From Thuidium tamariscinum (taxonomy: Eukaryota > Streptophyta > Bryopsida > Hypnales > Thuidiaceae), in NCBI GenBank assembly GCA_947034885.2, contig OX344750.2, positions 31,606,821-31,670,820 of the forward strand: a stretch of DNA of 64,000 bases, read 5' to 3'. Made by a program: the position numbers and the translations under genes. The notes below the pieces were generated by a model. That model ran no database searches. It was given only the letters and a program-made list of their open reading frames with translations, and was not told the origin of the DNA. Within the stretch, counting starts at the first letter, position 1. Each line of letters starts with the position of its first letter. Shown in pieces: positions 1 to 64,000 of the stretch.

Positions 1-1523
1 AAAAAACATAATGTATGAGAAGAAATTTTTATGTTTCTTAAAACTCAAATTTTTTAGATTTTTTGGACTACCTATTTTCTCCTATTTAGAACTTCTTTAG
101 GCATAACTTTTGGTCCTAGGCATCAATTGAAAAACAAAATTACATTCCCATGATTCTAATCAATTTTCTATCTTCTAATAAAGTTTCAAAAAATCAAGAC
201 AAAAATTGAGATTGTACCTATGTAGGTACCTACGAAAAATCCCATTTGTTCCTTGAAGGGATAATGGTCCTTTAGAGATTAAATTAAATAAAGACCATTT
301 TTATAGCTAAATTTGATATCTAAAACAAGGAGGTAGAAGGTACCAAAATACACTAAGTAAGCACCTTTGATTATTTATATTTTACACATCTCACTTCTTG
401 TATAAAAAGATTAATATCACCTCAATTAGGAAATTTCTATCACCATCTATAATGCACATACACACATACTCAAAGAAGCCTTAAAAACTTGAATGAAAAC
501 CATGCAACTGCTAGGAAGAGCATTGATTGTTGAACTATCTATTGACTAGATGACTAATTTTTGGCTTTGGTGGTATTTATGGGTCAATTTCACCCATGTA
601 ATGTATTGATCTTTTAGCGGTCAAGCAACCACATTGTGATCATTTTAGTGTCTAAAATGTGTAAAGAATTAAAACTCATGATTTAAAATGTAGATTATGC
701 CATTCATATTTTATAGTACGCAACTAATATAAAAAAGAAGTAATGTAGAGTTCTCCAACTATCAAAATACTTGTGAAATAAACACAAAAATATTGTATAT
801 ATATATATATATTTGAAAACACAATAAATACAAAAAATACAACAAACTTACTATGCTATCTTTTTATATATTTGAGAATTTGTTATCTTCATTTTCTTAT
901 TTGAATTGTATAATATTGTTCATGTTCTTGCAATATGGGGAATTTTGATAAATTGACGATATTTATTATGCCATTTTTCAAACCACATGGTCTAAACTAA
1001 AAGATAACATCTAGGATAGGTATAGATTTTCAGACAACTAAAACTTATGTAGATCTTTAAAATCTATGAGATTTTTAGACTTCAAACTATATGATCTAAA
1101 ACATCTTGAACAGGTATAGATTTTAGAGATCTACAATACATATAGATTTCAAAAATCAATAATAAGTTTGGATTTTGGACCGTGCGGTCACAACCATAAA
1201 AACTGCCAAATTAATGGCATTTCACTATTTTAACAAAATTCACCATCAATGTATGTGTTCTAATCTTGATCAATGTTTTGACTCTTTTCAACATATAAAA
1301 CTTTGATATAAACTATATAAGCCTAAATTACTTTTATTTATAAACTTGACAATAATTATGTGTGAGAGAAGTACATCTAACATAGCTAAACATTTTTTTA
1401 TAATTTGAAAAAAAAATTGGATCAAATTCCTATTTAACTCAAAAGTCACTCACTTATAAATTTCACAATGATGGTGTGTGAATTTTTTCTTGATTTAAAA
1501 GGTTGTAAGAAAGAGGTGATGAT
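1..1523. other. AT-rich intergenic DNA, no gene seen
   Basis: No convincing open frame, RNA gene or element boundary is visible. It holds a short (TA)n run near 797-812. The last few bases (ATGAT, 1519-1523) serve as the target duplication of the copia fossil that follows. Confidence 0.6.
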
Positions 1524-1740
1524 TGTTGAGAGTAAGAAACAAAATAAAACCAAAATATGCAAGAAGAAGAGTAATCTTTAGAAGGAAGTTTCAAACATAT
1601 ATATAGAAGAGAGAAGAAGAGTAGTTTTTTTCTCCTATTGGTCTAGAGGATTCTAATCTTATTCCTAGTTGCCTTGATGACTATAATTAATTGTGGATAA
1701 CTATAGTCGAGAGCTTATTAGTAGAATATTATTTTTAACA
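1524..1740 (-). repeat. Copia fossil LTR (distal in element orientation)
   Basis: About 217 bp, clearly similar to 4804-5031 along its whole length. It shares the internal landmarks AATCTTTAGAAGGAA, CAAACATATATAT and GTCTAGAGGATTCTAATCTT, and the terminal inverted dinucleotides TG/CA. Confidence 0.75.
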
Positions 1741-4700
1741 CTTCTCCACACTTGACATAACATTATTAAAAGTATTGTAATCTTAAAAGATATATAATTA
1801 TTGCTTCATTAAAACTTATCCTAAAAAACCTTGGTTAGAATCAAGGACAAAACCAAAGATGAAAGAAAAAGAGTACAACACCTTTATAAGTCAATTTTCA
1901 TGGGAAAATCCAATGGGAAAAATCCAAAGAAAAACAAAAGTTTTTACAATAACTAAATCTCTTACTCTAAAGTACTAAGTCACCGCACTCCAATACCTTA
2001 GACAAGTCAGTGATGAATACTCAATGGAAGAGCCTTAGTAAGATCCACAAGATTATCTGCTGAAATAATTTTCTTGATTTCAAGTGCTCTGACTGCAATG
2101 AGGTATGGATATTTTTCATCCAATGTTTCCTCCCCCTCTTTGCAAGGGTGATAAGCTTTTTACCAAGACCAACTTGTATCCAAGAAGTCCAAAATCTTGT
2201 CTCTTTTGCAAAGAAACATATTCCTCCTTTAAAAGATGAAAATTTGTCTTCTTCAATTTGACAATTAACAAAACAAGCATGAAGCAATGTACTAGAGGAA
2301 GGATTAATATAATGAATAATGCTTGGAGAATTGAACTCAACATAAATCGTATGGAAGAGATATGTCAAGTCAATCCCTATTGTAGTGCAATAATCTTCAA
2401 AAGCTCTTGATCAGAATTCTTGAGCATTATCCATACTTAAAATCTCAATTGGATAATCAGGAAAATGAGCCTTGAAACAAATCAATATAGATAATAAATT
2501 GGCAAAAGCCAAGTTTCTCATTGATAATAACATGATATGTGATTGTTTGCCTGATAGATGAATTAAAATCATAAAATATTCAAATGGTCTTAAGATAGGA
2601 TTTACAAGACCACATATATCTCTATATATAGTTTTGAAAATATTGGTAGTAAAATATTTGTCATATATAAAAATAGTTGGGTAATTCATTTGCTTTATAC
2701 ACATACTTAGCATAATGTCATTGAATTAACAATTACTAGTTGCGAATTATATTCAGTAATACATAGAAGAAACTTTTATTTAAATTAAATTAAATTAAAT
2801 AGAGCCTTTGTGGTTGTATCTTTATATTATCTTTATTTTTATAAGATAATACTATTATCTATATAAGATAATATAAAATTGAATAAATCAAGTGATTAGA
2901 TTGCAATCTAATACAAGCCATTTGTTACAGCAAAGGCTATTTCCACAATATTATTGTTTGGTACAAAAACCAAAGACTCTTGCATATCTAGAATTTTGGG
3001 TCAAGAAGTGAAAAGATAGGTGCATACATCCCAGTAGTTGATCAGACTATTGGGGGCATAAGGTGAATACATAGCACTCATGCAATGAATGCATGTAATC
3101 ATATTGCCCTCAAGTAATTATATCAACTTTGTTAAACCTTCTTAGAAACGAAACACATTCAATCTAGCCAAAAAAAATTTGGTTTATTTTGCATAATTGT
3201 ATGCATAGTGGTAGAGTCAATGAATGCATTACAAGACTTATAAATGAAAATATCATTAACAATTTATGTATATTGTAGGATTGCATTTGTAACTACATTA
3301 CAAGACTTATGAATGAATTTTTCATCAACAATTCATATACATACCGTAGGATTTTACTTATAATTATAAAGTCAAGGAATGCATCACGACTTGTGAAGGA
3401 ATTTATCATCAACAATTCATATACATGCCGCAGGATTTTACTTATAATTACAAAGTCAAGGAATGCATCACAAGACTTGTGAAGGAATTTATTATCAACA
3501 ATTCATATACATCCCGCAGGTTTTTATTTGTAACTATAAAGTCAAAAAATGCATCACAAGATTTATAAATGAAAATATCATTAACAATTTATGTATATCG
3601 TAGGATTGTATTTATAAATACAAAGTGAAGTTGTGAAGGAATGTATCTCACTAGTAGACATCTCCAAGTGTGCAACTCCAATAAATCCATAGACGCATCT
3701 ATGATGTAGGCTTTTTGAGTTTGTATTTAGAGCTTTTCATTTTTCTAAAACAACTTTGCAAAATACATTGATGTCTAACAAATATTTGTTGGATAGCCTA
3801 CTATGCCATATTTATAGGAAAAATGCATCTTTAATAGACATTCAACATGGTTGTTAGACAACCTACATCTATGATGTTAATAAAGGAACTATTATGCTTC
3901 CTTTGTATATGTTGACTATTAGAATATCACAATTATTGATAACGATTAACATTTATATGCCAATTTGTTTATAATTATCATTGAAAACCTCAACAATATA
4001 TGGTTAAGGAAATATAGATCCTATTGTACAAGCTTCTACATTATGTAATTGGACTTTGTTTTTCTTTTCAACAAGGAACAACATCTCCTCCTCATCTATA
4101 GCATGTGGCTACACAACTTCAATTATAATATAGTGCATTATATTTTACTATTAAAAAAAATGAATGCTAAAAGGCAATAGAACAAAATCAAAACTCTTCA
4201 AAAAATAGAGGTGAAAGTAGAGATATTTACAATAGAGGGATTGTAAAACAAAAACAAAAATATTGAAATAAATGCTCCCTAAGTAATATGCGCTCTTGCA
4301 ATTCTCACATGTGATAAATAAATATTGCCATAAACTTCCTCTTAACTAGTAAGACTAATAGGTTAAAGTCTTTGACTAGCTACATTACGCTCTTGCCTTC
4401 AAATCTAAACCACCAGAGAGTGATGAAATGTAAGAAGTAGACTAAAACAAATTCAATTAGAGCATTGGAAGAAGATGAGCAAAAAAATTTCTACCTTCTA
4501 AGCTAGAATTAGAAGAAAGTAGACTTTGAGGAAGTAAAGTAGATGAAATTGAAGCTTGTAAAAAAATATCACAAGAAGAGATAATCAAAAATATTGTATC
4601 TAAACTAAAATAATCACTAAAAATAATATTGAATTGAAGCTAATAAGACACAGTTTGGCACTTAGGGCCCATAACAAAAAATTTGAATCATAAGAAACCA

Positions 4701-4803
4701 AAGACAAAAGGTGTAAATATTGTCTCAATAACCTCTTCTAAGACAAAGAATAATTGGATGATAATTGCATATATAAAGTTCAAAACAAAGACTATAAAGA
4801 GCA

Positions 4804-5031
4804 TGTTGATAACGCATTGAGAATAGGAAACGAAACAAAACCAAAACATGCAAGAAGAAAACTAATCTTTAGAAGGAAATTTCAAACATATATATCAAGG
4901 AAAGGAGAAGATTAGTTCTTCTCTCTTATTAGTCTAGAGGATTCTAATCTTATCCCTAATTGCCTTTATGACTACAATTAATTGTAGGTAACTATAGTGG
5001 AGAGCGTATTAATTGAATGCTATTCTTAACA
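4804..5031 (-). repeat. Copia fossil LTR (proximal in element orientation)
   Basis: About 228 bp partner of 1524-1740. On the minus strand it would be the upstream LTR. No clear tRNA-type primer-binding site was recognised next to it. Confidence 0.75.
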
Positions 5032-6908
5032 ATGACATTTGACATTGCTAAATCACTTTACTTTTATTTTTGAAGATTTAACTCAAACATAACTCTTACT
5101 TATTCACTTAAAAACCAATTGTGTAGAAGTCTATTATTGATTTGAAAGAATGAAACATTGCATAATCTCTTTAATTGTTATCATAATTTTATTTTAAAAT
5201 TTGAACCAAGATTCTATTTAATTCAAAAGTCGCTCCCTTATAAACTCCACTTCAATTAGAAACACTCTATTCATGATATAAAAGGTTGTAGCATTGCTTA
5301 AACTCTTTACACATTATTTATTATTATTAAAAACCAAAACAAAAGTCTATGTAACTCAAAAATCACTTTTACTAATAAACCTTAGAATTCATTTTATGTA
5401 AAACAATTATTCTTAATATCAATGCCTACAATAGAGAGGTGGCAATATCAAATATTGAGGAATAAAAAAATATCAAATTTAGAATGGACATAAATGAGTT
5501 CACGTACATATTATGATCTTTGAATTCCACCATAGAATGATTCTTTAATTTTGACAAAATATTCCCACTCCAATTCACAATGCAATTGTGTAGTTAATTT
5601 TTATGATGGATAAAAACATGTGACTTTTCATTCCTCTATACAAAAGATTGGGGATTAAATTGATCCTAGGATTAATTTTTTTCCTTGTCTAATTTTATTT
5701 ATACTAATTTATATCTACTTTTATTTAAAGTCAAGACATTTTTCAATACTCTATATTACATATAATGATGTTTCAAGAATTAAGTTTAGGCTAAAGTAAA
5801 TCTAAATCATTTATAAATTTATCCTCTAGTGAATAAAATGCACCCTATAGTTGAACCCACATGGTTTTCTACTTTTTGCAAAGTGACCTTCCCAAGAGTG
5901 TTCAATAATTAGCCCAAAATTCATTTGAGATAGATTAATCAACTTTGATTGACTATCTAATTTTCCCCTCCACTTCCCCCCTCAAAACGGATATTTGAAG
6001 ATAAAACTTAGCTTGACCCTCTACCTTTTTCCAATTCAATTTTTCTTGAAAAAGGATATTTCACTATGCTAAAATGAGGTTTGAAATTCTACTTGGAGCA
6101 CAATTCCTATGTTTTATCAATGATTAGTGAAGCTCTCCTCTTTAAAATATCCCTTATCCATTGAGATTTCTTAATAGACAATTGATTTCATGATAAAAAC
6201 AGCACAACTTCATCCTTTGTTATCATCAAATGACAATGAAGTAAGTCTAGCCTATTGCCATACAAAAAATTCTTGATAACTTGACATGGTAATTGGATTG
6301 CTTGGATTTTTTTCCTAATGACTTGGTCAAAGTGCAAGGTGATTTAGATTACTAGGTGTTTAATAATCATTCAAACCTCCTATGTTTAAATACTGAGCCA
6401 TTGTACAACCTAACAACTATCTAACATTTCAATATAATGTTAGTAGCAATAGGTTAAAAAATATTAAAAGTATGAAATAAAATTTAAGATTTGAGGTCTT
6501 CTAAGGTCTTTCTCATGGCCATTTGAAGGCTTGGTTTTTTTCTCTACTAGTATCCAAATTTTGAAACACACTACTTTTGAACCTTAGGTTTTGTATTAAA
6601 TTTCTTTTTGTGCTAGTTTAAAAAATACACGAATTACACCATGTTGTATGTCAATATTGTTTTCATTTGTCTTAAGAAAATGCATATAAATTTAGGCACT
6701 ATTCTAATTACTAGATTTTATGACAAAGATATATCTCCTCAAAAACATATAGAAATCAATTAGATGGTTTTTTATATTAAAAAGTGACATATAATAGACA
6801 CATATTGCTACATGTACAAATGATTTGATTTGTAAAATGAGTTTGATGATGTAGAATTTATATGAAGTTTCACCAAACTCAAGTATGAAATGCACTATTT
6901 TTTTAGGG
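5032..6908. other. AT-rich intergenic DNA, nothing recognised
   Basis: Only short random frames occur here. No repeat pair, structural RNA or element end was recognised. Confidence 0.5.
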
Positions 6909-7833
6909 TTAAGCCATAACTACTTTTGACTATGTTTTCAGCAAAAACATTTTCAAACTACCATTTGTAGAACAAGTGCCAAATTTTAGAAGAAAAGCAT
7001 TTTGGGACACAAACAACCATAGGAACTTGTAGTACAATTGTTTGAAAAGATGTAGAAAAAATTCCAAAAATTTCTACCATACAAATTGCAAGATATTAGC
7101 ATTTGACCTAATAGAAATTCTTTTTTGACCTTGCAAAAAACCAAGCAATTGCACTTCACAAGCTCTCATTTGTATGAAAATTTGTTGACAATGGTGGTGC
7201 TTCATTGAATTCGGTCTTCAAGGCAAGTTGGATGCAAACTTGAAAATTTCCATATCATGTGGAATTGTACAACATATAAGAAAAAAATAGTATGTAGAAA
7301 GAACCAAAAAATGATCCAAAATACAACATTGTTGAGAACTTATTTATAAAATTGAAAAATGCCAATACCAAGGGTTGTAATCATGTTGTAATAAACAATC
7401 TACATCCTACAATATTTTATCAATAAAAATTAAAAATTGAATTAAACAATAGTTTATTGTAGATTAGCAAATGTATAAATGGCCACAAACAAAAACTTTG
7501 CATAACTTTTGTCTCATTCATCAAAATGAAATGATTTAAAGCTTTTGACCTATATATAAATATAGAAAATTAATTTCTATTTTTTTTTCAAAAGTGACTT
7601 TCAAAGAAACTTTTTGAATTGCATGGGTTGCCCAATGAGCAATGAAAATTACATACCATACAAAAACTTTCCAACCATGTAGTTAAAAGTTATGAAAATT
7701 GTTGTACCTTGAAAACACTCCTTTGGCACATTTCATGTGAAAATTTCAAAGAACAAAAATAAAAATTCCATTTGTAGTGGGCTACCCAATATCCCTATAG
7801 GCCAAAAACATATTTTGGTCCTTTAGCGGTTAA
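6909..7833 (-). mobile_element. TTAA-flanked piggyBac-like MITE, family A copy 1
   Basis: The 925-bp segment is bounded by TTAA at 6909-6912 and 7830-7833. Its right end reads, in reverse, TTAA-CCGCTAAAGGACC, close to the ends of the family copies at 27700 and 45843. The left end is more diverged, but the following GACTATGTTTTCA is the family subterminal word. The interior matches the other family A copies, for example the stretch around GATGTAGAAAAAATTCC. It has no coding capacity. The TTAA target and CCC-type terminus are established piggyBac hallmarks; the assignment is inferred from those and from the copy comparison. Confidence 0.7.
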
Positions 7834-7933
7834 ACATCAAAAATGGTACACCCCAACACCATAGCATACATTGAAGACCTAGCAAAATTCCGAACACTAG
7901 CAATGACACTTGTTCATCATTCTTGTCAAACTA

Positions 7934-8889
7934 TTAATGTCTAAAGGACCACTCAACTTTTTGAAATGGGGGACATAGTAATTTTGGTTAGGTCCATGCA
8001 ACTAGAGATTTTTAGGTTTGGGGCCAAAACCTTAATGAAAGGTGTAGACAAATAATGTCTTTCCTAAACACTAAAATTTAGGGGATTTGAAAATACAAGT
8101 CAAAAGTTATCACCTAATATGTTATTTTTTTTATAAATGGATAATTTTGGGCTTTGGACAAATCAAGATAATTCCCTTTCTTTAATAACAAAAATTTGAA
8201 ATTGGTTCTCTAGATTCATATATACATGAGAAGCTTTTGAATCATTCCATTTTAATCAATGAGTCAAAATTTATGAAGAGATTTTGTTTGTATACATTTA
8301 TGCACTTGCTAATCTACAATAAAAATTGAAGTCCTTTGTTTAATTCAATTTTTAATCTCTATTGAAAAAAGATCATAGGATGTAGATTGTTTATTACAAA
8401 ATTACAACCATTGGGGTTGGCATTTTTCAATTTTATAAATAAGTTCTGAGCAATATTGTATGTTGGATCATTTTTTGCTTTTTTCTACGTACTATTTTAT
8501 TCTTATATGTTGTACAATTCCAAATGATACGAGAATCTTCAAACTTGCATCCAACTTGCCTTGAACAATAAATTCCATTTAAGAACCATCATTTTTGAAA
8601 AAATTTCATACAAATATGAACTTTGCAAAGTATAGTTGTACAATGTTTTGCAAAGCCCAAAAGATATTTTTTTGTAAATTTGAAAGGTAATATTGTGCAT
8701 TTGTACAATCCTCATTGTAGAAATTTCTTGAAAATTTTTCTACATGTTCATAAGCCGACATTGTATACAACCCTATGGTTACATGTGTCTTAAGAATGTT
8801 TTATTTCCAAAATTTGGTACTTGTTCTAGAAATGGCAACTTTAGAGCGTTTTTGAGCATTTTCAATGAAAATATAGTAAAAGGATTTAA
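7934..8889 (+). mobile_element. TTAA-flanked piggyBac-like MITE, family A copy 2 (inverted relative to copy 1)
   Basis: The 956-bp segment runs from TTAA (7934-7937, followed by TGTCTAAAGGACC) to TTAA (8886-8889). Its right part (TTGGTACTTGTTCTAGAAATG) is the reverse complement of the left part of copy 1, so the two lie head to head about 100 bp apart. The 107-codon frame at 8744-9067 is noncoding element sequence running past its edge. Confidence 0.7.
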
Positions 8890-10861
8890 TGAGTTAATTA
8901 AAAGCACACACAATTGGGTGACTACAAGAAGCACTTGTACTATATTTTGCCTTCTTTATTTTTATCATTTTAGTATTTTTTGCATGTACTACAAGTCACC
9001 TTTGATACTTTTAAAAACATTGAATATGAAATTTGGATGGTGGTTGGATTTCAGATCTACAATATAAACAACTTTTGATGTTCGTCAACGGAAAAGCTAG
9101 TATAGATGGCATAACATAATTTGCCATCAAAAATAGTTTACATTGATAGATTAGAGGCACTATTGGCCTTGAACCAGTATTATTCAGTCATTTTTTATAT
9201 CCTTAAATACTATTTTTAGAAATTTATGTCCAATAATGAGATTTATTTATTTATTTGAAAAATTAGAAAATGCCCTTGAAAATTTTATTTAAAAAGTAGT
9301 CATTGTATTCAACTAAGAGCAAAGAAAGAAAATCAAGGCTAAAACAAAAAACAAATAATTAGTTCAATATAAACTCAATTGAAATAGAATATACTTTATG
9401 CCAATGCAAACCAAACTTGGAACATGTTTTTGGAAATTCCTCTCCTCAAGAGGTATATTTCTATTAGAAGAGCTAGCACACCAAATTTGGTTATGTAATT
9501 CTTCAAAAGAGGTACTTGATAGTACTAAAAAAAATGCCCAAACCATAAGTGTGATATATATTTAAATCCTATTGAATGAATTTTGAAAAAATTCAAAAAA
9601 TTCAAGTACATTTTCTATTACTGTACTATAGGAAGCTAATTTCTAAATTTCATATTCAATCAATCAATTTTGCAATACTTATGACACAAAACAACTTCTG
9701 CAATCTGTGTATGATAGAAAATAGGACAAGCACATCTTGCAATCACCCAACTTTTGAATTGCATTGGGAATGTTTGAATTTAGAGGTCTTATATGAAACA
9801 TTGCTCAGAAACTCACTTCTCCATATTTACCGCCCTTCCATTGCAAATGTTCTCATTCTTCTATGCACAAAAAACTTGGCTAAGAAACTTAACACCTCCG
9901 TATTCTAGTAGAAGATTCATTATGATTGAACCTTTAAACTCCATTCAAATTAGTATTATCTACATTTTTCTCTATATAAATTTTTTTGTCAACCACATGT
10001 ATGTCAACTTCTTACATTACCAATGGGAGTGGGTCTTAAATGATGTACAACAACATGCAGTAAAATATTGAAGTCATTGTGGCTCCAAAAAGAAGAATAG
10101 GCCATTTTTGGAGTGATTATCAAATACCACCTCAAAAATATTAGGGTGGTTATCTAATTGTGAAAATCATTTACTTCCAAACCATAATTGTTTTTTGCTT
10201 CACATTTTTTTATAATAATTGTAGTACATAAAAAATAGTATATTTGTTAATTTACATGTTTGCTCATTTGGAATCGTCACTCATTTTCAACGTAAGGTAG
10301 GAGCACCCAAATTGAACACTAGTCATCCATAGACATCTGGAAAAGAACCTAAATCCAAGTGCAAGTGGATTCAAAGAAGTTGTCATTCTTCCAAGGAGTG
10401 GCCAATCACATGCATGGGATTTAAGATTAGAGTGTCACCTTTGAATGTTTCCGTGCCAATTTTGGTGTCAGTCTAGTGCGCGCCCACAGTAGATGCATCT
10501 ACACAATGGTTTTCAAAAATTCATATTATATTCATACAAGCTCAGAAAAATATGAACCCAATTGTTTTGGTTTCATAAATCATTTCCTGACAAGCGCATC
10601 TAATCTTTTTCCCTACACAAGTATTGCATCTTTGGATCCAGGGGTAAGTGTCCATTTTGGCTGCTCCTACCTTATGTCACATGGACTGAAATTGAGCAAA
10701 GCATAGAATCAGGTTTCACAATCAAAGTACACCAGCTATTTAATACCCTTTGAATAACTCCATCAACTAATCATAAGTCAGCTCAAGGAAATGGGCTCGG
10801 ATAGAGTTCAAACTTCAAAGTGTTGGCTCCCTAGACCATTGGAACCATCCTATAAGTTAAC
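8890..10861. other. AT-rich intergenic DNA, nothing firm
   Basis: Short frames at 9576-10071 and 10476-10706 show no protein character. A 19-bp word (AGCTCAAGGAAATGGGCTC) near 10775 recurs in the leader of the NmrA-like gene near 12006, so part of this stretch may be an old duplicate of that leader. Confidence 0.45.
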
Positions 10862-11830
10862 TTAACCCCTCACCGCCCAAGAGGACCAAAAGTGTCCATG
10901 CAGTCAGACTCAAAGTGCTGTAACTTTTGCATCCAATGTCCAAATTCATTGAAACTTGTTGGAAAAGTTGCGCATTTTAATCTAGTTCTTATGGAAGAAA
11001 TTTCAAATCAATAAAAGACATATTGAGTTTTTGAGAGCCATTCAAAGTTCACAGGTTCATTTAGATGCAGCACACTGCATTGTGACTGCTGCAACTTTGG
11101 GGGATTGTATCTTTTTCATAAAATCTTTTTTTTTGATAGTATTTGTTGTGTTTTGTTCCTCTCAAGGTCTAGTTATTGTGCTAAATTTTTCATGCCAATC
11201 CAAGTTGTTTTGAATGTTTGGGAGCAATTCGAAGTTCAAAATCTAGACATTTTTGCATTTCAGTCAACTTTGGCGGCTCGTAACTTCTTCATACATGATT
11301 GCTTTTCAATAATATTTGTTGGAAAAGTTTCACTTACTAATCTATTTTGTGTGGCTAAAATTTCAGATCCATCTAAGACGTTTTGAGTGACTGAGAAGCA
11401 TTTTGGTAGAAGGAGCTTCAGCCACAGTTGTGATTTTTTCATCTTTTTTCACTGGTTTTTGACATTTCAAATCCATTTTTCAAACGAAATGAGTGATTTT
11501 TATGAATTTTTTTTCCATTGAAGTGTTTATATTATGGTTTTGAATCACTTTGTAGTTTAATGTTTTTTCATTGGAATTGGTTTAAAAATCCAATTTCACC
11601 TCCAAATGTGTTTTTAAGAAAATTTCAGCACCTTTTTTGAACACTAAAACATTATAATCTTTCAATCTATACGGTCAAATGACCCAAAATTTGTTCCACA
11701 CCATCTAAAAGATGCACACTACAATATTGTACGATTGAGATCTTCATACCTTACTCTAATTTTGAATTTTCAGACTTGCAAAGGCAGGCAGTTTTTAAGC
11801 ATGGTTGGACCTTGGGCGGTGAGGGGTTAA
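10862..11830. mobile_element. TTAA-flanked piggyBac-like MITE, family B, well-preserved ends
   Basis: The 969-bp element has TTAA at 10862-10865 and 11827-11830. The terminal inverted repeat CCCCTCACCGCCCAAG is exact at both ends (16 bp), and similarity runs on weakly (AGGACCAA versus GTCCAACC). A small GGAC...GTCC hairpin sits just inside the left end. The interior is AT-rich with no coding potential. A second, truncated family B copy ends at 15906. Ends this well matched suggest a fairly young insertion. Confidence 0.85.
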
Positions 11831-12003
11831 GTGTACCTTGAACTGAACTAAGCTGAAATCAGCAATGAGCGAATCAGATATTTATATGTGTCCTTGAAAT
11901 GCGTCAGCTAATTAAAATCAAGCATGTGACAAACACATTAAGGGGACTCTACTGACGCATTTGAGTTAATTAGTCTAGGTTCGGGAATGGGTGTTTTGCC
12001 CTT

Positions 12004-12446
12004 AAGCTCAAGGAAATGGGCTCCAGGCACTACTCCAGAGTTTCGGACAATACTTCCAATACCGACGGTGGGACCGCAGACACCGGACGGCCGGACAGGA
12101 AGTTTAAGCAGAAACTCAACCGGACCTCCTCCGGCAGGTGCCGCTATCCCCTCGAACACCGTGGCGCACAGACATCGATCGATTGTGTACATAAACGAAC
12201 TGCAAGTGATCGATCGAGTTCATATTCCACATCCAAGTCCCCATTCGCACTCGCGCACTCGCTCAAGTCTTGCTTCACAGATCGAGTCCTGCATGTTGTA
12301 GAATCAGCTAGAGCAGCAGAATCAGAGTAGCGGAATTGATCCGAGTGGCTGAATCCGAACGTCGAGCTCGATCAAAGTTTGCAACTGTACCGCAGACAGG
12401 AAGCTTCCGATCCGTCTCCTTGCTGGAACCATCGAGTAAGCATTCC
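12004..12446 (+). promoter_or_regulatory. Leader / 5' region of the NmrA-like gene
   Basis: The sequence turns sharply GC-rich about 450 bp upstream of the start codon, typical of a transcribed leader. The frame of the gene stays open upstream of the chosen ATG, but no earlier in-frame ATG was found and this stretch has no domain character. About 12010-12446 is duplicated, inverted, at roughly 34,935-35,380. Confidence 0.5.
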
Positions 12447-13394
12447 ATGGCGCAGTCGGAGGGAATTCGCAGCCACCCGAAGCTCATTCTCGTCACCGGC
12501 GCAGGTGGCGGCATCGGCTCCGTAGGCACGAGGCTCGTCTCTTTGCTACGCTCTCAAAACCTCCCCGTGCGCGCACAAGTCCGCCGACTCGACTCTCGCT
12601 CGGAAGCTCTCTCCAAATTAGGCGCCGAAGTCGTGGTCGCCGAGCTCACCAACGTCGAGGACGCCATGCGCGTAGTGGACGGATGCGATCGCGTCTTCTT
12701 CTGCATAACCGTGTCCGATGCCTTCCTCCAGCCCTGTCTCAACATGGCCGCCGCTGCGAAGTACCACAACGTCTCCGTTTTCGTCGACCTCTCCCAAATG
12801 CTCGTTTCTCAGTTGACCCACACGAATATCACGAAGGAGACGACCAGTCAGCAGCAGCGGTTCCACTGGCTGGTGGAGCAGGTGCTGGCGTGGTCGGGGT
12901 TACCAGTAGTGGAGATCCGCGGGACGGTGTTTCTGGAGCATCCGTTTTACAGCACCATGGCTGCGCGGACCATTCGGCGATCGGGGGAGTTGCGGTTGCC
13001 GTTTCGAAAGCAAAAAATCTCGCCGGTGGCGGCGATGGACGTGGCGCAAGTGGCCTTTGAGGCGATTGTGAATCCTGAGAAGCACATTGGGAAGACGTAC
13101 CACCTTGTGGGGCCGGAGAGCTTGGATGGGGACGCCATCGCCAAGCAATACGCCAAAGCGCTTGGACGGGAGGTCGTGTACGTGGATGTTCCTCTGGAGG
13201 AGTGGGTGAAGAATGAGCTTGCGGAAGGGCAGTTTGGGCCGCATGTGGATGATCACTTTGTGACGTTGGCGAAGAACACGGTGAAGGGCCAGAATGACGT
13301 GAAGAATGACGACGTGGAGGATGTTACGGGGGTGAAGCCGCTTACTGTCGAAGCGTGGGTGCGGCAGAACATCCACATCTTCTCGCAGAAGTGA
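12447..13394 (+). CDS. NmrA-like NAD(P)-binding (atypical short-chain dehydrogenase) protein
   Basis: A 315-residue protein. An N-terminal Rossmann nucleotide-binding motif is visible at residues 13-27 (LILVTGAGGGIGSVG), followed by VRAQVRR where this family binds the cofactor phosphate, then VVVAELTNVEDAMRVVDGCDRVFF, typical of NmrA/HSCARG-like proteins and of isoflavone-reductase relatives. The middle (SQQQRFHWLVEQVLAWSGLPVVEIRGTVF, written here only as a landmark near residues 134-162) and HLVGPESLDGDAIA (219-232) fit the family. NmrA-like proteins bind NAD(P)(H) and may be redox sensors or reductases; the substrate cannot be told. The catalytic Tyr-x-x-x-Lys of classical SDRs was not found at the usual place. 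No signal peptide or membrane segment is apparent, so it is probably cytosolic. The CDS has no intron and is GC-rich, unlike everything around it. I chose the ATG at 12447 because homology starts just after it; the frame is open further upstream without an ATG. Confidence 0.88.
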   Translation: MAQSEGIRSHPKLILVTGAGGGIGSVGTRLVSLLRSQNLPVRAQVRRLDSRSEALSKLGAEVVVAELTNVEDAMRVVDGCDRVFFCITVSDAFLQPCLNMAAAAKYHNVSVFVDLSQMLVSQLTHTNITKETTSQQQRFHWLVEQVLAWSGLPVVEIRGTVFLEHPFYSTMAARTIRRSGELRLPFRKQKISPVAAMDVAQVAFEAIVNPEKHIGKTYHLVGPESLDGDAIAKQYAKALGREVVYVDVPLEEWVKNELAEGQFGPHVDDHFVTLAKNTVKGQNDVKNDDVEDVTGVKPLTVEAWVRQNIHIFSQK

Positions 13395-14100
13395 GCTGGA
13401 GCTTTGCGATGCTCGCAACATTCTGCGCGCGGGGCCCGAGAATCCCAAGCCATCGTTCTGACATTATGAAATGTTAGCTCGCGTTTGCATATGTATGTGA
13501 TCACTTGCGTAAGATTAGTTTAGAGATTGGGACCACAAATGTACGTAGGCAGGTAATCAGGGGTGTAGTCTCCCTCGGATTCAGGATTGCGAGAGTTGCT
13601 GGAGACACGGAAGGCAAACTTTATGCGGGCAAGGAGCGTAGTACTTTCTTCAAGAGTGTTGTGATTTGTTTTGTGATTAATATATAGCAGAACAGGGAGT
13701 TGTATCAGGAGAAGAGTAATGCTTTAGAAAATGCATGTCAATCTTGAGCCGGTTGTGTGAAAATATTATGTTTGTTTCAACTCACAGTCTAAAGGATGCA
13801 GACCTGTATGGGCGAAAGAATGTTGCGGTGCCATTAATTCTGCGTTGCACCTCATGCCTTGGTTATTCAAGACCCGATTGTCCTCGCTTGAGTTCCATAC
13901 ATTCGTTTGCATGTGCTCACTTGCACTTTATCTGCAAGAGGACAATCACTTCATGGCAATCAATAAAATGTCCTCAGAAACTCTTTGTCAATAAGGAGAA
14001 GTCCTGGATAAAATCCTCATTTCAGTCTGCTAATGTTAATTTCTTCTTCACCTTCACTACCCTGCAATTCTTATTTTCATCCACCAGAAGGTCCTCATAC
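13395..14100 (+). other. 3' untranslated / downstream region of the NmrA-like gene
   Basis: Non-coding sequence of intermediate base composition follows the stop codon. About 13,640-13,990 reappears, inverted and diverged, at about 47,680-48,130 (shared landmarks GAGAAGAGTAATG, TTTAGAAAATGCATG, CCTTGGTTA, TATCTGCAAGA). That it is transcribed is inferred from its position and from being copied along with the gene's neighbourhood. Confidence 0.5.
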
Positions 14101-14106
14101 CCCTAA

Positions 14107-14820
14107 ATGCATGACTCTATTATACTCGATCAGTCATTCACTGGGTATGGTGGAGGGACCCCTTTCCCAATGGCACGCCCCCTTGGCGCTTCACGACACG
14201 GGAGCCTGCACAACGGAAGCTCGCAGCGACCGTGGCATACGCGAGCAGAGCGATCCTCGCAGCTCATCTCCCACTGGAGGAAGATTACAACATCGATCCA
14301 TTTCTAGACGCCCAGCTGGAAACACTGAAGCTCACACTCTCCCAGGAAAAGCTCGCGCTGCGTCTCTGCGAGGCCATGGGGCTCGACGACGTACGTGGAA
14401 CGTCGGGCGACTGATCCACGGCGAGCTTTAATTCACGTATGGTGCAGCCCGAGCAGCTGTGGACGCAAGAAAACACAACAACACGCCGGGATTGTTGGAA
14501 TTCCTGGATTTCAAAGCCAACAAGCTAGTCGCTCACATCCCACGGTCAACACGTGGACGGACATTCGTGCTTCCGAATGCGCTTGCTTCCATCGAAGAGA
14601 AATTTGCGAGATCACAAGCTTCAGAAATGAAGTGCCGTCCCGGGAGCGCCGTCTGGTGAATGCCATTTGCGAGGGAGAAGTTGCCGAAGGAAAGCTCGCT
14701 CTACGAGACTGTTGTTTTATTTTCCAAGTTTGGAGTGGTGATCCACGATTCGAGAGTTGCGCTCGCGGCCTTGCAGTATGGTTTCTGGTTTTGAAGGCCC
14801 GTGAAGGGATCATAAATTAA
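14107..14820 (+). pseudogene. GC-rich island with degenerate coding character, unidentified
   Basis: GC content is as high as in the NmrA-like gene. Two stretches look protein-like: 14232-14414 (contains LPLEEDYNIDPFLDAQLE and LALRLCEAMGLDD) and 14459-14659 (contains LLEFLDFKANKLVAHIP). They are in different frames and neither is long. I do not recognise a family. It may be the remains of a neighbouring host gene, or exons of a small gene whose splice sites I cannot place. Confidence 0.3.
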
Positions 14821-15082
14821 GCCGTGTCATTCATTCTAATTTCTTTGTGAACTCTGTTACAAACATGAGGACGCTGGCACGAGGACAGAGGACACTGGAG
14901 AAGCAGGAAATTGGAGCGCGAGGCCAATTCAGTCAAATTAAACCCCCCATGATTTCCAGTGCTGGATTGAGATTGAACTCCGAATTCTTCTCAGCAGTTA
15001 TTGAATCTCAACATACAGCAAGCTTACGAACCAATTATGTTCTGGAACCTCGTCACGCACACCTACCTACATGTGCTATTAA

Positions 15083-15443
15083 GTTCTATAGTAAAATATT
15101 GTACTTATGAAGGTTGAGTTTTTAAAAATAAGAATTTTATATGCTCAATGCACTAAAAATGGCAATGGTTGATAATTTTTGGTAAATTCTAACTAATTTT
15201 CCTTTAGAGATTAATTGTTATAAAGTCAAATTTTACACATTTCAATATAATGAAAATTAGAAATGCATGTCAAAAACAAACATGTCATAAATTTAATAAT
15301 ATAACCAATTAAATCATAATAAAGTTTATGAAAATTTATATTTGATGTTTGTATATTAGTATATTCTTTATTAGACAATTATAATTAAAAGTTCAACAAC
15401 AAAACTTGAAAATCCAACAATGTGAATGACAATGTTAATTTTT
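15083..15443 (+). repeat. Dispersed repeat R1, copy 1
   Basis: About 360 bp, similar along its length to 16692-16999 in the same orientation. Both begin near AAGTTC...TAAAATATTG and end near CTAATTTTTCAC or GTTAATTTTTCAC. Shared internal landmark: CATGTCATAAAT followed by ATATAACCAATTAAAT. No coding potential. It stops exactly where the truncated family B element begins. Class not determined. Confidence 0.6.
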
Positions 15444-15445
15444 CA

Positions 15446-15906
15446 CATGAATCCAAGAAGTTATGAATGACTGAGAAACTTTTTAGTGGAAGGAGGTTTA
15501 GCTGACATAGTGTTTTCTGCAACTTTTCTTGCTATTTTTTGACATTTCAAAGCCATTTTGTAGACACATTGAGTCAATTGTATGATATTTTTTCACCAAT
15601 GCGTTTGTATGTTGATTTTGAATCACTTTATAGTTTCAAGTTTTTTCATTTGAGTAGGTTTAGAAGTTGAATTTCACCTCAAAATGTGTTGCTAGGAAAA
15701 TTTCAGCATCTTTTTTCAACACTAAATCATTATAATCTTTCAATCTATATGGTCAAATGACTCCAAATTTGATTTATATCATCTACAACATGTTCCCTCA
15801 AGATTGTACGGTTGAGATTTTTGTACCTCAACGACATTTAAATTTATAGCACTTCAAAATCAATGATGTTTTGAACCCAGTTAGACCTTGGGCAGTGAGG
15901 GGTTAA
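15446..15906 (+). mobile_element. Truncated TTAA MITE, family B (right half only)
   Basis: It matches the right half of the 10862-11830 element (shared CTTTCAATCTATA, TGGTCAAATGACTCC/CCC, GGACATTTCAAA-like words). It ends in CTTGGGCAGTGAGGGG followed by TTAA (15903-15906), one base different from the intact family terminus. The left half is absent; repeat R1 abuts the break. Confidence 0.7.
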
Positions 15907-16691
15907 GTAAAAGAAGAAAGAGTTGAATTTTAATACTTCTTTTTTTAAGAAGTGTAGGATTAATTTATTTTAGGCTAACAAAAAGCAATTAGTTTCTTCC
16001 AAGCTTTTTCATCATATATACAACAATATTCATCCAACCCTTAAAACCATAAAGGACCTAATGCTCATACAATTACAAAATGAAATTTGCATAGATACTT
16101 ATAAAGTCAATATATAATGGATTGTTTTGAAATTTGATACATGATGTGTGCTTGTATAATCTTTTTGATGATACTCTTTTATTTTAGTTAAGATTTTAGC
16201 CATGTATTTGATTCAAAAGATGTGGAGTTCTTATATCTAAACGCAAGTCAAGTAGGGTGCTAATAAAGGATCAAAGTATTGAACAAGAAGATAAAACTAC
16301 AATTTATCTTTCTTTATGACCTCTCATATATTGCAATCCATGATGTCAATTTCTAGTTTAAAACTAGGGAATGCTATTTTTTTTAATCTGACTTAAAAAA
16401 AAAACCTAACTTGCAAATTCTTCTTCTATTATTAGTTTTCAAAAAGCATTTAAATATTACAAGCAATTTGAAGCACATTAGAAGCCTCAACTATTTCACA
16501 TACAAATGACTAACTTGATTACCTTCATATTGGTCAAATACTTCAAATTTTGGATATTGCCAAATTCTCTACAAATATGAGTCAAATTTTCAAGTGATTC
16601 TACTAGGTAGAAGGCCCAAAATTCTTTTTCTAATTTCGAATGTTAAAATCTTACAATCTAAATTATGAAAACCTTTTTTAAAGTTTTCTAC

Positions 16692-16999
16692 CAAGTTCCA
16701 CAATAAAATATTGCACTTATGAAAGTTGGATTTTTAAAAACAAGAATTTTGTATACTAAAATGCTGTGAAAAAATGGCAATAGTTGACAATTTTATTAGA
16801 AAACTAGAAATGCATGTAAAACACAAACATGTCATAAATTCAATAATATAACCAATTAAATAAAAATAAAATTTATGAAAATTTATGTTTGATGTTGGTG
16901 TATTAATATACTCTTTACTAGACAATTATAATAAAAGAAAATTCAACAACAAAACTTGAAAATTCAACAATATAAATGACAATCCTAATTTTTCACTAT
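16692..16999 (+). repeat. Dispersed repeat R1, copy 2
   Basis: Partner of 15083-15443 (see there); a stretch present in copy 1 (around 15180-15245) is missing here. The pair lies about 1.6 kb apart with a truncated TTAA element between. Confidence 0.6.
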
Positions 17000-17000
17000 A

Positions 17001-18121
17001 ATCTTTCAATGTAGACTTGAAGTTTGGGAATAAATTTTAAAGGAAAATAAAATTTTATTTAGGTTTGGTCAATATTTAGGCACATATATAGGTCCAATAT
17101 TTAAGACTTCTAAAAACAAATCACTATTTAAAAAAATGTGAAAATTATAATTTTGTACATTTAAAATTTAACATTTATAGGATATATTCACTCCAAAGGA
17201 ACATATCTTACTCTTCAAAGAGAAAAAATAACTCTCACCACAACAAAGATTAGAGATCAAAGCACTAAATATAGTAGTGGGGTTCTTTGATTATTTAATC
17301 TTACCAAGGTTATTTTGTTCTTCTTATAGGTTAATTTTTAAGGTTCATTGGACCATATATGTTTTTATATGGTATAAAATCCCATAAAATCTCCATCAAG
17401 TACTAAAATATAGTTGTAAACATTACTACTATTATAGTGTGTAGTAGTTATTAAATATGATAAATAATGTAATAGAGAATATAATAGTAATGAAATACAA
17501 AATACATATCCCAAAGAAAAATATGTGACTAAAAAGGGCCTCTCAAAGCTTAAAGGGATGTGATACAAACTCAATTTAATTGTTTGCTCTACAAAGGTAG
17601 GCCTTTATTCTAATTCAATGTGGTACACAACATAGAAAATATATCAATATCTTACACTTTTAAAGATTATGATTTACAACTTTGAGATTATAATCTTCAA
17701 TCAATCAGATATTAGAAAAGAATATGACAGTGAGAGGATTTAAACTCTGTAGGCTATAATCTTATTAATCTTTGTTCATCCTGTGTGGATTAAATCTCCC
17801 TCCTTTGTGTGAACTAACTCTTAATCTTGGAAGAAATAGTCATCTTCATAAGAAGTTAAATTTATTGTACCATTTTTTTCATATTTAGGGTGAATTTATC
17901 TTTTTTTGGACTTTTTGAGAAAGTGCCAAGATGGTAATCATTTACAATTTAGCTAATGAAGCATTGTATTTCTACATTCATCCATCTTTCAAATAAAAAA
18001 TAAACTAACCACTTGAGATGGAAGTAGCTAATTCTAAGGACAAGATCATCAAACCTACATTAGTCTACAATTGAGGATGTCTTAAGTTTAGTGCACAAAA
18101 CTTCAAAGCATTTAGTTCCAT
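17001..18121. other. AT-rich intergenic DNA, nothing recognised
   Basis: Short frames only. No element ends or conserved gene. Confidence 0.5.
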
Positions 18122-18499
18122 TTACAAAACAAAGAGCTCATTCTCTTGCAATTCATCTTTTGCATGCCTATCTTTAGTCTCTTCTTCCACCCTTGCTTCT
18201 TCTTTTTTCTCCGTTAGGTATATCTCCTTGTCTTTGAGCTTTTCAGTGTCAATACTTTGTTCTTTCCCAACCAAAGGATCATTTGCCACAGTCACAGACT
18301 TTGGGACAACCCAATCCATAGGAATGTTGATAAGGATTTGATCCTTAGAAGGTGACCTCCATTGCAACATGGAAATGTGTTGAAGGAAAAAAAAGAATAG
18401 AATATATGCCATTATGCATGCGAAGATCACCATTTGCCTATTTTGGGTGTTTCTATTGCTATAACTTTGTAATCTTAGTAAGAATTGCGAACCATACAT
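18122..18499 (-). CDS. Hypothetical 125-residue frame, doubtful
   Basis: Minus-strand frame from ATG at 18499. It has a hydrophobic stretch (about residues 23-41, with ACIMAYILFFFFLQ) followed by a strongly charged, helix-prone C-terminal third (LKDKEIYLTEKKEEARVEEE). That bias is more protein-like than the other AT-rich frames nearby, so it could be a piece of a longer coding sequence, possibly from a mobile element. No family recognised, no supporting context. Confidence 0.2.
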   Translation of the reverse strand: MYGSQFLLRLQSYSNRNTQNRQMVIFACIMAYILFFFFLQHISMLQWRSPSKDQILINIPMDWVVPKSVTVANDPLVGKEQSIDTEKLKDKEIYLTEKKEEARVEEETKDRHAKDELQENELFVL

Positions 18500-18643
18500 T
18501 GTGTTGCTTGACTTTTATAATTATAAATTTATTGGATATGAAATCTTCACTCATATAGACTCAATAGAGACTTCTTCTAAAAATCCCTAGTTAAATAAAC
18601 AATCGCAAATCATTGTATCCCCTTGTCAATAAGGAGCATCACC

Positions 18644-18941
18644 CCCGGGGAGGACACTTCTTGTGTATTTGGGGGACCCACGTGCGGCGGTGGGGTATTT
18701 TTAGGGGGGCTATCAATTACTTGTAATCATTACTTGGCAACATTAAAAGAGCCCCTATTTTACCATAAAGCGGAAAAATCAGCCATATTATCATCCCTAT
18801 TTTATTTTTAAAACACTTTGCCTTTTTAATGCCCCCTATTTTATATATAAATTTCTTATAAATTTTACCCAAGATTATTTAAATGTACCCTATCTTCCGC
18901 CACACGTAGGTTATTAAAAAATGGGAAGTGTCCTCCCCTAG
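18644..18941. mobile_element. hAT-like MITE with 8-bp target duplication
   Basis: A 298-bp element. Left end CCCGGGGAGGACACTTC and right end (reversed) CTAGGGGAGGACACTTC form a 17-bp terminal inverted repeat with two differences. The flanks GCATCACC (18636-18643) and GCATCACT (18942-18949) are an 8-bp target duplication with one change. An 8-bp duplication is the established mark of hAT elements, though the termini do not closely match classical hAT ends. No coding capacity. A related end lies at about 25,960-25,982. Confidence 0.7.
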
Positions 18942-19818
18942 GCATCACTACTACATAAAGAAAACTAAAAGTCTTTGTGCTTAGTGCAAGATTGTTCACC
19001 TGAAGCATAGAACCATATATAGTATTATTTAAACCTATTCAAAGAAATCTTCCAACTTCCATTGCAAAAAAAATCATATGATTATGTAAGTAGAAAAACA
19101 TCTCCTACAACATCTAAAGAAAATTAGGTCTCCATTATGTTCCACTAAAATACCACAATTACTACAAAAATAATTGCTACAAAGGTTTAGAATAGAAGCA
19201 ATATTTATGCCAAAATAAGCTCCCTTTCTATAATATATTATAGTATAACTACATCATTATTCTACATGGTGATTTTTGGCAATACAATATTGTCTTTTAA
19301 TTTGAAAAATCAAGGCCAAAATGATTGAAAAAGTCTCAATTTGCTTTCAAATCACAACATGAAATGGAAATGTGAGAAGATATTGGGTGTATGTGATTAA
19401 TTGCATTCAAATTAAATCACCTCAAACAATGAGGAGGGAGAAAAAAAATTATGACCAACTTCATTCCATTTAATTAGTGCAAAGAGCATGTTGTGTTTAT
19501 CAATACCTTGCAAATAATGTATAAACAAAACATAATGGAAATGATTGGAAGAAGAAGAAATGAATCTTTGAAACATGGTTGGAGATGTGGGCCTTGTTTT
19601 TCCAAGTATTCAAGAAACTCAACATTTTGAAATGAGTGGCCTTTAGATGTTTTCATTTTCTTAAAATCATGGTTCTTGCCAATTTTTTTCTACAATTTCT
19701 TTTATAGATTACAAATTACATTTCAAACTTTGTGCAATACATTTCTCATGGATGCATGTACTTTTGGAATTTTTGGTGCTTTGTGGTGCAAAATAGGCCT
19801 TGGTTCTTATAGATTTAG

Positions 19819-19865
19819 TTAACCCTTAACTGGGTCGACGTCCAAATATTGGACGATGTACAGAA
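19819..19865 (+). repeat. Left end of the 6.9-kb piggyBac element with subterminal hairpin
   Basis: TTAA, then CCCTTAACTGGGTCGAC, then the perfect hairpin GTCCAAATATTGGAC. Several other TTAA elements in the window also carry a short hairpin directly inside one end. Confidence 0.75.
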
Positions 19866-21674
19866 GGTTTCTGCCGAATGAGGAAGGCAACGTCTGTTTT
19901 TCATCCGTCCTTTTTTCAGAGTACACCTGGACGAGTGAAGCGCGTGTGCAAGGAAAGTGCAGCCTTGAAAAGCACGACCATATTTTTGGAAAAATAAGAG
20001 ACAGTGAGGGTGCCAAGAATAACGATAATTTTGGACTGCCCATTCATGGGTGCCGTGACTTCTTCGGAAATATCGGAACAGTACTTTCCCAGAAGGGTAG
20101 GGGCAGCTTGGTGTTTACCGCATACGTCAGTTGGGGCCACACCGCAGCCTGTGGAATACTAAAAAAATGGCGAGTAAGGATGCGCCACTCCGCTTGGACT
20201 CGAAGGGTGGGCCGCAAGGCAATTACGAATTCCAGGTGTCTCTAGCTTACAGGGATGTTCATATTAAAAATTCGCTTTTCCGGAATGCGGTGGCTACGTC
20301 TTCAATTCAGGCACTGAAGAACAAATGATGTACAATGAATCCGCAATGTCTGCGGGTACTTCTTATAGCTGACACTCCTATGTGGGGAGTGTACAATACT
20401 TCACAGAATGTTTTTTATGGAGCTTTTCCAGACTAGAATATTGCAGAAGCACAATCTCATAGCATTCTCTAGCAACGTGTGGCAAGTCTGCCTACAATGC
20501 TGGAGGCTACAGTTGAATCATGCATTCAATTTGTGGCACTGGCTGCACACAACAATTATGTCTTGTATGAAGATAATTTCTTGAAGCCGCCTTCAGCCTT
20601 CATGAACTCCTGCATTATCTACTTGCTGAGCACTCATACGACCTCAATAAAAGTCATTGCCCAGCATGTTCCACAATCACCTGAGCCCACACCATCTTCA
20701 CATGCAATTCCTACTGCGACTGAGACAGTGTGCCTTCCACTTCATGATTTCTTCCAGTTCATTAGTTCTTCCTTCTTTGTGAGCTCATAGCATTTGCACG
20801 GACGACCGGAGTAGTTCATGAGCGACTGTGCATGCGGAATTCTTGACGTGCATGGGCAGTCAGTGTTCTGTCAGAGCCTTCGTAATAGCCAACCATACTT
20901 GCTTGCTTCAGTGATCACATTGTCGACGACTGCGTTACCGATTACAAGAAGGGTTTCGAAGACTTCTGAGCTCAAGTACCGTAGTTTCATTGACAACGGA
21001 GCCGTTGTGCACTACGTCAGCAGTCCATGTTCGCATGCTCAGGTAATTCTCAATGCCGTCGTCACATACTTGACATTCCATATCGTATTCTCCAGCTACC
21101 GCATGCGATCACGTAACTAGGCATAGTGCAAGTCTACCGTTCAGTCAGCTTTGACAGTTTCCTGTCATTGCATGCAGCGCTGCATCCAAGCGTCCGCACT
21201 GTTGAAATACAGGCGAATTACCTTGTCGTCGTCACACTTTCCTCTCTACGTGTCTGCAGTCCTCGTCAAGATTGTGATGAAGGGATGAGGTATTCGTCCT
21301 TCGGTTCTCATGATGTCATCCACTGATGCGCAACCCTCCACTTTGCCTCAGATTCGGGAAACCATTCGACAATGGTGTGCGTCAGTAGCCGCCAGTGAAT
21401 CACAGACGCGCCAGATTCTAGGACTGCTTGACCGTCGACAACTTCTCAAACGCCCTCTGAAGCGTGGCATCAAGAAACGGGACACTCCACGGGGGCTGCG
21501 CTTTCTCTTTCGCCATCACTGCTCCAAAATACTCGGTTGAAAGGAACGCCGACCGGAAGGCCACCCCGAAGGATTTTCGGATGAGGTGAATCACGCGTTG
21601 CGTGTCCTTCTGTGGCCAGACGAATCTGCACCGCCGTGCATTTGCCGTCTTTGCGTGGCTGCGGCCTCTTTTAA
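19866..21674 (+). other. piggyBac element leader region, no assigned gene
   Basis: GC-moderate sequence belonging to the element. Frames at 19856-20245, 20131-20328 (with ATG-led MASKDAPLRLDSKGG) and 21310-21540 (QIRETIRQWCASVAASESQTRQ as landmark) are short and unrecognised. The last could be an upstream exon of the transposase, but no splice sites were settled. Confidence 0.4.
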
Positions 21675-21719
21675 TTGAAGTGTCATCCCAAGCAGCTGCA
21701 GACGACGAATTCGTGCAGC

Positions 21720-24700
21720 ATGTCGCGCCGACCGAATCCCACTAAGCCCGGCTCGGACTGCAGCGACGGAAGTCGACACATAACGAGATCAGCGACACTA
21801 CGCATGGCACTCATTGCAGCAGTCGATGAAGCTGAGTCGAGACGGAAGCGGCAGCTCCTAACTTCTGAGACTGGAGCTCCCGTGCTCACAAAGAGGGCAC
21901 GCATGGAACACTTCGAGGCGGACGACAAGGGAAGAGATGCTACTCGCATGTTGTCCGGACCGCTGATGAATACTGCTATTTATGAGCACGGCAGTTGCAG
22001 CCATCACGCTCCGCCAGCGCCGCTCAACCACGTTGCAACACATCCTGCCGTCAACACTATGACTTCAGCTCCTGACCGCATTGTCCTGCCCATGTCCGAT
22101 GCCCCCATTCCAGTGCGTTTCAGACTTCATCGTAGCGTCGATGCTGCTCGGGCCGAGTCCTCCCAAAGCGGATCCGACAACGCGCTGGGTCTGGTAGTGC
22201 ACTCCTACGTGAAACTGGAAACCAGTGAACTGCACTACGTCGTCCTTCTCCAAACCGGCAAGTACGTCGACATTCCATGTGGCGAAGTGGAGCCCCTGTC
22301 GCTACTCATGAATGACGACTGTCCGGATATGTCGACGCCAACCTCTCACCGTGCGCAACGGAGCCCAGTCCTCACTACGTGCATGCCGTCACCTCATGGT
22401 GATCGAAGCTTCACTTCAGTAGAGGCACTGCAGTCATTCGTGCCTCTCTCGGTCGACAACAACGGACGCTCCAGTGGAGATGACGATCAAAACTCTTGGC
22501 AGAGTTGGTATGACTTCGACGCCTTCTCGCAACGCACTGTAGAAGATGACTCCCAGTACCGCATTCCTGAGCCGCCGGACTCTTTCCCAGGTGACTGCGG
22601 GAACTTCACGTTCCGGAGGCCTCTGCTACCTGAGGAAGACATGTACCGCAACGGCGGGGCCATGAATACGGATTCGGTGGCCGCGGTACCGTACTCTCCG
22701 GGACCAACTGCTCCACTTCCGATCGCTGCGGTTCCGGACTGCAAGCAGAGCATCCATTCGAAAGACGTGCATTGTCAACAAGTCGTGCCCATTTCCAGTG
22801 ATGTCGAGAACATCGACCCCAACGTTCATAGATTCAAGAGGGCGGAACCCACTTCCTCCACGGAAGTGCCCGTTGGTCTGGGTAATTCCGTGCATACGGC
22901 ATTGCTGTCTGCCCAGCGAAGCAGCCAAACGCCATCTGTCAATGCTAGCGGTCGTTTTTCTGCTGTCGCACCCGTTTCCGTATTTGAACGAGTCGTGGAG
23001 GCTTTCGATACTCGTGATGAACGCACACGCGGGACGACAGTCCTCCCCAGCGTGTAGAGCCGCTGTTCCGGGCAGGAGGAACTTCATCGCGTTCCCAGTG
23101 CGGCTCCTTCCGTGAATGATCTGCGCAATCAAGAGAGGACGGATCGCCAAGAAGCACAGCGGCCGATTCTCCCAGTTCGTGAGGCAGAATTGCCGGGCGG
23201 TCACGCGTGGGATGCAGCGCCAGCATTGGGCGCATCACCGTCGACTGATGGAGTCCGGGACAACGACGGCGGCGGACGCCAACCGCCAATGCAGCAACGC
23301 AGTGGACGTCCTACACGAGTGACGGCTGGAGCAGCGCGGATGGCATTCCAAACTGAATTTGCGGAGCACACGTGGACAACTAATCACTCATCGTACTGTA
23401 CTGAGCGTCCTGCATTCGGAGGACCACTTGGAGGGCCATCGTTTCCAATTCATCGCATGCCCACGAAAACATCGCTATTCAGCCGTTTCTGGTCGGACAG
23501 TACGCTCCAACAAATCTGCGACGAGACTAACAGATACGCCAGTCAAGTGCATCCCGACACTCATCTGCCGCTTGGCGGAGGAAGGTGGTGGCGTCTAACG
23601 AAGACTGAGCTCAAGGCCTTCATCGCAGTCAATATGTTGATGGGCATCAAGCGGCTCCCAAGCCATAGGAGTTACTGGAACCATGCCAACCAGTTCCTCT
23701 ATTGCCCGAGCGTGTCATCCATAATGACTTGTCGTCGATACGAGGATATTACCCGCTGCCTCCATGTCGCGGATGACCGTGTACATGGGCTACCAGTAGA
23801 GGATTACGAAATTGATAGACTGAAGAAGATGCGGTGGTTGGTCTCGGAGATGAGGAATCGCTTCAAAGCAAACTGGAACTTGTTCCAGGAGGTCACGGTG
23901 GACTAAACAATGATTCCGTACAAGGGGAAGTACTGCCCAATGCAGCAGTACATGCCCCGTAAACCTACACGCTGGGGAGTGAAAGTGTGGTGCATCGCTG
24001 ATGCACGACATAAGTACATCTATGACTTCGAAATTTACACTGGATCACTTTGTCGAGATGGCAGGGCTCGAGTTCTTGCAGGCGGTCCGAAGTCACCTCA
24101 TGAGGTGGTTATGCACTTGATGCTTGGATTGCATGGTCACTCTCATATTGTGTGCACTGATAACTTCTTTATCTCAGTGAAACTGTTGTTGGAGTTGAAG
24201 TCTCTTGGCACTTATGGAGTAGGAACTGTCCGGAGTAATCGTGTTGGACTACCTCGGGCTCTGGCAAACACGAAGGCCTTGTCCAGGGATCCGCAGGGCA
24301 TGATGTATTGGAGGATGCATGAGAGCCGGGACATCAGTTGCGTGGTCTTCATTGACCGGAAGCCCGTTCTGCTCCTTTTGACGTACTACACCCCCATTCC
24401 AGCGCCGCTCCTACCGTGGCCAACAGTTCCGCGTCGACTGGATGGCCGAGTCAGGGACTTGCCGACTAGCCCAGTGCATAAGGCATACACGGAGTTTATG
24501 CGTGGAGTGGACGTCGCTGACCATTTGAGGGGTAACTACTCTTGTCAAACTCGCAGCCACAAGTGGTGGCATAAAGTTTTCCTATATCTCGTCGACACGT
24601 CTCTTGTGAATGCTTTCATACTTCACTAGAATGCGGCTGAGCAGCTTGGGAAGGGTCCGCAATCTCATTTGCATTTCCAACTGAAGATGGCTGAGGAATT

Positions 24701-24911
24701 GAGTAGGCCCTGGTCTCTTCAACAAGGAGCCGTGTCTGTGTTTCGTTTGGCAACTCCTGGAGTGCATGGACTTGTTCGGAGTGTCAGGCGCAGGAAATGT
24801 CGCTTCTGCATGGGAAGAACAAGGACCAACTTGATGTGTCCACAATGCGGTGGTGTCTTTCTACATCTAGGAGCCTGTTTCCAGAGGACTCACTACGCTC
24901 TGAGAAGGTGA
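21720..24911 (+). pseudogene. piggyBac transposase (DDE_Tnp_1_7 type) with three in-frame stops
   Basis: One reading frame covers the whole gene (ATG at 21720), interrupted only by TAG at 23055-23057, TAA at 23904-23906 and TAG at 24627-24629. The first ~450 codons are Ser/Pro/charged and not diagnostic. From about 23470 the piggyBac core appears: FSRFWSDSTLQQICDETNRY, ELKAFIAVNMLMGI and DDRVHGL; then the first catalytic Asp in VTVD just before the TAA, followed by TMIPYKGKY; the second in VCTDNFFIS (about 24,155); the third in MRGVDVADHLRGNY (about 24,500). The C-terminus (about 24,790-24,890) has the cysteine-rich cross-brace zinc domain, CRFC...CPQCGG...C..H. The TAA falls immediately after the first catalytic residue, where family members usually have Glu. 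The enzyme class cuts and pastes at TTAA. The stops make the gene non-functional unless read through; no frameshift was seen. Confidence 0.9.
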
Positions 24912-25415
24912 AGAGTCGAAGTCACGTTTAGCTTCGTGCACTGTGGACGTGGGGACGTCGATGTGAATTTGTACAAAAGGGTCGCAGGTGTGCAGACGTT
25001 GGAGGCAGAAGAGCTTGAGGTTCCAAACAAACGCCACGTCAGGTGTTGTTCATGTACAGAGCATGTATAGAAGGGAATAAGGCTAGGATAATCGATGGTG
25101 CAGTAGTTTCGTTTGCACCCTCGTTGATGTTCGTGCTACTGGCAGTACTTGTCTTTGTTGAGATATACTATGTAGACTACAAGGTACTATGAGGCTCCTC
25201 CGTATTGTATGGAGCGGCATGTGGAATTTGAGCCTTTGGCATGTCGTGACGTGAGGAGTGAGTCCAGCGCATTTTGGGTGAAATGACAGCGCCTTCTGTA
25301 CAGTTTTGAAGTAAAGAAGAATTTGTATGTTTTGTAAACCGGAGTTGCTGTCTCACAGTGTGTAGAGGTTGGAAGTGTCAACAACCTGTGCAACATAATT
25401 TTACTTTTATGAAAA

Positions 25416-25569
25416 TGTGCTTCAGGTGTGCTTGAGGTGACCTCAAGCACACCTCAAGCACAAGAAATTATTCCCCATTCAATTTGGAATTAAATTTCTT
25501 ATTCTTCTATTTTTATCAAATTGTGCTTGAGGTGTGCTTGAGATCACCTCAAGCACACCTCAAGCACAC
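25416..25569. repeat. Pair of 47-bp palindromes
   Basis: Two near-perfect palindromes, 25416-25462 (one mismatch) and about 25522-25569, are built from the unit CTTGAGGTGTG repeated and mirrored around CTTGAGGTGACCTCAAG or CTTGAGATCACCTCAAG. About 60 bp of AT-rich DNA separates them. They sit inside the AT-rich insertion in the piggyBac element. They could be the two ends of a tiny foldback element or a structure-prone repeat. Confidence 0.8.
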
Positions 25570-25779
25570 TTTCTATGTTTAACTTTTTATTTTGAATTAA
25601 ATTTTTAAAACTTCTAATATTTGAATGATTAATTTATTAGTCTCTTAAAGATTTATTTTTCCTACATAGCTTTCATTCATTCTTGTAAACCACTGTCATA
25701 CATGGGATTCCACCTTGGTATCCTAAAACCAATTTGTACTCTCTTAAGTATAGGCCTAAAAAGTTTAGATTTTTGAAGG

Positions 25780-25982
25780 GGATTTAGAGGGGGGCTACCT
25801 TAGAAAAAAATAGAAAAAAAATCTACTAATATAAGGCACCCTTCTTTTTTTACAATGGCTAGTTGTCCTTTATGGACATGGTAATTTATTTTCAATAATT
25901 GTCAAAAATTTAGGTCGCCCCAATTAAAAATACCCTTCATTTGTTCGCACGCTAACATCTAAAAAATGGGGAGTGCACCCCC
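25780..25982 (-). mobile_element. One-ended remnant related to the hAT-like MITE
   Basis: The right end, read in reverse, is CCCGGGGGGTGCACTCCCC. It resembles the terminus of the 18644-18941 MITE, and downstream similarity includes GGTATTTTTA followed by a G-rich run. A matching left end was not found, so the copy looks truncated. Confidence 0.45.
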
Positions 25983-25984
25983 CG

Positions 25985-26738
25985 GGTGAATGCCGTGCGC
26001 TAGTGACGAGCAATACACATTTCAGCGATTCGCGATGCGGCAGTGACAAAATTGTGAGGTGCTCATGTCGCTGTGTGAGCATTCCTTTCCCACTCAAGTG
26101 AAGCAGCACATTCCGTCTACTGCAGTCGGTAAGATTTTCAACTTTAAAAAAAATGGGTTCATCAGAAATGGTCAGACGGTTCTGGCGTCAGCAAAGCTAT
26201 CGCTAGTGGATGGGGCAGCGGGGAAAGGAACAACGCATCCATGGGGCAGGCGCAACGATGTCCTGAAATTTGCATGTCGGTTACGTCCCGACTGAGTCCT
26301 GGAACTGCCCCAGTGGTCAATGCGAAGCTTTCTGCGGTGACTACCACGCATTGCAAGCTGCACAAATTGAAGAGGACTTCGAATTTCTCTTCTCCAAGAC
26401 TTCGTCTGTGTTTAGAACTTCATGCTCTGTATGCTCATTATTTTTCGTGAATTTCGTGCACCACACATGCGCTTCGAAGTGGACGTCGAAAGCAGTCGGG
26501 AGCCACTGCCCGCCATAGTCAACGGCCAGTCTCATGCAGTCAAACGTTAAAATCGTTACATCCACTCAGTAATTCAAGGTATTCCACTTGTACGTGACAT
26601 CCTCAGTTCATGGTTTTGAAGATCCTACGGTTGGAAGGTGCGCAAATTCAGTCCAGCCTTCAATTTCGGCCCTCTAAGGATTTGCCATTTTCAGTGTGCT
26701 TCGTGACCAGTCCATGAGAGCGACCATTAAAGGGTTAA
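25985..26738 (+). other. Right-hand noncoding part of the 6.9-kb piggyBac element
   Basis: GC-richer sequence resumes after the AT-rich insertion and runs to the right TTAA end. No gene recognised; frames at 26059-26565 overlap on both strands and have no domain character. Confidence 0.5.
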
Positions 26739-27470
26739 AAAGCTTTTACATTTAGCTATACAAAAATAAACAAACTAGAAGGTAGACAAACTATATTGCT
26801 AAAAGCTTTTAGGTAAAAATAGAAGTTGTGAATACCAATGGTGAAAGTGTTAGAGTGACAAATATGCATCACATATTCTTCTAAGCTAGGAAATCAAGAT
26901 ATATGCACAATAATAAATTTCATATCATTCTTTGTATTATTGTCCCAAAAAAAATTGTCATAAATTTAATCTCTCAATATTAAAAATTGAATGAAATGTT
27001 AGTGCTTAAACATGAATTTATCCATTTAAATGAAATTAGCACATTTGTTTTGTAGAACATATTTTTAATTGCCCACATTGGCATTGAAATGAAAATAAAT
27101 CATATAAATTTTGTGGTGATTATTAAAATAATAGCAAATAGAACTAGTTGTATAGAGAATGTTTAGTACAAGATGCTATAGAAGTTTTCTACAAATAATA
27201 AAAAAAGAATTATACTTCAAACTCTAATAAAGTAAAAGGAAAATAATAATGATTCCTTTTACATTCTAAAAAGATGAATTATAATAAAGTTTCTTTTCAC
27301 TTTTAAAAAAAAGGAAAAGAAGTTTAATGTAAAAGATCGTTTTTATTTTAAAAAATTGCCAAATTGTAATATATTTGGATTGAATATATAATGGATTAAT
27401 ATAATATTATAATATTATATATATTATAATATGAATAATATAATATAATAATTGTCACTATAATAAATAG
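26739..27470. other. AT-rich spacer
   Basis: Nothing recognised, apart from a dense ATATTATAAT tract at about 27,395-27,450 that precedes the tandem array. Confidence 0.6.
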
Positions 27471-29190
27471 TGTGCCATGTACCGTTGCCATAGTCAAAAT
27501 CAAAGTAAAAGTATTTTCCTAATTTTTTGAACTATAAATAACTTTAAAATTCAATATCTTTCCCACCATGAGTCAAATCATTACAAAACCAAGCCCATAC
27601 ACCCGTCCTCGCCGAGGGCTTTCCGACGATACTAAGAATGCCCCTGGGGGACTCACGGTCCAAGAGATTTCAACGTGACAAACAAACAAACAGCCTGTCT
27701 TAACCCCTAAAGGACCAACATGCGTTTTTTGGCAACATAGCAATTTTGGGCAGGTACATGTGAATAGAGATATGCATGTTTTGGACTAAAATTTTAATAG
27801 AATGTGGGGACGAGGAGTATCTTTCATATGTGCAAATTTCATGACATTTGGAAATATGAGTCAAAAGTTATTGCATAATATGTAGTTTGTTTCTCAACTC
27901 GGGCAGTCTGGGCAGATCTGAAAAAATCACTTTTTTAAGAAATAAAAATTTGAAATTTGTTCTTCAGATTTATATGTACTCAAAAAGCTTTGAATCATTG
28001 CATTTTAATAGTTGAAATGAAAGTTATGAGGCTTTTTAGTTTGCGGGCAGTTATGAAATTCCTACACCAAAAAAAACTTTGAAGTCCTTCATTTTACTGA
28101 AATTTCAATATTTTTGAAAAAAAATAATGCTATTAAATGTAGATTGTTTATTACAACAATTCAACCATTTGGATTGGAGTTTTTTAATTTTATAACTAAT
28201 TTACTCACAATTTAGTATTTTGAATCATTCCCTACTTCTTTCTACTTACTATATTTTTCCTATGTGTTGTACAACTCCAAATGATCTGAAATTTTCATGT
28301 ATGTAGCCAACTTTCTGTGAAGAATGAATCCAAAAAAGAACAATCATTTTGGACATTTTTTCATAATGATCTGACCTTGTGAAGTGCAGCTGCCCGGTTT
28401 TTCGTAGGACCAAAAAAAGGATTTTTGCCACTTCAAACGCTAATATCTTGCAATCTACATGGTGGAAATTTCTGAAATTTTTCCCACATATTCTCAAATT
28501 GAAGTACTGCAAGATCCTACAGTTACATATGTCAAAAATGATATTTAAAAAGAAATTGATACTTGTACTAGAAATGGCAGTTTTGGAGCATTTTTGGTGA
28601 GAATATAGTCAAGGAACTTTAGGGGTTAAGGTATAGACTAGTGTGCCTTGTGTCCATGCCATAGTCAAAATCAAAGTAAAAGTATTTTCCTAATTTTTTG
28701 ATTCATAAATAACTTCAAAATTCAATATCTTTTTGACCATAGGTCCAAATGTCACAAGACCAAGCACGTGCACCCCTCCTCGCCAAGGGCTTTCCGACAA
28801 TACCAAAAACGTGACCGAGGGACTCACAGTCCAGGAGATCTCAATGTAACAAATAAACAAACAAACAAAACAAAACAAACAAACAGCCTATCTTAAGGTA
28901 TAGACTAGTGTGCCTTGTGTCGATGCCACAATCAAAATCAAAGTAAAAGTATTTTTCTAATTTTTTGGTTTATAAATAACTTAGAAATTCAATATCTTTC
29001 CAACCATAGGTCCAAATACCACGAAACCAAGCTCATACACCCCTCCTCGCCAAGGGCTTTTTGAGGATACCAAGAACGCTATTGGGAGACCTACGATCAC
29101 GGAGATCTCAACGTAACAAACAAACAAAACAAAACAAAACAAAACAAACAGCCTGTCTTAAGGTATAGGTATACTTAAGGTATAGACTAG
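27471..29190 (+). repeat. 1720-bp block, copy 1 of a near-perfect tandem duplication
   Basis: It holds one interrupted unit plus two intact units. It appears identical to 29191-30910 base for base, apart from two differences in the first ~15 bases. Three separate open frames repeat with exactly the same translation at +1720. Confidence 0.9.
27700..28629 (+). mobile_element. TTAA-flanked piggyBac-like MITE, family A, inside the array
   Basis: TTAA at 27700-27703 followed by CCCCTAAAGGACC; right end ACTTTAGGGG followed by TTAA at 28626-28629. The target is seen unoccupied in a sister unit (CTATCTTAAGGTATAG near 28,890), which shows that exactly TTAA was duplicated on insertion. The inserted length is 926 bp. 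Noncoding. Confidence 0.92.
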
Positions 29191-30910
29191 TGTGCCATGT
29201 GCCATTGCCATAGTCAAAATCAAAGTAAAAGTATTTTCCTAATTTTTTGAACTATAAATAACTTTAAAATTCAATATCTTTCCCACCATGAGTCAAATCA
29301 TTACAAAACCAAGCCCATACACCCGTCCTCGCCGAGGGCTTTCCGACGATACTAAGAATGCCCCTGGGGGACTCACGGTCCAAGAGATTTCAACGTGACA
29401 AACAAACAAACAGCCTGTCTTAACCCCTAAAGGACCAACATGCGTTTTTTGGCAACATAGCAATTTTGGGCAGGTACATGTGAATAGAGATATGCATGTT
29501 TTGGACTAAAATTTTAATAGAATGTGGGGACGAGGAGTATCTTTCATATGTGCAAATTTCATGACATTTGGAAATATGAGTCAAAAGTTATTGCATAATA
29601 TGTAGTTTGTTTCTCAACTCGGGCAGTCTGGGCAGATCTGAAAAAATCACTTTTTTAAGAAATAAAAATTTGAAATTTGTTCTTCAGATTTATATGTACT
29701 CAAAAAGCTTTGAATCATTGCATTTTAATAGTTGAAATGAAAGTTATGAGGCTTTTTAGTTTGCGGGCAGTTATGAAATTCCTACACCAAAAAAAACTTT
29801 GAAGTCCTTCATTTTACTGAAATTTCAATATTTTTGAAAAAAAATAATGCTATTAAATGTAGATTGTTTATTACAACAATTCAACCATTTGGATTGGAGT
29901 TTTTTAATTTTATAACTAATTTACTCACAATTTAGTATTTTGAATCATTCCCTACTTCTTTCTACTTACTATATTTTTCCTATGTGTTGTACAACTCCAA
30001 ATGATCTGAAATTTTCATGTATGTAGCCAACTTTCTGTGAAGAATGAATCCAAAAAAGAACAATCATTTTGGACATTTTTTCATAATGATCTGACCTTGT
30101 GAAGTGCAGCTGCCCGGTTTTTCGTAGGACCAAAAAAAGGATTTTTGCCACTTCAAACGCTAATATCTTGCAATCTACATGGTGGAAATTTCTGAAATTT
30201 TTCCCACATATTCTCAAATTGAAGTACTGCAAGATCCTACAGTTACATATGTCAAAAATGATATTTAAAAAGAAATTGATACTTGTACTAGAAATGGCAG
30301 TTTTGGAGCATTTTTGGTGAGAATATAGTCAAGGAACTTTAGGGGTTAAGGTATAGACTAGTGTGCCTTGTGTCCATGCCATAGTCAAAATCAAAGTAAA
30401 AGTATTTTCCTAATTTTTTGATTCATAAATAACTTCAAAATTCAATATCTTTTTGACCATAGGTCCAAATGTCACAAGACCAAGCACGTGCACCCCTCCT
30501 CGCCAAGGGCTTTCCGACAATACCAAAAACGTGACCGAGGGACTCACAGTCCAGGAGATCTCAATGTAACAAATAAACAAACAAACAAAACAAAACAAAC
30601 AAACAGCCTATCTTAAGGTATAGACTAGTGTGCCTTGTGTCGATGCCACAATCAAAATCAAAGTAAAAGTATTTTTCTAATTTTTTGGTTTATAAATAAC
30701 TTAGAAATTCAATATCTTTCCAACCATAGGTCCAAATACCACGAAACCAAGCTCATACACCCCTCCTCGCCAAGGGCTTTTTGAGGATACCAAGAACGCT
30801 ATTGGGAGACCTACGATCACGGAGATCTCAACGTAACAAACAAACAAAACAAAACAAAACAAAACAAACAGCCTGTCTTAAGGTATAGGTATACTTAAGG
30901 TATAGACTAG
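29191..30910 (+). repeat. 1720-bp block, copy 2 of the tandem duplication
   Basis: Second copy of the block. The unit that follows (30911-31150) has clearly diverged, so the duplication ends at the unit boundary, as expected for unequal crossing-over between array units. Confidence 0.9.
29420..30349 (+). mobile_element. TTAA-flanked piggyBac-like MITE, family A, duplicated copy
   Basis: Same insertion as 27700-28629, copied with the 1720-bp block and apparently identical. It is not an independent insertion. Confidence 0.9.
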
Positions 30911-31189
30911 TGTGCCATGTGCCATTGCCATAGTCAAAATCAAAGTAAAAGTATTTTCCTAACTTTTTGGTTCATAAATAACTTTGAAATTCAATATCTT
31001 TCCCGTCTTGTGTCGGATTGCCACAAAACCAAGCCCGTGCACCCCTCCTCGCCGAGGACTTTCCAACGATACCAAGAACGCCACCGGGGGACCTATGGTC
31101 GCAGAGATCTCAACATGACAAACAAACAAACAAAACAAACAACCTAATTTAATGTGTGGATGGATGTATATATATAATTAATAATATTA

Positions 31190-31386
31190 ATAATAATGAA
31201 TAATATATATTATAATAATAATATATAATAATATATAATAATATATAATAATATATAATAATATATAATAATATATAATAATATATAATAATATATAATA
31301 ATATATAATAATATATAATAATATATAATAATATATAATAATATATAATAATATATAATAATATATAATAATATATAATAATATTA
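31190..31386. repeat. 10-bp microsatellite (TAATATATAA)n
   Basis: About eighteen near-perfect copies of a 10-bp unit. The 103-codon minus-strand frame through it (all Ile/Tyr/Leu) is an artefact of the repeat. Confidence 0.9.
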
Positions 31387-31396
31387 ATAATTAGGG

Positions 31397-32048
31397 TTAA
31401 GAATTCCTTGCAACACCTGCGGGTTGCAATTCTGTTCAGGCGATTCCTCGTGGTGGACACATTTCAGGTACGCCCTCCATTGTACTATCAACCTTAACCC
31501 ACACTATAAGAAACTTGTGTTTTAGATGACGGATTTTAGGTGACATCTAATGTAGTAACTTGTGATTTTATGTCCAAACTAATGTCCGCCATAACATCAA
31601 GATGTTATGGCGGACATTAGTTTGGACATAAAATCACAAGTTACTACATTAGATGTCACCTAAAATCCGTCATCTAAAACATAGGTTTCTTATAGTGCCA
31701 TCAGCCTCAACTCAGCGTTCAACTTTGCAATTCGTCTCTCACATCGTGCATACGAGTTCCTAATTTCACACACGCGGGTTTCGGGACAGGTGCACTGACG
31801 GCGCAGCGGAATTCTGAACGGGCTTGGCTAAGGAGGCAGCCGGTGCTCCACAAACTTTCCACACACTTGGCTGCGGGCAACGACTTCGCAGAGAAATTGG
31901 ACAGTGCAAAACTCAACCTGTCCCTGCTTGCATTGTGCGTTTGCATTCTCGAATTTTTATTGATATGGGTGCCCTACTTAAAGGACATATAGGGATGAAA
32001 CACTACAAGTACGTCTAGTCGTTGGTAGACCTTCCTTAGACTGGTTAA
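31397..32048. mobile_element. Candidate TTAA element with hairpins inside both ends
   Basis: TTAA at 31397-31400 and 32045-32048 bound a GC-richer 652-bp segment. Just inside the left end is the hairpin TTGCAAC...GGTTGCAA; just inside the right end is GTCTA...TAGAC. The outermost bases do not form a convincing inverted repeat, so this is weaker than the other TTAA elements. A CACTA-type foldback is inserted in it at 31502. Confidence 0.35.
31502..31697. mobile_element. 196-bp CACTA-type foldback MITE, nearly perfect hairpin
   Basis: The two arms are 97 bp each around a 2-base centre. Both ends begin CACTATAAGAAAC, and the arms differ at only two positions near the tips. The flanks are CCA at 31499-31501 and 31698-31700, a 3-bp target duplication. 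CACTA termini with 3-bp duplications are the established mark of plant EnSpm/CACTA elements. The near identity of the arms points to recent origin or arm homogenisation. If transcribed, the RNA would form a long perfect hairpin. Confidence 0.93.
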
Positions 32049-32424
32049 GAATTCTGGAACATTAAAAACATCCAACAAAGAAAAATAATCATCCATTAGC
32101 CGAACATGAGAAATCAAGGACATAATGACACCGAAGCATAAAATAAATCGGTCTTCAATTGATTAGGAAATATTAAATTAATGTTAAAAAAATTAAACTG
32201 ATTACCCTTGATTCGAGGATAAAGATAAGACTGTAAGAAGTCCATTTTTACCCTCAACTCAAGGATGTGATCTACGGATTGAATTCATAATGAACTTGCA
32301 AGTTGGACTTCCAGTACTTTCGGAGTTCATTGTCGTCTCGTAATGCATTGCCTGTCGCTCGTGGTTATTGTCATTCACTATCAATTTTTGTGGTTTGTTT
32401 TTCCATTTCAGTGCATAGCGTAAG

Positions 32425-33611
32425 ATGGGAAAGAAACCAAAGCAGGGGAAGAAACCGAAGGCTACCCATACTTCCAAGAACGATGGGGAAGCACTTGAAC
32501 AGCAGGCAGAAATAGCGTTAGTAGATGGAGAGGGTTTTGGACCCAACGACACAGTGGTGGTGGAATTTGTTTACTCCGAGAAACCACTTGTGTACTACCA
32601 AAATGTTCATCCCACTAGTTCGATTCCAGCACAATTTATCACGGATTCGCTCGTGAAATGTGTAGAACAATGGAACCGTCTTTTGCCTGGTAAGTTGTGC
32701 GTTGTGCTGAATATTTTGGTGTCATGTCTTAGACGACGAGCTTGAGTTCTTTAAATCGTGCTTCTGTATAACTTCATTTGATTTTTCATTCAGGTCTTGG
32801 TGTACATGATTTGATCACCCACCCAGTTCCCCAAATGCTTGAGGATGCCACCTTTATGCAATGGTCAGGATTTGTACAAGTTCAGTTAAAGGAGCACTTG
32901 ACTTCAGGACTTTGCCATCAAGTAACGGAGCTACGGGGAGAAATTTTGGAAGCCAACTCGGTTGTTCAATGGAAACAATCAGAGTGTGAGCTTTTGATAG
33001 AGGACGCTATGGAACGGGCCACTGACTTAGCCGCAGTGAAGATGCGAAGTGAATATGATGAAGCCGGCAAGAACCAATAGATGTTCATAAAAAACCAAGG
33101 CATCATAAACAATCAACAAAAGGATGAAAACGAAATGTTAAAGTCAGAGGCGAAATAATATGAAGATCGCATCAATGTGTTGGAGTTGGAGGCGGGCTTA
33201 TCCAAATTTGGTATCACAAGCTTGAACGACCAAGTGAAGAAATTGAGACGCCTGACAAACCATGTGCAGAGACGGGTAGCTTTAGAGAAAGCCCGTGCCA
33301 ACATTACGATGGCTCTAGGGAAAGCTGGTCGGGCGCTGGAAGAAAGTTGGATTCATTACTTTGGAGAATTTACATTTGATGATTGGACTGCAATCTTTCA
33401 TGAAGAGGAGAAGAATTTGATTGAAAATGTAAAAATACTTTTGAAAGTAGGTTCTGTTATACCTAACATTGAAATCCATCAGTTGGACGCAGAAGATGTC
33501 ATAGATGGTATAATGGCCTCCGACGTTGAGGCGGACCGTGATGCTTGGTTATGGATATATACCTACGCTTTTCCAGACGCAGCAGTAAATGCTATAGCCA
33601 ATACATCTTAG
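32425..33611 (+). pseudogene. Unidentified two-exon gene with coiled coil and two in-frame stops
   Basis: Exon 1 (32425-32689) starts MGKKPKQGKKPKATHTSKND, a basic N-terminus. A canonical intron (GTAAGT at 32690, CATTCAG ending at 32793) joins the codon to give RLLPGLGVHDLITHP. Exon 2 runs to a stop at 33609-33611 in one frame, broken only by TAG (33078-33080) and TAA (33156-33158). The region after the stops is helix-rich and likely coiled coil (NDQVKKLRRLTNHVQRRVA); the end is acidic (IHQLDAEDVIDGIMASDVEA). About 360 codons in all. An acceptor-like TTTTTCCATTTCAG just before 32410 suggests a leader intron. I do not recognise the family. It could be an accessory protein of a DNA transposon or a decayed host gene. 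Confidence 0.55.
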
Positions 33612-33672
33612 ATAGGCTTAGTTAGATCTTCTTGTTTCTATTACTCTGTATCCCGTGTAGACCTGCTTTTCA

Positions 33673-34401
33673 GGGTGATTGCAAGAAACACTTGTCCTAT
33701 TTTTTGTCCCCTTGACCTCCAACATGTAGTTTTTTGTTCATAACTTTTGCATCGTTTGCCTTATCAACTTGAAATTTAGAATGAAGGTGCATACAAAAGT
33801 TTTATATGTTGTGTAATTTTTTCAATTTAAAAAAAATTAGTTTACTATTTTTAAACTGCCCCCGATTGGCTGTCTACCTTGGCCATTTTGGGGGGTTTTT
33901 AGTCCTATTTTTGATCCAAAAATGAAAATTTTGATCTGAAAATTGGCATGCTTAGATCTATAGTATAGTTACACAATCCCTAAGAAGAATTTTTGAAAAT
34001 ATTAAACTGTCCAACTTCCACATGTCGTCAAAGTGGTTGACTTTGTGCAAGTGTATAGAATAAAATTAATTTTTTCCAAAGATGAAATTTGTTGGAAAAG
34101 AAAGACCTTTACTTGAAGAAAAAATGGATTTTTCATTTTTATTTTTTGAATTTTTTTACTATTTTTACCAAATTAGTGAAAAAAGAGCTATTTTCATTGT
34201 ATTTTCCATTGTCTATAACATTTAGAGAAAAAATTTCTTAGGTCTGAATTTCAAGAGACATAATATTCTCATTGCTCTTCAAATTATCCATATTTTTTTC
34301 AATTTAAAAAAAAATTATTTCAAAGGGTCATAGGACTCACATGACTGATTGATTTTGAGCCATTTTGAGCCAAAACCGGTAAGTGTTTCTTGCAACAACC
34401 C
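33673..34401 (+). mobile_element. MITE family S (4-bp TSD), copy 1
   Basis: A 729-bp element with terminal inverted repeats GGGTGATTGCAAGAAACACTT and, reversed, GGGTTGTTGCAAGAAACACTT. Target duplication TTCA (33669-33672 and 34402-34405). Noncoding, AT-rich. The superfamily is unassigned: 4-bp duplications that are not TTAA are known from Sola and Chapaev-type elements. Confidence 0.88.
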
Positions 34402-34405
34402 TTCA

Positions 34406-34888
34406 ACAGAGTAGATATCATAACTACAAGCTGCAAATTACTACACATTTTCTCAAATCCCTTGGCTACCAAAGTTTGTATTCTCTTTTCTGATGAAAAG
34501 ATTGGTAAACTCATTCTGTTGCAAGCTTATTCGTCAATGTAGTCAGATTAGGGTGCAGTTCGTATTTTCGAAGCGTTTCTGCATCTTCAGGTCTTATTGC
34601 TTTTTTTCAAACTGCTGAAATATTATTCGCTTCTTTTTTGGTTTGGGGATCAGTGTTTGGATTTGGTACTCTTGATGCGGTCGTGAATTTGTTGCACATG
34701 CACCCCCTTGTGCAGTTTTTTATTAAGCGTTTCGAGTCTCTGTCAGAAGTTTTCTTGTTTAACATCGGTGCTTGACGTTGTCTTAGGGAAAGAATGTCTA
34801 ACATTACTTCACTTTGAGCGCGTTGGATGTGCGCCAAGTGTGATTGTTTTGAAGGTTTGTGCGTCCAGGAGATGCCTTGATTTCTGGG
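34406..34888. other. Spacer between MITE S copy 1 and the NmrA 5' fragment
   Basis: Moderate base composition, probably the continuation of the region the MITE landed in. No gene recognised. Confidence 0.4.
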
Positions 34889-35380
34889 AATGAGCTTCGG
34901 GTGGCTGCGAATTCCCTCCGACTGCGCCATGGAATACTACTTGGTGGTTCCAGCAAGGAGACGGATCGGAAGCTTCCCGTCTGCGGGACAATTGCAAACT
35001 TTGAGCTCGACGTGTGGATTCTACCACTCGGATTCTGCTACAGTGATACCACTACTCTGGCTCAACTACTCTGATTCTGCAACTCTGCTTCAATTCCACT
35101 GCTCTGATTCCAATACGCTAATTCATCAACATGCGGCAATCCGTGAAGCTCGACTAGCTATAGCGAGTGTGAAGGTGGACTTGAACGTGGAACGTGAACA
35201 CGATCACTTGCAAGTCGTCCATATATGCTGTCGATATATGCCGTGATCGAGGTGATGGCAGCAACTGCCGGAGGAGGTCCGTTTGAGTTTCTGCGTAACT
35301 TTCCTGTCTGGCATCTGCGGTCCCACCGTCGGTATTGGAAGCATTGTTCGAAACTGGTGCAGTGGAGCTCATTTCCCCGT
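34889..35380 (-). pseudogene. Inverted copy of the NmrA-like gene's leader and first ~14 codons
   Basis: The minus strand matches 12010-12490: the leader landmarks CTTCCAATACCGACGGTGG and GGACCTCCTCCGGCAG, and the first residues MAQSEGIRSHPKLI, are all present. Similarity stops abruptly just after the codon for that Ile, before the nucleotide-binding motif, so no enzyme is encoded. The copy is diverged by small changes and so is not recent. It lies between two inverted MITE S copies. Confidence 0.85.
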
Positions 35381-36243
35381 CAGCTTTCGTGATAGTCGAC
35401 GGAGTTATTCGAAGCGTAAAAAAGGTATGCGTACCAGGGTGTTTTTTTTTCATTTCTTGTGAAGTGTATTGGCGATATTTCATTTTATCGTGGAGCTCCA
35501 AATCTCAACATTCATCCATATATTGGATAGAAAATATTGTATGAGCACATAATACATACCTATCATTCTATTTTCATCCATTATTTGGCAATTTTATCCA
35601 CTATTTTAAAAAAAATTGGAGTTTATTGGCGATTTCATCCAAAAATTTTATAGTTTTTTCCCTATAGGCTTGGTGCTAGGCCAAAATTTTTGGTGCAATT
35701 TTGCACCAAATCACCAAAAAAAAAAACCCTGATATGTATCCAAAATCGCCCCCAACCCACGGCAATGGTGACCCTCATTGGTGGTCTTTCTTGCATGAGG
35801 GGAAATTGTAAAGGGTTGCAAAGGGTTCATTTATTATTCTACACTTTGAAGCAATGACTTGGGATTACTAGTTGCAACCATATAAGAAGTTCAAAGAACC
35901 GCATTAGAATTCAAATTGATGAGTATAGTTCTCCAAAGAACAACAATAGGAAGCTATATGTTTGGCTTTGAACACCTATAATTATGAGTCTTTTTTTTTA
36001 ATGAAAATTGAGTTGACAAAAATACATGTGGAATAAACATTCTAATTCATAAATAAAATCTTGAATTTGATAAATTTAAGTATATGCAACAGACTAAACG
36101 GGTGATAATGGCTTGGACAATGGATTGTTGTACATAATAAATAGCTATACTAGAAGCGGTTCTTTGCAAGATTGATTCTTCTTTGGAGTAAGATAGCTAA
36201 TGTTCAAAGAACTTTGTTACAATAGGTTTTTGTCTTTACAACA
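35381..36243. other. Intergenic DNA, nothing firm
   Basis: AT-rich. A short palindrome, TTTGGTGCAATTTTGCACCAAA (20-base core), near 35,688-35,709 is the only structure noted. Confidence 0.45.
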
Positions 36244-36974
36244 GGGTCTTTGTAAGAAACACTTACCGGTTTTGGCTCAAAATGGCCTTTTTCCATGAGT
36301 CCTGTGACTTTTGGAATAATTTTTTCTTAAATAAAATAAAATATGTGTAATTTGAAGAGCAATGAGAATATTGTATCTCTTAAAATTCAGACCTAAGAAA
36401 ATTGACCTCTAAAAGTTATGCACAAAAAAAGGACAATGGAAAATACAATGAAAATAGACACTTTTTTCTTTGATTTTTTAAAAATAGTAAAAAAATTCAA
36501 AAAAACAAAATTCAAAAATATATTTTCCCTAACTTAAATTTTCTTCTTTTACAATAAATTTCATCTTCAAAAAAAATATTTTGTGTTCTGTACAAGTGTA
36601 CCTTGGTAGTGCACTTTGAGCACATGTGGAAGTTGGACAGTTTAATATTTTCAAAAATTATTTTAAGGGATTGTGTAAATATACTATAGGTCCAAGCATG
36701 CCAATTTTCAGCTCAAAATTTTCTTTTTTGGGTTAAAAATAGGACTAAAACCCCCCAAAATGGCCAAGGTAGACACCCAATTGGGGGCAGTTTAAAAATA
36801 GTAAAATAATTTCGAAAAAATTGAAAAAATTACAAAAAAATGTAAAACTTTTGTAGGCACCTTCATTTCAAGTTTCAAGTCAAACAAACAAAAGATGAAA
36901 AAGTTATGAGCAAAAAACTACCTAGTAAAGGTCAAGGGGACAAAAAAAAGGACAAGTGTTTCTTGCAATCACCC
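36244..36974 (-). mobile_element. MITE family S (4-bp TSD), copy 2, inverted relative to copy 1
   Basis: A 731-bp element. The right end reversed is GGGTGATTGCAAGAAACACTT; the left end is GGGTCTTTGTAAGAAACACTT. Target duplication AACA (36240-36243 and 36975-36978). The interior is the reverse complement of copy 1 throughout (shared CCCCAAAATGGCCAAGGTAG; GGAAGTTGGACAGTTTAAT). Its own target duplication shows that it inserted independently. Confidence 0.88.
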
Positions 36975-37059
36975 AACATGACCAATTTTCAATTTTTTTT
37001 AAATATCCCAATTTGAATTTCAAATGATTGTAATCAAGGTAGTACTTGTCGATTGAGGC

Positions 37060-37820
37060 TTAATCCCTAATAATTCAAAGGGAATGTACTTTCAAATTAA
37101 TTAGTCCAAAACTACCAAGAATTTGAACAATTGGTTTGCTCATTTATTCTAAAGATTAGAAAGAATGTAACAAAAGACCTCAAAGTTCACATTGAAAGTC
37201 AACACCTCATTTAAAAAAAACATTATTTGATCAAAAAATTTAGCAGATATTTAAATTTGAAGTTTTATTTGAGTCATTGGAAAAATAAGGCAAGACGGAC
37301 TCAATTGAAGAAATATATTTTAATGAGAATATTTTGAAATGATGACCTTTTTGCACTCATTGAAAGAAAACATTGTTGGGTATGTTTATCTAAAATTTCA
37401 CAAGATTCCAAATATTTTATTATTTATAGTAGAGCTTGTAATGCATTGTAGTCACTAAAATGAGAGTAGTGTTTGTAAAGAAAACAAAAATGGGACACTT
37501 GTCTTTTCTTTGAGCTCCTTGGATCTATCCTTTTCGAAGGTGAGCAACAATTGCATTAGTTGACCGAGTTTTTAGTCCATAATTATGTCCAAACTGAACT
37601 CAAGAGATTGAGTTGTAAACCATACTATACCATTCAACTTAATACATCCCGCAATACAAAGTTTTACTTAGAATTAGATGAAACTATCACCAATTGGATT
37701 TTTAATGCAATCTATTTTCTAGAAATAATATTTATTTCTTACAAATTCAAAATTTGAAAATGGGTAGTTCAAAAAGCAAGGGTAGCAACCAAAAATGGTT
37801 GCTTGGATCATTAGGGTTAA
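37060..37820. mobile_element. Candidate TTAA element with subterminal hairpin
   Basis: TTAA at 37060-37063 and 37817-37820; inner ends TCCCTAATAATTCAA and, reversed, CCCTAATGATCCAA. Inside the right end is the hairpin GCAACC...GGTTGC. It fits the window's pattern for TTAA elements; no internal similarity to families A or B was noticed. Confidence 0.5.
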
Positions 37821-38159
37821 GTACAAGGTCAAATGACATTTCATTGAAGAGGTAGGTTGTTTCTTGATAGTTTTATCCCTACGAAACACTACAATCATAA
37901 TTTATAAAACATGAACTAAAATATTTCTCAATTCTTCTTAGTGTTGAGATCATTTCTTTAGTCTTGTTGTTTTGATTAGCCTATTCTTTGCTTTCTCTTC
38001 CAATATTGATTCTCATAATTTCTATTCTCTATTGAAATGAAGTTCAATGTGTGCACCTCCCCCCAAAACCTACAGCACATATGACATTTGTCACTTCAAA
38101 GTTCAAAGCCTCCTCCATTTTGGTCCAAAATCACCAAGCAACTACATAAGAGGATTTTC

Positions 38160-38580
38160 AGCTACTGTAAGAGACTGCGAGTTCCCAGACGCTGGGAACG
38201 CATTGGGAACTCTGGGAACATGATGCTGATGTGGTCGAGCGACTGCCACGTCAGAAAATAATAAATTTTTATTAATTTTAATTAAATATTAATTTATTTA
38301 TTTTTTAAATTAATTTATTTTTTTTTAAATCATTTTTTTCTCTTTAATACGTTCTGAAGTTTTTTGAAAAAAAAAATTTTAATTTTTTTTTTTCAAAATA
38401 CAAAAATTCAGACCAGCAGGGTGCTGGTCTGCAACAGTGGGAACAATTTCGGGGAACACCCCTGAAACGGTCTCCTGGGGGCCCAGAAATCCTTTTGTAC
38501 GGTACAAAAGGCTCCAAGCCATTAGAAGAAATTTGGAATTTGCACACTAATGCAAAAGGCCCTTTGATTGCATGGAAATG
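38160..38580 (+). repeat. Dispersed repeat R2, copy 1, with T-rich core
   Basis: GC-richer ends flank a very T-rich core. It shares layout and words with 41200-41500: ATGTGG..GAG...TGCCACGTCA versus ATGTGGCTGAGACCGTGCCACATCA, then a T/A-rich stretch, then ATTTCGGGGAACA versus TTTCGGGAACA, and CTAATGCAAAA near the end. It contains the palindrome CCTTTTGTACGGTACAAAAGG (about 38,491-38,511). Class unknown. Confidence 0.45.
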
Positions 38581-38871
38581 TGCAATTATAGTGTTTTTTT
38601 AGAATTAATATAATGGTCTATGTAGATCACTTATTTTTCCACATAAGATTTGGGTTACATTTTTTTCTAGATTATTATTATTTTTTAAATCCCCTTGAGT
38701 TTGTACATTGATTAAAAGTCAAATGGCCATCCATGGAGGCAAAACTTCCTCTGATGCCAATAATACTAGCTAGCTTTATATATTTACATGTACATAAACC
38801 TTCAAAAATAAATTTTATATTGTTTTGAAAAATAGCCTTTTTATAAGATTCACAATAATTACAAATATAAG

Positions 38872-39490
38872 TATTACAAACCTCCCATGGCTAGTAACTT
38901 AAAATGATAATGGAATCTAAATACAAACACAAAATATACTTAATAACAAAATCATTTTACAAGAGCTCAAACCACCCAACCATAGAGAGAAATCAATCTC
39001 CAAGGAGATTCTCTCCTCACCTCCAAGCTCTTTCTTATAATGGAGACTATCAATCTTTTAAAATAGACTAGGACTACCTTTTGATCTTTATCTTTCTATC
39101 TTTGGTTCTATCTAGAACCATCCACTAAAGTAAAAGTCCTAGTTACCTTCTCCAATTATATCCTATCAAAACATATCTTATCCAAATCATCTCTTATCAG
39201 AACCTTCATCTTCTATTTGGAGTTATGTAACTCCAAGTTCTAACACAATTGTGTTTATCTAGTATACTAGTCATGCGAGTGCAATTGTCTAACTCGAGTG
39301 CACAATCCACCATCCGGAGATATCTATCTCTTTGCAATCTCTACTTATCCACTAGTGCACATTCCATCACCAATTAGTTTATGATCTTATCAATGCATTC
39401 ATCCATCAAAGGTCATGACAAAAGTCATTAAACGATCATCAATCCTTTCATCTATCAATGCATTTATGCATCAAGATTGTGACAAGGGTC
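38872..39490 (-). repeat. Probable solo LTR, copy 1 (LTR-retrotransposon kin, fossil)
   Basis: About 620 bp, similar along its length to 59681-60275. Shared landmarks include TAAAGTAAAAGTCCTAGTTA, TTGGAGTTAT.TAACTCCAAG and GCATTCATCCATCAAAGG. On the minus strand the layout (promoter-like TATA region, then a GAGCTTGG..GTGAGG stretch and a GGAGGTTTGTAATA end) suits a copia-type LTR. No partner LTR or coding part lies nearby. Old and diverged. Confidence 0.55.
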
Positions 39491-41199
39491 CTAACTATAT
39501 ATCTCCTTGAGCTTGTTCAAGATGCTACCTTCAAAATGTCACAAAATTTAAATACTTAGGATAAAAAAAAATGTAGATTATTAGAGCTACATCTTTTTAG
39601 GGTATTTAAAATCAAGCCCCATGTAAAAATTGTGGATTGATTTCAAAATTCTTCTTGGACTTGTAATGTCCTTTAACAATTTATTTAACATTACAGTAAA
39701 GGCCTATTCAAACTTCCTCACAAAAAGTCTTTTGTAAAGCCTCTTTGCCTCTAACTTAAAGCTAATAAATTCAATATTATTTTTTAGAAGCAACATGAAA
39801 CTATACTATGTTCTATAACATTAATCAATTGTAGATTGATCAATGTTGATATAATTTTCTTGGTTTGATTTTAGATAAATTTATTTTATATATATATATG
39901 TTTATTTTATTTTATTTTATTTTTTGATAAAGAATTCCTGAATAAGTACCAATTTGAAAACTCTACTACACTAAAATAGTTAAATTAGATTATTCCACAC
40001 TAATTTCTTGACATTTGAAAATATATAAATATTCACTATTTCTTTACAAGAATGCACTACTTTTGAATTATGTATTACTATAAGTGGGACTTATGAACCT
40101 CTGTATATATAAGAAGAATTATCTATAGAAATATTTATTGATTTTAATGCCTTGTAAAGTAGCTTTCTTGGATTAAGACAACCTAATTATTTAGGCAACC
40201 TATCATACATTGAAGTCAAATGTGATAGGCCTTCAATCCCTTGTTTGAAATCATATCTTTTTTTTAGTTGAATTTCTATTTATGAACTTGATTTTAATTT
40301 TTGGGTGTTCATTCTACAACTTTTTGTATATTAGTTTGTGACTTTAGTACATTTCATAATATGCTATGACCTATAGTAGTACCTATAGCTTTATAAATGT
40401 TGAAGGCTACACTAATACTTGTAGATTTATTACTATTCATAACTTGAACTTTGTGTTTTTTTAGGATTTATTTAGAATTATTTTCATTAATATTTTCTAC
40501 ATTATTTAGTTTTGTCACATTGTAATTTTTGAAATTTTTATTAATACCATATTTAATTATTTTTGAAATTTTTATTTTTAACAAATTTGACCCTAGCTTA
40601 GGGTAATTTCACTATTTAGTATAGTGACAAAGGTTTGGTATTTGAATTTCTTTTAATTTTATTAAAGGGAGTCTTTTGCCTTCAAGTAGAGAATATTATT
40701 GTATCAATATATTATTTTGAAAGGTGGACCTACCTCTACATATAAGGAGAAAAATAATTCAAAATATAAATTGCCTTCACATATATGCATGGTGGTGAAA
40801 TTAGTAGTATGGGATAATGTTTTTTTGGGGGTTTTGGACTAATGGTTGTGTGGCCTTTCTTTCAAGAAGGTTTTGAGTATTTTGGCTCTTTCATTTTGTG
40901 GATTTGAATTGAAGGAGGCCATATTTGACTATCCAATTTTGAATATGTCATTTTTGTAAGCAATTTTTGTATGTATTGTGGGTTTGCACAACAAATATAA
41001 TGAGATTATTGAAACATTGTAGCAATAGTGTGCAAGGGCATTATTTTCTTTTGGCATTTTTTAATACATTCCCTCATTTTTTTATATAGGCTTGAAGTTG
41101 ATGATTTTTTTGAAGGAAATCAGGCATTTAAATGCCTAAAAAACCTTTGGCCTAAGGCCTTCAAGAAATTACATGCATGCATTAGATGAAATTTTGAGG
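39491..41199. other. AT-rich intergenic DNA, nothing recognised
   Basis: A (TA)n run and TTTTA repeats lie near 39,885-39,925. No gene or element end. Confidence 0.5.
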
Positions 41200-41500
41200 C
41201 CTTGGAAGGGCCGTGGATTCCCATTTCCCAAACTACAAGAACACAGAATTTGCCACAAAAATGTGTAATATGATGTGGAATACATGAATCCAATGTGGCT
41301 GAGACCGTGCCACATCATCAATTTTTCTTAGAAAAAAAAATTGGACTTTTTCTTACATTCTAGGATCCTAAATTTTTAATTTTTTACTGTTTTGGTAATT
41401 GCTAGCCTAAAAATGACAGGTAAGTCTGGAATTGTTTCGGGAACAGACCCAAAATGACCCTCTTGAGGCTTCAAATTTCAACTAATGCAAAAAACTCCTT
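41200..41500 (+). repeat. Dispersed repeat R2, copy 2
   Basis: Diverged partner of 38160-38580; see there. Confidence 0.4.
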
Positions 41501-41849
41501 TAAAGATTAAAAATATTCAACTAATAAGCCAATAGGAGGTTCACAAAGATTCCATTTCAAAGTTGATTTGCACTTGAGATATTTTTTTCAATAATTTTTT
41601 CTTGAAAGAAAAATGGAATTGTCATATAATCCAAATCATTTTGTATTTTTGAACTTAAAAATTATAGTAGTTGTGAATTTTGAAGTTAGAATCTTATAGG
41701 TCACTAATAAAAAGCATCTATATATCCCTTGATATGATATATTCACTATTAGTACATTGGCAAATGCAATTATCATTGAAAAGAAAGAAAAATATGCCTC
41801 TGTGTTGAAGAATACATTTAGAGTCCAAATGCTCTATAGACCTCTTTAT

Positions 41850-42448
41850 TTAATCCCTAAATTCCTAAAGTCTATTTCTCATCAATAAACAATGAAAACT
41901 ACCATTTCTATTGTAAAGAGAGAGAAAGTTAATTTTTTTCGAATCTAATGATAGGATAATACACTAGGAAGACTATAATAAAAATGTGTGTAAGAAATTT
42001 CAGAAACTTTGACCATGTAATTTTCTTTACTTTAAATGCAAATATCTCACAATTAATTTATCTTGCACCTTGTTTTCAAAGACTCTATACCTACTTGCAA
42101 ACTAAAATTTCTCATAACTTTCATCTTATTAATCCAAATGGAATGATTCATAGCTTCTTACGTTTGTATAAGCCTAAAGTTTCAATTTCAATTTTTTATC
42201 TAAAAGAATTTTTTTCTACATTTTTTTTTGAATTGCCCAAATTGCTTGTTGAGCAATGAAAATGACATATTATGCAATAATTTTTAACTATGCATTCAAA
42301 ATTTATAAAATCTTTTGGGATTTAAAGCTATTCCTTAGAACTTATTGTGTAAGAATTTTCAAAGAAAAGAAATAAGAACTCCATCTAAAGTAAATTGTCT
42401 AAAATCGCTATGTTGCCAAAAATTGAAGCTTGGTCTTCTAGGGATTAA
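41850..42448 (-). mobile_element. TTAA-flanked piggyBac-like MITE, family A, internally shortened
   Basis: TTAA at 41850-41853 (then TCCCTAAATTCC) and 42445-42448 (reversed TCCCTAGAAGACC). The right end carries the family word GCTATGTTGCCAAAAA, the left part AACTACCATTTCTA. At 599 bp it lacks part of the ~925-bp family length. Confidence 0.65.
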
Positions 42449-42801
42449 ATTGTGAAAATTAAGCTTAGAAATGAATCCTATAAGTTATTTTCCCAAAATG
42501 ATACAATGCTTGCTTGTAAAACAAAAAATCTCTATAACTTTCACATTACTAATCAAAATGGAATAAAATCAAAGATTTTCAATGTGGCAAAAAGATGGTA
42601 ACAACTTGTCCCAAGACTATTAGCATATCCCTTAGGGTAGAAAATAACACAAGTATTGATTTGTATAAGAAAAAATTGTGCGCCGGCTTCCAATGCTATC
42701 AATCTACATTTTTTGAAAAAAATTGTTGCCATTGATTGTTTGTATTGTCTTGAGAGACAATTTTGGTTGTCAAGATTAAGATTTATAAATATGGTATAGG
42801 T

Positions 42802-43606
42802 GGGTGATTGCAAGAAACACCGGTCCTATTTCCCATCACAATTGGAGTTTCGTTGTTCTTTTCTATTATAAATTTTGAATAAAAATATTGGAGAATATGA
42901 AATAATTATTGGACCTCTCTAACTTGATAATTCTTACATCCCTTATTTTTCAGAAATAAAAAAATCATTTTATATTTAAAATCAATTTTTGTTAATTTGT
43001 CACAAACTAAGGTTTAGGGTTTTTTACTACGTTAGGAGTACCCAAATTTAATGATCTAAAGTTGAAATTTTCATGGTGCATATGTGTAGTAGGAAAGTAT
43101 ATTCATACCAAAGGAAATCTAAAAATACAATAGGTAGCTTTTATATGAAAGTGGCAGTGCTTATACAATTCCTACTTTGCTTTTAGCTACAAACTCGAAT
43201 CTATATTATGTCCTCCACATGCATGCAAATAGCACTCCAATTGCACGCAATTTCTGACCACTAACAATGGTGCTAAGATTATTTTTTTTGGTGAAATCTC
43301 ATCACCATCAACTCTTCCCAAATGGACAATTTTTAGATTTGAGAAAAAGAGCTTTTCCTATTTTTTACAAATTAAAATGTAAATATGCCCATTTTCATGA
43401 AATTTTCCACTTTTCTAGTTCTCCTACTTAGAGAATTTTCCTAAGCTTTTCCTCCATAGGGTACCTTCTTCTTTAAGGTGTATACATTGTACATATTTTT
43501 TCATATTTTTTAAAAATTGTTTTTCTAATTAAATAGTACTCCTAAAGAAAAAGGGGGTGTACTGTAAAATGCTATGGAATATGGACAGTGTTTCTTGCAA
43601 TGACCC
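42802..43606 (+). mobile_element. MITE family S (4-bp TSD), copy 3
   Basis: An 805-bp element. Ends GGGTGATTGCAAGAAACACCGG and, reversed, GGGTCATTGCAAGAAACACTG. Flanks AGGT (42798-42801) and AAGT (43607-43610) agree at three of four bases. The interior is barely similar to copies 1 and 2, so the family has conserved ends and variable middles. Confidence 0.8.
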
Positions 43607-43610
43607 AAGT

Positions 43611-44489
43611 ATTATATAAATACTTACAAAATATGATATAGGTATTGATATAGGATATGGAATACTAATACTAGCGGGATGTAGTATAATCCATATTGAT
43701 TGCAATCACAATAACTTCCAAAAATATAAATATAGGGTAGAAGATACAAAATATATTTTACAAGTACAATTAAATTAATTATTCATTTCACAAGTGAATT
43801 AATTAATTGGTAGAAGTCGTAGTTTGTCACATTGTGCTTAAAAGATACATACTTGCTATCTAGACATGTAGACAAATTAGAATCTTTGTAGGAAAAAATT
43901 AATTTTTAAAAATTTTGTAGGGTTCTCCTAACAAGTTGTTTTTGGGACTTAGGATGGCATAATATTTTCTCCCTTGCATCAATTGAATAAAATTCATATT
44001 TCCACAAAGAAAATGTGGTATTGAGCCTATTTGAAATCCCTCAAATTGCTAGATGGAACTTCAGACTTTAGGAGTTTAATTGAAAAACTCTCTTTGAAAA
44101 ACACACATACTTTAGAATAAATAACTTTTATAGAAATCAAATAATTCTGCAACCATCTTTAGTTAGACTTTAAAGAACACTTTTTATTAATAATTCTTTT
44201 GGAAATTTTGGTAGCTTCTAAAAAAGTCAACTTTGATGAATCTTTTCAAAATTTTAAAAGAAAGTATAAATATGTGACACCAATTTTTTTGTATAATAAT
44301 AATTCCATAATCAAGTGCCTTAATCAAAGTCATGCCATCCTAAGTATTTTAGGCAAAGTAAATATCATTAGATAAACAAATCTCCTTGTGCCAAACTCTT
44401 CTCTATTTGGTAAGTCTAAAACTTGAATGATAGGTAACTATCAACACATCAAACCAACCAAATTAAAATCAATGTGAAAAAAATTCACT
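43611..44489. other. AT-rich intergenic DNA, nothing recognised
   Basis: No gene, structural RNA or element end seen. Confidence 0.5.
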
Positions 44490-45843
44490 TTAATTCCTTA
44501 AAGACTACAATTATGTTTCCACCCAAACTGCTCTAAAATTGTCATTTCTAGGACAGCTACCAAATTTTAGAAAAAAAAACATTTTCTGACATACATAACT
44601 GCAAGATCTTTTAGTGAACTAGTTCATAACATTCAGTAGCACTCTGCAGGACTGCCTTCCCAAGGACGAAATCGTGTGGAATATCCCACATCATTCCATC
44701 CAAAAGGATGAAATGGTGTGGAATATTCCACACCAAATCAGTAACTTTTATTCAGTAGCAAGGCAAAGAAGCAACGCGTCAAAGTTTCAACTTGGAATTC
44801 GTGGATGACTCTGCTTGCTTGGAAAAGGCAAAGTCTCTTCTTGCTACTGAATGTTATGTTTGGGAAGATGTAGAAAAAATTTCAGAAATTTCCACCATGT
44901 AGATTGCAAGATAGTAGTGTTTGAAGTTACAAAAATCATTTTTTTCCATTGTGAAAATCCGGGCAACTGCACTTTAGAAGGCCACATTTGTATGAAAAAA
45001 TGTCCAAAATGGTTCAAAATCTTTGGATTCATTCTCCAATTCATGTTGGCTACATGTTTGAAAATTTTCATATCATTTGGAATTGTACAACATGCAAAAA
45101 AAATAGTAAGTAGAAAAAGGTAGAAAATGATTCAAAACACAAAAATGGTAACAATTTATTTATCTTTACAAGTAGAAAGCTTTGAATCTTTTCATTTTCG
45201 ATCAATTTATCAAAAGTTATGAGGATTTTCAATTTGAAGTAGCTTGTGGCTAGTTATAGAATCTCTATACTACAAAAAAAGGTTTGAAATCCTTTATTTA
45301 ATTCGATTTTTAAAATTTTTGGAAAAAAATAAAAGAAATAGATATAGATTTTTATTACAAGATTTTAACCATTGGGATTGGCATTTTTCAATTCCATAAA
45401 TTAATTGTTTATAATTTTTGTATTTTAGCTCATTTTCTACTTCTTTCTACTTACTATTTTTTTCCTATATGTTGTGTAATTTCAAATGATTTGAAATTTT
45501 TTGAAAATGTAGACAACTTGCCTTTAAGGATGAATTCAAAGTGGTGAAACCAATTTGAACTTTTTTTAACTCTTATAAATGTGACCTTGTGAAGTGAAGC
45601 TGCCCAAATTTTCGTAGTGGTAAAAAAAGGCTTTTTGTACCTTCAAACACTAAAATCTTGCAATCTACATGGTGGGAAATTCTGAGATTTTTTCCTCATC
45701 CTTTCAAAGAATCTTACAACAAGATCTAACAATTATATGTGTCAAAAAACAATTTTGTTTCTAAGTTTAGATATATATATATTAGAAGTGGTAGTTTTGG
45801 AGCGGTTTTAGTGAAAACATAGTCATGGTCCTTTAGGGGTTAA
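44490..45843 (-). mobile_element. TTAA-flanked piggyBac-like MITE, family A, with nested MITE
   Basis: TTAA at 44490-44493 and 45840-45843; right end reversed CCCCTAAAGGACCATGAC, left end TTCCTTAAAGACTACAA. The two ends resemble each other for tens of bases (ATTATGTTTCCACCCAAACTG versus ACTATGTTTTCACTAAAACCG as landmarks). Total 1354 bp, of which 44625-44858 is a later insertion. Confidence 0.75.
44625..44858. mobile_element. 234-bp nested MITE with 17-bp exact inverted ends
   Basis: Both ends are CATAACATTCAGTAGCA when read inward. Comparison with the uninterrupted family A sequence shows this block is extra. Inside are two near copies of GATGAAATGGTGTGGAATAT-type sequence, one containing the palindrome GTGTGGAATATTCCACAC. 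The target duplication is unclear, so the superfamily is unassigned. Confidence 0.75.
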
Positions 45844-46601
45844 GAAAAAAATCACAATTGGGTTCACTTATTCAAATAGAAAATTTAACACCTCTAAGAT
45901 TGTACAATTTTCAACACTTTTCAATGTTATTCATAAAAAATGAAGGTACTAATGGTTAAGTTGAAACGCAAGAATTGTGCTCAAAGTTGAATTTCAGACT
46001 TCATTTGGGCATCGTATAATAGCTTCATCCAAAAAATAAAATAAAAATAAAAGAAGTTAGAGAAGCAAGCTAACATTTATCCCTAAAAATCCACTTGAGG
46101 TTTTGAAGCCTCATGTAAGAGATCTCGACAAATTTTAGAGGTGTGTGTGTGTCGAAAGGACATTTTTTGGGGACATTTTTTGGGGACATTTTCAAACACC
46201 TCCTTTGAAATTTGTCCATAACTTTTAGGTGGAATATTGAAATCTCAAATAGATTTTTGGAGGTAAGAGTGTACATGATTCCCCAACTTTTCTCAGTTTG
46301 AAGTTTTTTTGACAAAATATAATTTACCATGTTTAAAATGAAGTCTAAAATCGACTTTCATCGTGCAATTCCTGCATTTCCACAACCATGAATGGAGGAG
46401 CTCTTTTTTCTCCTAAATCACATATACCACATGGTTTGTTTCACCCACCACTACTCCACTAGTATAAACAATTTCTCTCCTCTTCAACTTCGACACAAGA
46501 TTGGCTCTGTGACTCAAGTGAATATGTCGCTCAAATCCCACAACATTGCTTCAATTTCCTTATTGAAAATCTTGTGTTCAATAGCATTGAAAAAATCAAA
46601 T

Positions 46602-47336
46602 TTAACCCTTAAACGACGCCGAAGCCATTCCGTGGCATTTGGATGACTGCAAGGGACCAGAAGAGGAGCTGAACAGTAGTTTTTTCATCCGTATTTTTTT
46701 TAATGCCCCTGCATGTTGAGTTACAAAGAGTGTCCAACTGAGTTTTTTTGTCTGGCTGATGTTTGATTTCATGTGGTTGAGAAGTAATTACCAAAAACGG
46801 ATGGCAAAATTTGTTGTTTTAGTGTATTTTGAGAAATTGAGTAAATTTAAAATTTCTCCTTGAAAATGACATTTTCTGAATTTGAGCCCAACTAACAAAA
46901 TGAAGGTCCTCACTTCTAGTTTCTACTCCAATTGGAATTTTGGAAAAATTTGTAAAATCGAATGTTCTATAGCAATTTGAACTTTGGCTGCATTTTTAAT
47001 GTCCACTGCAGCCTAGAAATAGGTGTACACGGAAGTTGAGTTTACACCATAATGTTTGTCACTATAATGTACACACATGGTGAAATTTTCAGATTTTTTG
47101 AGATTATTTCTATTTTCTATTATTTTTTCTTCACTTTTTCTTCAAAATCTGTCATGAAAATCAATTTTCCTCAAAAAAATCTGAAATTTCTGTGAAATAT
47201 AGAAGAGATGTAATTTCATCTCTGAAAAATAAAAATAAAATTTTTCATACATGACTGGTTCTAAAATGGTAACAAATTGTGTGACGGGAGAGGAGTCTTC
47301 AAACCAGTGGGCATAGGCCCGTCGTTTAGGGGTTAA
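46602..47336. mobile_element. TTAA-flanked piggyBac-like MITE, family C
   Basis: TTAA at 46602-46605 and 47333-47336; terminal repeats CCCTTAAACGACG and, reversed, CCCCTAAACGACG. Both ends carry a hairpin directly inside: GCCATTCCGTGGC on the left and GGGCCTATGCCC on the right (reversed). 735 bp, noncoding. Confidence 0.82.
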
Positions 47337-47439
47337 ATCAAAATCAGAAGTAGATTGATGGGTCCCCAGAAGGTTGTGGAGCAGCCCCTCGATCTGCCCA
47401 CATCTCATTTCTGCCCCTGAAAGAGGCTCAATAGGGACA

Positions 47440-48140
47440 TTCTGTGTAACCACGCTCCCTGTAAATGCACCTACATTTTTACTAACAGCAGGTGCGATTC
47501 GACCTTTAGTACACTAACTAGCTTATGGAGCGAGTCCCGTAGTTTGAGTTTGAGTTTCATTTGGGTTTTGAAATGCACCGGTCGACCCTTGTGCCCTGAG
47601 GGCACAACTACAAATTAATCCCCATCTGGACCAGTGTGCACATCAAATTTCGTGCGACCCGCTACTGTACATGCAACTCCAATTCGGAATTGCCCTCAGC
47701 CAATCTCCTTTTCGAAATAAAAGATCGGAGGGCACTTTGCCGGGATTGATTGCTATGTTCAAAGTGGGTATCTTCTTGCAGATACAGAGCAAGCGAGCAC
47801 ATTCAAACTATCGATCGTATGGAAGTCAAGCAAGAAGAACATTCGGGTTTGTCATTCAAGGCTTGAGTAACCAAGGCTTGGAATGCAACACACAGTTAAT
47901 GAAAACCATTTCTCGGTCACATAAATAGATCTCCATCTTTCATTAGACTGTGAACTGAAACGGCAACATTGCATTTGAATTCACACAACTGGCTCGAGAA
48001 TGTCATGCATTTTCTAAAGCCGCATTACTCTTCTCCTATACAATTTCCTATCGACTCCCTATCCGATCTTGGCTGCTAATAATCACAAAACAATTAACGC
48101 ACAAAGATCAACTGTCCTAGCTTGCACAGGGAACCTTGAA
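47440..48140 (-). pseudogene. Inverted, diverged copy of the NmrA-like gene's 3' region
   Basis: The minus strand matches about 13,640-13,990: GTTTTGTGATTA, GGAGAAGAGTAATG, TTTAGAAAATGCATG, AGCCAGTTGTGTGAA (AGCCGGTTGTGTGAA in the gene), TTCACAGTCTAA, CCTTGGTTA, ATGTGCTC.CTTGC and TATCTGCAAGA occur in the same order. The coding part is not present. The left portion (47,440-47,680) is GC-rich but not clearly matched. A flanking frame (47,336-47,453, minus; TQNVPIEPLSGAEMRCGQIEG) looks protein-like but is unrecognised. Confidence 0.75.
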
Positions 48141-48394
48141 CACTTCACTGGGTAGTGAATTTGGCCCGCTGTCCACGTGAAGTGTTCACGCGGTTAAGGC
48201 GCCCGCGTGCTAGCTTGCCCACGCGGTTCCCGAACCACTTCAACTTCCCCAGGTGAAGCTAGGAGATCGTATAAGGTCGTGGCTCTAAATGAGGCCTGTT
48301 TCTGAAATCGACCTTGAAAATTGACCTTTAACACTGAGGTACATGTAATTTTCTTCAATTTACTGACAGCGTACATTTTAGAAAGGGTGCTTTT

Positions 48395-48567
48395 TTAGTG
48401 AACACTGCATTTCAACTTCAAAATTTTGTAACTAATTCTCTAAAGGTCCAAAAAATATGAATCGACTTGGATTAGAAGCCGAATCCATTTTTTTGAGTAA
48501 AAAAATTTATTAAAAATTGTTTCAAGGAATTTAGCTTTCTTGAAAAGGCAATCAACTCTTAAAGGGT
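48395..48567 (-). repeat. Third copy of the composite's terminal repeat, abutting the left end head to head
   Basis: Reversed, this stretch matches both composite ends (GAATTAGTTACAAAATTTTG, GAAGTTGAAATG, TTGAAACA...AATTTTTTTACT). It lies immediately outside the left end in the opposite direction, so the left border is a large imperfect palindrome centred near 48,570, where CTCTTAAAG...CTTTAAGAG also folds. It may be the end of a second, deleted element. Confidence 0.65.
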
Positions 48568-48790
48568 CACTTTAAGAGCCACCTACCTTCATGGAGCATT
48601 TCATTGTTGGAAGTGAATTTTGGGGAGGTGAAACATATTCAAGTATTTTTCACTAAATTTTCCTCAAAAGGAAATTTGAATTTACATGTAACCAAAGTTG
48701 TTTCAAACTCTTTTGAGCTTTTTGAAAGAAATTTTGAAGTTGAAACGACATAGGGCTCTAGAATGGTGCCCTATCAAAAATGTACATTGT
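48568..48790 (+). repeat. Left terminal inverted repeat of the CACTA-type composite
   Basis: Matches the reverse complement of about 62,515-62,744; see the composite entry. Confidence 0.7.
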
Positions 48791-49084
48791 CTGTACATTG
48801 ATGAAGGCTACCAAAAAATAACGTGTACAAATAGTGTACATTGAAGTTAGGGCTTCATATTAGGGCCTACTCCATTTAGACCTCTTACTCTATTTGAACC
48901 TTTTGATCCACATTGCATGCAAATTGTAAGTAAAATAAAATATTATAGAATCAAATGTGTACAATAGCCATTTATATTTCAAATTGTTGGAAAGAGAGAT
49001 TTTCTACAATTATAAAATTGTTAAATTATTATCAAGTGAATTTAAATTAGTTAAATTAGTGTCTAAAGAATTTTAAACTAAAAA

Positions 49085-49330
49085 AAATGGAATTAGTGAG
49101 CACCATGTTTTGGCTTCAAATTTTTCTCAAAGAACACATGTGCCAATTTCTTTTTAAATCAAAAGTAATTTTTTCCAAATTTCATATAGAAATTTATTTT
49201 TTTAAAGTGAAAAAGTGTTGGAAATTTTTTTATTCTTCATATTTGGATATATTTTGTTCAGGAATGCAATAAGATGTCAATTTCATTCAAATGAAACAAA
49301 AAAAATAAGAAATATTTAGATAATTAAGTA
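49085..49330 (+). repeat. Direct repeat R3, copy 1
   Basis: Similar to about 54,430-54,650 in the same orientation (AAAGTAATTTTTTCCAAATTTCA; GATATATTT followed by CAGGAAT/TAGGAAT; AGAAATA near the end). It lies just beyond the 3' end of the transposase gene. Confidence 0.6.
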
Positions 49331-49547
49331 TACTTGTTTTAAAAGAATAGTTGAACGTACAATGACATTCATTTTGGATACATTTTGATGCCCAATCAAT
49401 CATAAGAAACAATATGAGTCTCTAATATTTTTAGTTAATCCAGAAAGTCATAAGGTCGTTTTTCTTTCAATCAAACATACCATTTTCAATTCAAACAATA
49501 GAAAAAATTTCCTTTTCTTACATGTAACTAAAATTTGTTGAAAATGC

Positions 49548-52500
49548 CTAAGCTTGTTCAATAATCCTACCATGTAATTGTAATATGCGCTCCCGTTTGA
49601 TGCTATCATTCATTTCAAAAGCAATTCTTAATCCTTCCCTTCTAGCTCCATCAAGGATTGGACCAATCTTCACGAATTTGTGTTGCAAGTAACTCAAAGG
49701 CCTAAAACAACTGTCATCGACTACAGCCATTCGGTCTGTATATATCAAATGCATCTCTGTAATGGGTTCTACAGAGTCTGTTCCCTTCCTAACTAGTACT
49801 TTGTGCCGCCTCCTTTGGCCATTTGTTTTTTTTGTTCGATAAAGGTAGTAATAAGTCATTCCAAAAAACACGTGCATTTCGCTTTTATACCATATATAGA
49901 TGAATTGAGATACTTGGGCTTTCATAGGTACATACTCTAAGTCATCCGCCTTGACAATGACATCATCTCCAACCTCATATAGCACTCCCCGTAGCATGCA
50001 CTTTTGAATGTGTGTGTACACATATGTTCCCCAATCCTGTACTTTAAAATGAAGTTGTAAGAAGTTAGCTAACCTAGCATCGGCAGCTTTAGGGCGCGCT
50101 CTCCTACCCTTCTTTGTTCCAATTAAAATCCCTTTGGAAATGGCTGTAGACAAACACATTGTCTCCAGTGCACTTTTTAACAATTTGTCAATGTTTTGGG
50201 CAGCATCAATGGTAGTGCAAGAAAGAAAGTGTTTCTTGTGCTAGGCTGGACAACGAGAAGTGTTATAGTTGTTTTCTTCATTTTGATAATGAGGCAAATG
50301 CAAATACTCATGAAATTGAATAAGTGCTCTTCCAGACATACCAATCACATCGCTCTCTGCACATACACTTTTTTCTACACTTTGAAATTGTTTTCGACTG
50401 TAGAATTTGATGAATGTTTGTTCCACTTGTTTGTTGTTGGAGTGTATATTTTGGTATTTTTGAACCTCTCTTTCATAAGGAAAAGACCAATATACATCTG
50501 AGTGTCCAAATCTAAAGATATCCTCCAAAATGTGTCCTACACCTGCAACGTGCTCTAAAGGTCTTCCATTTGGTCCATAAGTATCTTCTGAAAGAATTTG
50601 CCACGTTTGAAGCAATAGTCTTACATTTTGGAGGTCTACAGTTGTCCATCCTTTACTGCGAGTCTCATTGAAAATGTAATGTGAAATATCAATAAGATAC
50701 AATCCCATGTTTAGGAGTTTGGAATCCATAGGTTCATCCTTGTTCAATGCATATAATACACTTGGTAGCACCCACTGAATAAATTTTTGATTTTCTTCTG
50801 CCATGAAAGAATTCCTATACTCAAATAGATCATTAGGCCACCGTCCCCCTCTTAACTCACAAGGGCATGACTCTTCCACTGCTATACACATTTTTGATAA
50901 TATTGTTTGTTTATCTGTATCTTCACCAATCCATGTGAACAAGTTCTTGATGTATGTCTTGAAAATGTTCAAGCCCATGATGTACATTACATCAAACACA
51001 AGGTCAAGGGAAAGGTCAAATCCATATAGATGATATAGTATCCATAGAGGGGACTTTCCACAAACACCAGTTCTTTGTCCATGACTAGTGAACGTACTTT
51101 TCGGATAAGGAGGCAACTGGTTCCAAATACGCACATCTTGCCATAGCTCTGCAACGTTACGTCTTTCAGGAGGATGGTGAATTTGCTCACGATTATGGCC
51201 ATATACATAATGACCATCTTGTACCTCTGAATGCATTTTGTACCTTCTACACGCCGACTTTCCAGATTGTTTCAACTTCCCCATTTTGCATTGAGCCAGA
51301 TGGTCCCCTATCACAAGCATCAACATTGCCCTTATCTTTGAGTCTCCTGGTATATTTGGGAAGTGTTCACTCATAAGAGACCGCGGGTAATTTACGTTGA
51401 AACCATCGCAATACAAATCTTGCAACTCTTTAATGAATGGTTCTAGTAACTTCACCATGGATTCTTTGATTTTTCTATCTAACACTGAGTTTGCACCACT
51501 TGTTTTGGGGATGAATGATGTTGGAATGAAAAGCACAGGAATGAGTTCAATTGGATTTGTTTTTCCTGCATTTAATATGGCAACTTCTAAAACCCAACTG
51601 CTTCAATTGTGGCGCTTTGAAATAGTAAATCCATCCCAATGAGCAGCCAATGCTACATTCCGTGGATCACCTTGTATCATCTTTTTCATAGATGATATTT
51701 TTTCCAAACAATTCCAACAATCAAAATTGTATTCTTTTGTTTCTTCATTCCAAGCAGAATTCAAATAATTACGTTTATATGGAAATGTAGAATGCCCCAT
51801 TCCACATTTCTTACACATTACTGGCAATTCCCACTCTCGTTCAGGGTTCCACCAATCTTGGTAAATTCGGAACTTCTCCCCATTCCAAAAGTCTTCTATA
51901 TGTTCAGGAGCATTGTTTGCAGACTTCCCAATCCAACAGTCCTTGTTTTTCCACAAGCTTAACATTCTTTTGGAATATGATTTAGAGCGCATAAGATTTT
52001 GCAATTGACTTCCTATAGGCAAGTAATCAATTGGAATCATGTCTTTTCTTGTCACATTGCACATTGTGCAAGTTTCAACATGAATATGACAATCTCGTTT
52101 GATTTTTGGTGGATTGCATGTACAATGAACAACATTGTCTCCTTCATATACATCTTCAGCATTGGGTTCAAGGATGATGGCATCATGTACATTTTCTTCA
52201 GTAGAACCAATACACATTCAATACCTTTTTGGGTTTACCATTCCTCTAATTTTGTACATTTTCATCAATTTCTTCCACGAATTGATAACTTGCCCTTCAT
52301 CTAGTTCTCCTTTCCATTGTCTGGCCATTCCTCTGAAAATGGCACCGAATTTTGGGTCTTTGTCATGAATATCTAGAGGTTGCAATCCATCAAATAAATG
52401 GCGCATGATGGAATCTTGGCACGAGATTGGACAATTAAAAGAATCCCAATTACTTTTCATTTTAATGAATGCATATCTCAAAGCATCCAAAGAATGTTCA

Positions 52501-52946
52501 CCTTCTTCTTCATTTGGAATATCTTGTAGTGGATCACCACCTACAGTACCCACATCGTCTGACATATCATGAGCTGCGTCACCTTGTTCATCCTCTATGT
52601 CATTTGCAATGTCATTTTGAATGTCATCTATAATGTCATTTGCCAAACGAGCTACATTATCCTCCAAAACATCATTGTTTTCATTGTGCTCATTCATTTC
52701 ATCCTCTGTTCTATTTTCTTCACTATTTTCATGAGAACTAGTCATTCTTTCAGGCTCCGACACATCATCAGGAGGTGGTGCATCAAGTCTTTGTCTATCA
52801 TGGAGTATATTTTCATTAATACGCGCACGTCTTTCAGCTTCAACTTTGTGCCTATCATATGTTGCTTTCCAAACACGCCTCCCTCCAAGACAATGGAACC
52901 AACAAGTGCATAATACTTTTCTGAGCCTTCGTGGAGGTCGTGCCAT
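49548..52946 (-). pseudogene. CACTA/EnSpm (tnp2-type) transposase with three in-frame stops
   Basis: A single minus-strand frame of about 1130 codons from ATG at 52944-52946, interrupted only by TGA (52218-52220), TGA (51603-51605) and TAG (50241-50243). N-terminus: arginine-rich (RRLRKVLCTC), then a long acidic spacer. Next come a cysteine-rich stretch (HCTCNPPKIKRDCHIHVETC, then CNVTRKDMIPIDYLPIGSQL) and a CxxC...CxxC pair (CKKCGMG, CWNC). The core has AAHWDGFTISKRHN directly before the second stop, with the putative catalytic Asp, then GDHLAQCKMGKLKQSGKSACRRY (landmark, second Asp region). After that comes a long helical region ending in HSDVYWSFPYERE, the DUF4218-like end of tnp2 proteins. 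These features match tnp2-type transposases, which use a DDE/RNase-H-like fold to move CACTA elements. No frameshift seen; splicing across the stops was considered, but the sequence stays coherent over each of them. Confidence 0.8.
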
Positions 52947-52949
52947 TGC

Positions 52950-53593
52950 AACAATGTTGACTTCTAGAAATGAATATTTTCCTATCTTCGAAAATGAATA
53001 ATAAATATATTTCTTTTCAGTTCATATTTATATATTTGGAAGTTGTAAACAAATGTTGGTTGGTAGTACTTTTATATTTTTTCAATCATAATTTTTTTAC
53101 TTTTTGTATGTGCATTTTTAAAACAAAAAGTAAATGTATTAGTCCTTTTACTTTAAACACATATTAAAATAAAACCACCACTATGTAGAACATGAATTGA
53201 GCAAAGCTAGTATACGAGCGTAGAGCTGGAGCGTGGAGCATAGGATCTGTATAGTGATATAAAACTACAATCATGTTGGTGTGATATTACTATATATAAA
53301 AAAATAGTTTTATTTTATCAATAGTACTTGAAATTTCCTTGGGGACTTGACAAGGTGATTAGTATTACGTGAAGATACTAAGCATACAAAGAGAAAATGA
53401 AATTATTATTAATGTTAATATCTGTAATTTTGAGTGAAATATTGGTAGTTAAACATTACTTGTTAAGCGTACCTATTTGTGCAAAGTAGAATGCAATGAG
53501 TACCAATGAGAACATCTAGTACGTTTCATTTTTTTGTGTAAAAATTGAATTACTAAAAGATTGTTTATAATGCTATAGAAATGAACCCGTTAC
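52950..53593. other. Upstream region of the CACTA transposase
   Basis: AT-rich and noncoding; includes direct repeat R4 copy 1 (about 53,080-53,200). The divergent position would suit a promoter, but no specific element was recognised. Confidence 0.4.
53080..53200 (+). repeat. Direct repeat R4, copy 1
   Basis: Similar to about 59,385-59,500: TCCTTTTACTTTAAA, then CCACCACTAT.TAGAA.ATG.ATTG in both. It lies just upstream of the transposase gene. Confidence 0.55.
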
Positions 53594-54429
53594 TTAACTC
53601 CTAAGTGCCAATCAACCATATATGGTCGATTTGAAATTTTAGGCTCATTATGGACTAGGTAGTTAAGGACTTATGCCCGTTTTAAAAAATTTAATGGGCA
53701 ATTCTTAAGGTTAACTATTGAAAACATTCATTTTTTACTGAAAAATGGACAAATATGAATTAGAAAGGTTCTCAAAGGCATATACATACCAATAGTTAAA
53801 GAAAGAAGCTTGTAAATTGACTTGATTTTTCCGGCTTTGAGGGAAGTTTAACAATTTTTTTTATATAAGATCTAAGAAATTGTACTCATCCATTTGCTTT
53901 ACCATTGATCCCAATGGAAAGAATAAAGTGTTTTTGTGTTTTTTACCATTGAAAATTTGAACATGCAAGTACTAATTTGGAGTTATTTGTCATTTCTACT
54001 TTTAAATGAAATTGCATTTCAACAATTGCAACTTTTCAAGGTATATTTTGCATTGAATTCGATAGCTATTCATGTAAAATTAAGTTTTTTGAAAGTGCAC
54101 TCTAGCATCCTAAGACTATTTGTAGTTGTTTAGGGTATATGCAAAATGCATTCTAAAACATTGTGGCGAGAGGCATCATACTAAAAATTAGAAAATGTAC
54201 ATTTTCCTTGCTATAATCTCACAATTACTATGCAATTTTTCACTCAAAATTGGTTTGCATTCTAAAAAACAAGTTCTTCAAACATCTGTATGGTTGGATT
54301 TTGAAAAGGAAACAATTTACTTCATTGGGGATATTTATAAACCCATGCTCTTTCTTCTTAGTCAAGTATATATTGGGAAGGCTTGGGCATTTAGAAATGA
54401 AGATGGAGCTCTAGTGCCATAAGCGCAAT

Positions 54430-54650
54430 TAATATAGTTGAGTTCAGTAAACCAAAAGTAATTTTTTCCAAATTTCAAGTTGTAAATCATTTTTTGAAAG
54501 CGTGATGGTGTTAAAAAAAATTCCATTTTCCATATTTTATTAAAGATTTTGATATATTTAATTTAGGAATTCTATAAAATCTCTATTTCTTTAAAATAAA
54601 ACAAAAAATAGAAATAATTCAAAAAATCAAATAGTAATGGATTCAGTGTG
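54430..54650 (+). repeat. Direct repeat R3, copy 2
   Basis: Partner of 49085-49330; see there. Confidence 0.6.
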
Positions 54651-57600
54651 GTGTACATTATATTGACAACTTCGTATATTTAGCCTATCTTATCAAAATT
54701 TATTTGTTTTCAAAATAGAAAGCATATTTTTTAGACAAATTTTTGTTATATTTTTGTTATTTATCTTTATACTCAATCTTCCATAAATATTAGAAGTTTG
54801 AATGTAGATAATTATATTGTAATATGAACATTTGACACTTATCCGTGACACTTATGAAAATTGATCTCAATAATAAATAACGTTGTAACATATAACATTT
54901 ACAAAATTTCCACTACAATTATACATAATGTTCATTATATTAAAAGATTAAAGTGAAAAATTGTAAATCTCCATTCATCTAGGCTAGTTGAAAAACAGAA
55001 AACATAGTAGGTCACTGAGGTTTTGCCACATTCTAAGATTTACTTGCTCTTGAAGTATTTGGATATTCATCATGATTCATATGACAGCATTATTTAGATA
55101 TTAGTTCTACAAATTTCTCAAGGTCTTACTTGCATTCTTAGCATCTTTGAATTCTAAAACTTTTCCAAATTTATCAAAACAAAATTAATGAAATAGGGAG
55201 CTAAACATTTCATATTACTTAATGTTGAACACTTACAGTGTATACTTTATAAGAATAAGAATTTGTAGGACGTAATTGAGATTTTAACATCTATGGAAGT
55301 AATACTAATAGAAAGGTTATTGTATGATGCTTTAGAATGATTCTACTATTTTATTTTTCTTATGTGGATACTTCAAAAAGTTGTAAAAGTCACATATTAT
55401 AATGTGCCTACATAATGTACCAAATTCTCTTAGATATAAAGGAGTTAAAGATTTTTATAATATTTGATGAACATTTGCCTAGCACTCTATATTCTAGTAC
55501 ATCAGATGCAACTTTAGAGCACTACTACCTATTTCAATGAACATTTAATTAAATTCAACTTGATTTTATACAAATTTAATCTATTGAGTTCATATAAAAG
55601 TTTACTTGCAAAAAACAAGTTTTGTTTCTTTCACAAGTGACTGACAAATTTAACCTTGAAATGCTATAGTAGACAAATAATGTTTTTTGAATGATTTTTG
55701 AACTTGTCCATAGAAATATAAAAATGTATCTATTTATTCAAAGAACCTAATTATTTTTTTGTAAATTTCTTGTTTTTGAGGCTTCATCCTTCTAAGGTTC
55801 ATTCAAAAAAGATATGGCTCAATTACTAATGTAATAAAATGATTGAGATTTCTTAGATAATTAAGTACATTTTTTTTAATGTACTCACATGTGCCAAACT
55901 AGTATATAAATACCAACTATAAGCTTTCAATCCTTGACATCTAATTTTAGACAATAAAGAAATTTATATTTTTGTTTCTTTCTCATTATTTCTTGAATGA
56001 AGGTCATCCTAATTTGTGGAGATACTTTGTCATATTATTGTCCTATCTAATGGTTGGATTTGGTATTCTTGGAGTACAAATTTTTTTTAAATTACAAATG
56101 TAGAAGTATGTCAAGTGGCTGACCAAATGGAAAATGCATTGATTCTAATTCAACATTTTATTTGTTAAAATGAGGTATTACATTCGAAGAGCACAATTTT
56201 TTTTAAATCACCTTCTCGAGAGAAGCTCATTTCAAATCCATTCTAATAAGTAGTCATTAAAAAAAATGACAATATTTTGCTTTTGTACAAATCTTGAAGG
56301 AATTTTTAAAAATTTCTTTCAAAATTCCAAAAAGAAATCAGTGATAGCATTGTTGAATCTACTTGTAGAGATGGAATCTAAAATTAAAATCTAAACTTTT
56401 ATTTGGATCTCAATTCCAAAATATTGTTCCAAATCATACTACATATTGAATTTTCCCAAATTGTCAATTTTGAACAAGACTAGATGTTTAGGGGGATGAC
56501 AAAGGGAACTTTAAAAAACTCGTAGGAATTTTTCTATAGAGTTATGTTTTTATTATGTAGCCCGGTAGGCATTCAATTTCCACTCAAAACTTGTCAATAA
56601 CTTTTTGAGTTCAATTTTTTTTCCAATCTTACCAATATTTGTTGAAAGCTTAGCAGTGTTCCATATTTTATTAGTGTAATCCACATTTGTTAATATCATT
56701 TGGACATGTTTTGTTTCATAGTGGAATAAAATGTCCAACTTATTCCAAGTACATCATTACAATCATATACACATGCAATAAATATAGCACAAAGATTTAT
56801 ATACATTTATGTTTTTCTTTTATATCTTCATTTCTGTTTTTAGATAATCAAGTGTGAGTTTCTATAGAAGAAAGATTTGGCTCAATTACTAATGTAATAA
56901 AAATACTATAATGCTAGACCTTCTAATTTCTAGAATATAATTTTGTTTTCAGGGTGTTTTTTTAGTATCCAACATTCCAACCCTCCAAACTTATCCTCCA
57001 CTACCAAAGAGAAGTCAAGAAAATTTTCACAATTTTAACTACATACACTAGAAGATACATATGTTTGAAGTCAATAAGCACGAGGAAGAAAGACATCCAT
57101 AAGTTTCAACTACACATTATTCATTCTCTTCTTTTATATTCAACTATGTGTACTTCTTGCTCTCTATCTTCACAATCTATATACATTATGTTACCTTCAA
57201 GTACCAACCAAAAAAATTAGTTTAAGGTATAAAATATTTCAAATTCTTTATAAAAATTAATACATTTGAAATTCCTTATAACGCATTTGTAATTTTTCTT
57301 AAACCTTATTTCTAAAAGTTATATATGCAATTTATAAATGACAAACATGATAAATCTAATTATACAAGTGTCACCCATGTACATCTACCTTTCAAACAAA
57401 TTTCTCTTGATTAAAATAACTCCATTTTTTTAAGTCATCAAGTTTGGTATGAAATCCATTCTAAGTAATTTTGAAATTCTTGTACAATGTGGACATCAAA
57501 ATTTTACTGTTTATTATTATTAAAGAAATGACATATATTGATGCTAGAATAGGGGTATTATGTTCATTCATAGTTTCATATGAACACAATCTGAAACCAT

Positions 57601-57884
57601 TGGTGCATTCCATACATGTCTTTAATAATGGTAGAACGTGGTCTTCATATACAAATGGCTTCGAATACTACCAGTTTCTTCATTAATTGTCATCATTCAC
57701 TTGTTCTTGTTAGAAAGCCCTTTTTCCATCAATTTTTTTTGAAACCTACCATTTCTATTCCAAACTTAAACAATTTTTGTTCCATATCTTACCATAAATT
57801 CTTATCCTGCTCTACTGTAAGAAAGCATATAATTTTTTAGACAAACTCTAATCAAATAAATTGCAAAGTTTTTCAATGGAAGTG
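54651..57884. other. AT-rich DNA inside the composite, nothing recognised
   Basis: No protein-like frame longer than about 60 codons and no element ends noticed. Confidence 0.5.
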
Positions 57885-58115
57885 AAGAAACAGGTTTGTT
57901 CACACCTGATTTGCTACATCTTTGGGCTTCACATCTTCTTAAATTAAAATATTTTTACTATTGATTTTTATTTTCTATTTTCAAAGTGTTTATAAATTCA
58001 ATGGAGATTCTATACAACAATATTCAATAAAAAAAATTTAATTTCCACTTATTAAATAATTGTTAAATAGATAAAAAATCAAGAGTAACGCACAAACTGA
58101 ATTATAAAAACATTT
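57885..58115 (+). repeat. Direct repeat R5, copy 1
   Basis: Similar to 61887-62113: TTGTTCACA, CTTCTTAAATTAA.ATATTT.TACTATTGATTTT, ATTAAATAATTGTTAAATAGA, AAAAATCAAGAGTAACG.ACAA. It lacks the TTAA terminus that follows copy 2. Confidence 0.7.
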
Positions 58116-59384
58116 ATTGTTGAATTGAAACAAAATGAACCAATAATAAGAATGTTGTACAAAACAAACTTGAACTTCTTTAAAAAAGAAAAGTAATCGT
58201 GTAGAAATCGCATTTAGAATTATATACTACAAGTTAGTATTTTAAAAAGATGCATACATTGCCAGAAATCCAACATTGTCAAATAGAATGCATCACAATG
58301 GTTAGATTTAGACAAATGTATATTTTTTAATCCAAAATTCAATAATTAAAGCAATTCAAGTCTTTTGTAGTTTATAGTATTATTTGGACCTTCAGTTGCA
58401 TAACTTTCATTCTATTGTACCAATTCAAGTATATATTATATTTCCAAAATTAATGTGATTTCTTGTTTCTAAATAGAGTTTTGGAACAATACGTTAGAAA
58501 TTAAGATTAACCAAGCCTACCTCAAATCCCAAGACTTTTCTTTAGGATCTTCAAGAGTTTAAGATGTACATCATGACTTCCAAGAGACTTTTGAACTTAT
58601 ACAAGTCTATCTAAAAGCCCAAGAGTTCTCTCTAAGAACTTCAAGACTTTAGGATTTATATAATGAATTATAATTTCAAAAACTTTTAAAATTTTAAGGC
58701 TACTGAGTACTAGAATTGTTGTTCATGAACTTCAGGGCTTCGTGGTTTATATTATCACTTCCACTATTTTAGAAACCCTTGAACTTGTATCTCACAAACA
58801 CAAAATTCATTTCAAATCCATTACAAAGAAAAAAAATTAGTATATAATGATTTTGAATCTTATTGTATTGCTTGTAATTTATACTTTCTATGATGGAGAT
58901 ACAATAAGATTATAACTGAAACTAATGCTAATGTTTTGGACCTTCCATTATAAGCCAATTCGAATTAGAAAAAAATTGAAAATGTGGAGTTCAATCCTTC
59001 AATGTCCAAATTTTCCCAAGTATGTTTTGACTATGAAAAAATAGCATAGACTCATAGTTCTACCTTGTATATTATATCCACTACCAAAAGATTGATGAAG
59101 CAAATTTAAAAAATATATATATAATTGTGTAGACGTCTACAAAGCTTGATTATTAGTAGGCATACCAATGTTCATTGTGAAATTGCATAGGAGTTGAGAA
59201 TTTATAACAAGAGAAATACATATAAGCTATTTTTTATATCATGCTTCTCCCTAAAATGTTTGATAGATTTTTTTACAAGAGTTTTTTGGGATTGGTGGTG
59301 AAATGAACAACTAGAAATTATGTGAGCACAATAAACTGCACTTCCAAAAACCTTGAAGTTCTAATCAACTATGTTGTAAGGATT
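58116..59384. other. AT-rich DNA inside the composite, nothing recognised
   Basis: Short frames only. Confidence 0.5.
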
Positions 59385-59500
59385 TTTTTTTTTAACTTTC
59401 TGGGTGTGTATTTTTAAATTTAAAAAATTAAATAAATGTACCATTCCTTTTACTTTAAAGAGATACAAAAGTAATTCCACCACTATATAGAATATGGATT
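59385..59500 (+). repeat. Direct repeat R4, copy 2
   Basis: Partner of 53080-53200; lies upstream of the zinc-ribbon gene. Confidence 0.55.
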
Positions 59501-59680
59501 GGACTTAAAGACTAGATTACTTGAGTTACAAGTCCAAGTTTGAACTTCCTTTTCTATATTATGAATTTACTATGATGTACTTGAAGTGAAAGCAACCTCA
59601 CTTCAATCATAATCCAATCCTTTTTCTATTAATTGCGCTTTGAATACTACTTGAAATTTAAAAGTAGGTTAATCACATAC

Positions 59681-60275
59681 TATTACAAACCTCCAGTAAT
59701 GAACTCCAATCAAATACACAATATATAATTATGAACACAAATATAACATAAGGAGTTCAAACCACCCGACTATAGAGAGAGATCAATCTACCAAAGATAA
59801 TCTCCTCACCCCCAAGCTCCGCCTTATATACTATCAAATAAGACTATAAGTCCTTAATATAGAGTAGGACTTCTTTTTCCTACTTTTGGCTTTCTAACCT
59901 TGTTTCTATCCAAAATTAGCCATTAAAGTAAAAGTCCTAGTTATCCTTTTCTAATCATATCTTGTCTTAATCTTTATCTTCTACTTGGAGTTATCTAACT
60001 CCAAGTTCCACATACTTCTTCTTGTCTGGGAGTTGTTTAACTCCAATGCATTAGTCATCCAAGTGGAGTTGTCTAACTCCACTGCATAAATCCACCCTCT
60101 GGAGATCTCTATCTCCGGGCAATCCCTGTTTATCCACTAATGCACATTTCATCATGAATTAGTCCATGATCCATAAATGCATTCATCCATCAAAGGTCAT
60201 GACACAATCATACATTCATTTATCTATCAATGCATTCATCCATCCAAGGTTTGAAGGGTCACAAGGGTCATGACA
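59681..60275 (-). repeat. Probable solo LTR, copy 2 (LTR-retrotransposon kin, fossil)
   Basis: About 595 bp, partner of 38872-39490. On the minus strand it begins TGTCATGACCC, contains a TATATAAGG promoter-like box and ends GGAGGTTTGTAATA. No internal coding part nearby. It sits about 180 bp upstream of the zinc-ribbon gene, inside the composite, so it inserted after or together with it. Confidence 0.6.
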
Positions 60276-60455
60276 CATACAAAATAAAAGTATAAGCTTT
60301 TGTAAAGTTTATTATATAAACCTTTCACATAATTCAAATACACAATTGATTTATATATACTATTGATAATTATATGTTAAATAGTTGAAGCATCATATAT
60401 TGTTTGGAAGTAGCCATAGTCATTTTAAATTGTCTGTCTGTCTTCTATTCTTACC

Positions 60456-61790
60456 ATGGCTAACCTTCTGGAATTATGTTCCCGTTGTGATCACAAATTC
60501 AAAAGTAGGTCATACAAATATTGTCCTATGTGTGGTGCTCGACGTTTACCGTTTGTAGTGGAGGGTTCCTCAACGGACGAAAGAGAAGTAGAAACTATTG
60601 TAGAGAGTCATAGGTCACATGCTCTTCCCATTCCTACATATGAACAAATCTATATTCATCATCCCAAGACCTTGAAAGAAGAAGGCAAGTTGTACGGGAA
60701 GAAATTTCTTATGGCATATTACCTTGACGAGTACTACAAGTTCCTAAACAACCAGTTGAAGGCAAAACTCTGGTTGCAGGAACACAGTTTAACAAATCAA
60801 AACGTTCAAGAGAGTCGAGTGCAATGGAGGACCATGTTGAAGGCAATTTGTGAGGCAAGGTCAATAGAAATGGAGTTGTTGGATTTTGGAAAAGTCCAAA
60901 TACCTTGGCGACCAAAAGAAATTTACAACTACTTGTTGGAGTATACTGAGAACCTGAGGAAGTATGAAAAAAGCAAACACATGAAGACAATAGAGGTAAG
61001 CTTTTTTGGATAACTTTTTTTTATATTTTTCTGTGATTGTAGATTTTGTATATAATTGTCAATCATAAGACAAACATTTTGTAAAAAATTAAAATAATAA
61101 ACTAGGAATCTGTTGCATTTTGGTGTCATTGCATAAATCTTTGTTTATGTGTAATTGTTCATTTTGAATATTGGATGTCTTTTACCTTATCCGTTTGTGG
61201 CTTTTGAAATGTATTTTCTATGATGAAATTTGTAGAGGACTCCTGGAGAAGTGGGCAATCCTGAAATTCAAGAACGCTTATTACAATTGGAAGCTGTAGG
61301 AACTCAAACTATAAGGGTATTGAATTTTCAATGATCACTGTGTATTAATCATGTCATCTTCATTTTATTTCAGTGTATGCTTCTTTGTTTTAATAATTTC
61401 TAATGATGGGATGTTTGGCAGACTGAAATTGAGGACAATGTACAAGAGCCACCTTTAGAACCTCAAGAAGAACTGGAGCCACAACGTTAAAGGCGAAAAA
61501 CAAGGAAGGCAATAGAAGGAGATTTCCAACGCAAGAGGAAGGCTAAAGGAAAGGCTAAAGGAAAGGCTCCCGCAGAAGATGTTGAACACGTAGATGACAT
61601 AGCATTGAAAGATGCTGAAACAACCATCCTTCGTCATTATCAATACAGTAGAGTCGACGACATAGCAAGTCATATAGATGCAGCTATTGACCAACTGAAT
61701 GTTATGGAGGGAACAAATCGATACAACAAATGGAAGATATATGAATACCGCAAGAAGGTCATGAAGTTAGCTCACAAGTTAAATAATTGA
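60456..61790 (+). pseudogene. Zinc-ribbon protein gene, three exons, one in-frame stop
   Basis: Exon 1 (60456-60995, 180 codons) begins MANLLELCSRCDHKFKS and has a C4 zinc ribbon: CSRC and CPMC, 17 residues apart (residues 8-29). The rest is helical and rich in Lys/Glu (YLDEYYKFLNNQL, WLQEHSLTNQ). Exon 2 (61236-61316) and exon 3 (from 61422) are joined by GT-AG introns that keep the frame. Exon 3 meets TAA at 61488-61490 after PLEPQEELEPQR, but the same frame then stays open for 99 codons to a stop at 61788-61790: a basic stretch (RRKTRK, KRKAKGKAKGKA; likely nuclear) and a helical tail (SHIDAAIDQLNVMEG). So the stop is probably a nonsense change, or the short 229-residue form is used. Family not recognised; CACTA elements often encode a second DNA-binding protein, which is my best guess. 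Confidence 0.6.
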
Positions 61791-61886
61791 GAATTAATAG
61801 ATGTTTGAGCTTAGTATTCTGTAATTCAAGACCACTTATAAGTATGGATATCGTTTGGATTGCAAGGTATTGTCATTAGAAACGAA

Positions 61887-62148
61887 GAAGCAAGTTTGTT
61901 CACATTGCCTTTGTTACATTTTTTGCTTCATATCTTCTTAAATTAACATATTTGCACTATTGATTTTGATTACCTATATTGAAATCAATTTGAAAATTCA
62001 ATTGAGATTCTACAAAACGACAGTCAGTTAAAAATTAATTAATTTACATTCATTAAATAATTGTTAAATAGAGGAAAAATCAAGAGTAACGTACAAGCTA
62101 AATTTCAAAATTGACCCAAAAGTGGTCAACCGGTCACTAAAGGGTTAA
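61887..62148 (+). repeat. Direct repeat R5, copy 2, ending in a TTAA terminus with hairpin
   Basis: Partner of 57885-58115, followed by TTGACC...GGTCAA, CCGGTCACTAAAGGG and TTAA. It begins about 95 bp after the zinc-ribbon frame ends. Confidence 0.7.
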
Positions 62149-62514
62149 ACAAAAGAATAATGTCGGTTTCATAGTTGAATTTGACTTCAAGGTCTTTGTT
62201 TTGCTTGTTTTGGTTAGAAAATACAAAATAACCAATTGAAATTTTTTCACACTAATCTCTGTAGCTACTTATACCTCTTGAGAAATTTCTCAAAATTTGG
62301 ACTATTTTTTCTATTTTTACTTATTTATGTTCATTTCAGGCAACACAATTAAAAAATTTCATGAAACAAATTGAAATTTCTGGTAGTAATATAGAATTTG
62401 CAATTTCAAATGATAAAATAGAAGATTGTTGACAATTTTATATTAGATGACAATGTTGTCCTTAGATATGAAGTTTGACTATTTCACTACGGATTAAGAT
62501 GTGTGAAGGTTAAC

Positions 62515-62744
62515 ATTGTATAAACAATGTTCATTTTAGGTGGGGCACCATTTCAAAGCCCTATGCCATTTCAACTTCATAATTTTATAACTAATTCTAA
62601 GAAGCTTCAAAAAAATATGAAGTGGCTTGAGGTAGATGTCAATTTAATTTGCCTTTGAAGGAAAAGTTACTAAAAAATTATTTGAAGATGTTTCATCTCC
62701 TCAAAATTCACTTGTAGCCTTGGAATGAGTGGTCCATTATAGGA
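62515..62744 (-). repeat. Right terminal inverted repeat of the CACTA-type composite
   Basis: Inverted partner of 48568-48790, with many substitutions, so the composite is old. Confidence 0.7.
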
Positions 62745-62815
62745 CCTGCTACCTTATCATCCACGAATAGGTTGGGTGACAGTTGGCGCTTCCTCGTTGT
62801 TCTTCTCGGCTGCAT

Positions 62816-62832
62816 CCTAAACCCTAAACCTC
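62816..62832 (+). promoter_or_regulatory. Plant telo-box in a leader
   Basis: CCTAAACCCTAAACC contains AAACCCTAA, the interstitial telomere-like motif common in promoters and leaders of plant genes, often those for the translation apparatus. Base composition rises here, marking the start of a gene region just outside the CACTA-type composite. Confidence 0.55.
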
Positions 62833-63089
62833 GAGGTTGGTTTGTTTTCAACTCCTTCCGAAGCAATGGCGAAGCTGCGATTTTGGAACTAGGCATCAGA
62901 AGCTTTTTCGTACACCTTTGCACCTCGTCGTCGAAGAAGGTGGATTTTGCAATTCTGGCTATGTCTTTGAGTTTCTAGAAATCAAGCTAGGGCAGCTTGT
63001 AGTTCGAAAACATTTCAGCTTGAATGTCAGCGGACCAAGTTGCGAGCATCCTTTGACCAGATTGGGATGGGAATTTTGTATCAACTGTC

Positions 63090-63470
63090 ATGGCCGGTTT
63101 GCAGTTCGTCTTGACCTTACGAGAATGGACAGCAGGGCAGCTCCCACCTCAATGTGATTGCCTAAACCGACGATCTCGGCGTTCGAACATGCTCACTACA
63201 AGGTACCTTATGAAGTTTGCATTCAGAGTTTGTCATCTTTTCTTCAGGGTTTCTCGGAGGCAATTCGTTGCATACTAAGATGATTGATGAATTTCTCAGC
63301 CTGTGATGTTGGTTTAGAGTCAGGCTTGAAGAGGCTGCGAAAACGTTGGTGATGGTGGGCGGAGGATGGGCGGGGTTTGGAGTTGCTCATGCTCTCACCA
63401 AGTTTGGCCTCAGCGTGATGGTGTTGGACGCGTCACCTTCGCAGGGGGCTTCAGTACAGGCTTGTTCTGA
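63090..63470 (+). pseudogene. Possible start of an FAD-dependent oxidoreductase (phytoene-desaturase-like) gene or pseudogene
   Basis: At about 63,331-63,450 the frame EAAKTLVMVGGGWAGFGVAHALTK (landmark), SVMVLDASPSQGA gives a dinucleotide-binding fold: GGGWAGFG, then an acidic residue at the end of the second strand. The GGGWAG form is seen in plant proteins related to phytoene and zeta-carotene desaturases. An upstream frame from ATG at 63090 (MAGLQFVLTLREW) could be a first exon with a donor near 63,200. The expected continuation after the fold (a GGxx-type stretch) is not found and base composition falls off, so it is either spliced further or decayed. No symbol given. Confidence 0.45.
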
Positions 63471-63529
63471 ACTGAAACAATTTTTGTTCCATATCTTTTT
63501 CTTCATGTCAGGTCACCAGTTTATCTAGG

Positions 63530-64000
63530 GTTACTTCACCTTGTTTTAACTGAAGTGTGGCATTTTGTCTTTGTCGCCTCTGTAATTGTTTCAAGGATGG
63601 GTCGCAGATCATTATGTAACTGGTCGAATGGCATGGAAGTTGCTTAAAGATGACCAGTCTGTAACTATTTCCCCGGAGTGTTTGTGAAGTTTTTCCATTT
63701 GGGTCAGATCAGTTCAAGGCACTTGATTACTGTTTGATTACACGATTCATTGTATTGTCATGGTGGTGAAGAGTACCGTCATAGTGTTCGTCAAGACTTA
63801 TGTGATTTGGAATTATGGTTGGATTTTTTTTTATTACATTTGAGATTTTCTAGTCAGAATGGCACAGAATGGGTACCTTTCCTTGTTAATTTCCTTTTGT
63901 TTTTCATTTTGGGCTATCAAAAACTTGCCTATTGAATTGAAGTTTGAATGAGTAGAGGTTGAGTTGTTGGAATTCTTCTGAAATTTGTCCCAAATTGATG
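63530..64000. other. Downstream sequence to window end, nothing firm
   Basis: Moderately AT-rich. Could be intron or flank of the preceding gene. No exon recognised. Confidence 0.35.

Follow-up and report, generated by a model that had tools for sequence, protein, structure and literature searches.

The left ends of piggyBac transposons in one plant genome carry a palindrome at a nearly fixed position, and this palindrome very probably is a family-specific site for a dimer of the cysteine-rich domains (CRDs) of the transposase rather than a folded hairpin. The prediction draws on sequence and homology. Many piggyBac families appear to share this genome, each with a left end built in two parts. 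Bases 1–20 (TTAA plus 16 bp) are common to both ends and, if T. ni piggyBac is a guide, would be read by the catalytic core. Bases 21–37 form a palindrome, mostly N4-CA, about five A/T-rich bases, and TG-N4, found at the left end only. This would serve as a double-stranded site for a dimer of C-terminal CRDs, one domain per half-site. The outer half-site bases differ by family, and may vary together with the CRD loop that runs from its second to its third Cys. What the sequences show is the position of the palindrome, its confinement to one end, compensation between its arms, statistical covariation with the CRD, and homology; from the structures of piggyBac and piggyBat, we infer the division of labour between core and CRD, the dimer binding, the bending of DNA, and a role in synapsis.

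A first-pass annotation had noticed short hairpins just inside TTAA-bounded ends, and had proposed either that the transposase recognises a terminal fold or that each hairpin co-evolves with its own transposase. The observation is largely real, and the annotation is partly confirmed; its mechanism is corrected here, from folded hairpins to left-end palindromes.

Transposases and elements

At least 116 matches to the piggyBac transposase model PF13843 occur in the 363 Mb plant genome that contains the window (the whole stretch of DNA analysed, 64,000 nucleotides). LOB genes are a mark of land plants and their algal kin. Whole proteins match Pfam DDE_Tnp_1_7 with E values reaching 1.1e-80, and the two pieces of the window transposase match it at 2.4e-26 and 7.7e-38. 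The catalytic DDD triad (D214, D319, D435) is unchanged in all 11 aligned proteins. The nearest solved structures, by sequence and fold, are piggyBat and, narrowly behind it, piggyBac; Foldseek matched a predicted model of modest quality (mean pLDDT 61.5) to both. The piggyBac-type assignment made in the first pass is thereby borne out. Members of this superfamily excise seamlessly, by way of a TTAA hairpin intermediate.

The 31 transposases compared fall into 16 clusters (individual loci are given L numbers). All 19 elements with sequence available have a readable C-terminal CRD, a Zn domain: that of L037 is without the third Cys; in L047 and the window copy, His replaces the fifth Cys; and stops lie ahead of it in L044 and the window copy. 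One family has been copied very recently. Its 11 copies (L012–L022) differ at only two sites over 3984 bp, and their identity runs through AGGGTTAA, beyond which the flanks are unrelated; divergence begins exactly at TTAA (right end, 11 of 11 copies). The left boundary is common to copies in other families, as multi-copy comparison reveals.

Within the window, TTAACCC-type ends among the tips found lie at 10862, 19819, 27700, 29420, and 46602, and inverted ones at 11830, 15906, 26738, 28629, 30349, 37820, 45843, 47336, and 62148. The features are as follows.

19819-26738, plus strand: piggyBac element of about 6.9 kb, transposase gene inside, TTAACCC-type left and right tips (no second copy among the loci compared)
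19839-19855, plus: left-end palindrome CGTCCA-AATAT-TGGACG, 6/6 pairs at base 29; proposed CRD-dimer site
23058-24908, plus: transposase core (DDE_Tnp_1_7) and C-terminal CRD, a broken copy whose stops split three open pieces (23058-23903, 23907-24626, 24630-24908)
26719-26738, minus: right end of the 19819 element, without a palindrome at base 29
46602-47336, plus: non-autonomous piggyBac element, 735 bp, left end 46602, right end 47336
46622-46638, plus: left-end palindrome with GCCA-TTCCG-TGGC, dyad at base 29, 5/6 pairs
47287-47336, minus: right end of the 46602 element, bearing GGGCCTATGCCC
53594-54401, plus: internally deleted relative of transposase-bearing L047, left end kept, right-end tip degenerate
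53610-53631, plus: left-end palindrome, approximately CAACCA-TATA-TGGTCG, dyad at 27.5, one arm mismatch; half-site class that of L047 and L039
37060-37820, minus: probable non-autonomous element, left end 37820, right end 37060, a pairing proposed with no copy found among the loci compared
37785-37802, minus: left-end palindrome GCAACCA-TTTT-TGGTTGC, dyad at 27.5
62111-62129, minus: left-end palindrome TTGACC..GGTCAA, dyad at base 29, tip 62148 (partner end not found)
10862-11830, plus: non-autonomous element with a partly decayed left-end palindrome GGAC..GTCC, 4/6 pairs at 29
27700-28629, plus: non-autonomous element whose family has a poor dyad
29420-30349, plus: tandem duplicate of the 27700 element
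6909-7833, minus: diverged 27700-type copy, right end at 6909, no preserved dyad
7934-8900, plus: second diverged 27700-type copy, opposite in orientation to the 6909 copy, no preserved dyad, outer boundary approximate
44490-45843, strand unassigned: related element, long inverted repeats, tip of right-end type at 45843, dyad absent
41850-42448, minus: diverged fragment of the 27700 type, tip of left-end type at 42448, dyad not clear (no copy supports the 41850 boundary)

Several of these boundaries recur elsewhere. The 46602-47336 element matches L041:7807-7073 end to end, with the same boundaries and 82% identity. The 53594 start coincides exactly with the left-end start of L047 (L047:1651). 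The 10862 start is also that of copies in L038, L040, and L003, and a second copy of this element has its right end at 15906. Both 27700-28629 and 29420-30349 match L041:1745-793; they look like a single insertion tandemly duplicated, with a spacing of 1720, and transposase-bearing L042 has a similar left end.

The TTAA-bounded elements of the first-pass annotation stand, by TTAACCC-type tips or multi-copy support, at 46602, 27700/29420, 53594, and 10862, but the start placed at 31397 does not: a hairpin is present there, with no sign of an element end. A left-end palindrome is readable at 19819, 46602, 53594, 37820 (the far end of the segment listed as 37060), and 62148, and a partly decayed one at 10862, whereas no dyad is preserved at 6909, 7934, 27700/29420, 41850, or 44490, which are right, decayed, or dyad-poor ends.

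The left-end palindrome

Twenty-two left ends were compared: 21 from the loci and one from the window (L051, for which no left end was obtained, was dropped). With the dyad placed at base 29 from TTAA (transposon bp 25), they match on average at 4.68 of 6 arm pairs. Other whole-number centres average 1.52 (s.d. 0.33, maximum 2.32), and half-number centres reach at most 2.82 (at 19.5). At least five pairs match at base 29 in 15 left ends and fewer in seven. L042 and L044, which adjoin good transposases, have no clear palindrome and are kept in all dyad counts. L036 and L048 match at 4/6 pairs; and the palindrome is better placed off base 29 in L037 (28), L047 (28.5), and L050 (31, with 6/6 pairs versus 4/6 at 29).

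Nine of these left ends (L031, L033, L034, L038, L041, L048, L049, L050, and L052) were chosen by a TTAACCC tip, family likeness, or a looser repeat match. A stricter set omits them, leaving 12 defined by terminal-repeat match (at most one mismatch in 12, with a CC, CT, or TC tip) plus the window's own; it gives 4.54 pairs at 29 versus 1.53 elsewhere (maximum 2.69). The excess of subterminal hairpins over shuffled ends, on which the first-pass reading hung, is likewise present: stems of at least six occur in 12 of the 22 transposase-adjacent left ends, the window's included, versus a mean of 1.0 and a maximum of 4 in 200 shuffles. TTAACCC tips taken without selection tell the same story. Among 80 distinct tips, 72 after merging near-identical ones, 16 reach 5/6 at base 29 (one of them an AT repeat, at 31400); other centres average 0.85 such tips, with a maximum of 5, and four control tip patterns yield 0, 1, 0, and 0. 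The notion that short palindromes, common in A/T-rich DNA, were simply picked by eye fits that AT repeat and the single short stem that arises in about one of 22 shuffled left ends, but is rendered negligible by the fixed position, the count over shuffles, the flat control tips, and the register-dependent genome counts given below.

The composition of the palindrome is uneven. Twenty of the 22 left ends have C-G as pair 25-33, the inner CA/TG is nearly constant, and the spacer between the arms is 81% A/T. The first 190 bases of the 22 left ends hold no second enriched dyad, and the palindrome 17-mer has no second copy in the 17 left ends tested (best 7–10 of 17 letters), searches that a diverged second site might escape. 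An inner, piggyBat-like second palindrome on the left end was rejected, no other centre being enriched.

Right ends are different. None of 19 has a palindrome at base 29 (at least five pairs) or a stem of at least six. The 17-mer of a left end does not turn up in its own right end over the first 200 bp, and matches that end no better (9.84) than the right ends of others (9.86). In the 19 left/right pairs, which have short terminal inverted repeats starting CCY, identity averages 82% over bases 1–20 (TTAA included) and 23% over bases 21–60. (Right ends for L038 and L034 were taken from L011 and L003, respectively.) One hairpin cited in the first pass, GGGCCTATGCCC, is indeed present, but sits in the right end at 47336; the right-end palindrome that it first suggested was rejected on the 0 of 19 count.

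Sequence varies in step on the two arms. Among 14 left ends of less than 70% identity, 62 of 84 cells are paired, versus a mean of 39.3 when right arms are shuffled (p<=0.00005); among 11 of less than 60% identity, 45 of 66 are paired versus 29.7 (p<=0.0003). The compensatory change for which the first-pass annotation proposed a test in the hairpin arms is present. Genome-wide, GACCA/TGGTC in register has 433 matches and CGCCA/TGGCG has 258, these being family copies rather than independent events. One base off (+1 register, the N15 spacing control), GACCA/TGGTC has 3. Swapped arms, counted for two combinations, give 0 (GACCA with TGGCG) and 1 (GGACA with TGGTC), and reversed-pattern controls give 0 in every count.

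We propose that the dyad stays near bp 25 because the geometry of the protein is fixed, and that the outer bases change together on both arms because the same domain would read both halves.

Half-sites and the CRD

CRD similarity correlates statistically with half-site similarity when core similarity is held (partial Mantel r 0.37, p 0.0026, n=18; L037, whose CRD without a third Cys escaped the pattern, lies outside the test). Within the loop, the residue five before the third Cys tracks base 24: R with C in 14 elements, K with A in four, and V with G in two, versus K with C in one. Thus 20 of 21 informative elements agree, one ambiguously, at a position settled after the data were seen, with L042 left out as unreadable. 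The exception is L044, which pairs K with C; L050, which pairs K with A, conforms only if the 29 register is used. (The position named in advance, third after the second Cys, is the same one in 7-residue loops and the window's loop, but not in L037 and L045, whose loops are long.) The residue aligns with piggyBat E545, numbered by an inferred offset of 6, which is reported in the available text to contact palindrome bases (PMC11707139). Moreover, three half-site predictions made before the proteins were inspected all came out, two for elements whose groups had already entered the analysis and the third, for L050, only via its weaker base-29 dyad. The first-pass suggestion that each hairpin co-evolves with its own transposase is supported by arm compensation, CRD/half-site covariation, and these advance predictions.

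The CRD site may be real and the correlation nonetheless reflect shared ancestry alone, related transposases simply having related ends. This is a serious possibility, if not the expected one, and it is compatible with a CRD-dimer site, removing only the last step. Half-site identity already correlates with core identity taken by itself (r 0.67); independent contrasts are few, since the core tree offers only two independent pairs for non-R versus R, or three for K versus not-K, so that significance is unreachable; and two of the three predicted elements had relatives already in use. Descent by itself fits less well with a partial correlation that persists given core identity, with a covarying residue that aligns with a known DNA contact, and with K-A in both L032 and L036, whose clades lie far apart.

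If the CRD-dimer site does extend to a recognition code, which we put forward tentatively from the sequences, the residue five before the third Cys (R, K, or V) would set base 24 (C, A, or G) at a single left-end site per family. Many mutually blind transposition systems, along with gene-less passengers, could then coexist, and might be re-aimed by swapping the CRD loop.

Duplex site, fold, or operator

The available portions of the structural reports describe CRD dimers of piggyBac and piggyBat that bind and bend DNA at the corresponding place (PMC7351741, PMC11707139, PMC13405395). In T. ni piggyBac, the dimer occupies bp 17–33 of the left end, with its centre at bp 25 (PMC7351741); the piggyBat left end bends around bp 25, and its right end is without CRD sites (PMC13405395).

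These relatives bear on the terminal fold, in which a hairpin or cruciform shape would be recognised and conserved while its sequence drifts. Compensated arm variation is what such a fold would need. But a free sequence would hardly keep pair 25-33 and the inner CA/TG near-constant, and half-site letters would not be expected to covary with the CRD; the A/T-rich spacer resembles a bent, protein-bound minor groove; and the known relatives bind the palindrome as duplex DNA, in the text available (PMC7351741, PMC11707139). The near-fixed dyad, its restriction to left ends, the constant CA/TG, and the A/T-rich five-base spacer therefore argue for a protein dimer on duplex DNA, and make fold recognition, one of the two first-pass readings, very improbable.

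Equally remote is an operator or promoter for a regulator of the host or element. The palindrome does lie 5' of the transposase gene, and operators often are palindromic. Yet the short element at 46602-47336 and its copies keep it while having no transposase gene, its position is that of the known CRD site, and it covaries with the CRD.

The plant elements share features with two studied systems. Like T. ni piggyBac, they have a TTAA target, a DDD core, and a left-end palindrome centred at bp 25 (PMC7351741, as far as its text was available), but T. ni piggyBac carries the same palindrome on both ends. Like piggyBat (Myotis lucifugus), they have a left-end palindrome near bp 25 and none on the right end, as described in the available parts of PMC11707139 and PMC13405395. 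Their CRD alignment extends further with piggyBat than with T. ni; the Cys/His layout is the same up to GAC-x4-H. As to the C1-like CRD topology of the piggyBat fold group, the A1 profile aligns with the piggyBat CRD through that motif, with a weak score (5.8 bits), and Foldseek hits both piggyBat and piggyBac. The piggyBat left end carries three core-plus-palindrome units, whereas one site was found per plant element, and plant CRD loops and half-sites vary widely inside one genome. The piggyBat group also has a differential binding loop in the core, according to the available text of PMC13405395.

Together, the families offer a mutagenesis series made by nature, in which CRD loops can be related to DNA half-sites; one left-end site stands in place of the repeated or two-ended sites of studied systems. 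This makes piggyBac CRD specificity directly testable, bears on how a transposase stays with its own ends among relatives, and might yield mutually blind transposon pairs for use in genome work. A further outcome is the record of a plant genome in which piggyBac elements abound. In a limited survey of literature available in part, the sole plant listing of piggyBac found was a fern repeat table; the accessible text of PMC12550479 yielded no mention of piggyBac, and that of PMC10619864 only 'piggybacking'.

Short, gene-less elements are familiar in plants. MITEs of the Stowaway, Tourist, and Harbinger types fit this description and have terminal inverted repeats. Those described here differ in their TTAA boundary and piggyBac-type tips, and in having ends common to piggyBac elements that bear a transposase.

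A palindrome confined to the left end

With bases counted from the first T of TTAA, 22 piggyBac left ends were compared (21 from other loci in the genome and one from the window), with each candidate centre scored by its Watson-Crick pairs over offsets 3-8 (maximum 6). The mean dyad score is 4.68 at base 29, against an average of 1.52 (sd 0.33, maximum 2.32) for the remaining whole-number centres; half-number centres do not exceed 2.82. Fifteen of the 22 left ends have at least five pairs at base 29, and among the seven with fewer, two lack a clear palindrome anywhere near. A restricted set, 12 terminal-repeat-matched left ends plus that of the window, gives 4.54 at base 29 versus 1.53 elsewhere. 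Unselected tips were also scored: of 72 non-redundant TTAACCC tips in the stretches of DNA covered (80 before near-identical ones were merged), 16 have five or six pairs at base 29 (one of these is a simple AT repeat), against an average of 0.85 tips, and at most 5, at other centres. Four control tip patterns yield 0, 1, 0, and 0 tips at base 29.

The first-pass annotation had proposed that short hairpins of constant shape and changing sequence lie just inside the ends of TTAA elements. An excess over shuffled ends is indeed found: stems of at least six contiguous pairs occur in 12 of 22 left ends (bases 5-60; shuffle mean 1.0, maximum 4 in 200). This hairpin class is present at window ends, but several of those ends are dyad-free or decayed.

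Left and right ends of one element are 82% identical over bases 1-20 but 23% over bases 21-60 (19 pairs). None of 19 right ends has the dyad at base 29 or a stem of at least six pairs in bases 5-60 (shuffle mean 0.7, computed on 18 right ends), and the left-end 17-mer matches its own right end no better than those of other elements. One hairpin cited earlier, GGGCCTATGCCC, does exist, but in a right end. By eye, another motif, roughly GGRCYKRTNACCGTGG, recurs among one group of right ends at their bases 17-33, where the left end has its palindrome; examples are loci L031, L032, L041, L048, L011:181, and L003:160, and window 47336.

Kept pairing and changing letters

Across the 22 left ends, pair 24-34 is C-G, A-T, or G-C, depending on family; pair 23-35 is G-C, A-T, or T-A; and pair 22-36 takes all four forms. 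The inner pairs are nearly constant: 25-33 is C-G in 20 of 22, and 26-32 is A-T in 16 and C-G in 2. Compensatory changes in the arms, the check suggested for the hairpins, are evident: 62 of 84 cells are paired among 14 left ends below 70% identity, versus a mean of 39.3 with right arms shuffled (p≤0.00005), and 45 of 66 versus 29.7 among 11 left ends below 60% identity (p≤0.0003). Exact genome-wide counts, which include non-independent copies within families, agree: GACCA..TGGTC has 433 matches in register and 3 one base off, and CGCCA..TGGCG has 258; GACCA with its right arm swapped to TGGCG has none, and GGACA with TGGTC has one.

The palindrome and the cysteine-rich domain

The superfamily, its target, and the site for a dimer of the C-terminal cysteine-rich domain (CRD) are already known. 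In Trichoplusia ni piggyBac, the excerpted text of PMC7351741 has the core domains binding the first 16 bp and the CRD dimer on bp 17-33, a palindrome with an A-tract and its centre at bp 25. With TTAA included in the count, they become bases 21-37, centre 29: the identical bases to the plant palindrome, a putative CRD-dimer site whose spacer (bases 27-31) is 81% A/T. In piggyBat, according to excerpts of PMC11707139 and PMC13405395, the CRD dimer bends the left end around bp 25, and the right end is without a CRD site. The best solved-structure matches for the plant proteins are piggyBat and piggyBac; the plant CRD aligns, weakly, to that of piggyBat, and the plant structure model is modest (mean pLDDT 61.5).

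The plant elements have one palindrome each as far as found, on the left end only, whereas T. ni piggyBac has palindromes at both ends and piggyBat has three on the left end. This single left-end palindrome, along with wide half-site diversity within one genome, sets them apart from both structurally studied systems. No earlier account of these plant features was found in the part of the literature searched.

CRD identity follows half-site identity once core identity is removed (partial r 0.37, permutation p 0.0026, 18 elements). From family to family the loop joining cysteines two and three differs, with mostly R-T-N alongside ..CCA, K alongside ..ACA, and V-M-N alongside ..GCA. This rule, and predictions for three elements, were recorded before their CRDs were seen. 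All three were borne out, two in groups already used; the third, L050, fits only with its dyad read at 29 (4 of 6 pairs), not at 31 (6 of 6). Counting this ambiguous element, 20 of 21 informative elements pair R with C, K with A, or V with G at base 24. L044 breaks the rule, and the palindrome of L042 is unreadable. By an inferred offset in numbering, the covarying residue aligns with piggyBat E545, reported with R543 in excerpts of PMC11707139 as contacting palindrome bases. Because the core tree offers just two or three independent contrasts, the residue-to-base relation is a lead rather than a proven code.

Elements in the genome and the window

The genome, that of a plant, comprises 363 Mb in 19 contigs, and the window spans C2:31606821-31670820. 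LOB genes are a mark of land plants and their algal kin, and all 22 LOB-domain matches in it lie above the family cut-off. A Pfam search gave 659 piggyBac transposase candidates, with at least 116 scored matches listed, all above the curated cut-off and many in long open frames. Thirty listed transposases plus the window copy form 16 clusters at 5% protein distance.

Eleven copies (L012-L022, on C1, C2, C5, C8, and C9) are identical over 3984 bp save two sites and diverge directly past AGGGTTAA; this defines both the TTAA target and where the element ends on the right. Their transposase frames are open; they point to a very recent burst of movement, and possibly are still mobile in a plant. 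Left boundaries recur as well: window segments 46602-47336 and 27700-28629 align over their full lengths with L041:7807-7073 and L041:1745-793, respectively, and window 53594 coincides with the left-end start of L047, an element that carries a transposase. At two loci (L038, near oriented base 5980, and L041:7068/7073), short 46602-type elements nearly abut the right end of an element with a transposase.

N-terminal extensions of about 330-520 aa precede the DDE domain at L031:3050-6076 (-), L032:4560-7028 (+), and L036:3076-5499 (-); neither these nor the 460-aa window frame below has a Pfam match. Features of the window are:

12312-13391: NmrA-like NAD(P)-binding gene, whose start fragment (MAQSEGIRSHPKLI) recurs inverted 22 kb away at 34610-34936
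19819-26738: the window's single transposase-bearing piggyBac element, its transposase interrupted by stops
21675-23054: 460-aa frame preceding the DDE domain
25411-25573: CTTGAGGTGTGCTTGAG repeats, palindromic and nested, within the piggyBac element, 3' of its transposase
31502-31697: inverted repeat of 97 bases, its arms 98% complementary across a 2-base gap, a near-perfect long hairpin lying some 110 bases away from a (TAATAATATA)n array
49551-53021 (-): four open frames in a run, the three searched having no Pfam match, that look like a single interrupted gene
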